A program made the translations under genes and the position numbers. DNA of 64,000 nt from Astropecten irregularis (lineage: Eukaryota; Echinodermata; Asteroidea; Paxillosida; Astropectinidae). Positions 1 to 64,000 of this stretch are shown here, piece by piece. The stretch spans positions 2,604,001 through 2,668,000 of the forward strand of contig OZ020249.1 in the NCBI GenBank assembly GCA_963971285.1. Direction: 5' to 3'. The notes beneath the pieces were generated by a model. It was not told the origin of the DNA and did not search any database. It saw only the letters and a program-made list of their open reading frames with translations. How positions within the stretch are numbered: the first letter of the stretch is position 1; the number at the start of each line of letters is the position of its first letter.

Positions 1-344
1 GCCATAATTTGTTATTGGATGCCATCCTTCTGTCTATTTATTGTTTTAATTCACAAAACTGTCAGTACATGTAACTCATTGCCTGATGATTTATATTAGA
101 AGTAGCACTGATATCCTACCCACCATGATGAATGGAATCTGTTTAGGATATGAGATATCATGATGACATCATAGTAGTTAAAAGAATTAGCCCACTTTTT
201 GTGTTTATGTTCACCTAAGCACCATGCATAATTTAACATTAAAGAAATGTTTCTACCACATTTACATGTACAATATGGGATGGGATGGGACATTTTCTCC
301 TACTAATATGGGACATTTTCAGTAAAACCACCTACATGTACAAC
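1..344. other. Intergenic, nothing recognised
   Basis: AT-rich sequence. The short open frames have no recognisable product and no splice context. I see no gene or repeat I can name. Confidence 0.5.
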
Positions 345-771
345 AGCAATGCTGCAACCTGGGAACGGTACATGGGGCATCATTCAAAGAGGATACCGCT
401 TTTTAATTAATACAATCATTAAATAACCATAAGGGAAACTGACTGAAATTAAAGTCATTGAAAAGTGAACAAAGAAAAATTGACTGGAGCGGGATTCGAA
501 CTGGCGACCTTCTGATTACCGTACAGGCGCTCTACCAACTGAGCTTTCCAGCCCTGTGTTGGTGGTGTCCCAAATAGTGAATTATCTTTGTTCGTTTGGC
601 AGTCAGAACCCATAACCACGCATACACCGCTGTATCCCAAGGATCATTTTATTGATACATGCAGCAAAGCTGCAACCTGGGAACGGCGTACATGGGGAAT
701 CACTCAAAGATTGACAATAGGCCCTATAATCATAAAATAACCACAAGGGAAACTGAATGAAATCAAAGTCA
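345..771 (-). mobile_element. tRNA-containing ~320-bp repeat, about 1.3 units
   Basis: Minus-strand copy of the repeat best seen at 57025-57640. The tRNA-like part is at 482-553, with an A box like TGGCTCAGTTGGT and a B box GGTTCGAATCC when read on the minus strand. The string GCTGCAACCTGGGAAC occurs at 351 and again at 669, so the unit starts a second time after 318 bases. The same flanks (GTGAACAAAGAAAAATTGACTGGAGCGGG and TTTGGCAGTCAGA parts) occur in every other copy in the window. Confidence 0.75.
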
Positions 772-998
772 TGATTATATCCAGAAATGTGTAAAACTAC
801 GACAGAAAAAAGTTTTGATCTCAGGGTGAGGTCAAAGCTCCTGTGAATAAGACTTGAAAATACCTTGAGCATTTTCACTATTTTTTTTACAGTTTATGAT
901 GGTATGAATTGAACATTTCACAGGTTATTTTTATTCCAAGACAAATCAAATAAACATCTGTTCTGTCATCTTTTCCAATCCTGTATATTATGCCTTAA
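772..998 (+). repeat. Partial copy of TTAA repeat family A (3' part)
   Basis: Diverged 3' half of the family seen complete at 998-1598, 16465-17045 and 32141-32665. It contains the ATCCAGAAAT block, the GTTTTGATCTC block and the CTTTTCCAATC block in the same order. It ends at a CCTTAA, directly before the next full copy, so two family members lie head to tail. Confidence 0.6.
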
Positions 999-1598
999 AG
1001 TTTTTGTTTAACCGTAACATCAATGTTCTTAATGTGAGCATATAGGATTTGCAAGACCTCAACAAGAAATATAAACAAGTATTGAGTTTGAGACAGAAAA
1101 TTTTATCAACAGTTAAACAGTGTAAACAGTGCAAACAGCTGGTCACCATGGGAAATCTTGGTTCATCAGATGCTGGGTTTTTCAAGGAAATCAAGATTTA
1201 GTGTCTTTTCCAAAGATCGTTCGTCCGAACGATTTTTGAAACAAACATAAAGGACACCCTCACTTGAATTGTTTTAGTTATCCCCTTTCACTCAAGGTAT
1301 GAAGATGGTGCTGGTAGAAACATACTGTTAAAATATTTCCACCTGAATTGCTGTATTTATCCAGAAATTAGTAATACAAAGACTGAAAACAGTTTTGATC
1401 TCGGGGGGTAAGATCAAAACCATTCTTCATGTTAATAAGAAAAATTGAGTCGGGTTTTCACTATTTTCTTGTGACTCAGATGTCCGATTGAGCTCAAATT
1501 TTCACAGATTTGTCATTTCACGTAGGCCTACATGTTTGATCAGACAAAGTGTGAGTGCTGTCCTGTGACCTTTACCAATCATGTATTGTACCTTTAGG
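998..1598 (+). mobile_element. TTAA repeat family A, full copy 1
   Basis: About 600 bp, non-coding. It shares with 16465-17045 and 32141-32665 the ordered blocks GAGCATATAGGATTTGCAAG, CACCATGGGAAATCTTGG, AAGATCGTTCGTCCGAACGA, TTTTGATCTCGGGG and GATGTCCGATTGAGCTCAAA. The other copies start TTAAAGGGAGCATA and end GTACCTTTAA, which suits a MITE with TTAA targets (Kolobok or piggyBac type; which one is inference). At 1521-1531 this copy carries GTAGGCCTAC where the others are shorter. Confidence 0.7.
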
Positions 1599-2160
1599 AA
1601 AAGATATTGTTTAAGACTTTCTGGAAAATACTACTGCTATATGGTTGGGCAGCAGGATATGTACAGCTCTAGGAATACAGTTTCAAAGTGATTCATCTTC
1701 CAATTCTACAATTCTAGTAAGTATGTAAATATCCTTCATGTACACACACACGCACGTGTGTAAACACCTGCAATCGTGGACCCCCTATTGTTCCTCTTTT
1801 GTTTGGACTTAAACTTTTTGGCAGCAGCTCCATTGGTTTTGTACATGCTTTCCAATCGTGGACCTTTTTCCAATCGTGGACCCTATTGTCCCTTTTGTTA
1901 TCAGTCCACGGTTTGAATGCCTATACAAACCCACACATACATATCCTGAATGTACACACACACATACATGTACTGTGTATTTTAGTATTAATTGGCCTGA
2001 ATCAATATCTCATTAGAGACAATACCAATTGATTACAGTATAATCATGTTTGGCCACAAGTACATGTATTCATTGGTACATCATGTACAAAGCACTGTGG
2101 CTCTGAGGTTTCATGCCCATTTAATTAAAATAACCAAGTTAGTCCTCAGGGGGCAACCAC
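1599..2160. other. Intergenic, nothing recognised
   Basis: Contains three near copies of CCAATCGTGGACC between 1770 and 1885 and several CA/TG-rich runs. No gene or element boundary is recognised. Confidence 0.4.
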
Positions 2161-2164
2161 TTAA

Positions 2165-4869
2165 CAGTCAGCGCACAGCCCCCGCTATAATGAGGCGCCC
2201 GCAAGCATTTGTTTGAAGGAAAAAACACTCTCGTGCGTTTTGGAGGTTTGCGAGAAAACACGAGAGTTCAGTAGTAACCCTGCAAAAGCTCTCGGGAAAC
2301 CTGGCAAGGTCACTGCTGGGCCATCATGGCGTGGTGAGTGCATTGTTTATGATTAAAGCAATGAAAAAAAATCGTTTTTTATCAGTTAATTTTTAGATTT
2401 TCGCGTGAAAAATAGCCCCAATGTGTGTCTTAATTCTCGAACAACGCTTGTAGTATCTTAGACGTTTTTAGTGCTCCTGACTGTTTCCGAAATGATACGT
2501 TGAAATGGTGACGATATTTGGCGAGATTGAGGTTTTCCCCATCGTTCAATATCAATAATGTTTCTACGGTGCGGAGTATTTATCTCATTTTTTACATTTC
2601 AAAACTGCGAGATTTGGTGGTTTAGCGTGCGATTCTGCTATGAATTGTGACGTCACATGTTTATTATTTATTTTTGCCATCCATTGACTTGTGCAACCAA
2701 TATCAGTCACCTAATGTGTGCCTTGCCTAAATACATATATATTTATATTTTTTTTATTACTTTATACTTTATATTTTGTACCGTTTACTTTCATGTGACA
2801 ATTAAGTGTATAGACATGGGTAAAAGTTTACCACACTCGTCTTGTATCCAGCAAGTATTAACTTTTTTGTTTATAAGCATGAGGTGTTAAAACCTTTACT
2901 CTTGACCAAAGATTGCCAAAACGGGTACTTGCCTAAACATGTATGCAATGTAAATGATGTCACATGTGATTACTTTTTTGTTTCTGTGTACAGTATTTAT
3001 AAATTTGCGTGTACTAGCAAGTGTAATTTGTGTTTATGCATATACATTTTCTGTTGTATTTAGATATTTGTACTGAAGATCTGTTTTAGTCTACATGAAG
3101 TCTTTGTGTTATAATTGATATATGTCTGAATACTGTATACATGTCTTAAAAATGTGTGTTCATTGTTATGCTTATTCTCAGGGTCCACATGGAGAAACAA
3201 AATGTGCTAATTTATCACTACTAAAGTTGTACAGCACTTGCAATAATATCATTTTTATTATGTAAGATTGATTTTTGTCTTATTTTGTTTACTAAATGTT
3301 TTAGAAAATGCCAATGGTTTCAGAACCAGTTAAGTAAATCAAGTGTGTGGACTAAAGTTGACAATTCCTCTATTTAACAAATATTTTCAACTTTTATTTT
3401 TTAAAGATGGTAAAAATGTTGAGGGGTGTTAAAATCTTGAATATTGCCCAAAGCTAGCCAAAAGGGGTACTTGCCTTGCTTAAACATGCCTACAAATGTA
3501 TACAATGTGATTATTTTGTTGTGTGTTGACTTCTATTTTTTGTTTGTATTATTTATAAAGTGGCGTTGCAATTTTGTTAATGTTTACTGAAATTACTTTA
3601 ATGTGTGTACTCAGTCTTTGTGCTATTAATATTATTGATATGTTTCCATTGTTACGTTCTCTCCCAGCCAGCTGAATGGAGGAACGGTTACAGTAACAGT
3701 TAACAAAACTGCCAAGTTTGTTGGTTTTCATGTTCATGTGTTATTGTGTTACAATAGGAATCAGTTGAAGAGCAGTTGAACTAATAAATGCTACACTATT
3801 GCCCAAAAGAAACAAAACTCTTGTTTTAGTCTTGTTCATGTTTAATGTTGTGGACCTTTGGATTGTGCCTTAACTTTTGAGAAAATGCTGAAGGTTGTAG
3901 TGGGAAAACATTCTCTTCCTCCACTGAGCAAGAAGTAAATGAGATCTTGTAAAAGGCAACATTTTAAATTTTATTAATTTTTAAAAAGTGGTGCACTTAT
4001 TTAACTTCGTAGGCCTACCATTCATAATTGTTTTCAAATAAATGCAACCCGAGGGCCTGGCCTCAGTCACACCCATATTAATTTACACAAAATTGCAGAA
4101 GACCCATTAAAAATAGTAGGCAAAAAATCAAGACCGTATTTAATAAACATCGATATTCTCATAACCATTTTTCTCAGGACAACGCTGCCACGTCTGTACA
4201 CACGGTTGTAGACGAATCGTCTGGTTGCTTCACGTGGCGAAGATTTGAACTGATTTTTGCGTATGGAGTCTGGGCATCAAACTTGATGTCGTTGCCTTGC
4301 GTACTGTACTGCAGTACATGATTGGCTGATATCCGAGGATAAATGACCTCCAACAACCAATTGACCAACCACAGCTGCGCTTCATTGAGGACGGGGTAGC
4401 GGGTTAAGACTCGTGTTTCGTTACATTTTTGGGAGGAGAGGGTGAACATTTTGACTGCTCCTGACTGTTTCCCAAAAATTGAAGCGTAGGATTTTAGATA
4501 ATGATGAAAAGGAATGTTTTCTCTACCGGTTCGTATATGGTTCATTTCTACGGGGGACTTGTGAGACAACATATGAAGACCATTTCTACGCCAGTTTTTC
4601 TTATACAAAAAGGCAAGTGGTTTTGCCGCTAAATCTCACGTAATGCATACATCCCAAACATGTTTTCATTTCAGAATGGAAAATTTACCTCTATACCCCA
4701 CATAATCCAATCCAATAATAAAAAAAAGACCCATTAGTATGGACGTTACGATCTTTTTAAAACGCGTACTCCGAGCTCATTATATATGCAAAGTCAGTCA
4801 GTGCCTGTCGGAATGTGCATACGTAGAAAACAAACGGAAGCTATTTGCAGTGGGCTGCGCGCTGACTGT
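2165..4869. mobile_element. 2.7-kb DNA transposon with TTAA target duplication
   Basis: Terminal inverted repeats begin CAGTCAGCGCACAGCCC at 2165 and end GGGCTGCGCGCTGACTG at 4869. Each is flanked outside by TTAA. The TTAA target fits piggyBac or Kolobok superfamilies; I cannot tell which from the ends. A 130-bp block at 2880-3010 recurs diverged at 3418-3560 inside the element. The only long open frame is at 4174-4608 on the minus strand. No DDE catalytic triad was recognised, so the element is probably non-autonomous or decayed. Confidence 0.7.
4174..4608 (-). CDS. Unidentified open frame or exon inside the TTAA transposon
   Basis: An open frame of about 144 codons ending in TGA. The 5' codon of the frame is TTG; the first ATG is about 11 codons in. 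A TTTAG acceptor-like site lies just upstream on the minus strand (around 4630), so it may be a terminal exon rather than a whole gene. The middle (RYPVLNEAQLWLVNWLLEV) looks like real protein rather than simple sequence. I do not recognise the family. It lies wholly between the TIRs at 2165 and 4869, so transposon cargo or a transposase piece is the simplest reading. Confidence 0.35.
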   Translation of the reverse strand: MYKKNWRRNGLHMLSHKSPVEMNHIRTGRENIPFHHYLKSYASIFGKQSGAVKMFTLSSQKCNETRVLTRYPVLNEAQLWLVNWLLEVIYPRISANHVLQYSTQGNDIKFDAQTPYAKISSNLRHVKQPDDSSTTVCTDVAALS

Positions 4870-6156
4870 TAAGTAAGTAATCGGACACTGCCAGATGAAG
4901 GTTTGTCAAAAAATACATTAAGGGTATGTTCAGATGAGGGGCTGGCTTCAGGGAGTGGGTTGTGGTTAATTGATGCCCACAGCAGGGGTTCCAGTACTTG
5001 ACCACAAACTCCAAAATCACCAAGTTCATATGATATCGGTAACTCCAGGACTGGGGGCCACAGCAGGGCTAGAAGGGTTGGAAATGCATTATGGAATTCA
5101 GTTGAGGACAAATAACACTTCCCATTCCTACATGTATATGTTCCACAGGCTTGTCAGTGTCTGTGGGATCGGGGCTAGGTCAGTTGTGTCCAAATGATAA
5201 AAGTAGGTGGTGTCAAGTCGTAAAATAACCCTCACAGGGCATGGTACTAGTGGGGTTAGTCCCACAAATTTATGACCCGAAGTTAGTCCCAAAGTGCTGA
5301 AAAATTGTGTCCCAAGGAGGACTTTTGTCAGTGGGACTATCCCCATTCGAGAGTTCTCCCGAAACCAACACCTCGTATGAACTAACCTTAATCAGTAGTA
5401 ATCTTAATACCATAAGCTTAATCAGTAGGCCCTACGTACACTATGGTTCGTACATGTACATGGAGCTGTAGCTCAACCAAAATGCATTTTCACACTGCAC
5501 CAATTCCCCAGGGAATTCCCAAGAGAAAGAGTGACATATCCTTACTGGCCACCACCAAAGGAATACCGGTAACTGAAAATACACTTGACATGTTTTTACG
5601 TAAACAATTTTCCTTTCAATACCTTTCATCACTACCATAATTTCTTCAAGTATTAAGCAACATGCACTATACAATGTTTGCCTGATAGCATGTCCCTTGA
5701 CACAATATTCTCACCAGACTGCATGAAAGCCCTTGTACCTCACTACAAGAGAAAACAGATATTGCTCTGAAAAGTAAACATCAGACAGCAGGTTTAACCC
5801 CATATCATTATGTTCCCTTGATGACAGCCATTTAAAATACATAAACTCACTACTGAGACTAGCTGAGTGTTGTTGAATCAGCAGCCCTAGAGGTTTACAT
5901 GTATCCGAGTCTTATTCAGGTTTATTCCATTTGTGAAATTCCCCTGACATGGGAAAGCTCGATCGGGTTTCTTGTTTTTGTCAGAGACTCTTTCACTATG
6001 ACTGATTTGGTTTGGGGCACTTATAAACCCTATACCAAAAAGTTGTAAAGTCAAACAATTCAATGCAATCTTTCCTTTATACAATGTACATGTACATATA
6101 CATGTATATGTTATACACATTAAGATTTTCACTCTTTTACCTAACAGCTAATGTGC
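4870..6156. other. Intergenic with one interspersed repeat piece
   Basis: 5178-5290 matches 42541-42650 (shared CAGTTGTGTCCAAATGATA, GTAGGTGGTG and AGTCCCACAAAT blocks), so a small dispersed repeat is present. The rest shows no gene I can support; the short open frames overlap each other on both strands. Confidence 0.45.
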
Positions 6157-6164
6157 ATTACATG

Positions 6165-8191
6165 CAGCGTTTTAGCTAGCGAGCCGTGCAGCCGTGTTTT
6201 GCACGGCCAGTTTTGTGAAATCACGGCCTATTTTTTCAAGCGCGGCCTGGCGGTGTAAATCAAGCCGTGCACTGCTTACATGAAAAATATGACAATGAAT
6301 TCTTAGCCGAAATACATTTTTTGTAACTTTTCTCCCATCAACCATTCCAAAATAGAAAATACGGTGAAGTAAAGTACGTTGGAACTGCGGTTCGAAACTA
6401 GGATTGGAGCGAACATAAATAATGTACACTACAAGCATGGTTTTTAATTTAGCAAGGCACCCTTCCGCCTAAGGAAAAACATAATACTTGTAGTTTCCAG
6501 GATTCTTGTATGCTAATTTTGACCCATATTGACATCCGATTGATGATTTGCATACTACTCACTGATTTGCATGTGACCTTTGATACTTTGACCTGAAGTG
6601 ATTCATATGCAAGGGATTGTGGGGCGATTTATATACATGTGCTAGCCCGTACGTGCTGATACCGTCTTTTACCGAACGAAGGAACGAACGAACAAAGCTG
6701 AGAAAAACTACAGAAAAAGCTATTAAATCTGACAGTGTATCCCCACAGAAGTGAGTGAACTTTCCAATTTGAATAGTGCGTGTTATGTTTTCATGTTCGA
6801 GTAAAGACTACAGATATATGGGCTTGATTTGTGAACACAACAATACTCAATGCATTGCAAAATACGCCTGTGTCAGGATACCAAACCCCATGTACAGTGC
6901 ATAATACAGACTGCACTACGTGTACTGCGTGTACATGTGTACGGTACATTGGCGGCGGGGACAAGACAGCTGTTCGGGCTGTGACTTCACTGTGCAATGT
7001 ACATGACTGCACGTGGTCTGCAATGATGATGTTTACGTCTTTTTGAAGTGCGATCGCTTTTTTCGGAAGGCCTTTTACAATATTTTGTTTCGATCAAGTT
7101 TGTGAAAAGTGTGTTTCTACTTGGCTAAATGGACAAAATAACCGGCTGAAATTCAAGTAAGATTTAGATGATCAGGAAAATGGTACTTCGGAAGAACGGT
7201 CTGTCACGGTCAGAATATTTCCACGGGGTTCTGTCAACGATCTTCATCTACAATTACAAATGCAACATCGATCTCCGAGCGAGAATAATATGTCTAGGCC
7301 TAGTTATTCTAGTAAACATTTTAGAAAAAATATGACGCCCAAGGCTTCAAGATAATGTTGAAACTACATGTGTATATTTTCTTCACGATGTTTTGACATG
7401 TCTAGAACTGGATATCGAACAAGTTTAATCTCAAGTTAAAATGTACACATGCAGGATAGGCCTACATGTACGTCTGATAGCATGCAATCATACAATGATT
7501 ATAGTTATTAGTTGGTGCATGGATATTTCTTCCTCCATGGTTGGTGTTTGATGTGTTTGAAAAACAAACTAAGATCGCGTTAGTTAGTTTTGTTAGGTCT
7601 GTCACGTCGGTAGATACACGAGATACTGAAATTTTGGCACTCATAAAAAATCGGAAAGGCTGAAGTCAGGGAGCCTTGGGATTTGGATCGAGGGTCTGGT
7701 CAATTCAATAACCTGTAAAAGCATGCCATTAACAATATGCCAATGAAGGCTTAGTACTTTCTCATTCTTATTTTCTAATATTTTATATTACGTTTCAGGG
7801 ATCCGATGATTGTACAATGTTATATTTTATGTGGGTACCCGATTCCCCCAAAAGCCTTGGTAGTAGTAAAATTAGGAAATAAGATATGGTAAAATATATA
7901 AACAGACAGATGGCGAAGAAATGACAGGTATCCCCCTAATGCTGCTGATTGCATACAAAATGGTGTCAGGCCACCAAATTTTCTGCCGGGCCAGTATCTT
8001 TCTTTCTGCTGTCCCTGCCGGCTAGTAAGCAATGTAGTTTAATTTCGACCCTTACATAATCTTTGTCTGGATCCTGCCTTAGGGACTTCGCGCTGCGCAG
8101 TTGTGTTTCATGCTTCGCAAATGAATTTCAAGATTGCACTCCCTATTTTTCATTTTGCACTCCCATTTTTAAAATCCTGGCTAAAACACTG
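6165..8191. mobile_element. hAT-type non-autonomous element, 2.0 kb
   Basis: TIRs CAGCGTTTTAGCTAG at the left and CTGGCTAAAACACTG at the right are flanked by a perfect 8-bp duplication ATTACATG (6157-6164 and 8192-8199). An 8-bp duplication with CAGYG ends is the hAT signature. The interior is non-coding. A block at 7040-7205 is related to 19560-19680 and, reversed, to 59230-59405 inside another hAT-like element. Confidence 0.8.
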
Positions 8192-8227
8192 ATTACATGT
8201 ACATGTATGTACCTCAGTGTTTAGGCC

Positions 8228-8900
8228 TTAATTGGCTTTTCCGAACTTGATAAGAAAAGGTATTGTTTTTGTTCGGATAATTTTTTCCACGTCTTCTTGT
8301 AGTTTTTCTTTTTCCATAGACTTTGCACATGTTTTTTTTTCTCGAGCTCACTTTTCGACAGTGATCTGAACAAAACTTGGGCAAAACAAAGTTCCTATGC
8401 TACAGTGTATGTGCACCAAACATTTATATCATGAATGACGTCATCGTGTGTCACGTGACAAGCCTTAAAGGGGCAAACTTTACACATCAATTTTGAACGA
8501 ACCCTGGGTCCGAAGGGGTTGAAACTTGGTATGTACATGTATCTAAGTCGAGAAGTGTTATATTGAAAGTTTGCACTTTCATAGTTTGCACTTTCATCCT
8601 CTATTTTTATGATTTATTGAAATTTTGCGTCATTAAAGTTCTTTTAACGATATCTAGTGAACGAAACAAGATATCTTACATTTTCTTTTTGATTACTCTT
8701 AAGAATAACATAGATGAACACTGAGTAGACGAAAATACTGTGACATCATCATAAATGCAAACAAAAAATACATCAAAAACACATACACTGTACCAGTAAA
8801 AGGGAATGGCCGACTTGCCTAGAAATTTGGTGGTTTGGTGAAATATATGTTGGAAATTTAAATTTTGAAGTTACGTCATGATGATATCATCACTTGAATT
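8228..8900 (+). mobile_element. Helentron-like repeat family C, copy 1
   Basis: Starts TTGGCTTTTCCG and runs through AGGTATTGTTTTTGTTC, a pyrimidine-rich stretch, CATAGAC, then blocks with GACGTCAT repeats. The reverse complement of 30250-30955 has the same order. Compared with that copy, this one carries an extra CATGTA at 8535-8540. Assignment to Helentrons is by resemblance to the 12336-13588 family; I did not find its 3' hairpin. Confidence 0.5.
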
Positions 8901-8990
8901 TTTATGCATTTTAAAATCTTATCACAGCAAACCTCATTGAATTTGAACAGGGTTTGTACAGCATCAATAGCTGTGTACATTACCCCATTA

Positions 8991-9223
8991 CACCATGTTT
9001 ACACTTGATCAAGCAACAGAGGATCAGATCCTGCGAGATCTGAACCAGATCCGATCTTTCCTGAAAGGTGGATCAGATCCCTCTTCATCCCGGGATCAGA
9101 TCCTGATCACGCTGGCCAGTGTTTACACTCATCGTTGGTCACACCTTGATTGCCCAATGATCGCTCGTTGATCACCCTGGCGGGATCTGATCGCCCATTG
9201 TGGTATCAAGTGTAAACACGGTG
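8991..9223. mobile_element. PIF/Harbinger-type MITE, 233 bp
   Basis: Inverted ends CACCATGTTTACACTTGAT and ATCAAGTGTAAACACGGTG are flanked by TTA on both sides (8988-8990, 9224-9226). A 3-bp TWA target is typical of PIF/Harbinger. The interior is rich in GATC-containing words such as GGATCAGATCC. Similar words recur at 13715-13770 and 23970-24060. Confidence 0.75.
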
Positions 9224-9226
9224 TTA

Positions 9227-9782
9227 AGCTATAATTTATGAATTGCATGCTTCAGTGCTGATGTGATTACACCAGATTACAAACACATGGCACTGCCTTC
9301 TGGCACCTTGGCATCATTCAGACATGGTACTTAATGGTGGATGATCCGTACTAAGTTAGGCTTCTGTTGGAATGCTCCAATCCACCTGTTTTTGCCAACA
9401 TTAGGCCAAATCTGACCTAATGCAACTAATGCATCTGGTTTAAATTAATCCAGTGACCCACTACATGTATGTTATTTGCAACACATGGATGACATCTGTT
9501 TGTACTGAAATCCAGAAGTCTGAATTTGGCTTCTTTTTTTAAAGCCCCTTTCACATGAAAACCCTTAACACAGGTCCTTGGTGATCAGCATCACTTGACT
9601 ATCACCTTTGGCTGATAGTGATAGCAAGGTTACACACAACACAATAGACATGCAAAGTCAACGCTCCCATGGCAACCAACATTTCACTGGTACTGCACAC
9701 TTTGTTCATTACCATTGTATGCCTTCTCAGAGTTACCAGTGGTTTTCTCACATGTCCATGATGTGGTACACACTTTTTGCAG
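9227..9782. other. Intergenic, nothing recognised
   Basis: No gene or repeat recognised. It ends in a pyrimidine-rich tract and CAG that could be a splice acceptor for the candidate exon that follows. Confidence 0.4.
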
Positions 9783-9990
9783 ATCTGCTGTTCAGTTCAA
9801 GAGCAGCTCGCTGCACATTTTGGAACGAAATCTCTGTCGAATTAGCATTCCTTTGCGAAGTTTTCTTACTGCACCCGTCCTTACAGTTGATGAAATTCTT
9901 CTCCAAGAATGTTTGGTCAATTTATTAGAATCAAATGCTTTTAAGAAACTCAAGAGCAGTAACGTAAAAATCGTGTCTGACATCACCATC
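9783..9990 (+). CDS. Possible coding exon, family unknown
   Basis: A stop-free segment preceded by ACTTTTTGCAG (acceptor-like). It reads as a plausible helical protein, for example VLTVDEILLQECLVNLLESN. A donor could be the GT in the stretch ATGTGTAACC just after 9990. I do not recognise the family and found no partner exon. The same DNA is also open on the minus strand, so this may be chance or a transposon piece. Confidence 0.25.
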
Positions 9991-10039
9991 TGGGAAAAGT
10001 TATGTGTAACCGTTCATGACATAACATGCACACACATGT

Positions 10040-10287
10040 AAACATGCTGAAATGCGTTGTGAGCAAGCATCATGAGCACAAAGATCCTTATTCTGTACGA
10101 ACCTTTCATGTGACGCATGTTTGCAATTTCAACCATAGATGTAGATGTTGTAACATCAATGTGGATTTCTTGTAGTAGGTCTTGATGAATTACAAGGGTC
10201 CCTGGAGGTGATTTTTTAACAAGGATACATTTCACGGGACTTTTTATTTTTAACATGGATGCGATTTTATCCAATGTCCTTGCTAAA
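10040..10287 (-). CDS. Possible coding exon, family unknown
   Basis: On the minus strand a TTTAG acceptor-like site near 10290 is followed by an open stretch reading KIKSPVKCILVKKSPPGTL and then HQDLLQEIHIDVTTSTSMVE. A donor-like AAAG|GTTCGT occurs about 180 bases in. The peptide looks non-random but I cannot name a family. It lies on the opposite strand to the candidate at 9783, so the two cannot be one gene. Confidence 0.25.
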
Positions 10288-12335
10288 GTGGTCTCGAGTG
10301 AGATTTATTCCTAAAACAGTGGAAAATCAAATCCAAATCTGTTCAGGTACAGTACATATGTATAAAAGCCATGGCCTTAACATGGAACAAAAGTACCTCT
10401 AATAAGTAACAACTATCATGAACATGATGAACACACCAAACTCAGGAACATGAAATTCAGATTAATGCAGATTTGACTGCTGTACAGAAAGCTGTCTACA
10501 AATATTGTACAATGATACATGCTATATTCTCTGAAATTATTTGAGCAATCTTGACTGATAGATAGTGAACAAAAGTCATAACAACATTCGTGCACAGAAA
10601 TCTGCGAAGTAAATACATGTGCTTTGTTTCCTTATTATACTACATAGTTCCCAGCATTAACAGTGTTTAGTCCAAGACAAACATGCACGCCCAGCAATCT
10701 GATAATAAAGTGCTAAGACTGTTTACAGACATGGAGGGAGTTGTACAATTGCACACATCTAGGCCTACCCAATAGAGACAGTGTTTGTACCATGAACTGC
10801 TTGTAACTTTGGCACACATACAGACTCACTCTACAGAGACTAGTATATAAAAAATGCTGGGTAGTCGTGCCAGCACACAATTTGCCCAATGTTGTTTCTG
10901 AAAAACGGCCACCATACCCTGTGCCAACAAAAACTCAGAGAATTGAGTATGTGCATTGCTACAATCCCCCATTGGATCTCCAATATCTGTGATTATCTTT
11001 GCATTAATGGCAATGACCCCAAAATTCACTGGGAGAATTCTCACCAAGTATGAAAGAACGGTGTTTGCATCTTCACCGATGAACCATCATTGGATCTGAC
11101 AGTGAATCCAATGGTGGTTCACATGTGGGCCTACATTAAACCTTTCCTACATTGTATCTTCACAAGTAAACCATACACGGCGATGGATAGTGACACTTTC
11201 TCTGTTGTTGTGTGCAGCCACCTACAAACAACTCAAAATGGGTTTTCTTCAATGACATGGCCGGCACATACACTGTACATATGTAATCACAGTGGCAAAG
11301 TTGTATGAGCTGTAGCTAGCTAGCTGGATGAGTACCTGTCATGACGTCACATCCCAGATGCGGACAGCGCCCGCCACAGCAGTACATATCATGGTCAACG
11401 GTTGAATAAGCCCAACTTTTGAATAGTTAATCATCCTTTTTCATTTATACTTTCCCTAATGTTAGTGGCTGAAATTTGACAAGATTTGGCACCAATTTAG
11501 TCTGATACACTTGACAAATAAACTGATTGTCCTTTTTTTTTTTAGAGAATTATGACCCCGTTGGACTAGGGCTTTAAATAACCTTTAGTTTTAATTTTCT
11601 TCCATTGCTCCACACATGATGTAGTCTATGTGATAAACCATAGAATAAGACACACTTGTCATACTAGCAAGTGAACGTTTATCACATGCTTGCAGATTTC
11701 CTGATTACTTACATGTATGCGAGCCAACCCAGCACTGACCTCTCTAAGTTTTGACCTAACAAAGGGCATCTACTATCGTACTGTATGGCGAGTGCGTCTA
11801 TCACGAAGATACATGGTACATGTAGCTGCTGTCGCGCGGACATCTTCCGTCATGATCCTAACGGAAATGTTCTCAAAACAGATTTGATTGGCTGATGTGC
11901 AGCGTTGCATAAAATTTGCATGCACGCATGTACTAGACGTTCGTACGTAGTGACACGGAGTAGAACGGGTGATACACAGACTACACATGATGAAGATCTA
12001 CATGTACATGTACATGTAACTGTAAACGTGGCATACACAAGTACTGTACTGTATGTGGATCAAATCCTTCTACATGGACCTTATCGAAGATAGCCTGTTT
12101 TCCGCGCTGCGCGTGCACGCGCAAAGGACAGTGGGTAACATTGGGTTTAAAAGTTTTACCACACGCGTCGACATGCGTATATTCGTATAGCTGCCGGCTC
12201 GCGAAGTTTAAAGTTGTCTTTTTTCCTAGAAGAAAGCCTTGCTTTGAGTTGTTATACATAACGATGCTGCACAACGGTCCATGGAATGTTACTGTCGAGT
12301 CACTTGTTCCAGCGGTGTAAAGTTGAGTACCGGTA
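10288..12335. other. Intergenic, nothing recognised
   Basis: No supported gene. It contains short (ACATGT)n runs, for example at 12000-12018. Overlapping small open frames on both strands show no domain. Confidence 0.4.
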
Positions 12336-13588
12336 CTTATTAGCTGTTTCGCATGCAGCGGAACAGCTTTTGTTTTTCTTATTTTTTTTTTTCTTTTTAT
12401 TTTTTCTTTTTTTTTATTCCACTTTTTTCCCATAGACATAACACAGGGTCTTTCTACAAGTCACTTCTACCCTTATGCCAGTTCCGATCAACTTCATACT
12501 TGGCACATAGTTAGACCACCACCCCAGGTGCAATGCCGAAACATTTCGTCATCATGACGTCATCACGTGCACCATGACGTCATCATAAAAGTGCAAATTT
12601 CAGGGCTATTTATCTCCGGAACTGCAAGTCCGATGCAACTCAAACTTGGTATACAAGTATATGGGGACGTGTTTTACACAAAAATTGCAGTCACGTGTTG
12701 ATGACGTCATCGTGCGATTTTATACGAATTATTCAATTTTTGGACCTTTTCTTTATATCTCATGAACGACAAATCGTATTTTCGAAATTCTTTTGTCAAA
12801 ATGTTTGTTAGGCTATAGGCACATGCCACAAAATACCAAAAAGTGGTGACGTCATGATGACGTCATCAAAAAGCTGATTTTCTGATTCACGTATAAGGGA
12901 ATATCCGATGGTGATGAAACTTGGTGAATAGGTAGGGAATGGCACTAGTATCCTAAATCTGAAGTGACGTCACGATGACGTCATCGGCTGATTTTTTATT
13001 GATTTTTGAATATTTAATTTTGTCATTTTTTCCCAGAAAGACATATAAGCGTATATCCGATCGTAATGAAACTTGGTGGGTAGGTACGAAATGGTATTAG
13101 TATCCCTAATGTGAAGTGACGTCACAATGAGGTAATCGCCTGATTTTTTATTGATTTTTTTTTACAATTAATTTTGCCATTAAGAGTCAAACCTTAACAC
13201 AAAACACGGGCTTTGGAACTTTTTGGACCGCTGATATGGCTATCCATAGTAGTAGTGGGCCAATTGTGTACAGGTAAACGTAGCACGACGAGTCATTTTG
13301 CTGTTTCCACCGTCCATAAGCACAACCATACATACTATGTGCGCTGGCCTATAGTAGACTGCCATTTCTGTGTTTCTCATCGCCGTGTGAATGTATCTGT
13401 ACTAACGGTATACGTGCATTGATTGACGAGTGACGACGCTCCAGGTACATGTAGTTGTTTAGGACAATTAAGACACCGCTGATAAACTATTTCTCTGTAC
13501 TGGGCCAATTGTGTACATATGTTTGTTTCGTACATTTTATAAAACATACGCGAAACAGCTCAGTGTTTGTACACAAACACATGTCTAG
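12336..13588 (+). mobile_element. Helentron-like non-autonomous element (HINE), copy 1
   Basis: The 5' end carries AGCTGTTTCG at 12342-12351. Its inverse CGAAACAGCT is at 13551-13560, followed at once by a hairpin (GTGTTTGT / ACAAACAC) and CTAGTT. Subterminal asymmetric inverted repeats plus a 3' hairpin are the published Helentron/Helitron2 layout, and central tandem repeats are typical of HINEs. Here a ~152-bp unit containing ATCCGATCGTAATGAAACTT is repeated (ACTTGG at 12919 and 13071). The copy at 26633-28039 has the same layout. No Rep/helicase coding is present. Confidence 0.65.
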
Positions 13589-13972
13589 TTTATAGTTGAA
13601 TTTTCATGTCCATACGTTTTATGCACTCAGCGCCAGCCCTAACAACCCTGCGTTTCCCAGAGTGCTTTGCGCACAGCCAATTTTTGGCTATCTCCGATAA
13701 GGTCCATGTAGGTTGATCACAACCTCAGAATAAGATCAGATCCTCCATTGTAAACACGATGCCAGTCACGCTGGGTATCTGAATGATTCAAATCTGCCTA
13801 TGGCTCTATCATCACTGTACAGTAATACAGTATTATCACACCCCTATGTACCCCAGGCCAGGATCCTGTACAAGATTACATGTATCTCCTTTCATGCTTT
13901 ACATCACACACAGCTAGGGTTTCTGCTGTAATGTGTTGATCTTCAACACTGCACCAACAAACTCAAACACCA
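13589..13972. other. Intergenic
   Basis: 13715-13770 has GATCAGATCC and TGTAAACACGATG words related to the Harbinger-type MITE at 8991-9223, probably a remnant. Nothing else is recognised. Confidence 0.4.
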
Positions 13973-14392
13973 CGTTCAGACTAGGTCTGTAGGTCACGAT
14001 TATCGTGGAAAGTCCTGATATTGGGGTTCCCCTGCAAAGGGTTCCCCTGCAAAGGGTTCCCCTGCAAACCCATTGTGTGGACGCTTGCTGGGAATTCCTC
14101 CCTTGCTCCTGCCAAACATGTTGTGTTTGGAGACAATTTTGCAGTTAGAGGCTCGAATTGCCATGACCAGCTGTTTTCCAAATAAGTGTGCAAGTGCTAT
14201 TACATGTAAAAGCACCAGAGCCATAACCAAACATCCATGAATTGTCCCCAGAAAGCAGACCATAGAGCTACAAGCAGTTTGTAGCCCTACATGTTTGAAC
14301 ATGTACATGTACAGTGTAGACAGTCGGTTAAAGATCAGCCGCCTCCAAACTGCCCCCGATAATCACGACCTACATGTACAGTAGTCTGAACG
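13973..14392. mobile_element. MITE with ~35-bp imperfect inverted ends
   Basis: The left end reads CGTTCAGACTAG then GTAGGTCACGATTATCG. The right end, reversed, reads CGTTCAGACTACTG then GTAGGTCGTGATTATCG. The right arm has an extra CATGTA relative to the left. Inside, the 14-bp unit GGTTCCCCTGCAAA occurs three times in tandem at 14026-14071. No clear target duplication was found. Confidence 0.55.
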
Positions 14393-16460
14393 CAGAGACA
14401 GGCCCTTTCATAGATTGTTGGAGCATTGTTCTGAAGATAAGTCAAAACCTACATGTACATGTATTCTTCTTCCAACAATTATTTAAATGGAGCACTGTCA
14501 ACCTGTAAATTATACATTCATAACTGATTATTTTGAGGCTAATCTGAAATTCATGGTGTTATCGCAAAATCAATTATCTTATGATATTCATTCACTTACA
14601 TGTAAATATCAAGCAGGAATTCCAGTATTTCCACAAAACAGTTTGGGACAGTAACAAAATCTGCCAAAAGGGATAACGAACTTTGAAATTGTGACTTGTG
14701 TTAATTTCATGTAGCTTCAGACATTAACAATAGTTAATGTGATATATTAAGAATAACAAAGTGTAAAGTTGCTAGACCAAAAGTAAATGTGGAAATGAAT
14801 TGTGTGTACATCCAAAGATAAAAGGCACCCTTGACTTCACCAGTACCTCTGGTGCATCACCTACATGTAATAGAAATAATAGTCCTGGGTACACAATACA
14901 TATACTGTACATAGGTGGTGTAAAACACATGTACTGTATGTACATGTAGTTTGTCTATTAAAAGTCACTTTAAGATTCATGTACAGGAAACTGATTGCCA
15001 ATGTGTTTTGGCAAAACATACAATAGTGTGTTTTCAACCAACTTCCAATGCCCTAAGTTTATCGATATATGCAATGCTTCACGTGAGGGGTCACCAGGTC
15101 AACCAAATGTTTTCTACAATGCCATGGTATACGGGTACATGTACATTATGCAGTCAACAACTGGATGACTGATCACATGATCACAGCTAAAAATAAACAA
15201 ATTACTGCGCTATAGCTGCATGGGTTTTTGCGAAGGTACATGTATTAATAAAAATCCGATCGAAAACTAAGCCTGTTCCGAAATACACCTGTAAGCAATG
15301 TCAGAACAGCTAATAATAAAAAGCAACTGAAGCTGAATCACCTCCCTGTAAATCATCACCAAATTACCCAAATACATGTACTCCTGCCAGAACGTAACGT
15401 AAGTGTTACCTGTACTATGTGGGAGTATGTGCACTCGTTACTCTATAGATAGACTAGCGTCAAGCACATCAGAAAAACCCCTCATGAAAGTTCAAGTACG
15501 TGTACACATGTGGGTTTAGAATAATTACATGCTGTGTATTGTTAGGCATTTGTTATGTATATAGGCCAGTTTGTTTAACATACGGGATACGCTAAAATGG
15601 GATCCGGATCAGCAGGATCCGTGATCGTGCATGAAACAAACAGGCCCTAAGTTGCGCATTTATTTCAGCAAAGTTACAGATGGGTTGGACATATTTGGAT
15701 GAACGGCAGACGAAATGTACAGGCAGTATGCAAAATGCAAATGTAAAACCAGCAAATAATCAACCAATACATAGTGTATTAATTAATACATACATTAAAT
15801 ATGTTATCCGTTGTACAATGATTAGCAATTAAACTTAAATCTAAATTTTCAAATATGTTAGGCATACGTTGGCTTGATACATTATACTGTGATGCAGCCT
15901 TTACATCTAGGTGCTTTTCTGTAAAGGTAGATTACAAAATTGTTAAATACACATGTGTAAATGATTTATCAGACTGCTGCATCCATTTTTGGTAGGAAAA
16001 ATATTTACATGTAGCTTGTGTACAAAGCTACATGTTCAAGTTATTCAAGCCAGTAAATTGAGCATGTATGCACTGCAGACATGGGATTGAAGGTGTACGG
16101 TATCTCCACAACTGTAGTTGCACATTGTACTTCCACCAGCTAGGAATACCCAACAATGAGTCAATGACCACTTGTACGAGTCTTGATTAAAGTCTATGAA
16201 TTGATGTGCAGCTTTTTTCAAGTTGCATGAGGCCAGATATTTACAGACACAATACTGCATGTCATGTACACTACATGTACACATGTACAGTATGTACTGT
16301 AGATCAAGTATGCATGTGATGTGTATCAGGTAGGCCTACATTGTACATTGTATTTGTACTGTATGGAATTATAGGTCAAGATCAGTACTACAAGAATCAT
16401 TTCATTCTTAGTGTTATTGCCTATCTTGAATAAAGGTACACACATGTACAAGTTATGCAG
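14393..16460. other. Intergenic, one small inverted element
   Basis: 15563-15652 has short inverted ends (GGCCAGTTTGTTT and AAACAAACAGGCC) around a GGATCC-rich core, probably a tiny MITE. Nothing else is recognised. Confidence 0.4.
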
Positions 16461-16464
16461 TTAA

Positions 16465-17045
16465 AGGGAGCATATATGATTTGCAAGGCTTCCAAAAAAA
16501 TTTATTGAGTTTGAGACAGAAAATGGACTAACCAGTTAAAAAGTCACCATGGGAAATCTTGGTTCATCAGATGGTTGGGGTTTTTTTTCAAAGAAATCAA
16601 GATTTAGTGTCTTTTCCAAAGATCGTTCATCTGAACGATTTTTGGAACAAACATAAAGGAAACCCTCACTTGAGTTGTTTTAGTTATCCCCTTTCACTCA
16701 AGGAACATGTACATGTACATGTATGAAGATAGTGCTGATGTAGAAACCTACCGTTAAAATATATCCACCTGAAAAGTGGAATGCTGTATACATCCAGAAA
16801 TTAGAAAAACAAAGACCGAAAACAGTTTTGATCTCGTATTCTCGGGGTAAGATCAAAACTAGTCTTCATGTTTTAAATCAGAAAAATTGAGTAGGGATTT
16901 TGGCTATTTTCACGTGACTCAGATGTCCGATTGAGCTCAAATTTTCACAGGTCATTATTTCATGTACATGTTTGATCAAACAAGGTGTGACTGTGAGTGC
17001 TGTCCTATGACCTTTACCAAACATGGATTTACCTATCATGTACCT
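16465..17045 (+). mobile_element. TTAA repeat family A, full copy 2
   Basis: Flanked by TTAA at 16461-16464 and 17046-17049. It starts AGGGAGCATATATG and ends ATGTACCT. The blocks are in the same order as in copies 1 and 3. This copy carries an 18-base ACATGT triplication at 16704-16721 that the other two lack. Confidence 0.75.
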
Positions 17046-17049
17046 TTAA

Positions 17050-18086
17050 GTTCAGTAAACGATTTTCCCATAATGTAATAAAGTACATACATGTAGGCAC
17101 ATACTGGGATATGGTAATGCATATTTTTCTCATACACAACCTGTATATCAAATCATTGTCCCCCAATCCCTGACCGACTCGCAAAGCTTTATGAAATCGG
17201 CCCAGGGTCACTTGGTCAGCATGAGATTGGAAACTGCAATAAATAGTGGCATTTGGCATGTCTCCATTGTAAAGTGTGGTTAATGTTGGGCTTATGCGGG
17301 GCATGCACTACAACTTGACCCTTGAATCTTGTTGTTTTATGAGTTACTGCACACAAATAGTCTGTAAGGAGGTTGTTCACCCCTGAGTGGGACATACTAT
17401 TACCACTGCAGTGCCAGCTCATTGTACATGTACATTGGTCTGTTTGCTTACAAATCTCTCAGGTGGTTGTGAACTGTGAGTCATGACATTAGCAACAGGT
17501 TCATTCTAGTACATTGTACACTGTATTGTTTGCTTGTCTGTCCTAGCATGGCAATATTTCCTTCATCAAGAGTGTCAATCCATAAAGATAAAAATGCATA
17601 CAGTGAGGATAATCATACAATCAGTACATGTACATTGTATCTTTCATTCCAATGAACACCAAAATACATGTTTCTACATACCGGTACTGTACATGTATAC
17701 TCTCAGTTACCATTTTTCTCATCAGCAAAATCTTAGTTTTTGTAGCGTGCTATGTGCATTATCAGAGAATTTGAAAACCGGAACCTGGCCACTTTGAAAA
17801 CATGTTGGTTCTTCAAGCTCCTTAAAAAAAAGAATTATGACAGCACTAGCATGCACATGCTGATAATGCGCACGATGAATTGATGCATAGCGTGTGATGT
17901 AGGAAACGTGTGTAAAACATGCAACAATGATCGTTTCGGCGATAGTTCCATGGTTTCTGGTCTCAAACTACCTGTGCATCTATCTATGGGTGTTTGGGAA
18001 TCTGGCAATATTTTGGTTCCAGCAACATTTATAACAGAATATTCAAAGTCTCTCATGACTTGCTGAGTACATATCACATTTCTTAC
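17050..18086. other. Intergenic or intronic, nothing recognised
   Basis: No gene or repeat I can support. If the exon at 18087-18230 is real, this is its first intron. Confidence 0.35.
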
Positions 18087-18230
18087 CGCAAAATCTGCAC
18101 TGAAGCCGGCCATGACCCAAGGTACTGAGTGCGACTTGACTGCACCAAATACACCCATTGTACATAATGGTGATTTGCGATCTCGCGATATCTCTGTGAT
18201 TTCGGCTCGCAGAGTCGGGACCAACTTCAT
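18087..18230 (-). CDS. Candidate first coding exon, family unknown
   Basis: Begins with ATG (18230-18228) and stays open for exactly 48 codons to a consensus donor, GCG|GTAAGA. The peptide includes MGVFGAVKSHSVPWVMAGF. The frame stays open past the donor for about 80 more codons, so an unspliced reading is possible. I do not recognise the family. A long-TIR transposon starts only about 30 bases upstream of the ATG, so the normal promoter may be displaced or this may be a pseudogene. Confidence 0.3.
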
Positions 18231-18262
18231 ATCCTAAGAGCGAAAATCTTGCCGGAGCTGGG

Positions 18263-19420
18263 TGAGAGGCTAGCCTTGGTCAAGGCGTTATAGTCTTCGT
18301 ACCATGTGCATTATTGTTCACAGCGCTCCCGATCCCATCCCCGCACGATCCCGTCACGATCGTTTGCGCGTACAATAATATAATGCACATTAGGCAAACA
18401 GCGACCTCTCGCGGTCGTGTGAAATATGCAAATTAGGTATACTGGTTATCAAGCCTTGTACCAGTCGTCGACGAAAGCTTATGTGTTTCTTTACTTTTTC
18501 GCCGGATTTTCAGCGAAGCCCTCGTATGCGAATATGAAATGTGGGGGCGGGCCATTGTGTGTGCAGTGTCCAATCACAGCACAGTATACAAGCATAAACA
18601 ATGTATGAATGGCAATTCTGTCGAGACGTCTAGCTATAACAGTACGTTGATGTTGCACAACGTATACAGTAGGCCTACGTTGTACGTCATAATACATGTC
18701 CAATATTGTCCATGTGTACATGTATGTTGTTTGAATTATACTGTTGGGAGATTTTCGTGGCAAGCCTTCAATACTTTCTGCAGGGTACCGTGGGTACGTC
18801 ATATCCTTTCGTGAATTTACCGATAGGCATGCAACGGCCCGGGAAGTCTGTTATTTAACGCAATAGACAATAGCTAGCACAAGTTGAAAACTCCATGTCA
18901 GGCAGCAAAATCATATTAAATTATGCATATTGAACTGATTTTGAACCGATAGATGAATTGGTCTAAGGCAATTGGCAGTTGTCCTATGATTTGAATAGGC
19001 CTACTACCTGTAAAAATATCAATCCGAATAAGTAAAAAAGTGTTCGACCAGTCTTTTAACGTGATCACCGATTACTACTCGATCGATCAACTGGCAGAAC
19101 ATAGTTACATTCCGTCCGTTACAAACCCGCGCGACCTAGGCCTATTTGAATAATGCAGCCTGTTATGAGCCGCAACGCGCCAATCCAAGAGCATATTGAA
19201 AAGGCTGTCTATCGCTATTAGCATAATGAGCTCTGCCCACTACACCTCCCGTTGACCAGTGATCCAAGGCGTTGAAACCAGAAGACCTAATTTGCATATT
19301 TCACACTACCGCGAGAGGTCGCTGTTTGACGGGATCGTGCGGGATGGGATCAGGAGCGCTGTGAACAATAATGCACATGGTACGAATACGATAACACCTT
19401 GACCAAGGCTGGTTGGGAGG
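18263..19420. mobile_element. DNA element with ~150-bp inverted terminal repeats
   Basis: 18270-18445 and 19285-19412 are inverted copies. They share CCTTGGTCAAGG, GTACCATGTGCATTATTG, CGGGATGGGATC and CGACCTCTCGCGGT in mirrored order. The left arm has an extra ~45 bp around CGTTTGCGCGTACAATAATA. The interior is non-coding. The superfamily is not assigned; no clear target duplication was seen. Confidence 0.65.
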
Positions 19421-20709
19421 CTCGCGAGCAAGTACAACAGCATTGCAAGAGTCACGTGAGAATGAGATGATATCACTGCGACATCTAACGACTTGTGTAC
19501 AAGTCTAGCGCTGCATGGACTGGCTGTGCGGCCATGCTGTGTGCATGATGCAACATGCGCGATGTTTACTTCCTCCGTGCGATCGTCATTTTCAGTAAAC
19601 TTTTCAGAATATTTTCTTGAATCAAGTATGTGAAAAGTTTGTTTCTACTTGACAAAATTGACAAACTAACTACATGTATGTATTGTACAGTCTTTTTTTT
19701 TACCTCGACAAAAATCAAAAGTTGGGGGTGTGCTGTATACATGGGTACAGCCTTTTGGCGGTCTTGTGAGTGTAGGTTGCAATCATTGCAACGTGCCTTG
19801 TAAAATGTGCTCATTTCTGTGCAATGTACATGTACACATTCAGTGCATGCATGTACGGCACTACTACTTGTCATTAGTCCTACTGCGTACAGACACAATT
19901 TACCCAGAAAAACATCAGCAATTTGCACGAAAAGAATATATGCTGTGACAAAATTGTAATTACAAAATGAATTCCATGGGTCATTATTAAAATGCCCCGT
20001 CTTCTATATTCCACATTGTATTTTTTCATTTTCAAATGAATGATTGCAAGTACAGATCAATATTTCAAGCATATTAACACACACATTGTTTCCCATGCAT
20101 ACAACCAGTACAATAAACACAAAAAGGTTTCTTATTGATTATGCACGTGCACTGTATGTCCAATGTAGATCTACATGGACACAGCATGCAGTATGAGTGT
20201 GAACTATAATATTATTAATTTGTTCACTACAGTACAGTTGAATGCTGCTATAATGAATACTGATATACCGGACATCTGGACATTAGGCTATACCATCATT
20301 CCAGTGGATCCCAAATTTATTAACATTGCTGCTGACCAAAGTAGTGTACATACAGTATGCTGATTTTGGGAACAGGATATTAAATGTTTGTGTTGTGCTC
20401 TTGTTACAAGTATGATGCACTAATTGACTACAGCACAAAATACGATCTTATTTTTTTTTTTTTATAAACCAATTGTGCCTGCAGAGTGTAATAATTATAG
20501 TGCACAGTGTTTAAATAACAATTTATATGAAGTGCAACCCTGTAGGGAATTTTGTACACATGCTACGTACACAAGTACATGTACAATGTAGACTACAACC
20601 TACAAGTAGGTGCTTGCAGTTGAGGCATTTTCAGTCCTTCCCGACATCTTTGGAAACCTAAAGAAACAAGACAGTATGTACGTACGTGGTACATGTATAT
20701 TTATGTCAT
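19421..20709. other. Intergenic with repeat remnant
   Basis: 19560-19680 is related to the block at 7040-7160 of the hAT element (shared GTGAAAAGTTTGTTTCTACTT). The remainder has no recognisable gene. Confidence 0.4.
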
Positions 20710-20872
20710 TTAAAGGTACACACCGGCCTCGTTGCGCTTTTTGGGGCGCTTTTTGGCGCCAATGCATGCCTTTATCATGCCTGGAAAGGTCTTCCAAAAG
20801 TAGAATAGAACATTCCACACAAATAAACAGTAAAATTGAGCCGTTTTCATGATAAATACGAAAAACCGTAAG

Positions 20873-20920
20873 TCACGTGGGTTTTATGAGTCAAAATTTT
20901 GACTCAGAAAACCCACGTGA
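20873..20920. repeat. Near-perfect palindrome centred on AAAATTTT
   Basis: TCACGTGGGTTTTATGAG is followed by TCAAAATTTTGA and the inverse arm CTCAGAAAACCCACGTGA. The arms are 24 bases with no loop and one or two mismatches. It lies inside the TTAA element. Confidence 0.75.
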
Positions 20921-21492
20921 TCATGTGTTAGTTTCACTTCTAGTCGTTTAAAAGCTTTTTTTACTATACAAAATTTAGTATAACTTTTTGTTTAATCGCT
21001 GGTTTTCTTTTTACCAAAGCTTAACTGTTCGACTTGGGTATTTCCTCTTTAAAATTAAGAATTTCCAACGCGATAAAGCAACATTTACATGCCAAATTTA
21101 GAATTTATAAAAGACCGGTAACTGCGGGTGCCCTACCACCTCTGCAGACACAGCCCGTGGGGTCTTGCGACGCATTCAGCCCTAGGCATGGGCCCGTGAT
21201 AACAACCAGTGCAGTCCACGCACCCCGTACGTGTAGCATTTTTGATGCGAGACCGTGCGTTGAGTCACTCACCCGGTCTCTGTTGCATTTGGGGAGGGGG
21301 GATTTTCGAGCTGCGGAGCAAAAATTGAAAGCCTCGAGATAATTTCTTGTCATACATGAAAATCATTTTATGCCATCAAAACCTTTTTGTGTGATTCTCA
21401 AAATTATATTGTGTGTATAATATGTGGAAATCGTTTTGGTCCCTCAAAAATTGTTTCATCGATCATGCCCTCAAAATCCTTTGCGTCCCAGC

Positions 21493-21970
21493 CGTCAACT
21501 CACAAACATTACGTCAACTCGAAATCGTGGCGTCAACTCGCAAACGTTGCGTCAACTCACAAACATTACGTCAACTTGCAAACATTACGTCAACTCGCAA
21601 ACATTGCATCAACTCGCAAACATTACGTCAACGCGCAACATTGCGTCCCAGCCGTCAACTCACAAACATTATGTCAACTCGCAATCATTGCGTCAACTCG
21701 CAAACGTTGCATCAACTCGCAAACATTACGTCAACTCGCAATAGCGTCAACTCGCAAACATTACGTCAACTCGCAAACATTACGTCAACTCGCAAACTTT
21801 GCATCAACTCGCAAACATTACGTCAACTCGCAAACATTGCATCAACTCGCAAACATTACGTCAACTTGCAAACATTACGTCAACTCGCAAACATTGCTTC
21901 TACACGCAAACATTACGTCAACTCGCAAACATTACGTCAACTCGCAATCATTGCATCAACTCACAAACAT
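21493..21970. repeat. 19-bp minisatellite, about 25 units
   Basis: The unit is approximately GTCAACTCGCAAACATTAC. Variants change ACG to GCG or GCA and CGC to CAC or TGC. Nineteen is not a multiple of three and the unit has no stop on the plus strand, so all three plus frames stay open across the array. Those open frames are therefore not evidence of a protein. Confidence 0.9.
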
Positions 21971-22399
21971 TTTGTGAATAATTCTGAAAAGTCTTATGTT
22001 TTCAACAGACAGACGGATTCGCCTAATTCAGTAATTGTTTCTGTTTTGCCTTTGATTTTTCCATCGTGTACGGCTTGAACGTACGTGTATCGCGTTCCTG
22101 GAATTCTCATACGGCAGCTGCAACATTTAAGTCACAGCTATGAGCACCAGTCTAAAACCATTGGTGTGCCACATCCTTCTAACACTTGTTACGGCTGGAA
22201 ATGTGTATACGCTAACCTTTGACCTTATTTTGATTTCTGTTAATTAACCCTAATTAAACGACTTATTTCTGATTTTTTTTTTCACGAAAACCTTCACCCA
22301 GTGTTCAAGAAATATTGTGTTATACTCTGCACTCTTCATTATTTTGGACTTTGAAGCCGGCGTGTACCTTTAATCACTTTTTGTTTCTTCTTCTTCTTA

Positions 22400-22470
22400 A
22401 TGTACATGTAAAGCGCCCTGAACATCTTTGATGGATTTGGCGCTATATAAGATTATTATTATTATTAAAA
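22400..22470 (+). mobile_element. L2/CR1-type LINE or SINE 3' tail
   Basis: GTAAAGCGCCCTGAACATC followed by GGCGCTATATAAGATTATT and an (ATT)n end is the characteristic 3' tail of L2-type elements and SINEs that use them. Only the tail remains. Confidence 0.65.
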
Positions 22471-24097
22471 AATGAATTGTGATGGACATTACATTTAAAA
22501 GACGAGAACTTTGTACTCTTAATATTTAGTTCAAAATCCCTGTGAATTGTACATGTACATGATTGTGTAAAATCCAACTAACTGCATGAGTGTATGTGGG
22601 TCAGAGCTTGCCAACTCAAAACGTAAACATTTCAAACATCGCATGGTTTATCAGAAATTGGACATTGAAACCTGTGACGGACGTTACGATTTATGTGACG
22701 GGCATTACAACCTGTGATATATCAACTAATGTATAATCCATTGACATTGGAGAATTAAGTTGGAGTTGAATATTCAAATCTGTCTAAACATACACGATGT
22801 AGCTCATCTACAGTCATACTACAGATTTATTAAGATGGGAATCTTACATTAATGCTTGTTTGTAAACCCCATAAAGAGCACTCAAACCTGAATTAGACAA
22901 ATTTATAAACAAAAAGTTGATTGTATTGGTCTATTTAACAAATGAAGAAGAAAGTGACTATTTAAACTACATGTGCATGTATCTGCCATATCAGTTAAGG
23001 CTAAAGTATCTGGTGAAATTAAGTGATTTGTTGAAAGGGTGCATAAATTGTATCCAAAAATTTTTTTTTAATAGAAGTTTTAGAATGCATTTGAAAACAA
23101 GTACACTGTACTACAAAAAAAGTAGGCTTAGAAGAAAGAATTTATGCGAATGGGAGCAATGGTGTGATATGGCCTCGGTATAAAATTCAACAATGGGTCT
23201 GAGTGGCATGTGTGCACCTCACATGCCGGTATTTAAAATGATTTATTTGGAATAAGCTTGATTCTGTAAAAGGAGGTCTTAAAATCTGCAAGAATCACAT
23301 TATTAAAGGTGGTACAGAGTACAGAGTGGTATCAAATGTGTATTTAGCCCCCCCCCCCCAAAAGGTGAGTCTAAGAATGTTTATTTTTACCCTCTTCGTT
23401 GACGCAAATGGTATTAATTTAGTTTCTGAAAAGAAAACAGAGCCATGTACATATGTAGTATGTACAATTATGTACATGTCTAAGAATTGTACTCAGACAG
23501 TACATGGTGTACACGAACACTCTGTACTGCACTCATTTGCATTGTATTTTCCCAATCCAATTTAGATCTGCAGCAACCTGAGCTGTGGCTGACCTTGGCA
23601 CTGGCAGGGCTTGCTTTAGAGCAAGGAGTTTTTTCCAATAAACATGAAAAAGACCTTTGTGCATGGTTGGCTTAACCCAACCACAGAAGGACTTGTTTAC
23701 AACTTGGGACCAGGTTAAAGGCATTCAGAAATGAAGAATTGTCTTTCATTAAAAGATGTCACGGTAACAAATTTACACGTACATTATGTACATATATCCT
23801 GTATGTACATGTACATATGGTATATATGTGCAACTTAGACCGGATTCCCATCTGTTTTGAAAAAAGGGCAGATCAAGCTCCAGCATTATTATCTAAATGC
23901 AACAAAGTTGCAAGTTGCATTCCCACTTGCATGTGCTCTGTACACTTGCAGCATTGCCAGATGTCGCTGGGTCAAATTGCTGGATCTGATCCACCAATTG
24001 GGGGATCTTTATCCTGGGCCAGAGGAGGATCAAGAAAGGTGGATCAGATCCTGATGACCTGATCAACCATTTTGCGGTAAAGTGTTTCCAATACACG
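22471..24097. other. Intergenic, nothing recognised
   Basis: Contains a C-run at 23350-23360 and, at 23970-24060, GATCAGATCC words that look ancestral to the satellite that follows. No gene is supported. Confidence 0.4.
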
Positions 24098-25175
24098 CTC
24101 GATCCACCAATTGGGGGATCTGCTCGATCCACCAATTGGGGGATCTGCTCGATCTACCAATTGGGGGATCTGCTCGATCCACCAATTGGGGATCTGCTCC
24201 AGCCACCAATTGTGGGATCTGCTCGATCCACCAATTGTGGGATCTGCTCGATCTACCACCAATTGGGGGATCTGCTCCAGTAACCAATTGGGGGATCTGC
24301 TCGATCCACCAATTGGGGGATCTGCTCGATCCACCAATTGGGGGATCTGCTCGATCCACCAATTGGGGGATCTGCTCGATCCACCAATTGGGGGATCTGC
24401 TCGATCTACCAATTGGGGGATCTGCTCGATCCACCAATTGGGGGATCTTCTCCAGCCACCAATTGGGGGATCTGCTCGATCTACCAATTGGGGGATCTGC
24501 TCGATCCACCAATTGGGGGATCTTCTCCAGCCACCAATTGGGGGATCTGCTCGATCTACCAATTGGGGGATCTGCTCGATCTACCAATTGGGGGATCTTC
24601 TCCAGCCACCAATTGGGGGATCTGCTCGATCTACCAATTGGGGGATCTGCTCGATCTACCAATTGGGGGATCTGCTCGATCTACCAATTGGGGGATCTTC
24701 TCCAGCCACCAATTGGGGGATCTGCTCGATCTACCAATTGGGGGATCTGCTCGATCTACCAATTGGGGGATCTTCTCCAGCCACCAATTGGGGGATCTGC
24801 TCGATCTACCAATTGGGGGATCTGCTCGATCTACCAATTGGGGGATCTGCTCGATCTACCAATTGGGGGATCTGCTCGGTCCACCAATTGGGGGATCTGC
24901 TCGATCCACCAATTGGGGGATCTGCTCGATCCACCAATTGGGGGATCTGCTCGATCCACCAATTGGGGGATCTGCTCGATCCACCAATTGGGGGATCTGC
25001 TCGATCCACCAATTGGGGGATCTGCTCGATCTACCAATCGGGGGATCTGCTCGATCCACCAATTGGGGGATCTGCTCGATCCACCAATTGGGGGATCTTC
25101 TCCAGCCACCAATTGGGGGATCTTCTCCAGCCACCAATTGGGGGATCTTCTCCAGCCACCAATTGGGGGATCATC
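24098..25175. repeat. 25-bp satellite, about 43 units
   Basis: The unit is close to GATCTGCTCGATCCACCAATT plus GGGG and contains the palindrome CCAATTGG. Three variants alternate: CGATCC, CGATCT and TCTCCAGCC. The TCTCCAGCC variant recurs at 24451, 24526, 24601, 24701 and 24776, that is every 75 or 100 bases, then three times in a row at 25101-25151. One unit is a base short near 24190 and one has a 3-base insertion near 24258. Long open frames on both strands come from the stop-free unit. Confidence 0.95.
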
Positions 25176-26084
25176 CGACAATTTGGCAAAAATGGGATGA
25201 GCGGCCAATTTCATGAAACTTGTCTTATTTTAGGATCGATCTTAGAACTTAGGAAGAGTCTCAGTTGTAAGATCGATCTTATGTATAACTCGTCCTGAGA
25301 CCAATTTTACCAAATTCATGCGTCTTTAGATCAGTCCATCATGCTGATAAACAAATTGTAATTTATTGGACGAGGATGGTGTTTCCAACGGCTCCACCAT
25401 GATAACTTTAATCAATTGGAGCGAATGCATGCAACAGCCATAGTGGTAAAACTGTGAAGCATGAAGTACGTAAAAACTCAAGATGCCCGATTGGATGTTG
25501 TTTTCGTCTGCTGAAACTAACTCATAGGTAATCACATGGGTGACAAGCTCAAATTCATATGCCACTCTTTTACTTTCTAAAACTTGGAAAAATCCCTATC
25601 AAATAATAGACCTACAAGTACCTGTTTTTCTTCTATGTTTTCCTTGTCATTTTAAAGTATCAATTGAATTTCTCTGATCACGGAATATGAACTCGCATAG
25701 CCAAGGCCTACATGTATGGCCTCCCCACCTGCCGAGCTTTGCGATCAGCGCCATTGTTGTTATTCAGTAGGCCTATCATATACAAATGTTCATGCAAATA
25801 ACACAACACTCAGACCCGTCCAAAGTTCAGACGAGTTCAGCCGCGTTGCTATGGAAGTTGAGATGCGTCGAATGCGTCTTAACTTTGGTGAAAACTCTGG
25901 TTGCCCTCAGGAGAGTGTGCCGCACACACTCTCCCGAGGACGGCCAGATTACACTGGCCGGAACGTTGAGATCACTTCTCATCGGTTCTTTTCAGAACCA
26001 CACCTCTAGAAAAGGTTTCTCCACAAACCTTCCTTTCTTATGTTACTTCCACCATGCAAAGCACCAATCATACTTAGATTACCG
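25176..26084. other. Intergenic, nothing recognised
   Basis: Several GATCGATC words near 25230-25280. The open frames at 25716-26133 overlap in two frames and show no domain. Confidence 0.4.
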
Positions 26085-26245
26085 GTATTCAGAAAAATCA
26101 TGTCACAATATAAAGAACACACAGAGTATATGAGAGCAGATTTGTGATGTACGATGTATCCCACATCATTACGTGCACAGATATTTGAGATGTGCAAACA
26201 TCGCACGTATCACAATACATGTGCAGAGATATTTGTGAATTTGTG
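26085..26245. repeat. Dispersed GATGTACGAT repeat, copy 1
   Basis: Shares GAAAAATCATG, TTTGTGATGTACGAT and GCAGATATTTG blocks with 28440-28680 and 55690-55945. Confidence 0.5.
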
Positions 26246-26352
26246 ATTAAATGCCTGGACGATTAATCATGATTACCCGGAAGTGACTACCAGTAGACAC
26301 TACACCTACAATGTAGGCTTAGACCCCTATTGAATCAAGATTGCGTCGCCAC

Positions 26353-28134
26353 TAAGGCTGCAGTTTGTATCCGGTTAACCGACCGTTCAAAAGGGTACCC
26401 AGGTACATTTTCCCAGTTAGGTTAATCTTTTTAATGGCCTCTTCTTTTTGAAACATACCGGTAGACACTTCTAGAGTTCACAAAGAAAAAATGTCAATGA
26501 TCTTTTGAAAATTGGACCAGCAGGCAAATGCAAAGCAAAGGCCAAACATTTTGCTATGTCTACCACTGCCAAATGTTGTGACACAAGAATGTTGTCAACC
26601 AAGTTCCTAAAAGACCCAAACTTGCTATTTCTTTATTAGCTGTTTCGCATGCAGCGGAACAGCTTTTGTTTTTCTTATTTTTTTTTTTTTTTTTTCATTT
26701 TTTTTTTCATTTTTTTTTTTCCACTTTTTTCCCATAGACATAACACGGGGATTTTATGCAAGTCACTTCTACCATTATGCAAATTCCGATCAACTTCATA
26801 CTTGGCACATAGTTAGACCACCACCCCGAATAGTGTCTCGCGTATGTACGTCATCGTGACGTCATCACGTGCACAATTACGTCATCATAAAAGTGCAAAT
26901 TTAAGGGCTCTTTATCTCCGGAACTGCAAGTCCGATGCAACTCAAACTTGGTATGCAAGTATATGGGGACGTGTTATAGACAAAAATTGAGGTCACGTGT
27001 CGATGACGTCATCGTGTAATTTTATACGAATTATTCAATTTTTGGACCTTTTCTTTATATCTCATGAACGACAAATCGTAATTTCGAAATTCTTTCGGTA
27101 AAATGTTTGTTAGGTTATAGGCATATGCCACAATTTACAAAAAAGGTGTGACGTCATGATGACGTCATCAAAAAGCCGATTTTCAGATTCACATATAAGG
27201 GAATATCCGATGGTGATGAAACTTGGTGGGTAGGTAGGGAATGGTACTAGTATCCTAAATGTGAAATGACGTCACGATGACGTCATCAGCTGATTTTTAA
27301 TTGATTTTTGAATATTTAATTTTGCCATTTTTTCCCAGAAACACACATAAGCGAATATCCGATCGTAATGAAACTTGGTGGGTAGGTAGGGAATGATACT
27401 AGTATCCATAAAATGTGAATTGACGTCACGATGACGTAATCGGCTGATTTTTTTATTGATTTTTGAATATTTAATTTTGCCATTTTCCCCAGAAACACAT
27501 ATTAGCGAATATCTGATCGTAATCAACTTTGTGGATAAGTAGGAAATGGTATTAGTATCCCTAATGTGAAGTGACGTCATGATGATGTCATCGGCTGATT
27601 TTTTATTGATTTTTTTAATAATTAATTTTGGCCATTTTAGAATCAAACATAACACAAAACACGGGCTTTGGAACTTTTTGGACCGCTGATGGCTATCTGA
27701 GGTAGTGGGACAATTGTGCACACGTGAATGGAGCACGACGAGCTAGAAAATGAATCATTTTGCTGTTTCCACTGCCCATAAGCCCAAGCATACATACTAT
27801 GCACGCTGGCCTATAGTAGACGTGTGTATTGCCACGTGTATGTACATGTATCAGTATACATACATATGTGTGTATTGATGGACAACTGACGACGCTCCTG
27901 ATAGTTGTTAACGGCAATGAAGACACCACTGATTTGCTTTTTTCTGTACTGGGCCAATTGCGTTCATGTTTATTTTTCATATTATTTATAAAACATACAC
28001 GAAACAGCTCAGTGTTTGTCAACAAACACAGGTCTAGTTTTTCTTTGTTTTCTTTGTTATACGGGTAATCATAACCGTAACCGAAAAACAGACGGGTAAC
28101 CGGTTACAAAATTATTCGTAAACTTACAGCCCTA
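26353..28134. mobile_element. hAT-type element interrupted by a Helentron
   Basis: Left end TAAGGCTGCAGTTTG and right end, inverted, TAGGGCTGTAAGTTT. A perfect 8-bp duplication GTCGCCAC flanks it (26345-26352 and 28135-28142). The hAT's own sequence is only about 375 bp, because 26633-28039 is a later insertion. Confidence 0.75.
26633..28039 (+). mobile_element. Helentron-like non-autonomous element (HINE), copy 2
   Basis: Same family as 12336-13588. AGCTGTTTCG starts at 26638 and its inverse CGAAACAGCT is at 28000-28009. A GTGTTTGT/ACAAACAC hairpin and CTAGTT at 28034-28039 follow. Three ~152-bp tandem units are centred on ACTTGGTGGGTAGG-like words at 27221, 27373 and 27526. Many GACGTCAT palindromes are present. 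Confidence 0.65.
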
Positions 28135-28439
28135 GTCGCCACACTATACGAACAATGCATGATGTACAACATACATGTACCTAATATGCGGCGTTGACAG
28201 ACAAAACACGAATGTCTAACGACTTCAAGTCATCCAAGTCTAGGCAGCTGCTACACAGTCCTCCTCCACACAACACGCACCTTGGGCACGGTTTGTGACT
28301 GAGAATAGTAGTAACTCATGGAATAAATCGCCACTCGCAGGCACTTGCCATGATTAATCAAGTAGTTGTGAATGAACTAATCGAGTAATCGACACAGGAA
28401 TGTAATCGCGATTAACCAATTAATCAAGTTAATCGCCCA

Positions 28440-28680
28440 GGCCTATTTGTGATGTACGATATCGTACATCACAAATAATGTGTGCAGAAAATGTGAAATG
28501 TGTGATGTCAGCCCTGTGCCACCATTCTTTGTCGACTTGCGCATGATACATGTACACGTATACATGTACAGTACATGTATAATTTCACAATGGTGTGAAT
28601 ATTGTGCGCCCCAAATGTCATGTGTCATGGCGACTGTCACATCGTGCCCTGTTTGGGTACCATGCTATAGAGGTCGTGCA
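28440..28680. repeat. Dispersed GATGTACGAT repeat, copy 2
   Basis: Contains GATGTACGATATCGTACATC (a 20-bp palindrome), TGCGCATGATA, GTGTGAATA, TGTGCGCCCCA and TGTCATGGCGAC, in the same order as 55690-55945. Confidence 0.6.
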
Positions 28681-29180
28681 GTCACGTGATCAGGACGCAA
28701 TTTTGGACGGCAACGCTGTTCAATGCACGTACATACATGTAGTGTAGGTAATGTAACCCACATGCGTTCGAGTAGCTTGCAAATCAACCGGACGCAGAAG
28801 TGTGTGCATATGATGCTGCCTGGTACCACATGTACTGTACGCGTGCGTGCGTACGCACGCCGTCCAAAATGGCCGGTGCTGTCAAGTGACGTTACGTGCA
28901 CGCTCTCTATTGGTAGATCTAGTGGCACTGGCAACAGGGTCTAAACCATTTGCAGCAATTCTGTCATGTCTGTACATTGTACATGTACATGCAAGCCTCC
29001 ATCAACAATGGACCTGAACAATTCTACATCATATGCAACCAAAATTCAATACAATGCAACCTTTAATACTGCACGTATGGGCCGTCCATAAACTATACGC
29101 CATGCGTACAGGGGGGAGGGGGTCTACAAAATCAGCTTTTCGTCATACTGTGCAACTGAGATGTGTACTTGTATTTTATA
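28681..29180. other. Intergenic with a GGCCGTCC element fragment
   Basis: 29078-29150 starts GGGCCGTCCATAAACTA and continues GCCATGCGTACAGGGGGG, matching the left end of the element at 50303-51150. Nothing else is recognised. Confidence 0.5.
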
Positions 29181-29688
29181 GCGCGTTCGATTTGGTTACT
29201 CGCGCTTACTCGTGCTTTCAGCTCGGGTATAGGTGCACATGCGCAATTGGTAGTAATAAACGAACGAACGATATTTGCCCGAGTTTCAACTAGACGGGTC
29301 AAGACTCAAGAGGTCGTGCGTTGCAAATACTGCATCCAATCGTCGATTATCAGGCGATAAAAGCAACATTCGGCCATATCATTCCCCATTTCTGTCACTT
29401 CCAGTTTCAAAAATGATTTTCTTCCGAAATATACTTCTCCTGGCTATTTTACTCATCCACAAGTTAAAACAAAAAATTATTATCAATTTTGTTACAAAGA
29501 AAAGTTCCGTCTGTTTGCATTTTGGCCATCTTGGAACAATGCACTATGGGATACTTACCGAAGTAACCCGCTCGGCGAGTCGCTCACTTGGGCCAGGCCC
29601 GAGTAAGCGCGAGATGTGACGTCAAAGTCAAATCGAACGCTGTCGCGCTTCCCGGAGTAAGCTCGAGTGACCAAATCGAACGCACTCA
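29181..29688. mobile_element. MITE with GCGTTCGATTTGGT ends
   Basis: GCGTTCGATTTGGTTACTCG at the left matches the inverse of the right end (GCGTTCGATTTGGTCACTCG). The interior has extra CGCTTACTCG words. No target duplication is evident. Confidence 0.55.
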
Positions 29689-29835
29689 AAATGAGCAGGG
29701 TATGATACATGTAGTAAAACTAGATATTGTGTCTGTTGAAAACAGAACACATGGCTTTTCCTTTTTATGATATTAAAAAATTCTCAAAACATTATACACA
29801 CAAAACATTTGATTAAGATATTAAGCTTTATACTT

Positions 29836-30955
29836 TTTAAGAGTGCAACTTAAATCTGAAGTCACTTGACTTGGTCATGTTTGTGTCACAGGGAAAGACC
29901 TTGCCTAACATTTACTTTTGCTGAAAGAATCATGATCCTAGCTCATACAACTTTTAAATGAGGAGCTACTTCCTGTTTGACCGGAAGTAGAGGTCACAGA
30001 GGTCAAGCGATGTGACACAAATGAAGGAAATTGCCTTACATTCACTTTTGGTGAAATAATCATGATCATAGCTGTAACTACTTTTAAATGAGGAGCTACT
30101 TCCTGTTTGACCGGAAGTAGAGGACACAGAGGTCAAGCAATGTGTCACAAAAAAAGACCTTGCCTAACATTGATATTTGGTGAAAGAATCATGATCCTAG
30201 CTCTTACCACTTTTAAATGAGGAGCTACTTCCTGTTTGCCCTGAACAAGTCAATGGGCTATAGCGTGAAAAATATTCAAAAAATCATAAAAAATACAAAA
30301 ATGACGCTGTCTTGACGTAACTTCATAATTACAATTCCGAACCTCCAATTCACCAATGTACCAATTTTCAAGGCCATCGGCCGGTCCTACTATGTGTTAT
30401 AAAAATCGCATTTTTTATGACGTCATGATGACGTCATTGAATTTTTGTCTATGCAGTGTTCATCTATGGTGTATGCTCAAGAATTATCAAAAAGAAATTC
30501 AAAGATATCTTGTTTCGTTTACTAGATATCGTTAAAAGAACTTTAATGACCCAAAATTTCAATAAATCATAAAAAATCAGGGAATGACGTCATGATGACG
30601 TCATTGCAATTTTTCGATATAACACTTCCCGACTTAGATACATACCAAGTTTCAACTCAATCAGACCTAGGGTTCGTTCATAATTGATGTCTGAAGTTTG
30701 CCCCTTTAAGACACTGTCACGTGACACCTGATGACGTCATGATGACGAAAAGTTTCGGCAACCAACTACGCTGTGGGGACTTTGTTTTGACCAAGTTTGA
30801 TTAAAATCGGCAGTTTAAAAGTGGCAAAAGTGGCACCGAGAATGCCCCTGTGCTTTGTCTATAGGAATTCCAAACGACAAGAAGAAGAAGAAGAAGAAAA
30901 AAAAAAAATCAGAACAAAAACAATACCTTTTCCGTTGAACACGGAAAAGCCAATA
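29836..30955 (-). mobile_element. Helentron-like repeat family C, copy 2 with 130-bp tandem units
   Basis: On the minus strand it starts TTGGCTTTTCCGTGTTC near 30955 and follows the same block order as 8228-8900. Its far end (29836-30245) holds three tandem ~130-bp units. AGGAGCTACTTCCTGTTTG begins at 29961, 30091 and 30220. A further diverged piece of this family is at 57840-58010. Confidence 0.55.
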
Positions 30956-31774
30956 AGATGATGTTTCACACATAAAACATTGCATAAAAAACTAACACTT
31001 CCATGTTCTACAATCGTGAAGCAATACAGCAGTGTGACAGCTGCAAGCACATGTACTGAATACTCTGCAAGGGTACTGTATGGTGAATCTATAATATTCT
31101 AAATGCTCAAGGGTTAGTCAGATTTAATAACATCTACCAGGGGATGCATTACAACTATTAGACTACATGTACTTCTAGTTTTAGAGGATAAATACTGTAT
31201 GTATGTGCAGTATGCAGTATCTCATATTACAGCCATAACACAGAATGGCCCGCCTGTACAGTAAATGCAGCAGTGAGCCTGCAAATAGGTCTTCTCACCA
31301 CTCCAGTTGATTCGATTAGGGAACCATTTGATCCATAGCTGTTAATACAATTTGGGCACAATTAATTGATCCATGGGTGCATGAACTTGACCTTGGCTAA
31401 TATTGTTTGTAATTGAGTTAAAGCACTGATGTCCCATGGGAACTTGCCCCCAAATGCTCTTATTGTACATGATGCAAGTAGACATGGAACTGTTTTAAAG
31501 TATTACCATGCACTGACTGGATGTGTGGCTGTGTGTACTGTCCTGTTTGACAGCGTGCGGTTGTGGTAAATAAACAGCATGCAAGTGTTCCTATTTTTTG
31601 CTTCCCTATTGACTTATTGTGGCTACACAAAATTGTGATGGCTGATAGTAATTCTTGTGCTGACACTAAAAAGACACACAAAACAAAATTGTCGAAAGTA
31701 ATGTCTGCCAGTAACATGGGCGATAGCGCATGGTGTGGAGCACTTAAAATTATTTCGACCAGACATTGGGTTTG
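30956..31774. other. Intergenic, nothing recognised
   Basis: No gene or repeat I can support. Confidence 0.4.
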
Positions 31775-32136
31775 AAGGTAATTTCAATTCATACTTTGGT
31801 TTTTGTCAAAGAAATACAGATTCGTGGGCAAAAATATCAAGGAAGATACAGTAAAAGTAATCTGTGAAAATTTCAGTCCCATACGTTGCCCACTTTTTGA
31901 GAAAACAATAAAAAAAAAATGCCACAGTATTTCTTAAGCATTTTCTCTTTAATTTTTGATCTTTTAAAAGATCAAAAAGATTTTTGGTCGTTGTTTTACT
32001 AATTTCTGGATAAATACACCATTTCAGGCGGAAAAAAACAGTATGTTTCTACCACCACCATCTTCATACCCTGTAAGTTATACGTAAATCTGTGAACATT
32101 TCTGTTTTGGTTTCTTACCAAAGTATGATACTACCT
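31775..32136. mobile_element. MITE with AAGGTAGTATCATACTTTGG-type ends
   Basis: The left end AAGGTAATTTCAATTCATAC and the right end, inverted AAGGTAGTATCATACTTTGG, bound 362 bp. It abuts the family A copy at 32141 with a shared TTAA. Left-end fragments recur at 35583-35715 and 42650-42730. Confidence 0.65.
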
Positions 32137-32140
32137 TTAA

Positions 32141-32665
32141 AGGGAGCATATAGGATTTGCAAGGCCTCAACATTTTTTTATTGAGTTTGAGACAGAAAAT
32201 GGACTCAACAGTTCGTAAACAGTGCAAACAGTCACCATGGGAAATCTTGGTTCATCAAATGCTGGGTTTTTTAAGGAAATCAAGATTGTCTTTTCCAAAG
32301 ATCATTCGTCCGAACGATTTTTGGAATGTAAGGACACCCTCACTTGAGTTGTTTTATTATCCCCTTTCACTCAAGGTATGAAGATGGTGCTGGTACATGT
32401 AGAAACATACCGTTAAAAATTCCACCTGAAATGCTGTATTTATCCAGAAATTAGTAAAACAAAGACCGAAAACAGTTTTGATCTCGGGGTAAGATCAAAA
32501 CCATTCTTTATGTTTTATAAGAAAAATGGAGACAGGTTTTCACTATTTTCTTGTGACTCGGATGTCCGATTGAGCTCAAATTTTCACAGGTTTACTATTT
32601 CATATGTTTGATCAGACAAAGTATGTGTGCTGTCATGTAACCTTTACCAATCATGTATTGTGCCT
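32141..32665 (+). mobile_element. TTAA repeat family A, full copy 3
   Basis: TTAA at 32137-32140 and 32666-32669. Starts AGGGAGCATATAGG and ends TGTATTGTGCCT. This copy has an extra CATGTA at about 32394-32401. Confidence 0.75.
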
Positions 32666-32669
32666 TTAA

Positions 32670-34531
32670 TGAGTGGGTTTTGCCCCGAGGTCAGCTCGGT
32701 CAGCATTGAATTTATGACCTGGATACTTTTAAGTTTTACCAGGCAGAGGTTGGCTGGTCTGGTCCTTGGCCTTGCTCTGTGGTAAAAGTAACACAGTCTC
32801 CACAAGACTGACACTCCATTGGTTTTAAAAAGTAACTGAGAAGAAAGTTTACTGGGTGTTCAGACTGGACTTAAAATGAGTAAAACAAGTCCAGTCCGAA
32901 TACTCCGAAGGGCTTTACGTGTGCATGTACAGAATACTGATCAAGCTGACAGCTGATAGAACAATTTTAAAAGCTGTCAATATATAGTTAGAGGAGCATG
33001 TACCAATACATGTATACATGGGTTTTGGAGAGACACAAATTATGAGCACTACATTGTACCTGGCTTTGCCTTTGCAAAAAAAACATACATGTATAAATGC
33101 CACCAACTTTGAACATACTGTACATATGTAAATTGTATTCATTTGGTTTGACATTTTCTAGGAAATACGATAAGATCTTTCAAGTTTCATGTAAATATAC
33201 TGCACATATACTGTACATGTATACAATATCTAAGTTTCATACTGTGAGGTTTACTGAACACCTGTCTGGCCTTTGACCACATGTAGTAATTATTCAGGCA
33301 ACATGGTGTCCAAAGGTTTGGTTGCCCCATATTGATTGTGTGCACGGTGCAGATGTTTGTACATATGTGTAGCGGTACACCCATATCATGTGTACACTGT
33401 ACACATAGCTCAGATGGCCTTATGACGTGTACGTAAATGTACATTGTACACAGTATGTACACATGTAAATTATATATTGCACCTTCAAACAAACTACACC
33501 AGTTGCAAAATTTGTACACAAAATGACTCATTCACAATTTATTTAATATTCTGATTGTGACAAGTTACATGATACATGTGTACATACAGTGTAATACTGT
33601 GGCAGGTAGTCAGTCACACTTTATTTCTTTCCTAATTTTAAGACCTGAAACTATTTATACACCATGACATACTATATTACTGTTCCTTACTATTAATACT
33701 TTAGTGGCTCACTATAATCACAGAAAGCACATTTAGTTTTGGCAATAAAATGAAAGAATTGCAACACTGGAAAACAATGCGTTTGCAGTTTCCTCCTGTC
33801 ATGTGGATACTACCGGTATGTGAATAAATTGTATTCAGGAATTGGAAACTTGTACACGATTAGCCTTCATGTACATTGTAAAGGCTGTGTTGACATATCC
33901 AGGTACACTGCACTGGGCATAAACATAAAATACTGGTAACTTACATGTACATACGTGTACATGTACATTGTGTTGTAAATGTAAAGTAATTTGAATTCAA
34001 CATGTTGACAAAATCTCAACAAGTATTGTATTAGTTTAGGCATAATTCAGTTATTCTCCATGTCAATGATCATATTCAATAAGCTGCCAAACCTGTGTCT
34101 CAGTGTCATCTACCTGATATTTGCATCATTTTGCTTTGCAGCAATTTACATTGTTTCAAAAACAGTTGTGGGGATTATGTATTTAATTTCATTTGCAAAA
34201 TATTTATAAATTAGATTAGATTTAGAAAGTGTAGGTTTGTACATTCTATAAACTACAAGTATTAGCTTTGTGCAAGCACCCAGTGCCAGGGAAAGTTCTA
34301 AATCAGGGAAGACAGCGAACTAAGTTAAGAAGTTGCTTACTGTTCTGAGAGTGTATTTAGGCATTTTAGGGTATGTTTACATGTAGATGTATGTACATGT
34401 ATGCGACAAGTTAATCTCAAAGTAATTGCATTCTGGGCTTTATCAAGAGCTCTGGGGTGGATTGCAATAAAACGATCTTTAAGATCCTTTTATTGCAATT
34501 AATAATTGGTGGGCTTAAAAAGGATGTAGAC
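32670..34531. other. Intergenic, nothing recognised
   Basis: Many TACATGTAC words; no supported gene. Confidence 0.4.
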
Positions 34532-34920
34532 CAGGGGGTGGGCAATCTGCTGCCCGCCATTGATTTTTTTGCGGCCCGCGAGACGCATCCAGTAAGAAAA
34601 AAATGTGTATGTGCTTCACACAGCGCGGTATACGGTATAAACACAAAGAACGAGCTAGCTCCGAGTTCCCTATTAATTGCTGGCGCTTGTGATGTGCCTA
34701 AAATTTCTTTCAGTTCTTATCAATTGTGTCATATCGGTATTGCTTTGACAACAAACAAAGCTCAGTTGTCAGGTTGTGTTCCTTAGTGGGGTTGCCCTCT
34801 AAGAAAATCCTTGTTACTGAATGTTTGAAATTGAAAGTGCATTGTTAACCATAGTGCGGCCCACCAAATGCTCCATTCCTCGTTTCTGGCCCATTGATTC
34901 ATAAAGGTTGCCCACCCCTG
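34532..34920. mobile_element. hAT-type MITE, 389 bp
   Basis: Ends CAGGGGGTGGGCAATC and GGTTGCCCACCCCTG, flanked by perfect 8-bp duplications ATGTAGAC (34524-34531, 34921-34928). CAGGGGTGGGCAA is a classic hAT end. Confidence 0.85.
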
Positions 34921-34928
34921 ATGTAGAC

Positions 34929-35719
34929 CAAGTTGACTTTCTAGGCGGTCTTGAGTAAGACAAAGAAGTTAGCCCATTGCAATATCGGTAAGCCAGTCTT
35001 TTTTAGCTCCTTGTGAACTGAAAAATCGTTACTCATCGACTAGTGTTGGGATTTAGGTTACATGTAACTGACCCAGATTTAATTATCCAGTTACAAAATT
35101 TCACTAACCGTTAACTGAAACTGAAAGGAACAAAAAAATGGACAAACGTTTGACTCATTGCTCAACAACCCATTGTGTGTAAACAGGTTTTTCACACACA
35201 GGATCTAAAAGAAACATTGTACATATACATATATTTACATACATTATGTACAGATCTAAATGTTTGAAGTTGATCTAAAAAATAACATCATTAAAAGTAT
35301 TCCAAAAGCGACAATCACATTGAAGAGAGTTATAAATTGCACACGTACTGTAGATGTATGTCACGCATGTCGCACGTGATTACATCTAGGTTATTACCTG
35401 ATTTTTTTTTGCAATCAATAACCGGATATGAAATTACCCAATTTTGCCCAACACTAACTCTGACACAATATTTTGTGACTCGATTTCATGATCTGCCTTA
35501 TGAATCCATGACTTGGGTAGTACTACTACTTAGTATTAGCCTAGTACTGGTAGCACTTACTAACTGAACAAGATTACTCTTAAAGGTAGTATCATACTTT
35601 GGTTTTTGTCAAAGAAATACAGATTCATGGGCAAAAATATCAAGGAAGATACAATCACAGTCATCTGTGAAAATTGCAGTCCCATACGGTGCCCACTTTT
35701 TGAAAAAAATCGTGAAAAA
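34929..35719. other. Intergenic with MITE fragment
   Basis: 35583-35715 is the left part of the AAGGTAGTATCATACTTTGG MITE and is cut at its 3' side by the LINE tail at 35720. The rest has no recognised feature. Confidence 0.5.
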
Positions 35720-36650
35720 CGGCCACAGTATTTATTTTATTTTTTTTATTTTATTACCTTTATTGCACAGAAAAATTAAAAGACACGTAGTGCAAGAGGG
35801 AAACCCCGAAACAGGCACACAGGCCCACAAAATGGGGACCCTTTACAACATCAAAAACCAAGAGACAGACTGACAAAGGACAGGCACAATTAACAGGCAA
35901 ACAACCGAGGACAAAGATAAAATAATATTCCTAGTAAAAAAAAATGTTAAAAGATGGGAGATACTACTTATTAAAACTCCGGCAAGATATAGGAGATATG
36001 ATAAAAAAATAAATAATAAACAGGTTTACAAAGAGAACCCCAAAATTTCACCCGTCAGTAGCTGGATTGTGTATCAATGGCTTGTGTGGTAGTGCTTGAA
36101 TAGACCTTGTTTAAAAAAAGAAAACTCTTGGGAATTTCTTATGTTAGATGGGATTTCGTTCCAGGAATTGTATATGCGGTTAAAAAAGGTTTGCCTAAAA
36201 ATACCAGTTTTACATTTGTTGGGAATAAGAGTAATAGAATCGGAAGATCTCAAATTGTGAGAATCAGTGTTGCGGAAGCTAACCTTGTCATCAATTATAA
36301 TAGATGTCAAATTCTGGAGGCCCTTGAAAAAAAGGACATTATCTTTGAGTTTACGACGATTTTCTAGGCTGAGGAGGTCTAAATCTTTTAGCCGCTCCTC
36401 ATACGGGGCAGAACTCCTAAGAATAAATTTAGTGGCACGCCTCTGGACTTTTTCAATGGCATTATTAAGACCTTTAGCACTAGGATTCCGGATCTCGGAC
36501 CCGTATTCCAAAATGGGTCTAACATGCGCTAAATAAAGAGTTTTACGTGTCGCAATATCGTAAACATCGAAACAAGTGTGCCTGATCATACCGAGAATGC
36601 GATTGGCTTTGCAAACCATTTTGTTGATGTGCAACTTCCAACTCAAATTT
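35720..36650 (-). pseudogene. 5'-truncated CR1-like LINE, reverse transcriptase C-terminus
   Basis: The minus frame 36650-36074 ends in a stop and reads as the C-terminal (thumb and tail) part of a non-LTR retrotransposon polymerase. Motifs include ANRILGMIRHTCFD, LAHVRPILEYGSE, EKVQRRATKFIL and PYEERLKDLDLLSLENRRK. It is followed by a ~350-bp 3' untranslated part ending AATAAAGGTAATAAAATAAA, an end typical of CR1-group elements. The catalytic core is missing. The 5' break joins directly to a tRNA-containing repeat at 36651, so the first codons of the open frame are SINE sequence, not LINE protein. Confidence 0.8.
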
Positions 36651-37640
36651 ACTGGAGCGGGATTCGAACCGGCAACCAGCGACACTCTACCAACTTAACT
36701 AACCAGCCCTACGTTGGTGGTGTCCCCAATAGTCAATTAGCTTTGTTCCTTTGGCAGTCAGAAGCCATGAAACCACGCACACACCGCCATATCCCAAGTA
36801 TCATTTCATCGATATGTTCAGCAATGCTATAACCTGAGAATGGTAAATGGGGGATCACTCAAACACAGCGAAAAATCCCTTACACGAATTGGCACGAAAC
36901 GGCCGCAAGAGGGCGTCACGATCATCTCATTATGTGACGTCATCGCACTGACCAAAAATGGAAGTTTTCATGAATGAAACTGACGCGCATGGGCACATAC
37001 TCAGCGATGCCCACTCTAACCATAGTTACTTCGACAGACCTTGCCACGATCTTTCGAATGGTACCAAAAACATACAAATTTGTACATTTCTTCGACCTTT
37101 TGGTGGTGTCACCAGACGTTCGAGAACTCACGGACACCGCGATCGTATTTGAACTTTGGTGAGCTGTATTTTTGTTGTCATTTTACCGCGAAACCGCGCC
37201 ACCGTCTGAGTGTGATTGTTGGGTCGTTGAATATTCATATAACATGTGTTGGGTCTATTGGTTGTGTATGCTGAGAGCGCCACATGAATATGCATAGAAT
37301 TGCATGGTCACCCGGAGACGTCGTACAGCCGACTGTTGATCGCTGCGTAGTCGTACACCGCGTGTGTTTGCATAGGCACATCGCGTGATGCGTGCTCCGT
37401 ACGTGCCTGCAACTGCCCTGCGTGCGTGCGTGCGCAACGGGTTGGGCCAGCACATGGTTTCCGTGACGTCACGAGCACGGCCTCGCGCGTTGACCAATCA
37501 GCGCGGCGCTTTTCACACACGGCACTGTTTCCATCCGTGTTACAGTACATATATGGGGAATTTTTCGCTGTGTCAAAGAGGATAATCATCAGTTTCCCTT
37601 GTGGTTATTTGATGATTAAAATTCTTCTTGTTTAGAAGTG
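36651..37640 (-). mobile_element. tRNA-containing ~320-bp repeat, split by a DNA element
   Basis: The tRNA-like part (36651-36708) is shortened in the anticodon arm. Flanking blocks match other copies: TTGGCAGTCAGAAGCCATGA, GGGGGATCACTCAAA and then, after the insertion at 36864-37572, GAGGATAATC and TTTCCCTTGTGGTTATTTGA. Confidence 0.75.
36864..37572. mobile_element. 709-bp element with CACAGCGAAAAAT ends and 5-bp duplication
   Basis: Left end CACAGCGAAAAATCCC; right end, inverted, CACAGCGAAAAATTCCCC. TCAAA is duplicated on both sides (36859-36863, 37573-37577), and the uninterrupted site TCACTCAAAGAGG is seen in other copies of the host repeat. The interior is GC-rich and non-coding. A CACAGCG start with a 5-bp duplication resembles Transib-group ends (CACARTG), but this is inference. 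Confidence 0.75.
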
Positions 37641-38570
37641 TTAATTACATGTATTTAGTCTGCATCCTTAAAGACCATTTTATTGCAATGTGCCCCATCA
37701 GGCGCCCCTGGTCTTAAACTCTATTTTTTTGCATGTGTTCAATCTGGACCCATCACATTAATCTGATAAAATTTCAACAAAATCTGAGAGGGTCACCTGG
37801 GGACCACTGGTTAATTTGACACGGAATGACCCATTATGAAGATGTTTCGTTCTGTTAAAATTGTTCTCGGTTCACAACTATGTTATTACTCAACATACGA
37901 ACAGATTAACCCCCACCGACCCGCACGCACGATGTACATGTACATGTACACGTTCGTAAAAGCCTCTCTGAAACATAGTCTTGGGAATCCTGTACGGGCC
38001 GTGAGGGCACCTCGTTATGAAGTGCGCTACATCGTCTCCATGACACACCAGTTGTTGTGTTGAATACATGTAGATTACCGTACCCACACTCACGTACATA
38101 CATGTGCATATATTATATGAATGTGCTGTGCCTGACTTCAAAAGTAACACATGCGCACTGTGTTTCCCCCGTTGGCTAGGGGACGAGTCGGTCGTCGGGG
38201 GGGGGGGGGGGGGGGGCGGGGGATGGTGGTTGTTGTCTGCCAGGGGATGCGAATCGGTCAGGGGGTGAGTTGGTAAGGGCCGAGTCGGTCAGGGGGCGAG
38301 GTGGTAAGGGGCAAGTCGACCAAGTCGACCGTTACAGTAGGTAAAAACTAGCCTAGGCCTACTTCAAATTTCTAGATTCAAGAAGGCTCACTACTGACAC
38401 TACACTACATTAGGATCAGGACTACATTTAGAAGTAGGACTAGGCCTAATAATATAGGCTAAAACTTTAATAGGAGAACGTTGTACCGTCCTTGCTACAG
38501 TACTAACAAGTTAGAGTTAGTACACTCTGTACAGTGTATATACAAAAACTAGGGCCTAGGGCCTACTTAC
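37641..38570. other. Likely WASF intron 1; G20 tract
   Basis: Lies downstream of the WASF exon on the minus strand. 38197-38216 is twenty consecutive G, followed by CGGGGG and several GGGG runs, a strong G-quadruplex candidate (C-rich on the transcribed sense strand). I searched this interval for the next WASF exon and did not recognise it. Confidence 0.5.
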
Positions 38571-38841
38571 GAACGGCAACGGCTCTAGCATCAAGAGTGG
38601 TCAGGTATTCTTCCAAACATTCGGTTCGGTCCCTCAGGCGACACGAACGGTCGAAAATGTCTTTAGATTCCGTGCATATCCCGTCAAATATATTAGTGGC
38701 GTGACTGGCAATATGGGCCAACTGCCTGACCAAATTCGCAAGAGTGTTGTTTGCCACATTTTCCAACTCTGTGGTGCACCCATTTGGTAGGACTTTATCG
38801 CTCAGATAGTAAGGCTCCACTCGCCGATTAACAAAAGGCAT
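38571..38841 (-). CDS. WASF: WASF/WAVE family protein, first coding exon
   Basis: The start ATG is at 38841-38839; 90 codons plus one base run to a consensus donor GTTC|GTAAGT. The peptide aligns in order with the N-terminal WAVE homology region of vertebrate WASF1-3. It begins MPFVNRRVEP (human MPLVKRNIDP), then TELENVANNTLANLVRQL (human ELECVTNISLANIIRQL), then ATNIFDGI and a helical stretch ending in TTLDARAVAV. In the family this region bundles with ABI and BRK1 in the WAVE complex, which relays Rac to Arp2/3 for actin branching at the cell edge. An upstream in-frame ATG would add 11 residues, but family members start at the chosen Met. Later exons (basic region, proline-rich, VCA) would lie at lower coordinates and were not recognised; they may be far away or the gene model may be incomplete. 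Confidence 0.85.
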
Positions 38842-40124
38842 TTTTGAAAAGTGCTGGGCAATGTTCCGAGTCAAAAATCAGGTTTAACATGGTCGATTTT
38901 GGTACTCATGCTGCACTGCCGTTGGCGGACGATGTCCAATATCAATACTAATTGTTGTAGCACTGCAGTGTGGTAAGAAAAATGGCCTAGTTTAGGCCTA
39001 GTACTGTCTTCTTACTGAGCTAAGATCCCTCTTCAAACTCGAGCTTCCACCAGTCAGCCAGTACATGTACATGTAATGATGTATTGATGATGCGTGTGTG
39101 CACAGTGCTAGTGAAGGCCTAAATACGAAACTACACGTTAACGTACACTGCATGTACAGTATGCTGTTGACGATCTGCAACAACCTTGCGCTATGCACTT
39201 TGCTACACTCATTCAATGCATTGTCCCCGAGGCCGACGCTAGCCCACACAGCTTCACGCATACCCGTGCGTACACCGTACATGTATTATGTACATTACGT
39301 ACTGTACATACATACACACATCATGTATACATGAGGCGTTTAGCTTGGAGAGCTGCTGAGGCGCGCAACTTAACTGTACAATCAGAGCGCTCTTTATAAT
39401 TTACCACGACGAATTTCTACTTCCCTAATTTCATCATAAACATTGATAAGAATTCAGATATTTATAAGGAATGTATACAATCTAGAACTAGAAGGAATGT
39501 TAATGTTTTGTTATTTTTTGCAATACATTTAATTTTGAAATATATTAATGTTGGTCGCCCATACCCATACAAATTCAGTTGCCCACTAATCACAGAAAGA
39601 TGCCACAATATTTTTTTTTTTTAATATAATATGACAACAAAGCAAATTGGGGGATTTTAAAGAACTTAATACTATTACCGAGTAGCAAAGCTTAGGGAGT
39701 TGGGAAGTTCATGAATATTCATATACAATGCTTTCTTAAAAATGTGTAACACTAAAAAAGAAAATTGTTTGGACATTTAGGAATATCCAGTAATGCCCTT
39801 CCCATATTTTCCCCTTAATAATTATTTATTTAAAGGTATTTATTGTTATTCTTTTCAATTGTTACTTAATTAAGGTATTAGTCTCATCAAAAATTGTGTA
39901 ACTCGTTCTATTCTGTCTATTCCTACCTCCATATAGTCCTACACTGGCAGACTTTCCATTTTAAAGTGGCCCTCCATAATTTTCCAATACGTTTTATTTT
40001 AGTAGTGGTCCTCCATGAGTCCAATCATCATCTTAATCTAATAATCTTTTTTGTTGTTAGACTCTTTTAATACAATTAATGCTTGGAGTTTGGAGGGCCT
40101 GACATGTTTCAAACCTAGCAGGAT
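38842..40124. other. Upstream of WASF; no other gene recognised
   Basis: Probable 5' UTR and promoter lie just above 38841 (GTCCAATATC at about 38934 is a CCAAT-like word). The rest is AT-rich with no supported gene. Confidence 0.4.
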
Positions 40125-40222
40125 CAGGCGTGGTTCTAGAGCCAACATTTTTGGGGGGCTAGAAGAGCCATTATTTTTTTTTGGGGGGGGGCTAGAAGAC
40201 CCAATATTTTGGGTTCTGATTG
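40125..40222. mobile_element. Half copy of the hAT MITE seen at 47147-47460
   Basis: CAGGCGTGGTTCTAGAG, then GGCTAGAAGAGCCATTATT and CTAGAAGACCCAATATT, match the inverted right half of 47147-47460. The other end is absent. Confidence 0.7.
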
Positions 40223-40628
40223 ATTGATAATGAAGGTATAATTAGAGTAGGTGGTGTCCAAAAAAGCAGGGGGTTCAACTTGTAGCAACAACAAAACAAT
40301 TACATAAGTCATTTCCTTCCTGAATGTTGAGGCTGTGAGGATGAATGGTTTGCAGAATGTTCATCCATACTTTCTCCCTGCTGAGCCTGAATGACCAAGT
40401 CTCTGCGGTGCAGTGGCCAAGGGATTCAATGCATTGCAAGATCATATCAGAAACTGTGTTGTTATGGAGATTGAAGTGGAAACCCACTTGGTTTTCAAGT
40501 TTCTGAATTTTGACTGTGTGACCATACACTTATCCGACGTCCGACGCGACCATGGAGGTAGGAAACACCCGCCATTACTGCAGTGTCCCCACCCGTATTT
40601 TGTCCGGCAACAAAATAATTTATGTCTG

Positions 40629-40699
40629 CCACGCTCTATATATTGCAAGGTGTACGTCCCCTAATCATGGGACATACACCCTGCAATTATAGAGTGTGG
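40629..40699. repeat. Long hairpin, ~31-bp arms
   Basis: The left arm 40629-40660 contains CGCTCTATATATTGCAAGG. The right arm 40669-40699 is its near inverse. The loop is CTAATCAT. Confidence 0.75.
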
Positions 40700-41286
40700 T
40701 AAAGGGTAAATTCTTATGTTGCCAGAACCTGCGTCAGGTGATTGCTAGCATTGGCAAATCAAAAAGAGCTTACCAGTGACACATCTAGCACACCGTTTGT
40801 AAAGGGTTTTGAAAGCAAATAAATTAAAAAAGAAAACATTTAACAAAAACTGTTAACAAACTTTATTGCAAACTTTTATCTACTCTGACGAAACCCCAAA
40901 TTCGCTACATTCGCAAGCATTAACCGTATTGGCCATGGAGCGGATTGGCTACACGAAGGCATTATGATATGGTGTCTCACTTGTGGATTATGGAATGTAG
41001 AAAAACACTCTTTAATACCACTTATACCAGTAACCAAGTCCTTGGTAAGGTAAATAAGATGCAGTATTTTTCAGGGCAATTTACTCTCTAACTCCATTGC
41101 TGAAGTTTGTCAATGGTTTTAATATGGAAGGTAAGTGCAACAGGGTAGCAGCAGGTTAACGGGTTTAACTCAAGTTGAAACATGGTTATTCAACCACAGC
41201 CAGCAAGGAATTCAGTGACAGATGAGCCATTTGATGAAGAGGAGGCTGGTTCAGCCTTCAGATTATCTTATAAGGACAAATTAAAA

Positions 41287-41349
41287 ACAGACTGGTCTCC
41301 AACTAAGTACCAGTATGTTGAGCCCGTATTTAGTTGGAGACCAATCTGT
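41287..41349. repeat. Hairpin with 20-bp arms
   Basis: ACAGACTGGTCTCCAACTAA and TTAGTTGGAGACCAATCTGT are inverse with one mismatch around a 23-base loop. Confidence 0.7.
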
Positions 41350-42952
41350 TATTATTACAGGTCAGCATCACAGGTGCTGGATTGAAGCAAGGAAGTGGCA
41401 AGACCTTTGATGTGGTGAAGGATAATTATGAGGCAAATACCAGCACCCGGGTAATCACATATAGTTTGCATCATACTTTTGCAGGGTCATTTAAGTACAG
41501 TTTAACCTGGTGATCCTTTGCCTACTGTGATAGTCCAACCTCCTCCCTGGAAAAAATAAATGTACATCTCTTCCTTACTCTATGTATAGATGAAGTCAAT
41601 CTACTTGAACTTTGAAGATAAAATGAGGCAAATTAAGTTTGTTTACGCTTTGTATATTGAGGACTTCAAACAAACTTGTGTAATGAAGTAATGAACCAAT
41701 TCTCATCTTCTGATTTTAAGCTGATTATCTTGTTACCTGGCAACATTTATTCAGCTAAATCAATTTGTTTGGAAGTTCCAATTACTTGATCATAGCAGGT
41801 TATGCTATATGACAAGGCACATGAATGACAGAAACTGAAGGAAACTGAAGGAAACCGAGGTGGAGCATTTTTCCCTTGTTGTAGACAAACACGGCTACCT
41901 CCTTAAATTCCACATATTGTTTTGTCATACCATTTATTTCCTTACAAGAAAATGAAATTAATAATAATAATAATATATATTTCTACTTATATAGTGCATA
42001 ATAATTACAGATTCTCTATGCGCTTAATATATTATTATCCCTCGTCATCGGGCCATAATTTACATTCCTGAAACTATCTCAACTCCTTGGGGAGTATACA
42101 GCCCCAGCTGCTGTATGCCCACAAAGGCAAATCAAACCACAAAGCCATCTCTACCTAGCTATCTCACAGATACCCATGTCTTGTCCATGTTGGTATTGTC
42201 TTATGCATGGAAGGTTTAGGCTATTAAAAACATACAATTATACAGATAAAAAGTCTTATCGACTGACACAAAGGAAAAGAGCAGAACATCACAATTAAAA
42301 ATGCATCACCAAACGACGATAGTTCATGGTCTGTTTAAGCTATCAATTTCAAGGGAAAGAGTAAAAATCAGAAAAACATAAAAAACAATATGTGGTGAAT
42401 CAGGAAAGATAGTTGGACCTACACATTTTCATCTAAGAGCAATTTTGTTCTAACTGACAAATAATTGGATGTACACAGAGTGAAAATCTGCAATGGATCA
42501 AGCAAAAAATACTTTTCCCTAAACTTGTTTACCATTAACTCAGTTCAGTTGTGTCCAAATGATACAAGTACATGTAGGTGGTGCTAAGTCTTAAAAGAAC
42601 CCCCACAAGGCATGTTAATGGGAACAGTCCCACAAATATCCCAGACTTAAAGGTAATATCATACTTCATAGAAAAAATATCAAGAAATATACACTTAACA
42701 ATCATCTGTGAAATTCCCAGTTTTCCTTGGGTTGTATTTCATACTTTCATGTTGAAAATAAAGATTCTCAAGTCAAACAATATCATGCCTACCTTACACA
42801 CCAACACACTTACAATGCAAGTGTAAAGAGACAGCATCACTAACTACACCTCAAATGTGTATGTTGTAGGATCCCCATTTCGATTTGAAGCAAGGCACGA
42901 GACTCAACTGACCATAGCTCTGTACCACCATATATATACATGTATGTATATG

Positions 42953-43097
42953 TATTAGCCCTTTTTAAGTATGGCGGACACAATAGGAGGGCGCAGTTTG
43001 GTTTGGGTAAAATTCTTTGTGTTTGACTCAAAATACTCACTTCAAAGTTCAAACAGAGCCCTCCTATTGTGTCCTCCATACTTCGAAAGGGCTAATA
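42953..43097. mobile_element. 145-bp MITE with ~40-bp inverted ends
   Basis: TATTAGCCCTTTTTAAGTAT and the following GGCGGACACAATAGGAGGGC are mirrored by GCCCTCCTATTGTGTCC and CTTCGAAAGGGCTAATA at the other end. The outer TA on each side fits a TA-target element. Confidence 0.75.
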
Positions 43098-43527
43098 CTG
43101 AAAATGGTCTCAGATACCTTGGTCTTGGAATACACTCACTTTCTCGGGGTACAGTATGGCGTGTCTTGGTCTTCAATGCTTCATTTGATTCTTGGACTGG
43201 AATACATCACAACACTGGCACCAGCCCAGAAAGGGAGACAGTGTTTTCATTAAAACCATGCATGATTCTATATCAAAAATAAGAAAGATCTGCCTAGTCA
43301 CTGAATTGGCAAAAAGACACTTTTCCCAAATGGTTTCTTCAGAAATGACAACAATCTAACACAACAAATGGCACTGGAAGCAATGGTAGTTTTTAAGGTT
43401 CATGGGAAGATTTACATCCAGTCTAAGACACATCGTTATTTGGAAAGAAGAAGGAAAAAAAAAAAAACCTGCCACTAGGTAATCTGAAATAAGTTCATTA
43501 TTTGATTATGAATGTCCATCTTATCTA

Positions 43528-43620
43528 CTATGGCCATGCAATCCTTTTGATCTTCTTCTTTGGTGACGAGTCTCCATCAGATGCTGTTTGGATATTTTCA
43601 TCAGTTGATGTTGTACTGGT
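43528..43620 (-). CDS. C2orf49: Ashwin exon 4 (last coding exon)
   Basis: Follows acceptor TTTGCAG and runs 30 codons plus TAG, phase 0. It ends KKKIKRIAWP, matching the conserved KRKIQHVTWP end of vertebrate ashwin. The lysine-rich tail is probably a nuclear localisation signal, as the family is nuclear. Confidence 0.88.
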   Translation of the reverse strand, partial: TSTTSTDENIQTASDGDSSPKKKIKRIAWP

Positions 43621-44950
43621 CTGCAAAGACAAAATGTCAATTCCAGAAAGTAAGTACCATTTACATTGAGCAGTATATAATGCTATAAATAAGATTGAAG
43701 GTCAGAACAGAGCGAAATCATTTCTGACATTACTCTACTCATTAGTCAAACAAAATGCAAATACATGTAAATGTATGTAAATAAGCAGTGAACTGCAGAC
43801 ATATCCCACAATCCACACTTTTAGGCCTTTTTTCTTACAGGGCGTGCGGTTTGAAAACAAACTTGAAAAGAAGGACTACAGGCCTGCCAGTCATGCACCA
43901 CAGGTTGTACTTTCATTCTTTCAATAGAATCTAAAGTCAATAACACATTTTGAAGGCAAGGATGAGGTAAACACAAATGATAACTCCTATGATATACATC
44001 GTGACGGTTGTATACAATGACAAAAGTGGGGGAGAAGTCAAGAGGCAGATGCTTAATATTCGTTTCCTCCTGGCATCAACAAAGTTGACAATTTTCTGTA
44101 ATAATTATTTGTTCCACAATTTGACTATTGACCTTCATGGTTTTTGCGAATGTCTCGATACCTTCCATATAAATGAAACTGTCAATGGCTAGCCTATACT
44201 GTATGAATAATAAAGGTCTGAAACAAAAACGAACCAAAACGTTTTTAAAAAGTTGTTGCTATGGCCGCATTTATGTTTGTTTGCAGGCCTACTTGAACTA
44301 CAGTGTATTTATTTAGTTCACTTGTCTGAAACCCAAATCTGAATCTGAATTCGGAACAACACTGGAATGCCTGTCCAAAATGGGAGTAACTCTCTGAAAA
44401 ATACTTTTCCAGTCAAGCTGATTTTCAAGCACAATGAATTCAATTATGTTTAAAAGTTGTTCCAAAAAGTATAAGCCTCAACCTTTAGACAAACCAGTAA
44501 AATAATGTCATGCATGTACAAACAGACTATTTAGGGCAACGACCAACGAGGGTAGAAGTAAAAGAGCAGGAAAACATTAGACAAACTTTGCCATTGCAGT
44601 TCAGGCTCCATCAAGCTAATCCATTTATGAGGAATTTTTGGGATCCTTCAGAGACTAATCAATTAAGCACTACACCCAGTCTAAATGAGGCATTCCCCTG
44701 AACATTCAAAGCTGTTTGAAACGTTGAGTATACCGCTGATTCTTTTTAGATAATAGAATCACACATGTATTCACAAAAGAGGATATTTACAGTGTTTGTA
44801 CTGCAAAATCTCAGTCCCATTAAAAAGTATTCCAACAATTTAACTATTCTACTTGTACACGTCATTTTAATACATATGTGCAAAGGTAAATCCAATACCC
44901 TGTATTTCTACAAAAGAACAGATAAAGGTACAAAAATAAAATATAGGTAC

Positions 44951-45449
44951 CTTTCCAGTAGCATCCGGTGTGGCTGTCCTTTTCATTCCCATTTTTGAGA
45001 TACCTGTCTCCACAACTCCATACCCTGGTGACTTCAAAGAGATCTTCCACACTTTGTCTGAAACAGAAGAAACTCCTGCACTGCCACATGCATTCAGTTT
45101 AATTCTGGCTGAAAAGTCTCTCCGAATTGTAGGGGTACACGGAAGGGTGGCTTTCTTTGTTGAACTGTCATTTGTTTTCATTTGCAAGGTAGATTTGTCC
45201 AGCACTGTTTTCATTGGTTCAAAGTAGTCTTTGCTGGCTTGATTATTGCTTGCAGTAATTCTCAGATCATCCTTTGCATGTGTGATAGCAGCACTGGAAG
45301 AAACTGACTGCTTCATTGCTGGTGATGTACTACTGTTGAGTCTAATTGTCCGCTGTTTACTGGATACAACAGGTGGTGGCTTCAGCCTAACCAGACCATG
45401 ACTTGAAGATGCATTTGAAATTCTCTGCATGTCCTCTGCATTCTTCCAG
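44951..45449 (-). CDS. C2orf49: Ashwin exon 3
   Basis: 499 bases between acceptor CTGCAG and donor GAAAG|GTACCT. It enters one base into a codon shared with exon 2 (AG+C, Ser) and leaves in phase 0. It encodes a Ser/Thr-rich, probably disordered middle. GLVRLKPPPVV matches the LKPPP motif in human ashwin, and ISKMGMKRTATPDATGK matches the KLKRAAP region. It is longer than the vertebrate counterpart. Confidence 0.88.
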
Positions 45450-45984
45450 CTGCAGAAAGAAAACATGTATTATACTAGTTGCCATAAAAGCATTACACAT
45501 TATTATCAGAAAGCTTAAGCCCAGTGCCATGCTTCCTGTAAATTGCAATGAGAAGCAAATTTGGATGACATAACAATCAAGATGCACCAAATTGCCATAG
45601 TTATGCAAGAATTTCACTGCTTTGCAAATTCACATGAAGTATGAGCTTGGCCATACTCAGTCATAAGATAGTACTTGGACAATAATAATAATAATAATTC
45701 AATTAACCGAGGATGGGACCTTAGGGAGACTTTCCCATAGGGTCGTGCACAAACTTTACTTACCTATTTATTTAAACATCCTCCAAACCAATGAACTTGA
45801 AATTGACATATGTTCATATTGAGAGCATTCTCTGTCTTCTATTAAAATATGGACGGTAAAAATATGTCTTTAAAAGGTAGCTGGTACCTTAGGGAGACAT
45901 GTATCGAAAAGTCTGCCTAAGTCAAGATGTCTCCTAATGTCCACTTTTAGATGCTAACGTGTCTCCCTAATACCCCATTTGTCA

Positions 45985-46470
45985 TTATTATAAATACTTA
46001 AAAAATGCTTTCCATGTTGAAGACATCACAAAGCGCTGTACAGTTAAAAACATCTACAAATTATGAGCAATTATACAGAGGTATAAAAAAGTCGGTAACA
46101 ATATTTAAACACACATAAAGTTTATAAAAAATAACAAATTAAGTTTTTAAAAAGTTATTCTTAAAAAGATGAGTTTTTAAGTTAGTTTTAAAAGAAACAA
46201 AAGTTTTAACACATTTAATTGTAATTGGAAGCCTATTCCACAAACGAGGAGCATAAATTGAAAAAGAGCGATCACAATAGTACTTTTAATAGTTTTGGCC
46301 AGTGGCTGTTGCAAAAATGCCACACCAGAGGTGGTGGAGCGTAGCCTCCGTAGAGTTCGCAAAGATAACCTGGAGCATCCCCGTTTATAATCTTATAAAC
46401 TAGACATAAAATTTTAAAATCCAAATGCTTATTAACTGGAAGCCAATGTAAACTTTTTAGCACTGGAGTA
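45985..46470 (-). pseudogene. L2/CR1-type LINE 3' fragment
   Basis: Two overlapping minus frames read LKSLHWLPVNK, FKILCLVYKIINGDAPGYL and LRRLRSTTSGVAFLQQPLAKT, the conserved tail of L2/CR1 reverse transcriptases (LHWLPV..R..FK). A frameshift separates them. It is followed by an AGCGCTTTGTGATGTCTTC 3' tail. Sense orientation relative to ashwin. Confidence 0.75.
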
Positions 46471-47146
46471 ATATGTACATGTATCCAAAATTTCCACTGT
46501 AGTACTGTACAGTATTGTCAGAACCGGTATTTACTTTGTTACACCAATGATCATGTAGTGTTGAAATAGTGAAATTAATGAAAAAAAATTGATGATCAAT
46601 CAACAAGTGAACTCCCACGCATGTACAGATGACACCATACATGTATGTCATTTCACATGTCTTAAAGGGCTTCACTGACAATTATAAACAAACCAACACA
46701 TGACTGGTTTGAAGTTGGTAAAATCATCATCAAAAGTGTGATATTGAAAAGACATCCTGTAGCCTAAATAAGGAATGGACCAAAGGCATGAATCGTATGT
46801 ATGTAAGTGAGTCATGTTTTGCTAGGATGATAACAAATGACTGACATGATGATGAAGTCATTTCTGAAATTTCTGATGTCAGAACAGGTTTAGAAATCGT
46901 TCTGGTTTTTATTATTATACTTTATCGGTGCCCTTCCATAGCTTAAGTGTAATAAGTTTGTTTATTCCTTATCTTTTCTAATCTTAATCATCAAATTACC
47001 ACAAGGGAAACTGAAATTTAAAGTAATTGAAAAGTGAACAAAGAAAAATTGACTGGAGCGGGATTTAAACCGGCGACCTCCTGAATAGCGTACAGGCGCT
47101 CTACAAACTGAGCTATCCAGCCCTACGTTGGTGGTGACCCCAATAG

Positions 47147-47460
47147 CAGGCGCGGTTCTACGGGGGGGCTAGGGGGGGCTGTTGCCCCCAAAAATTTTTG
47201 TCTAGCCCCCCAAAAAACATGCAAGTGAAAAAAAAAAATTCTTGAAAATACTGGATTTTGTTCAGTTATTAAGCGCCAATGACTTTAAAAAACGCGTTGT
47301 GTGGGCTATGTGCATGTTTTTCGACCCCTAATAAGACATAGCAGAAGCGAGTGTTAGAAGAACCCAAAATATTGGGTCTTCTAGCCCCCCCCCCCCCCCC
47401 CCAAAAAAAAATAATGGCTCTTCTAGCTCCCCCAAAATTTTGACTCTAGAACCGCGCCTG
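47147..47460. mobile_element. hAT-type MITE, 314 bp
   Basis: Ends CAGGCGCGGTTCTA and CTAGAACCGCGCCTG with a perfect 8-bp duplication CCCAATAG (47139-47146, 47461-47468). Contains G-runs and C-runs around GGCTAG words. A half copy is at 40125-40222. Confidence 0.88.
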
Positions 47461-47558
47461 CCCAATAGTCAATTATCTTTGTTCGTTTGCCGGTCAGAAG
47501 CCATGAAACCACGCACATACCGCCATACCCCAAGGATCGTTTCAGTGATACACACAGC

Positions 47559-47740
47559 CAGTGGCGTCACCAGACTTTTGAGTCTGGGGGGCACAAGCAA
47601 TTGTTGGGGGGGCACTACAATAATATATATTATATTTTTTTCACCCACCCAAATCTCAAATGGGGGGGGGCACGCAGGGGGGCACGAGGTTTTCCAGGGG
47701 GGCACGTGCCCCCCCTGGCCCCCCCTTGGCGACGCCACTG
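47559..47740. mobile_element. hAT-type MITE, 182 bp
   Basis: Ends CAGTGGCGTCACCAG and TTGGCGACGCCACTG, with a perfect 8-bp duplication CACACAGC (47551-47558, 47741-47748). The interior is GGGGGGCAC-rich. Confidence 0.88.
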
Positions 47741-47864
47741 CACACAGCAATGCTGCAACCTAGGAGCATGGGGGATCACTCAAAGAGGATACGGCTTTTT
47801 AATTAATAAAATCATCAAATAACCACAAGGGAAAATGACTGAATTTAAAGTAATTGAAAAGGTA

Positions 47865-48060
47865 TGTGCGTGGTTTCATGGCTTCTGACTGCCAAAAGAA
47901 CAAAGATAATTGACTATTGGGGTCACCACCAACGTAGGGCTGGATGGCTCAGTTGGTAGAGCTCCTGTACGGTATTCAGGAGGTCGCCGGTTCAAATCCC
48001 GCTCCAGTAAATCTTTCTGTGTTCACTTTTCAATTACTTTAATCATCTTCTTCACAGCTT
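47865..48060 (+). mobile_element. tRNA-containing repeat, plus-strand partial copy
   Basis: tRNA-like 47938-48008 with A box TGGCTCAGTTGGT and B box GGTTCAAATCC. It lies in opposite orientation to the copy just upstream, with the unit breakpoint at about 47862. Confidence 0.75.
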
Positions 48061-48224
48061 ATATGAGGTATCTTATGAAAGCTTATAAGCTGAAGTTTCT
48101 AAAAAGACTGAGTTTGTTAAAATTAATTATAGCCACGTGACAGTCATTTGAATATTTAATTAACAAATCTTGTGAACAACATATCTCAAGAACGACAAAT
48201 GCTACGGAAATTATATTTGTAAAA

Positions 48225-49038
48225 GGGCAGTTCCGTAATTATGTCAACCAAATGGTCAAAATTCAAAAATTGTTAAAATACCTCAATATTAAATCATATT
48301 GAAGGTCAAAGCATCTAGTTTCTTATAATTATATGCGTTTTTATCAAACATTCATGTTTTCTAATTTTTGAGGCTGTAATGACTCGAAATGAGTCAAAAT
48401 ACCAATTTTTTGAGCAAAAAGCACATTTAAGATTTTTGTTGCGGATGTACACTCCCAAAAATTCCAAGTTCAATGATCTTTCTCAGAGTCTTCTTTTTAT
48501 TTCAAACAAATAAAGTTTACATTTTTTGAAAGGTGGTAACTGAGTGTCTCTGTTTGATATGTCTTTACTTTCCACCCCCTATTCAGTATTCAGAAATGAT
48601 GTAATTTTATCGTTGCGGACGTACAAATTGAATATTTTCACAGTGCACATCCGCAACGTACATCCGCAACAATGAACATTGAGAATTCTAACCTGAAGGT
48701 AAAGGTTGAGGTTAATTTCTCTGCTGGTTTTCTTTAGTTTGGTTCCTCTTCCAAACAAAACTCTATCAGTTTCGATCAAAGGTCTGTACACTTCAGAGCA
48801 ATTGTGATGAAAATGCAAGCACATGAATCGCACACTTTCTGTGAATACGTCCGCAACGGGGGTATTTTTGTGATGTGCTGCGCAAACCAAGAATGGGATT
48901 GGAATAAAAAGTTCAGGTTCTATACTTCTATCGGAGATACTTAAAATGCAACTGCTCAAAATCCAAAAGCCTCAATAAATTTGAAGTTCTGGGTTCTCAA
49001 ATTCTCTGAAATGCACGTCCACAACTACGGAACTGCCC
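48225..49038. mobile_element. MITE with GGGCAGTTCCGTA ends
   Basis: GGGCAGTTCCGTAATTAT at the left and its inverse ACTACGGAACTGCCC at the right, flanked by AAAA on both sides. Repeated TCCGCAAC words occur inside. The open frame 48579-48959 has no recognisable domain and I treat it as chance. Confidence 0.65.
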
Positions 49039-49606
49039 AAAAGATTTGTTACATCATGTAGATGTACATGCTGCCACGCAATTTACCATGATGTCATCTT
49101 GACGTCATTAAAAAGGCATATCCCGAGAACAGTAAGTTCTTTGGTGCTGGTTCTTTTTGTAAAAGCTTTGTTAGATTCTGTAGATATGCATGCTGCTGTG
49201 AAATTAACTGTGACATCATCATTAAGTCATCAAAAAGCTGTTTGTATTGCATATAGTGATCAGTGTCTGCTTGTCATGAAACCTGGTAGGTATGATGTCT
49301 GTGCTACTCCAAGACTTTGTTGTTTCTGTTATGACAGTTTGATTGAACTTTCAGGACCAATATTTCAAGCTTGTTAAATAAAGTCAGAACAGCTCTGTGT
49401 TCGTCCATGAACACTTGAATGTCTAGTTTCATCTCAGCTTTCTTTCCGAGGTTTTCATAGGTAAAATCTAAACACTTTAAACTGAATAGAATTACATATA
49501 TCATTCATGCTTTATAAGAGGAGTGCATACATATGTAAACTGCTTTTGTACCTGGCTCTATACACAATTGGGACTTTGAATTAAAAGAGACAAACAAAAT
49601 ACAAAC

Positions 49607-49821
49607 CTCTTTAAGAAACCAATCTTAAGTGTCTCTTTTGGTTTTTCATTGCCATCACTTTTCACATTCTGCTTTGCTTGTAGCTTCTTCTGGACCTGGG
49701 CTATAGACCGCCCTCGTCTGTTGGATCTTGGTTCACGTTGTGGAAGTGGTGTAACAGTTCTGTGAAAAAGCTCAAGGATGTCGTCTTTTGTTTTGTGGAG
49801 ATGGTCTACCTTGATATGTTT
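49607..49821 (-). CDS. C2orf49: Ashwin exon 2
   Basis: 215 bases from acceptor CCACAG to donor AAGAG|GTTTGT. It enters in phase 0 and leaves two bases into a codon. ILELFHRTVTPLPQREPRSN aligns with LYVQHAIPLPQRDLPKNR of human ashwin, the best-conserved block of the family, followed by a basic Lys/Arg-rich segment. Confidence 0.9.
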
Positions 49822-49936
49822 CTGTGGTACAAAAAACACACAATGGTTTAATAATAATATTAATACTGGGAATTTGTAAAGCGCACATATCCACCTAATG
49901 AAAGGCCCTAGATACACAGAAGAATAACAGCAAATA

Positions 49937-50099
49937 TACAGGGTGTCCCAAAAAAAAACCTGCAACACTTGTGTCGAGAACTATTATATGAAAATTAAAC
50001 TGTTTATTACTGCAAGCTTCAGATATGTGATACAGCCATGTCTTGGCTATCAACGTGTAGAATTTGAGCAACGTTTTTTTTTCTGGGACACCCTGTATA
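49937..50099. mobile_element. Tc1/mariner-type MITE
   Basis: Ends TACAGGGTGTCCCA and TGGGACACCCTGTA with TA at both edges; 163 bp. CAGGGTGTCCC ends and the TA target are mariner-like. Confidence 0.8.
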
Positions 50100-50302
50100 A
50101 TGAGAAAAGAGAAATATAAAAATGCAAATACTGAATACGTACAAGAATTAGTCTTACATAGACAATTAACATTTAATGAAACACTAATTGAATACCTGAG
50201 CCATGAGATGGGTCTTCAGGGATGTCTTGAATGAAGACATGGCGTCAGAACTTTGAATATGTAACTTAATAAATGGTTCCATAGGCGAGGAGCTGCTACT
50301 GA

Positions 50303-51150
50303 GGGGCCGTCCATAAAGTACGTACGCACGAAGGGGGGGAGGGGGGGGTTGTTACCGATGTGTACGCCATGCGTACAGGGGGGTGGGGGGGGGGGTTAAG
50401 GCCAATGCGTACCGTACGCAAACAAAAATTTTGCATAGCATTATCGCGCGAAAAGAGAGGTAGAAAACGTGAAAAAAGCACCGGGATTGTTTTGTTTTTT
50501 CGTTTTTTTTTCCTTATTCAACATGAAAAAAAATAGTAAAATCCATCTGTAAATGTATAAAAACCTGTTAAACTTTAGTCATTCATTTCAGAATTTGAAA
50601 GCACTTGACGTCCCAATAACGGTACCGGCCCGGATTACGGTGACATTTTAATGATGCTAAAGCAAGGGACCACGAGAAGTGAAAAACCTAATGTGGAATG
50701 CGTATGCGTACAGGGAGGGAGGGGGGGTACAAAAAGTCGGCATTTCGTGCGTACGTACATTAAAGGGATGGTACAGAACTGGTGTTTGCGACAAAACCGT
50801 TGCTGACAGTGAAAGCACATTATGTAATCCATCATATACCTTAACTGACAAACCTGTAGAAGTTTGAGGTCAATCAGCCATCTGGGTCACGAGAAAATAG
50901 TGAAAACCCGTGTACGGAGAACTGTACACATTTCAACGAATGAATAAAACGCTTCGAAGCGATTTATTCCAGTCGGAAATTAGTTTCATTTATTTCTCAA
51001 CGAATATGGCATTTCAGACAAGAACATTTCATGGGATGTATTCTTCTATCTTCACCATTATACTGTGTAAGTTTTATGTGAATCTGTGATTATGAAGTGT
51101 ATTTTGTCAAGTACCAATTCTGTACCCTCGATCCCTTTAAGGACGGCCCC
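50303..51150. mobile_element. GGGGCCGTCC-ended element, TGA duplication
   Basis: Ends GGGGCCGTCCATAAAG and CTTTAAGGACGGCCCC, flanked by TGA on both sides (50300-50302, 51151-51153). GCGTACAGGGGGG words are near both 50370 and 50705. It holds the TTAA MITE at 50759-51140. Superfamily not assigned. Confidence 0.7.
50759..51140. mobile_element. TTAA-flanked MITE nested in the GGGGCCGTCC element
   Basis: The left end TTAAAGGGATGGTACAGAAC and the right end, inverted TTAAAGGGATCGAGGGTACA, resemble the family A ends. Confidence 0.6.
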
Positions 51151-51898
51151 TGAAAATGATCTATCCCCTCGCGACCCCTCATGAGCAATGCGACCTGGGT
51201 TCTCTGACAGTAGATATATTTGTAACATGATCGAAGCATGCGAGATTGTTTGTAAGGTGTGAGAAGATCCATGATGTAAGAAGGGATTATGTCATTATGA
51301 GCCTTTAAATATAGACAATATTAATAGAAGCTTGTAGAATATAAGAGACTGGTAACCAATGAAGATCTTTCAGAATGGGGGTGATGTCAGCAGACTTTTA
51401 GTGCTGTTTTAGAAGTAAAACTCAGTCTTAAAATAAGTTCGCAATTAGCGTGTGCTGTGGTATGAACCTCAATCAGGCTCAAGTTTCTCTGCCGGGCCGT
51501 TACGTACGATGGTCTTTCAGCCCACTGCTGCATGTCCATCTCCGCAAGTGCCAAAATCTCCCAAGAATTTTTCAAAAAGACAAATGTGAAACCCTTCAAT
51601 ACTCAATAGGCTAGACTGAATACTGATTTCAAAATAAGAATGATTTTTTGTTGTCCCGTCTACTATGCGTACATTATATTGCTGACTGACCGGCCGTCCC
51701 AAAAGCAGTTCTTCATCCACCGGTCGATCTGTCTCACCAGTCAGCTGGTCCCACCAGATGACCGGTGGGTCAAGTTGTCCCACCGGTCGACTTGTCCGAC
51801 ATGAAAACTCACCTATAGCTCTGACGTTAAGCCTAAATATGTTGACCAGTTGTCCTCCATATCCAGTCTTATTACTTACTCATTTTAGCATAAATGGC

Positions 51899-52097
51899 AT
51901 TAGTGTCTTTTACGCCACCCATATTATTTTCAGTATTTATTTGGGTAAGAAACTGTTGTTTCACTGAAATATTGCCGAAAAATTTCATTTTTTACAGGAC
52001 CCATGAATAAATTTGCTTTAAGTAACAAATCTCCTTTTGGAACAGAAGAAGTTAAATAAATACTGAAAATAATATCGGTGGTGTAAAAGACACTAAC
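51899..52097. mobile_element. MITE with ~43-bp inverted ends
   Basis: ATTAGTGTCTTTTACGCCAC then ATATTATTTTCAGTATTTAT is mirrored at the right end. About 200 bp, non-coding. Confidence 0.75.
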
Positions 52098-52285
52098 CCA
52101 TGCAATAGCAAGCTGCAAGTGTAACTGCAACAAAAGAAAAGTGCTACATGAAAGTGCTACATGTAGTTGCGATGATCGTAATTAAGCCTAAGGTCCCACT
52201 CCCAACTCCCATCCCAGTCCCTGCCATGGCTAGACCTGGGGTTACGATCATCACAAAGTTACTTACAAAGTAGCTACAGTAACTG

Positions 52286-52378
52286 TAGCCCTATATTACT
52301 CCTTGTTTACATTCTGATGTTGTCGTCGTATACGACGACAATGTCAGAATGTAAACAAGGAGTAATATACTAGGGCTA
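52286..52378. repeat. Loopless palindrome, ~45-bp arms
   Basis: Starts TAGCCCTATATTACTCC and ends ACTAGGGCTA; the centre is GTCGTCGTATACGACGAC. The arms differ by a few bases only. GTAACTG occurs just outside both ends, so it may be a foldback element with a duplication. Confidence 0.85.
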
Positions 52379-52560
52379 GTACGTAACTGCAGCTAGGCCT
52401 ACTTACATATTTACAAAGGTGCAATTGCAATTCTTGCAAGGACATGAAGGAGGCCGACCACAAGTCCCAAGGTTTAATTTGTGTAAATTATTTATGGGTG
52501 TCCAAAAATAATCCTTGTGGACAACTAATGCACACTAACCCCATGTAAAATATATTCTAC

Positions 52561-52650
52561 CTGGGAAAGAAGGTCAATCAAGTCATCTTTGCCTAACATC
52601 TCTGGATGTAAAATATCTACCGATGTCCATTCCGTTTCGCTTGCCTCCAT
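52561..52650 (-). CDS. C2orf49: Ashwin exon 1 (start); tRNA ligase complex subunit
   Basis: ATG at 52650-52648, 30 codons, donor TCCCAG|GTAGAA, phase 0. The peptide holds ILHPEMLGKDDLIDLL, matching LLHPELLSQEFLLLTL of human ashwin. The joined product is 298 residues (human about 232); the extra length is in the Ser/Thr-rich exon 3. Ashwin is a nuclear protein found with RTCB, DDX1, FAM98B and RTRAF in the tRNA ligase complex, which joins tRNA exons and the XBP1 mRNA. It has no known catalytic domain and none is visible here. All four exons have GT-AG boundaries with matching phases, so the gene looks intact despite heavy transposon load in its introns. It is divergent from PYROXD1 at 58148. 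Confidence 0.9.
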
Positions 52651-52660
52651 TTTGTTTGTG

Positions 52661-52760
52661 TGTGTCAAAGGTCACGTCACACATGAGCGCGTTAGCTAGC
52701 TGAGGCCATGGTGCACGCGCACGTGGCCGTGGGGCCGGTGCACTAGCTGGGTACACAACA
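52661..52760 (-). promoter_or_regulatory. Likely ashwin 5' UTR/promoter region
   Basis: On the minus strand GTGACGTGACCTTTGAC lies about 15-30 bases above the ATG, containing a CRE-like TGACGTGA. GC-rich sequence with GCGC and CACGTG words lies just above. The transcription start cannot be fixed from sequence alone. Confidence 0.35.
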
Positions 52761-54229
52761 CAATTATCAGATTATACTAACGTTAGACCTGGAGGAAAAA
52801 AAAACAACACACCGCGGACACCGACACGTACCGCCAGACCGCGGAGAGCTAGATAGAGTAACTGTTAGAGGGTTGTTCCAGTCGTGGTGCAGTCAACATG
52901 CATGGACGACGGTAGGCCGAGCCGAGCTAGGGGGCCTACGTACATTACACATCCTCAAGCTTATGGACAATACTATCATAATTATAGGCTTAATAGTACG
53001 TCAGGACAGTAGTACTACTAGTACTAGTAGTACTACTAGTAGAGCCATTAGGCCTACTACTTAGAAGGCGTGCGCCCGCCCATACCACCACATTGCATAT
53101 TTGATATTGCTTATCAATCTAACCAGACTGAGAAGACCATAACGACAAACTGGCATCAGCTCAGCAAAGTGAGTGTTCCCCCTTGTCAACCCACAATCCC
53201 CTTTCTGATAATGATTAATTTTCGGTAATGGTGGACAAGCAGGTCCGATACCTATAAAGGGGGGTTCCTGAAGTTTAGTACACTCGGGTCAGCTAGTACC
53301 CAGCTTCTACTCACCTAAATTTTAGGTAAGTAGAAGCTGGGTACCAGTCTACCTGAGTGTACTAAACCTAGCCTGAGTGAACTAAACTTCATACACAGGA
53401 ACCCCTATAAACTAATAAAGTGAATAAGACTGTTTTGTCTGTCTGTTTTGAAGTTTGTAACAAACTGGTAAGAAAATTGTATTTTTACTCTGAAATGTTA
53501 CACAAAATTCTTCTATCTGGGGATTTAAGGACTCAGGAACATTTGCTGAAAGTAAAAAATATCATTTTGGAACAGTTGAAACTATTAAGTTGTTTTTATT
53601 CCCTTTACAGGTATTGGACCTGCTTGTACACCGTTACCTAATTTTCATTATTAGTTAATGCCAGGAGTTAATAATAATACTGGATAAAGGCAAAGTCAAG
53701 TTTACGGAATTACGTGTTTTGTTTTATGTCAAAAAAATTAGGAAAAGAACTCCACTGGTGACCAATAACTAGATAAAATTACGGAAAAACTAGTAAGTAG
53801 TAGGCCTATGCAGGCTAGACCCAGTAACTGGGGCGCTGAACTCCCTTTTTTTAATTATGGAGTTGACGGTCGGTCTAGCGCCCCAGAGAATTGTATAGGG
53901 CAGGATGTGTTGTACACAGAAAAAAATTTACTTCACGGCACTTTTGCCGAAAATGTCCCCAAATTACAACAAAGACATCGCAAATCAGCTTGAAAATCGC
54001 TCCATCTGTTCTCCAATTGTCATCGATTAAATACAGCCTACTTATGATCATTCCATGTGATGATAATCGATGTTTTCCCGACGGAAAACCAGACAAAAAC
54101 GATCGGAAGGCAGCCATCTTGTGTGGCTCTGCTCGTATTACATTTATGTATTGTTATGTACATATGTGTAGGTTCCATAACCTAGGGGAAGCGGGTTTGT
54201 GTTTGGAAATTTGAGTTCGAGGGGAATTG
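52761..54229. other. Intergenic between ashwin and PYROXD1; palindrome-rich
   Basis: No gene supported. 53010-53045 is an (AGTACT)-like run, 53251-53410 a large palindrome, and 53810-53890 has inverted TGGGGCGCT words. The open frame at 53420-53641 has no recognisable domain. Confidence 0.4.
53251..53410. repeat. Foldback palindrome, ~48-bp arms
   Basis: AGTTTAGTACACTCGGGTC then CCCAGCTTCTACTCACC is mirrored by GGTAAGTAGAAGCTGGG and CCTGAGTGTACTAAAC. An outer GGGGTTCCTG / CAGGAACCCC pair extends the structure. Confidence 0.8.
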
Positions 54230-54660
54230 AACCCATGTTATGTGGTCGAGGCTCGTCATCGTCCATCCGGAGAGCTCGTCATCGTCCATCCGGAGGGATC
54301 ATCGCCGTCCAACCGGAGGGCTTGTCACTGTCTGCCCCAAGGGCTCATCGTTATAGCATACACCTGGAGGGCTCGTCGCTGTCCACTCGGAGGGATCGTT
54401 GCCGTCTGCCTGGAGGGCTCATCGCCGTCCACTGGGAGTGCTCGTCAATGTCCCCTCGGAGGGCTCGTCACTGTCCGCCCCTAGGGCTCATCGCTATAGC
54501 ATCCACCTGGAGGTAAGCACCATCGATATATTGATATTATCATCGCTATTGCATCCACCCGAGGGCTCGTTGCTGTCCGTCCCAAGGGCTCATCGCTATT
54601 GCATCCACCCAGAGGGCTCGTTGCTGTCTGTCCCAAGGGTTCATCGCTATTGCATCCACG
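54230..54660. repeat. Irregular minisatellite, opposite orientation to the 51-bp array
   Basis: About a dozen diverged 30-51-bp units with CGGAGGGCTCGTC, CCAAGGGCTCATCG and TGCATCCACC words. It turns into its own inverse at 54655-54680. Confidence 0.8.
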
Positions 54661-55170
54661 ATCCCTCCGGGTGGATGCAATAGCGATGAGCCCTTGGGAC
54701 AGACAGCAACGAGCCCTCCGGGTGGATGCAATAGCGATGAGCCCTTGGGACAGACAGCAATGAGCCCTCCGGGTGGATGCAATAGCGATGAGCCCTTGGG
54801 ACAGACAGCAACGAGCCCTCCGGGTGGATGCAATAGCGATGAGCCCTTGGGACAGACAGCAACGAGCCCTCCGGGTGGATGCAATAGCGATGAGCCCTTG
54901 GGACAGACAGCAACGAGCCCTCCGGGTGGATGCAATAGCGATGAGCCCTTGGGACAGACAGCAACGAGCCCTCCGGGTGGATGCAATAGCGATGAGCCCT
55001 TGGGACAGACAGCAATGAGCCCTCCGGGTGGATGCAATAGTGATGAGCCCTTGGGACGGACAGCAATGAGCACTCCGGGTGGATGCAATAGCGATGAGCC
55101 CTTGGGACGGACAGCAACGAGCCCTCCAGGTGGATGCAATAGCGATGAGCCCTTGGGACGGACATCGCTA
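54661..55170. repeat. 51-bp minisatellite, 10 units
   Basis: The unit contains CCTCCGGGTGGATGCAATAG then CGATGAGCCCTTGGGACAG. Fifty-one is 17 codons and the unit has no stop in several frames, so both strands carry long repeat-peptide frames (for example GGCNSDEPLGQTATSPP). I see no start, splice or composition evidence for translation. Both ends of the array meet inverted half units. Confidence 0.92.
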
Positions 55171-55249
55171 TTGCATCCATCCGGAGGGCTCACCGACATG
55201 CTTCCACCCGGACAGTTGGGGCTCCCGGAGCCTAACACTGGTGTTCTTC

Positions 55250-56025
55250 CTTCAGTTTCTGTTGACCTGTCTGAATTTCAGGTTGACGAACAGCAGCTTA
55301 ACAGCAGATTAATGAGTTATTGAACAAATATCTAGATGTATTCACGAATTAGACCTCGTAACACCTGAACACCACATGGAAACAACTGGCTCTAGGCCAA
55401 TATCCCAGACTTGTTGGCGTATTCCACCAAATCAATATGATGAAGTGAAGAAACATGTTCAGAAGCTTCTTGACCACAACATTATTAGGATACCCCGGCA
55501 TGTATAGTCCATATGCTGCTCCTATAGTGTCATCATGCATTTTTGTGGCCGCTTTTATGACATTATGGGGGCGAATCACAACCACTAACTGCACCCCGTT
55601 ATTGCGCATGTCATGGCAATAACCGCTGTTATAATAACTTTTTGTTTACATTTCACGTGAGTTCTTTGTACCGTAACTAAGCAAACAAAGATTATACTCA
55701 GAAAAATCATGCCACATTATATAAAAAACTCTCAAAGGAAATGTGCGCATATGTAGGGTATATCGCATCGCACATCACAAATGTGAGCAGATATTTTGTG
55801 ATGTGAGTTGTCCCCCTGCGCCCATGTACTTTGACAATTTGCGCATGATATTCATAGTTAATATCACGATGTGAATGGTCATGATGGTGTGAATAATGTA
55901 ATGTGCGCCCCACGTGTCTTGTGTCATGGCGACACAAGACACTGGATACGAAACCACACTAAAGTATTACATGTAGCTAGGAAGAAGGATGGATATTTAT
56001 GCATGTGTGTAGATTACAGGCGCTT
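55250..56025 (+). pseudogene. Ty3/gypsy pol fragment, frameshifted and interrupted
   Basis: NKYLDVFTN, then a frameshift and PNQYDEVKKHVQKLLDHNII, then SPYAAPIV, then after an insertion VARKKDGYLCMCVDYRRF. This is the start of the Ty3/gypsy reverse transcriptase in the right order (P....EV..... LL..GII, SP.A.PIV, RKKDG..R.CVDYR.LN). The catalytic YXDD region is absent: the fragment stops where a LINE tail begins at 56026. At least three frame breaks are visible. Confidence 0.8.
55555..55960. repeat. Insertion in the gypsy fragment: GATGTACGAT repeat, copy 3
   Basis: Related to 26085-26245 and 28440-28680. Contains a 12-bp-stem hairpin GTGTCTTGTGTC / GACACAAGACAC at 55916-55943. Confidence 0.6.
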
Positions 56026-56270
56026 CAGGTTCAGGTTTATTTCCATACTATTATAATGTTATTACATTGAGTACATTATAACAAGGTAAGATGATAGTAT
56101 GAGGAGGTCAGACAAGAAGCCGGAGCTTGTATACAAAGGTCTGCTCCCTTTACATTGAATAATAATGGTTACAATCATTATGATTAATTACGGGAGTTGT
56201 AGAATATAAATACATGTTGTTATAAAGCTAGAATCATATAACCTGTTTATTTAACTTACACACATGTACA
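56026..56270 (-). mobile_element. LINE 3' end with (CTGAAC)n tail
   Basis: On the minus strand this region ends GGAAATAAACCTGAACCTG, a short tandem tail of the CR1/L2 kind. It inserts exactly after the VDYRR codons of the gypsy fragment. Confidence 0.5.
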
Positions 56271-56394
56271 AAAGTAACAATGAATAATGTTACGTATTAC
56301 CGTATAGAAAAAGTGAAATAACTGCATCATGCAATCAATTTCATTTGTAGTATAATGATTAATAGGATAAAAGTTATTCATTTTTAGCATTAAT

Positions 56395-57640
56395 AATTAT
56401 AGTCATTGAAAAGTGAACAAAGAAAAGAGGGATCCCCCATGTGCCGTTCCCAGGTTGCAGCATTGCTGCGCGTATCAGTGAAATGATCCCTGGGATATGG
56501 CAGTGTGTGCGTGGTTTCTTGGCTTCTGACTGCCAAACAAACAAAGATAATTGACTATTGGGGTCACCACCAACGTATGAGGCTTGATGGCTCAGTTGGT
56601 AGAGCGCCTGTATGGTATTCAGGAGGTCGCTGGTTCGAATCCAGCTCCAGTAAATGTTTCTTTGTTCACTTTTCAAAATTCAGTCAGTATCCCTTGTGGT
56701 TATTTGATGATTTTATAAATATAATGACGAATGTATTGCATTATCGACTCTATGCAGAGCATGCAGTATCCCTGATGCACATTTTTCGTCCTATTCCTAT
56801 GGAACACTACAAAAATACCAGCCAAATAAATTGCAACCTTCTTTCCATGGACTGCATTTTGCATTCATCACAAGCAGCATTTTTTAATAAATACGTCACA
56901 TTCTTTAATGCGTCACATTCTTCGAATCCCGTTCCAGTCAATTTTTCTTTGTTCACTGTTCAATGACTTAAAAAACTCAGTCAGTTTCCCTTGTGGTTAT
57001 TTCACAAATATATTAATTAAAAAGCCGTATCCTCTTTGAGTGATCCCCCATGTACCGTTCCCAGGTTGCAGCATTGTTGCGTGTATCATTGAAACGATCC
57101 CTGGGTGTGGCGGTGTGTGCGTGGTTTCATGGCTTCTGACTGCCATACGAACAAAGATAGTTGACTACTGGGGTCACCACCAACGTAGGGCTGGATGGCT
57201 CAGTTGGTAGAGCGCCTGTACGGTATTCAGGAGGTCGCCGGTTCGAATCCCGCTCCAGTCAATTTTTCTTTGTTCACTGTTCAATGACTTAAAAAACTCA
57301 GTCAGTTTCCCTTGTGGTTATTTCACGAATATATTAATTAAAAAGCCGTATCCTCTTTGAGTGATCCCCCATGTACCGTTCCCAGGTTGCAGCATTGTTG
57401 CGTGTATCATTGAAACGATCCCTGGGTGTGGCGGTGTGTGCGTGGTTTCATGGCTTCTGACTGCCATACGAACAAAGATAGTTGACTATTGGGGTCACCA
57501 CCAACGTAGGGCTGGATGGCTCAGTTGGTAGAGCGCCTGTACGGTATTCAGGAGGTCGCCGGTTCGAATCCCGCTCCAGTCAATTTTTTTTTGTTCACTG
57601 TTCAGTCAGTCAGTTTCCCTTGTGGTTATTTCACGAATAC
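56395..57640 (+). mobile_element. Tandem tRNA-containing 321-bp repeats, three units
   Basis: tRNA-like parts at 56581-56652, 57189-57260 and 57510-57581. The last two units are nearly identical with an exact 321-base period (AAGCCGTATCCTC at 57022 and 57343). The first is diverged and separated by about 230 bp of other sequence. A box TGGCTCAGTTGGT and B box GGTTCGAATCC are intact, so polymerase III transcription is possible. The anticodon arm has an enlarged loop (TACGGTATT), so these are tRNA-like, not normal tRNA genes. Confidence 0.85.
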
Positions 57641-58147
57641 ATTCTTTAATGGGCGCATGGCACAATGTTCTTGTTTAAAAATGTACTTTGGATGTACTCT
57701 ATATCTTTGTACTCGAACTTGGCCCGTACTCGAACTCTGAAAAACTCAAACTCGTTTCTTTTTTGGCCCAGGACTCGATAAAAAAGTACTCGGACTCGGC
57801 CCTGTGTGTACTCTGGAAACTCGGTAATCAAATTTTGGGCTTCTTAGTCAGGAAGTGTTGTATTGAAAAATTGCAATGACGTCATCATGATTTATCATGA
57901 TTTATTAACATTTTTTTATCATTATTCTTTTAACAATATCATGTCAATGAAACAAGATATTTTAACAAAATCACTTTTGCTCTCTTTTTAAACAGACATA
58001 GATGTCTCTGTCTGTTTTTAGTTGATGTGTGGTTGCTTTTATTTGTCAATTATGATTAAAAACACAGGTTTTTTTTTGTAACGCTCCCCTTTTATTTTGT
58101 TATACATTCACAGTTACTCCAGTTTGATAAACCTAAGGTAGTTGGTG
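57641..58147. other. Upstream region of PYROXD1
   Basis: 57690-57800 has repeated ACTCGAACTTGG / ACTCGAACTC words. 57840-58010 is a piece of repeat family C (GGAAGTGTTGTATTGAAAAA, GACGTCATCATGA). The promoter is not recognisable. Confidence 0.45.
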
Positions 58148-58330
58148 ATGAGTATGGAGGATCCAAAGACATCTGATGAAGAGTACATGAACATAAACAA
58201 GTATGTTGTTGTTGGAGGTGGTATTGCAGGGGTAACTTGTGCTGAGCAACTGTCTGCCCAGTGTCCAGATGAAAAGATCCTACTCCTAACTAGTTCACCA
58301 CTCATCAAGGCAGTGACAAACTTCACAAAG
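58148..58330 (+). CDS. PYROXD1: PYROXD1, first coding exon
   Basis: ATG at 58148, with an in-frame stop at 58139; 61 codons to donor ACAAAG|GTATGA, phase 0. A second in-frame ATG is at 58154. The peptide contains [17 protein letters not shown] and [11 protein letters not shown], nearly identical to human PYROXD1 ([28 protein letters not shown]). The GxGxxG motif is the FAD-binding Rossmann fold start. PYROXD1 is a nuclear/cytoplasmic class I pyridine nucleotide-disulphide oxidoreductase lacking the usual redox cysteines; mutations cause human myopathy, and it is reported to protect the tRNA ligase RTCB with NAD(P)H. Remaining exons were not seen; intron 1 contains the DIRS element and probably runs past the window end. 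Confidence 0.93.
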
Positions 58331-58539
58331 GTATGATAATTGATACATTTAAAAGGTATAAGACTTCAGAACAATTTATATGGTACACCAAAGGGCAATT
58401 TCACCTAACTCATTGTAGGACAAACAGTAAATAATGCATCCCAGTGTTACAATCATTTGTAGCTAGGATGGATTTCATCATGCTAAGCAACATGTATTCT
58501 TTCGATACCTACATGTTCAAAATGCATTTCCAAATGTGC

Positions 58540-58630
58540 ACGTGCAAGCATAACCGCTGAAATAACAAAGAACATGACGTAACCCCACACACACACTGCA
58601 TGTCCCAGGGTTCCAAGCGTATCTCGCCCC
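58540..58630. repeat. DIRS left inverted terminal repeat
   Basis: GCAAGCATAACCGCTGAAAT through GGTTCCAAGCGTATCTCGCC is the inverse of 63282-63371 with only a few differences over about 88 bases. Confidence 0.85.
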
Positions 58631-58679
58631 TTTTTTCCAGCGCGCGCCGCTGATATTAGACGTGTTATTGTTTTTTCCG

Positions 58680-60000
58680 TCGTCACAGTTATCTAACCGT
58701 GTTTTGTGATATGATCGAACTCCTATTTCCGACTGGTGGATTCTCGGACCAGGAAACGTTCGTTCAAGAAATCGACAAATATATGCTCATCTTGTGGAGG
58801 TTCATCTTCCCCCTTTGACTTTGATGTCCATCTGAACTGCCTAGGGCTGTCCATTTAAGAATAATTTAGTATTCGCAAGTCGAGAAAAAAAATTGATCGA
58901 ATATTCGAAAAATCGCAATTCAATGTAAAACATAAGAAAATAAAAACATGAAAGTACGTTGCGTAATGGCTGCTGGTAGCTATCGGGATGCCGCATGCGT
59001 ACTAAACAATTACAGATCATGAACAGATCCTATCAAAACACCCTGCTTTTTAGCAGATTTTTAATAAGTTACAAAATGATATTATCCGCTATTTCTACCA
59101 ACACGCCATTGACAGGCCAAGCAAAATTTAGCGCGATCTTTTTTCCGACATCGAGCACCAACATCGAACACACCATTATATGTAAGCCGTATGCATTGTT
59201 GTATCGTTGCGAGATCCCCATAAAAATATTCTGACCGTACCGTTCTTCTAAAATAGTACTGTAAATCGCGTTTTTCAGGTCACCTTAATCTTACTTCAAT
59301 TTGGTTATTTTGTCCATCTGGCCAAGTAGAAACACACTTTTCATTTCACCGACTTAATTCCAAAAACGAACGGTACTAAAAAATCCTCCAAAAGCGACGA
59401 TCGTATTCATATCGCACACACGCTACATGCACCTTGCATGCACACCACGTGCAGCCTAGCCAGCCATCGTGCATGACTGGTATCTGCGCGTGTAATAGCG
59501 AGAACTTCACACAGCACATAGCGTGCACCAGCGGAAGTCTCAATCACATGGTCGGCAGGAAGCCTGCACGTACATGTGCACAGTACACATCGAATGTACA
59601 ATGTGTGAATGCCACATGCACGGTGAAATATCGCCCAGACGGTACCGCAGATCGTGGATGGCTTTGGTACAATGGATTGCGGCCGGCTTCAATGCATTTT
59701 GCTGTACAAAATCTGCTTTTGGCATCGCTTTAATTTTTTCTCGAATATTCGGACGGGCAAAATATTATTCGAATATTCGAGTGATGATCGAATATTCGAA
59801 TATTCGATATATTTGAGACAGCCCTAGAACTGGCACAGATGCAATTTTTGCAGCCATAGCGAGCCCTGTGTTCTCTGTTCAACGTGGACGTCCGATGACT
59901 TTGTGTCTCCTCGGCAGTCAACTGGTTCTTCCGTCCTCGCCTCTACATTGGCAGTTTCCGACGGATTGCCTATCTCCATCTAGCCAGCCTCGGCCCCCCT
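58680..60000 (+). pseudogene. Possible DIRS gag remnant, split by hAT
   Basis: One frame reads CSSCGGSSSPFDFDVHLNW up to the hAT insertion and resumes HRCNFCSHSEPCVLC after it. This gives a cysteine/histidine cluster spaced like a zinc-binding region. The frame continues only after removing the insertion and one duplication. Calling it gag is inference from position. Confidence 0.45.
58842..59826. mobile_element. hAT-type element nested in the DIRS element
   Basis: Ends TAGGGCTGTCC and GACAGCCCTA, with 8-bp flanks GAACTGCC (58834-58841) and GAACTGGC (59827-59834), one mismatch. The subterminal parts are rich in CGAATATTCG. Interior 59230-59405 is the inverse of the block at 7040-7205. Confidence 0.75.
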
Positions 60001-60079
60001 AAGCCCCCTGGGCTGGATTTCACAAAGAACTAAGATTAATCTTAACATGAGTTGTTCAGTATCACCATAGTGATTTGTA

Positions 60080-60560
60080 TTGTCACATCGACTTTCGTTC
60101 TTACTCCAAAAAAGATTGGTGGCTGGCGCCCCATCATCAACCTCCGCCCCCTCAATGCGTTCATCCGTCCGAAGCACTTCCGCATGGAAACTCTGGCCTC
60201 GGTTCTGAACTCCCTTCCACGGGAGTTCATCTACGGAAACACAACTTCAAGCCTGGAAATAAACGGAGGCCACGGAGGCCATGGCCTTCGTTGCCCTGGT
60301 TCTTGGCATTGGTGCCCCTTCAGATGTTTCCATAGACATCATGATTTTCAAATGGAAGTGCCCCTTGCAATGGAAAATTGGCCTTGCCCTCACCAAACCT
60401 TATTTCCAGCCCTGCAACTTGCCAGTTTCAGTGCCTCCCCTATGGACTATCCACAGCGCCTCACAGCACCCTTCGCCGCCAGCACATCCGTATTTACGTC
60501 TACCTGGACAATTGGCTGATCATGGGTCGTTCTCGCCCGTCGACCATCCTGGCGCTGTCA
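60080..60560 (+). pseudogene. DIRS reverse transcriptase, decayed
   Basis: VLTPKKIGGWRPIINLRPLN and the following FRMETLASVL are the N-terminal RT block. About 95 codons later, in another frame, PYGLSTAP is followed closely by IYVYLDNWLI, the YXDD region with the second catalytic Asp changed to Asn. The stretch between STAP and YLDN is much shorter than in the family, so there is a deletion as well as frameshifts. Confidence 0.8.
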
Positions 60561-60745
60561 GACTATCCAGCTCACCTCGGACCTGGGCTTCATTATCAAC
60601 CGCGACAAGTCGTCCCTGATGCCTTCGCAGAACCCAACCTTTCTCTGAGCCTGTCTCGATATGCAGACCTACTCTGGATCGCTGCTCAGCTCTGTAAGAT
60701 TGCATTCATCATTTCCTGGAGAACCCATTCCTCCCAGCCCGGGTT

Positions 60746-61435
60746 TTGCTCCGACTGCTTGGTTTTATGGTGAGTCTAGTGGACCTAGTCCCTTTCTGCC
60801 GTATGCACATGCGTCCACTTCAGCTCCACCTTTTCTACCACTACTCTCCCCGGAAGGACCTCATCTCCACTCCCGTCCCTGTGAACTCCTTCATTTGGTC
60901 TCACCTTCTTTGGTGGCTGTATCAGCAGAATCTCCTCTCCGGCACCCTGTTTCCGAGACCCTGCCCCAGTGTGACACTCACCACGGACGCCTCGGAGTTG
61001 GGCTGGGGCACCCACCTGGACGACCTCTCCCTCTCTGGCCTCTGGTCACAACAGGAGAAAACACGGCACATCAATCACCTCGAGCTCCTGGCAGTCCTCA
61101 GAGCCCTCCAGGCCGCCCTAGACAGAGTAGAGAATTGCTTCGTCCATGTGAAAACGGACAACTCCACAGTAGTGGCTTATATCAACCGACAAGGAGGGAC
61201 CCTCTCTCCCTCTCTGTGCCTGCTGACCTGGCAGCTCCTCAGTTGGTGCATTCCCCATCAGATCACCTTGAAGGCAAGCCATCTGGCGGGGAAGAGAAAC
61301 GTTATTGCGGACGCCCTTTCCCAAGGTCGGGCCATCCCCACGGAGTGGTCTCTCCACCGTCCTACAGTTCAACATATCTTCAACCTCCTGGGATCTCCGC
61401 ATATCGATCTGTTTGCCTCACATCTGAACTGCTAA
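60746..61435 (+). CDS. DIRS RNase H domain, open frame
   Basis: A 229-codon open frame with LGFMVSLVDLVPFCRMHMRP (connection) and then RNase H motifs LTTDASELGWG, INHLELLAVLRAL, VKTDNSTVVAYINRQGG and AGKRNVIADALSQ. These hold the four acidic residues in order (D, E, D, D). It ends soon after PHIDLFASHLNC, a typical DIRS/Ngaro tail. It removes RNA from the RNA-DNA hybrid in reverse transcription. The first Met here is internal; the true start was upstream with RT. Confidence 0.85.
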   Translation: MLRLLGFMVSLVDLVPFCRMHMRPLQLHLFYHYSPRKDLISTPVPVNSFIWSHLLWWLYQQNLLSGTLFPRPCPSVTLTTDASELGWGTHLDDLSLSGLWSQQEKTRHINHLELLAVLRALQAALDRVENCFVHVKTDNSTVVAYINRQGGTLSPSLCLLTWQLLSWCIPHQITLKASHLAGKRNVIADALSQGRAIPTEWSLHRPTVQHIFNLLGSPHIDLFASHLNC

Positions 61436-61759
61436 CTGCCAACTTTCTGCTCCCGTCATGCCAATCCGAAAGCCTGGGTTACAGACTCCCTGAGTATCAG
61501 CTGGAAGGGGCTCCTATGGTAGGCCTTCCCTCCGATCTCCCTGCTTTCACGAGTGTTGGCCAAAGTCTGCCAAGATCCCTGCAAAATGATTCTGATCACC
61601 CCTTTCTGGCCCCCGACAAGCTTTGTTCCCTTAACTGCATGCTGGACCTTCTATGTCATCAACCTATTGATCTCCCTCAGCGGCCAGACCTCCTCATACA
61701 ACCATCCTCCAAGATGCTCCATCCGGAACCCAGACAGCCTGAATCTCACAGCCTGGATG

Positions 61760-62996
61760 CTTTCCAGCAATCTTTCAGATCAGCTGGCCTTTCGGAGGAA
61801 GCTGCCGCCAGGAGTAGACGACCATCTACTAGAAAAACTTACGACAATCGTCTACAGCATTACTTCAGATGGTGTGCCCAGAAAGGTGTTGATCCCTGCT
61901 CTGCATCTTTAAGAATCATTGAGGATTTCCTGTACTCCCTCTTCCATTCTGGGCTTCAAGTTTCCACCGTTCGTGGCTACAGATCCGCCATAGGTGTGGT
62001 GCATCAAGGGTTTGACGCCGGCTCTCACCTGTCTAGTATTAAATCATCCATCTCTCACCTCATCAAGGGTATGTTCATTGAGCGTCCACCTTCTTAGTCC
62101 CTTTGTTCAAACTGGGACCTCAGCTCCGTTCTTGGGAAGCTATCCCTAGCGCCTTTCAAACCAGCTGGGTCTTCCTCTCTTCACAACCCTTATGGTCAAA
62201 ACGGCATTCTTACTTGCGGCCACCACAGCTCGACGTAGAAGTGAAATCCATGCTCTCTCCATCGAAAAGGGCCATCTTCAATGGGAACCAGGAGGAATTC
62301 GCCAAATTCCTGACCAAGAACCAATCCCCCAGCTTTTTGCCCCCAGACATCTTTGTCCATATCCTGACAAGTTTCTCTAGCGTGCAGGAGGATAAGTTGT
62401 GATGCCAGGTTAGGATCCGTTGTGATGCCAGGTTAGGATCCTTAAGTTCTACATTGCCCGCACCAAAGACCTGTGAGGTACTACCAAGCAACTGTTCATC
62501 ACAACAGTTCATCCATATCATCCAGCCTCAGCATCTTCTATCGTAAAATGGATGTGAAGCTATTCAGTCTCTCCCATCTCATTCTTGCCAGAAACAGCCT
62601 AGTGGGTCACAGCCAGATGCAGCAGCTCGCACAACCTCCGATTCGCCACACCACCAAAGTCGCCAAGCTCAACTTTCTACCCGTGACCCACTTGAGCCGA
62701 AGACCCAGCTTGAGGCAGGCGAGGCTCACCATAAGCAGCCTCAGATGTTACATGCATCTCGTGCTTAAATCAAAGCCCACCAGACACGGAGTGCGACTAC
62801 GTCATGGGCTTTCTTTCAAGGAATGGCTGTTTCAGACATCATGCAGGTGGCGTGCTGGAAAAACCCATCAACCTTTTCATCATGCTACCTGAGGGATGTT
62901 CTCAAAGCTGAGGGGCAGGTAGACAGACAAGTTCTTCGCTCAACTGCCCGAGCTGCAGCCAGGAGACCCACCGGAGCAGTTTCTACATTGTCTTAG
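61760..62996 (+). pseudogene. DIRS tyrosine recombinase, frameshifted
   Basis: The N-terminal core-binding part is open in one frame to 62097 (RKTYDNRLQHYFRWC, VSTVRGYRSAIGVVHQG). The catalytic part continues in other frames: KTAFLLAATTARRRSEIHAL carries the first catalytic Arg. The last part, 62772-62996, reads SWAFFQGMAVSDIM and STFSSCYLRDV with the nucleophile Tyr, ending TAG. A 23-bp tandem duplication (62396-62441) is one cause of the frame loss. The enzyme would join a circular intermediate to target DNA. Confidence 0.8.
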
Positions 62997-63139
62997 GATT
63001 CTAGACGTTCTGCTCTGTGGTATGTTCTGACTAGATTTGATTCTCATGATTATCTCATCTTAGACAGGCCTAGTCACTACCGTTCTCCTGATTCACCCAC
63101 ACTGTTTTCTCCCTCCCCTTCTCCTTCCGGTGCTACTCT

Positions 63140-63222
63140 GCATTTTGAAGGTATCGAAGGTGACGTATTTTCTGTAATAGAATCTCCCCAAATCCAAGGG
63201 GATTTTCTATTCTATTAAGAAA
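63140..63222. repeat. DIRS internal complementary region
   Basis: 63181-63222 (AATCTCCCCAAATCC, TTTTCTATTCTATTAAGAAA) is inverse to 63373-63412 at the right end. 63140-63159 (TGCATTTTGAAGGTATCGAA) is inverse to 58502-58525 at the left end, apart from an ACATGT insertion there. This two-part complement is the DIRS hallmark. Confidence 0.8.
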
Positions 63223-63281
63223 ATACTCACCTTTATACCACCCTCCCTATTGTCCGGTTCCTCTAAATTATACTGAAAAAA

Positions 63282-63371
63282 GGGCGAGATATGCTTGGAA
63301 CCCTGGGACATGCAGTGTGTGTGGGGGTGACGTCATGTTCTTTGTTATTTCAGTGGTTATGCTTGCGCATT
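63282..63371. repeat. DIRS right inverted terminal repeat
   Basis: AGGGCGAGATATGCTTGGAA through GTGGTTATGCTTGCGCAT, inverse of 58540-58630. Confidence 0.85.
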
Positions 63372-63415
63372 TCTTAATAGAATAGAAAATTCCCATGGAT
63401 TTGGGGAGAATCTAT

Positions 63416-63639
63416 CATTGATTTTATGTTAATATGGTTTGTGGAAGAGAAGTTTTTTGGTGATATAATGACACATTTGTCTCATTGACATTAGTTTGTT
63501 TTCCTGAATCATTCATTAACTTTGAAGATTCTGCCTGTCTTTTTGGTGCCTATATTTCCTGGAGCTGGTTTTAATTTTGAAATTTACACCTGGGAAATGT
63601 TGTCCCATCTTATTTAACTTCTCAGGGGAAACTAAAAAT
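63416..63639. other. PYROXD1 intron 1, nothing recognised
   Basis: AT-rich single-copy-looking sequence between the DIRS right end and the SINE tail. Confidence 0.4.
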
Positions 63640-63644
63640 CAATA

Positions 63645-63675
<31 letters not shown>

Positions 63676-63945
63676 TATTTCTGGTAATGGCACCAAGGAT
63701 TCCTTAAAAGCTCCCTAGGCACTGTAGCTCAAAAGCCTGATGAAACCTTTTATGGAAAGATGATGAGAAGAAGATACAGTTTTAGAGGTGGGAGGAAAAC
63801 CCCAGAGAAATATTCTGGGCAAAACCCACAGAATCAGGTGAGGAATGAAAACTCAATCTACTTGTGGACCGAGCCGGACTTGAACCCGGTCTACAGAGAG
63901 TAAAGGCGAAGAAAGAACTGCTACGCCAACCTGACTCACATAGAG
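63640..63945 (-). mobile_element. tRNA-derived SINE, second family
   Basis: Minus strand: a tRNA-like head (63866-63938) with B box GGTTCAAGTCC, then a ~200-bp body with GGGGTTTTCCTCCCACCTC, and an (ATT)n tail at 63641-63674. The head and body differ from the 321-bp tRNA repeat family. Confidence 0.75.
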
Positions 63946-64000
63946 CCCAAATGAAAGTGTCTGCCTCTATTGGTTATCAAGATGAAGAGAAAGTGAATAA

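What the first reader, a model, noticed from the sequence alone, without database searches (positions are those of the whole stretch)
1521..58516. Paralogous repeat copies differ by clean gains of the palindromic hexamer ACATGT / CATGTA
Within-window comparisons show the same 6-base word added at unrelated places. Family A: 16704-16721 has three ACATGT units where 1295 and 32372 have none; 32394-32401 has CATGTA where 1311 has none. Family C: 8535-8540 versus 30640. Helentron copies: 13444-13453 versus 27899, and, in the other direction, 27843-27848 versus 13391. The two arms of one MITE: 14371-14376 versus 13990. The DIRS left end 58511-58516 versus its internal complement at 63150. Gains are 6 or a multiple of 6, occur in both members of pairs, and often fall beside TA or GTA. 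TACATGTA is also very frequent throughout. This suggests a process that writes or expands a palindromic hexamer, not simple point mutation. Ordinary microsatellite growth is the main alternative, but several sites had no pre-existing repeat to slip on.
Basis: seen in the sequence. Interest (0 to 1): 0.8.

Follow-up and report, generated by a model that had tools for sequence, protein, structure and literature searches.

The report
Six-base scars of jumping-gene excision
This animal-like genome carries a very large number of six-base gains in which a TA becomes TACATGTA or TAGGCCTA, which look like scars left when cut-and-paste jumping genes leave a TA site, so a word that could pass for a regulatory motif or a microsatellite is probably a fossil record of transposon traffic.

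Summary
TACATGTA occurs 82 times in the window against about 2 expected and 156,842 times genome-wide. Copies of repeats gain it as a clean 6-bp event, TA -> TA-CATG-TA. A second word behaves alike: TA -> TA-GGCC-TA (67,886 genome-wide against 5,378 for the reversed word). In 120 kb of random genome TAGGCCTA, TACATGTA and TACCGGTA lead the palindromic octamers seen at least five times. Of 57 collapsed 6-bp indels 11 duplicate TA (cores CATG 7, GGCC 3, TCGG 1); other sizes give 16 of 298. At 6 of 6 polarised sites most copies lack the word. At one family site with 5,764 matches, 97 of 100 listed copies have the empty length; of 21 with exactly +6, six are TACATGTA.

Best reading: excision footprints of TA-targeting, Tc1/mariner-like transposons whose terminal dinucleotides (CA..TG, GG..CC) stay behind. 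TACATGTA is a reported Tc1 footprint. The source element was not identified and one-sided scars are not enriched, so this stays an inference. Slippage, selection for a binding site and loss fit poorly.

The parts
32394..32401 (.). TACATGTA gained in a family-A copy (empty copies: GGTAGAAAC)
   Evidence: 7 of 7 other aligned copies lack the word, 6 with GTA; 97 of 100 listed genomic matches, all on C1, have the empty length; 6 genomic copies carry exactly this word here
16704..16723 (.). AACATGTACATGTACATGTA, an 18-bp gain (three CATG units) in a family-A copy
   Evidence: 7 of 7 other aligned copies have the short form
1523..1530 (.). TAGGCCTA gained in a family-A copy (second scar word)
   Evidence: 7 of 7 other aligned copies lack it, 6 with a 2-bp core and 1 with 1 bp
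8534..8541 (.). TACATGTA gained in a family-C copy
   Evidence: 2 of 2 other aligned copies lack it
13446..13453 (.).
   Evidence: 4 of 6 aligned copies have it, 2 more divergent copies lack it; polarity undecided
42569..42576 (.). TACATGTA versus TA at 5203; pairwise, polarity not tested
22403..22410 (.). TACATGTA versus TA in L007:7547; pairwise, polarity not tested
27843..27850 (.). TACATGTA in the second 1.26-kb copy; flank poorly alignable
14371..14378 (.). TACATGTA in one arm of an inverted repeat; read by eye against rc of 13990
58511..58516 (.).
49937..50097 (.). TA-flanked inverted-repeat element, TA|CAGGGTGTCCCA...TGGGACACCCTG|TA (mariner-like by recalled label): the kind of element that could leave CA..TG scars
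   Evidence: a third end with the same TATA flank in L004
12071..13710 (.). Element with TIR GGACCTTATCG[A/G]AGATAGCC, carrying a nested 1.26-kb repeat; tested as scar source and rejected (target AT, not TA)

Best explanation
The gained words are excision footprints. A cut-and-paste element of Tc1/mariner type inserts at TA and duplicates it. When it is cut out, the two terminal bases of each end stay behind and the broken ends are joined. An element with ends CA...TG leaves TA-CA-TG-TA, one with ends GG...CC leaves TA-GG-CC-TA, and a third with ends CC...GG would leave TA-CC-GG-TA. The palindrome follows from the inverted ends. Because each scar contains two TAs, a second visit gives period-6 arrays, including mixed ones. 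Some scars inside repeats were later copied with the repeat. Shown here: TA duplication, fixed cores CATG and GGCC, gain rather than loss, a symmetric target-site preference, and genome-wide scale. For CCGG only the word excess is shown, no gain was seen. Inferred: that an element's departure wrote them, and which element.
For: Indel spectrum: 11 of 57 collapsed 6-bp events duplicate TA (cores CATG 7, GGCC 3, TCGG 1), against 16 of 298 for sizes 3-5 and 7-12. TAGGCCTA, TACATGTA and TACCGGTA are the top three palindromic octamers among those seen at least five times in 120 kb of random genome (24 vs 0.8, 53 vs 5.5, 5 vs 1.0). Polarity: 6 family sites (7 copies with a gain) in 74 copies of 6 chosen families; at each site most others lack the word, and no row shows the reverse. 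One site in a large family: 5,764 pattern matches, 97 of 100 listed with the empty length, 21 with exactly +6 of which 6 are TACATGTA and 0 TAGGCCTA. Flanks of scars are symmetric and non-random: A at -3 (0.39 vs 0.27, n=240) for CATG, G at -1 (0.44 vs 0.24, n=93) for GGCC. One mixed array GGCC-CATG. Longer variants that keep a third terminal base on one side are in excess: TAGGGCCTA 9 vs 0.8, TACAGTGTA 15 vs 4.6. Literature seen: taCATGta named as a Tc1 excision footprint, citing Eide and Anderson 1988 (PMC3520976 passages); Minos leaves 6 bp (PMC10992017 passage); Passer leaves 0-4 bp, said to be similar to ZB and SB (PMC9976928 passage). Tc1-type HTH domains are present: 7 matches, 3 in open frames of 364-367 aa.
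Against: No element was caught filled in one copy, scarred in another and empty in a third. No abundant TA-targeting family with CA..TG or GG..CC ends turned up in up to 280.7 kb (the last left out L002, L004, L009 in its systematic part); the one clear TA|CA element has 3 ends there. Only 7 matches to the one Tc1 domain searched, very few beside some 10^5 words. One-sided scars expected from Tc1 are not enriched: TACATA 0.8x, TAGGTA 0.6x, TACAGTA/TACTGTA 1.3-1.4x; forms keeping three bases on both sides are 2 vs 1.1 and 0 vs 0.2. No gain of TACCGGTA was seen: the one such word in the TTAA family has the same core length in 17 of 20 other copies, so it arose by point change; a TACTGTA there likewise. 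At the family-A site 15 of the 21 copies with +6 carry other cores, and how many of these duplicate TA did not complete. The paper that names taCATGta a Tc1 footprint calls it rare, and rejects that reading for Phytophthora. A review passage prints the SB footprint as TAG(T/A)CTA, not the TAC(A/T)GTA that I recall; TAGACTA/TAGTCTA is only 16 vs 12.9 in the random sample. Two families tested as possible GG-ended sources do not give the expected scar words.
Confidence: 0.68

Rival explanations
1. A hexanucleotide microsatellite (TACATG)n that arises and grows by slippage.
For: Period-6 arrays exist, up to three full units in the window. Two-unit arrays (6, plus 1 triple, among 150) are somewhat more than the 2-3 that I estimate by hand for random revisits from the counts.
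Against: 143 of 150 CATG arrays and all 49 GGCC and 13 CCGG sites are single units. Gains start from a bare TA with no template. A second unrelated word behaves in the same way and a mixed array occurs. At the family-A site the word appears in 6 of 21 copies with +6 although the local sequence has no such repeat.
Confidence: 0.07
2. Another machine, not a classical transposon, writes the cores: for example an unknown TA-specific nuclease or recombinase with end-joining that inserts a fixed palindromic 4-mer.
For: No source element found; one-sided scars not enriched, so the product is cleaner than I would expect of Tc1/mariner repair; very few Tc1 transposase matches for so many words.
Against: Different cores at the same kind of site are naturally explained by different element ends. 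A fixed-core writer has no precedent known to me. Third-base variants hint at ends CAG and GGG.
Confidence: 0.15
3. Selection for a palindromic binding site (Iroquois/Irx homeodomains prefer TACATGTA) keeps new copies.
For: PMC3520976 states that Irx factors prefer TACATGTA, citing Berger 2008 (passage).
Against: The gains lie in repeat copies and are 6-bp insertions with TA duplicated rather than point changes; TAGGCCTA has no such role known to me.
Confidence: 0.03
4. Loss: the words are ancestral and are deleted between the two TAs.
For: A 2-bp direct repeat could support such deletion; at the 13444 site 4 of 6 copies have the word.
Against: Most copies lack the word at 6 of 6 polarised sites and 97 of 100 listed copies at the family-A site have the empty length. 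Deletion would not single out CATG and GGCC among all TA-N4-TA.
Confidence: 0.03

Closest known systems
Tc1 excision footprint TA-CATG-TA (Caenorhabditis elegans; Eide and Anderson 1988, cited in PMC3520976, seen as passages)
   Same: Identical word, TA duplicated; that two terminal bases of each end are retained is my recall of the Tc1 ends.
   Different: There called rare; here the word is present some 10^5 times, with a second core and perhaps a third, and one-sided forms are not enriched.
Minos 6-bp excision footprint (PMC10992017 passage)
   Same: Six bases added at the excision site of a TA-inserting Tc1-like element.
   Different: Minos ends are not CATG (recalled); no Minos-type source identified here.
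Sleeping Beauty / mariner 3-bp footprints (word TAC(A/T)GTA recalled; a review passage, prints TAG(T/A)CTA)
   Same: TA target; TACAGTA/TACTGTA is 41 vs 8.9 in the window by an order-1 model.
   Different: Only 1.3-1.4x by the order-2 model on 262 kb; core length 3, not 4.
TACATGTA motif-1 of Phytophthora promoters (PMC3520976, passages)
   Same: Same palindrome in large numbers.
   Different: Treated there as a transcription factor site; the footprint reading was considered and rejected.
Hexanucleotide microsatellites
   Same: Period-6 arrays.
   Different: Nearly all sites are single units gained at a bare TA.

Membership tests
Tc1/mariner excision footprint | TA target duplicated around the added bases | tested here: met
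   11 of 57 six-bp events, 16 of 298 at other sizes
Tc1/mariner excision footprint | Core is constant and independent of the flanks | tested here: met
   10 of 11 TA-duplicating 6-bp gains are CATG or GGCC; word ranks 1-3 among octamers seen at least five times
Tc1/mariner excision footprint | Event is a gain at an empty TA site | tested here: met
   6 of 6 polarised sites; 97 of 100 listed copies with the empty length; undecided at the 13444 site; not shown for CCGG
Tc1/mariner excision footprint | Core equals the terminal bases of a resident TA-targeting element | tested here: inconclusive
   A TA|CAGGGTGTCCCA element exists; no GG..CC source found; no filled/scarred/empty trio
Tc1/mariner excision footprint | One-sided and shorter scars also occur | tested here: not met
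   TACATA 0.8x, TAGGTA 0.6x, TACAGTA/TACTGTA 1.3-1.4x; single events only: CA 2 of 65 four-bp, CTG 1 and CGG 1 of 35 five-bp
Tc1/mariner excision footprint | Transposase of the superfamily present in the genome | tested here: met
   7 matches to PF01498, 3 in open frames of 364-367 aa; link to the scars not shown
Tc1/mariner excision footprint | Symmetric target-site preference around TA | tested here: met
   A at -3 for CATG, G at -1 for GGCC; GTAC favoured, 27 of 158 and 10 of 49 vs 0.057
Hexanucleotide microsatellite | New units copied from an existing repeat | tested here: not met
   Gains at bare TA; 143 of 150 CATG arrays are single
Irx binding site under selection | Enriched in regulatory DNA and conserved | not tested
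   No gene annotation available; the gains called lie in repeat copies by construction

The most novel reading that the evidence does not exclude
A TA-targeting cut-and-paste system that is nearly or wholly gone from the genome, or not of a described kind, has left invariant four-base palindromic scars at roughly one in one to two hundred TA dinucleotides, outnumbering the matches to the one Tc1 transposase domain searched by more than ten thousand to one. The genome then carries a readable history of past transposon visits after the transposons have left.
Probability: 0.3. Interest if true: 0.75.

Novelty: new variant of a known kind. Interest (0 to 1): 0.58.

Why it matters
If right, scars can be counted as events: number, age and target choice of past transposition can be read from dated repeat copies even when the elements are lost. 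It also warns that an over-represented palindrome such as TACATGTA need not be a regulatory motif; the Phytophthora motif-1, where the authors weighed and rejected a footprint origin (passages), could be re-examined with the empty-site test used here.

Tried and rejected
Source candidates: (1) the TIR element enclosing 12071-13710, found because its ends read TA|CATG; 568 genomic hits within 3 mismatches (269 + 299), and in the listed part the two bases before CATGG vary; two empty sites show an AT target; ATGGCCAT is not enriched, 12 vs 11.9. (2) The abundant AAGGTAGTATCATAC ends are TTAA-flanked by eye in the rows shown. (3) GGGCCTGTTTGTTT ends look Harbinger-like with 3-bp targets (label recalled); TTAGGCCTTA is 1 vs 0.32. 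(4) The Tc1-like gene on C1 (L049, L050): no exact inverted match of 11 bases or more between the two short flanks that I could fetch. (5) L008:2390-2472 hairpin: the repeat seems to continue past TA, not an end. (6) L005:5225-5306 may be part of a local repeat.

Considered and rejected: snap-back (polymerase theta) insertion, because cores are constant while flanks vary; general deletion between TAs, because it would not pick two cores. Pfam scan of five window ORFs (of 20 of at least 150 aa listed) gave no family. A search for TAGGCCTA with two other terms returned 23 papers; the 8 listed looked irrelevant by title and abstract start. The four-term search with TACATGTA gave one paper. Searches for another transposase family (PF13358) and for the genomic copy number of the CAGGGTGTCCCA element did not complete.
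Full report
Observation. In the window TACATGTA occurs 82 times against about 2 expected from dinucleotide composition. By gapped self-alignment four of the seven are clean (16704, 32394, 8535, 13444). Two (27843, 14371) fit by eye with poor flanks, and the DIRS site 58511 is a gain of ACATGT without a duplicated TA. The common form is TA -> TA-CATG-TA. A gain of a different word, TA -> TA-GGCC-TA, lies at 1523.

Is it more than chance, and is it only this word? Among words made of TA, four bases and TA, the window shows TACATGTA 82 vs 2.0, TAGGCCTA 16 vs 0.5 and TACCGGTA 6 vs 0.4. The window lies in a 475.7-Mb genome of 168 contigs. I fetched 13 random 10-kb stretches (7 further places asked did not exist) and later 30 loci of about 3 kb around one TIR. 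In the 12 random stretches left after dropping the satellite-rich L009 (120 kb), with repeated contexts collapsed and an order-2 model, the top three palindromic octamers among those seen at least five times are TAGGCCTA (24 vs 0.8), TACATGTA (53 vs 5.5) and TACCGGTA (5 vs 1.0). In 262.4 kb (window satellites masked; L009 and L045-L048 left out, and the overlapping L001, L020, L021, L035 left out) they are 46 vs 1.7, 127 vs 11.8 and 13 vs 2.0; there GCGCGCGC (7 vs 0.4) stands second in the list. Genome-wide TACATGTA occurs 156,842 times (its reversed word, 75,642, is itself part of the arrays and no clean control) and TAGGCCTA 67,886 times against 5,378 for its reversed word. Recurrent spacings (about 95, 167, 401 bp) among the 100 places listed suggest that part of these are carried along by repeat families. 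TACCGGTA was not counted genome-wide.

Indel spectrum. All-against-all alignment of 280.7 kb gave 99 six-bp gap sites before collapsing and 57 after collapsing similar contexts. Of the 57, 11 duplicate TA: CATG 7, GGCC 3, TCGG 1. For sizes 3, 4, 5, 7 and 8-12 the numbers are 6 of 77, 7 of 65, 2 of 35, 1 of 32 and 0 of 89.

Polarity. I chose six families (74 copies; the family names are mine). TACATGTA or TAGGCCTA stands at six family sites, in seven copies: TTAA MITE TAGGCCTA in 1, all 20 others lack it (18 with a 2-bp core); family A three sites, all 7 others lack the word at each (7, 6 and 6 with the usual short core); SINE-like repeat one site, shared by two neighbouring copies in L007, 7 other copies lack it; family C one site, 2 of 2 others lack it. 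The AT-target MITE (22 copies) and the 130-bp repeat (3 copies) had none. TACCGGTA occurred once, in a TTAA copy, at unchanged core length in 17 of 20 others, so by point change, not gain; TACAGTA is part of the TTAA family's common sequence. In the 1.26-kb repeat 4 of 6 copies have TACATGTA at the 13444 site, so polarity is open. At the family-A site GGTGCTGG..GAAACATAC the genome has 2,880 + 2,884 pattern matches with a gap of 2-16; of the 100 listed, all on contig C1, 97 have the empty length (of the 19 with letters shown 18 read TA and 1 CA), 2 are 2 bp longer, 1 is 9 bp longer, none is 6 bp longer (lengths read from coordinates). Exactly +6 is found at 21 places. Six of these are TACATGTA, on five contigs including the window copy, and none is TAGGCCTA; the other 15 were not read. 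Six in 5,764 is below the genome average per TA. Whether the six are independent or partly one lineage was not tested.

What it is. A duplicated TA around a fixed palindrome is the form expected from excision of an inverted-repeat element whose two terminal bases stay at each side: CA+TG, GG+CC, CC+GG. TACATGTA has been named as a footprint of Tc1 in C. elegans; I saw this as passages of PMC3520976 citing Eide and Anderson 1988; the original was not held. Minos leaves 6 bp (passage of PMC10992017); Passer leaves 0-4 bp, said to be like ZB and SB (passage of PMC9976928). Scar flanks show a symmetric preference (A at -3 for CATG, G at -1 for GGCC), as expected from choice of target. Variants keeping a third base on one side (TAGGGCCTA, TACAGTGTA) are in excess. 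Arrays are almost all single units (143, 6, 1 for CATG), and one mixed array GGCC-CATG occurs, which slippage would not make. Tc1-type HTH domains exist (7 matches, 3 in open frames of 364-367 aa), and a mariner-like element (recalled label) with TA|CAGGGTGTCCCA ends lies in the window.

What speaks against it. I did not find the source. One-sided scars are not enriched. Matches to the Tc1 HTH domain are few, and searches for another transposase family did not complete. The candidate first found by its TA|CATG ends was rejected. A review passage gives a different word for the SB footprint from the one I recall. The cleanness of the four-base product is therefore either a feature of repair in this animal, or a sign of a four-base staggered cut with self-complementary ends, or another machine.

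Scale. In the 262.4 kb, which are enriched by the word-rich window, there are 186 distinct-context sites of the three words per 18,794 TA dinucleotides, about 15 of them expected by chance. The genome-wide counts of the two main words, 0.47 per kb, are about two thirds of that density. So roughly one scar per one to two hundred TA. With transposition in the germline and neutral fixation over the age of these repeats such numbers are conceivable (inference, not computed from data).

Verdict. Real, not chance, mostly gain, broader than one hexamer; most likely transposon excision scars, on a scale that I did not see mentioned in the listings and passages my literature searches returned (few of those papers were opened).

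Noticed in passing
window 12071-13710; L015-L044: High-copy TIR element (GGACCTTATCG[A/G]AGATAGCC, often about 360 bp) with an AT target, 568 TIR hits within 3 mismatches; the window copy carries a nested 1.26-kb repeat.
   Followed up: partly
   Followed up: partly
L002:2780-6280: Very long, nearly perfect palindrome of about 3.5 kb in a random stretch.
   Followed up: no
G000:C1:13904396 and C1:14896220: Two Tc1-like transposase genes with identical scores and 364-aa open frames; their 421-bp 5' regions are 100% identical (rounded), about 1 Mb apart: recently moved or duplicated.
   Followed up: partly
L005, L006, L007, L008, L011, L013, L014: Abundant TTAA-flanked MITE with ends AGGTAGTATCATAC (often about 360 bp).
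   Followed up: partly
window 47147-47461 and 47558-47745: hAT-like insertions by eye (CAGGCGCGGTTCTA and CAGTGGCG ends, 8-bp target duplications cccaatag and cacacagc) inside a SINE-like repeat (labels recalled).
   Followed up: no
window 24097-25172 and 21493-21971: Tandem arrays of 25-bp (43 copies) and 19-bp (25 copies) units.
   Followed up: no
window, whole: TGACGTCA is in excess (30 vs 0.8), partly within the 1.26-kb repeat families.
   Followed up: no
window 16738 and 32396: A third family-A copy has GCTGATGTAG at the scar site, possibly a decayed or alternative scar.
   Followed up: no
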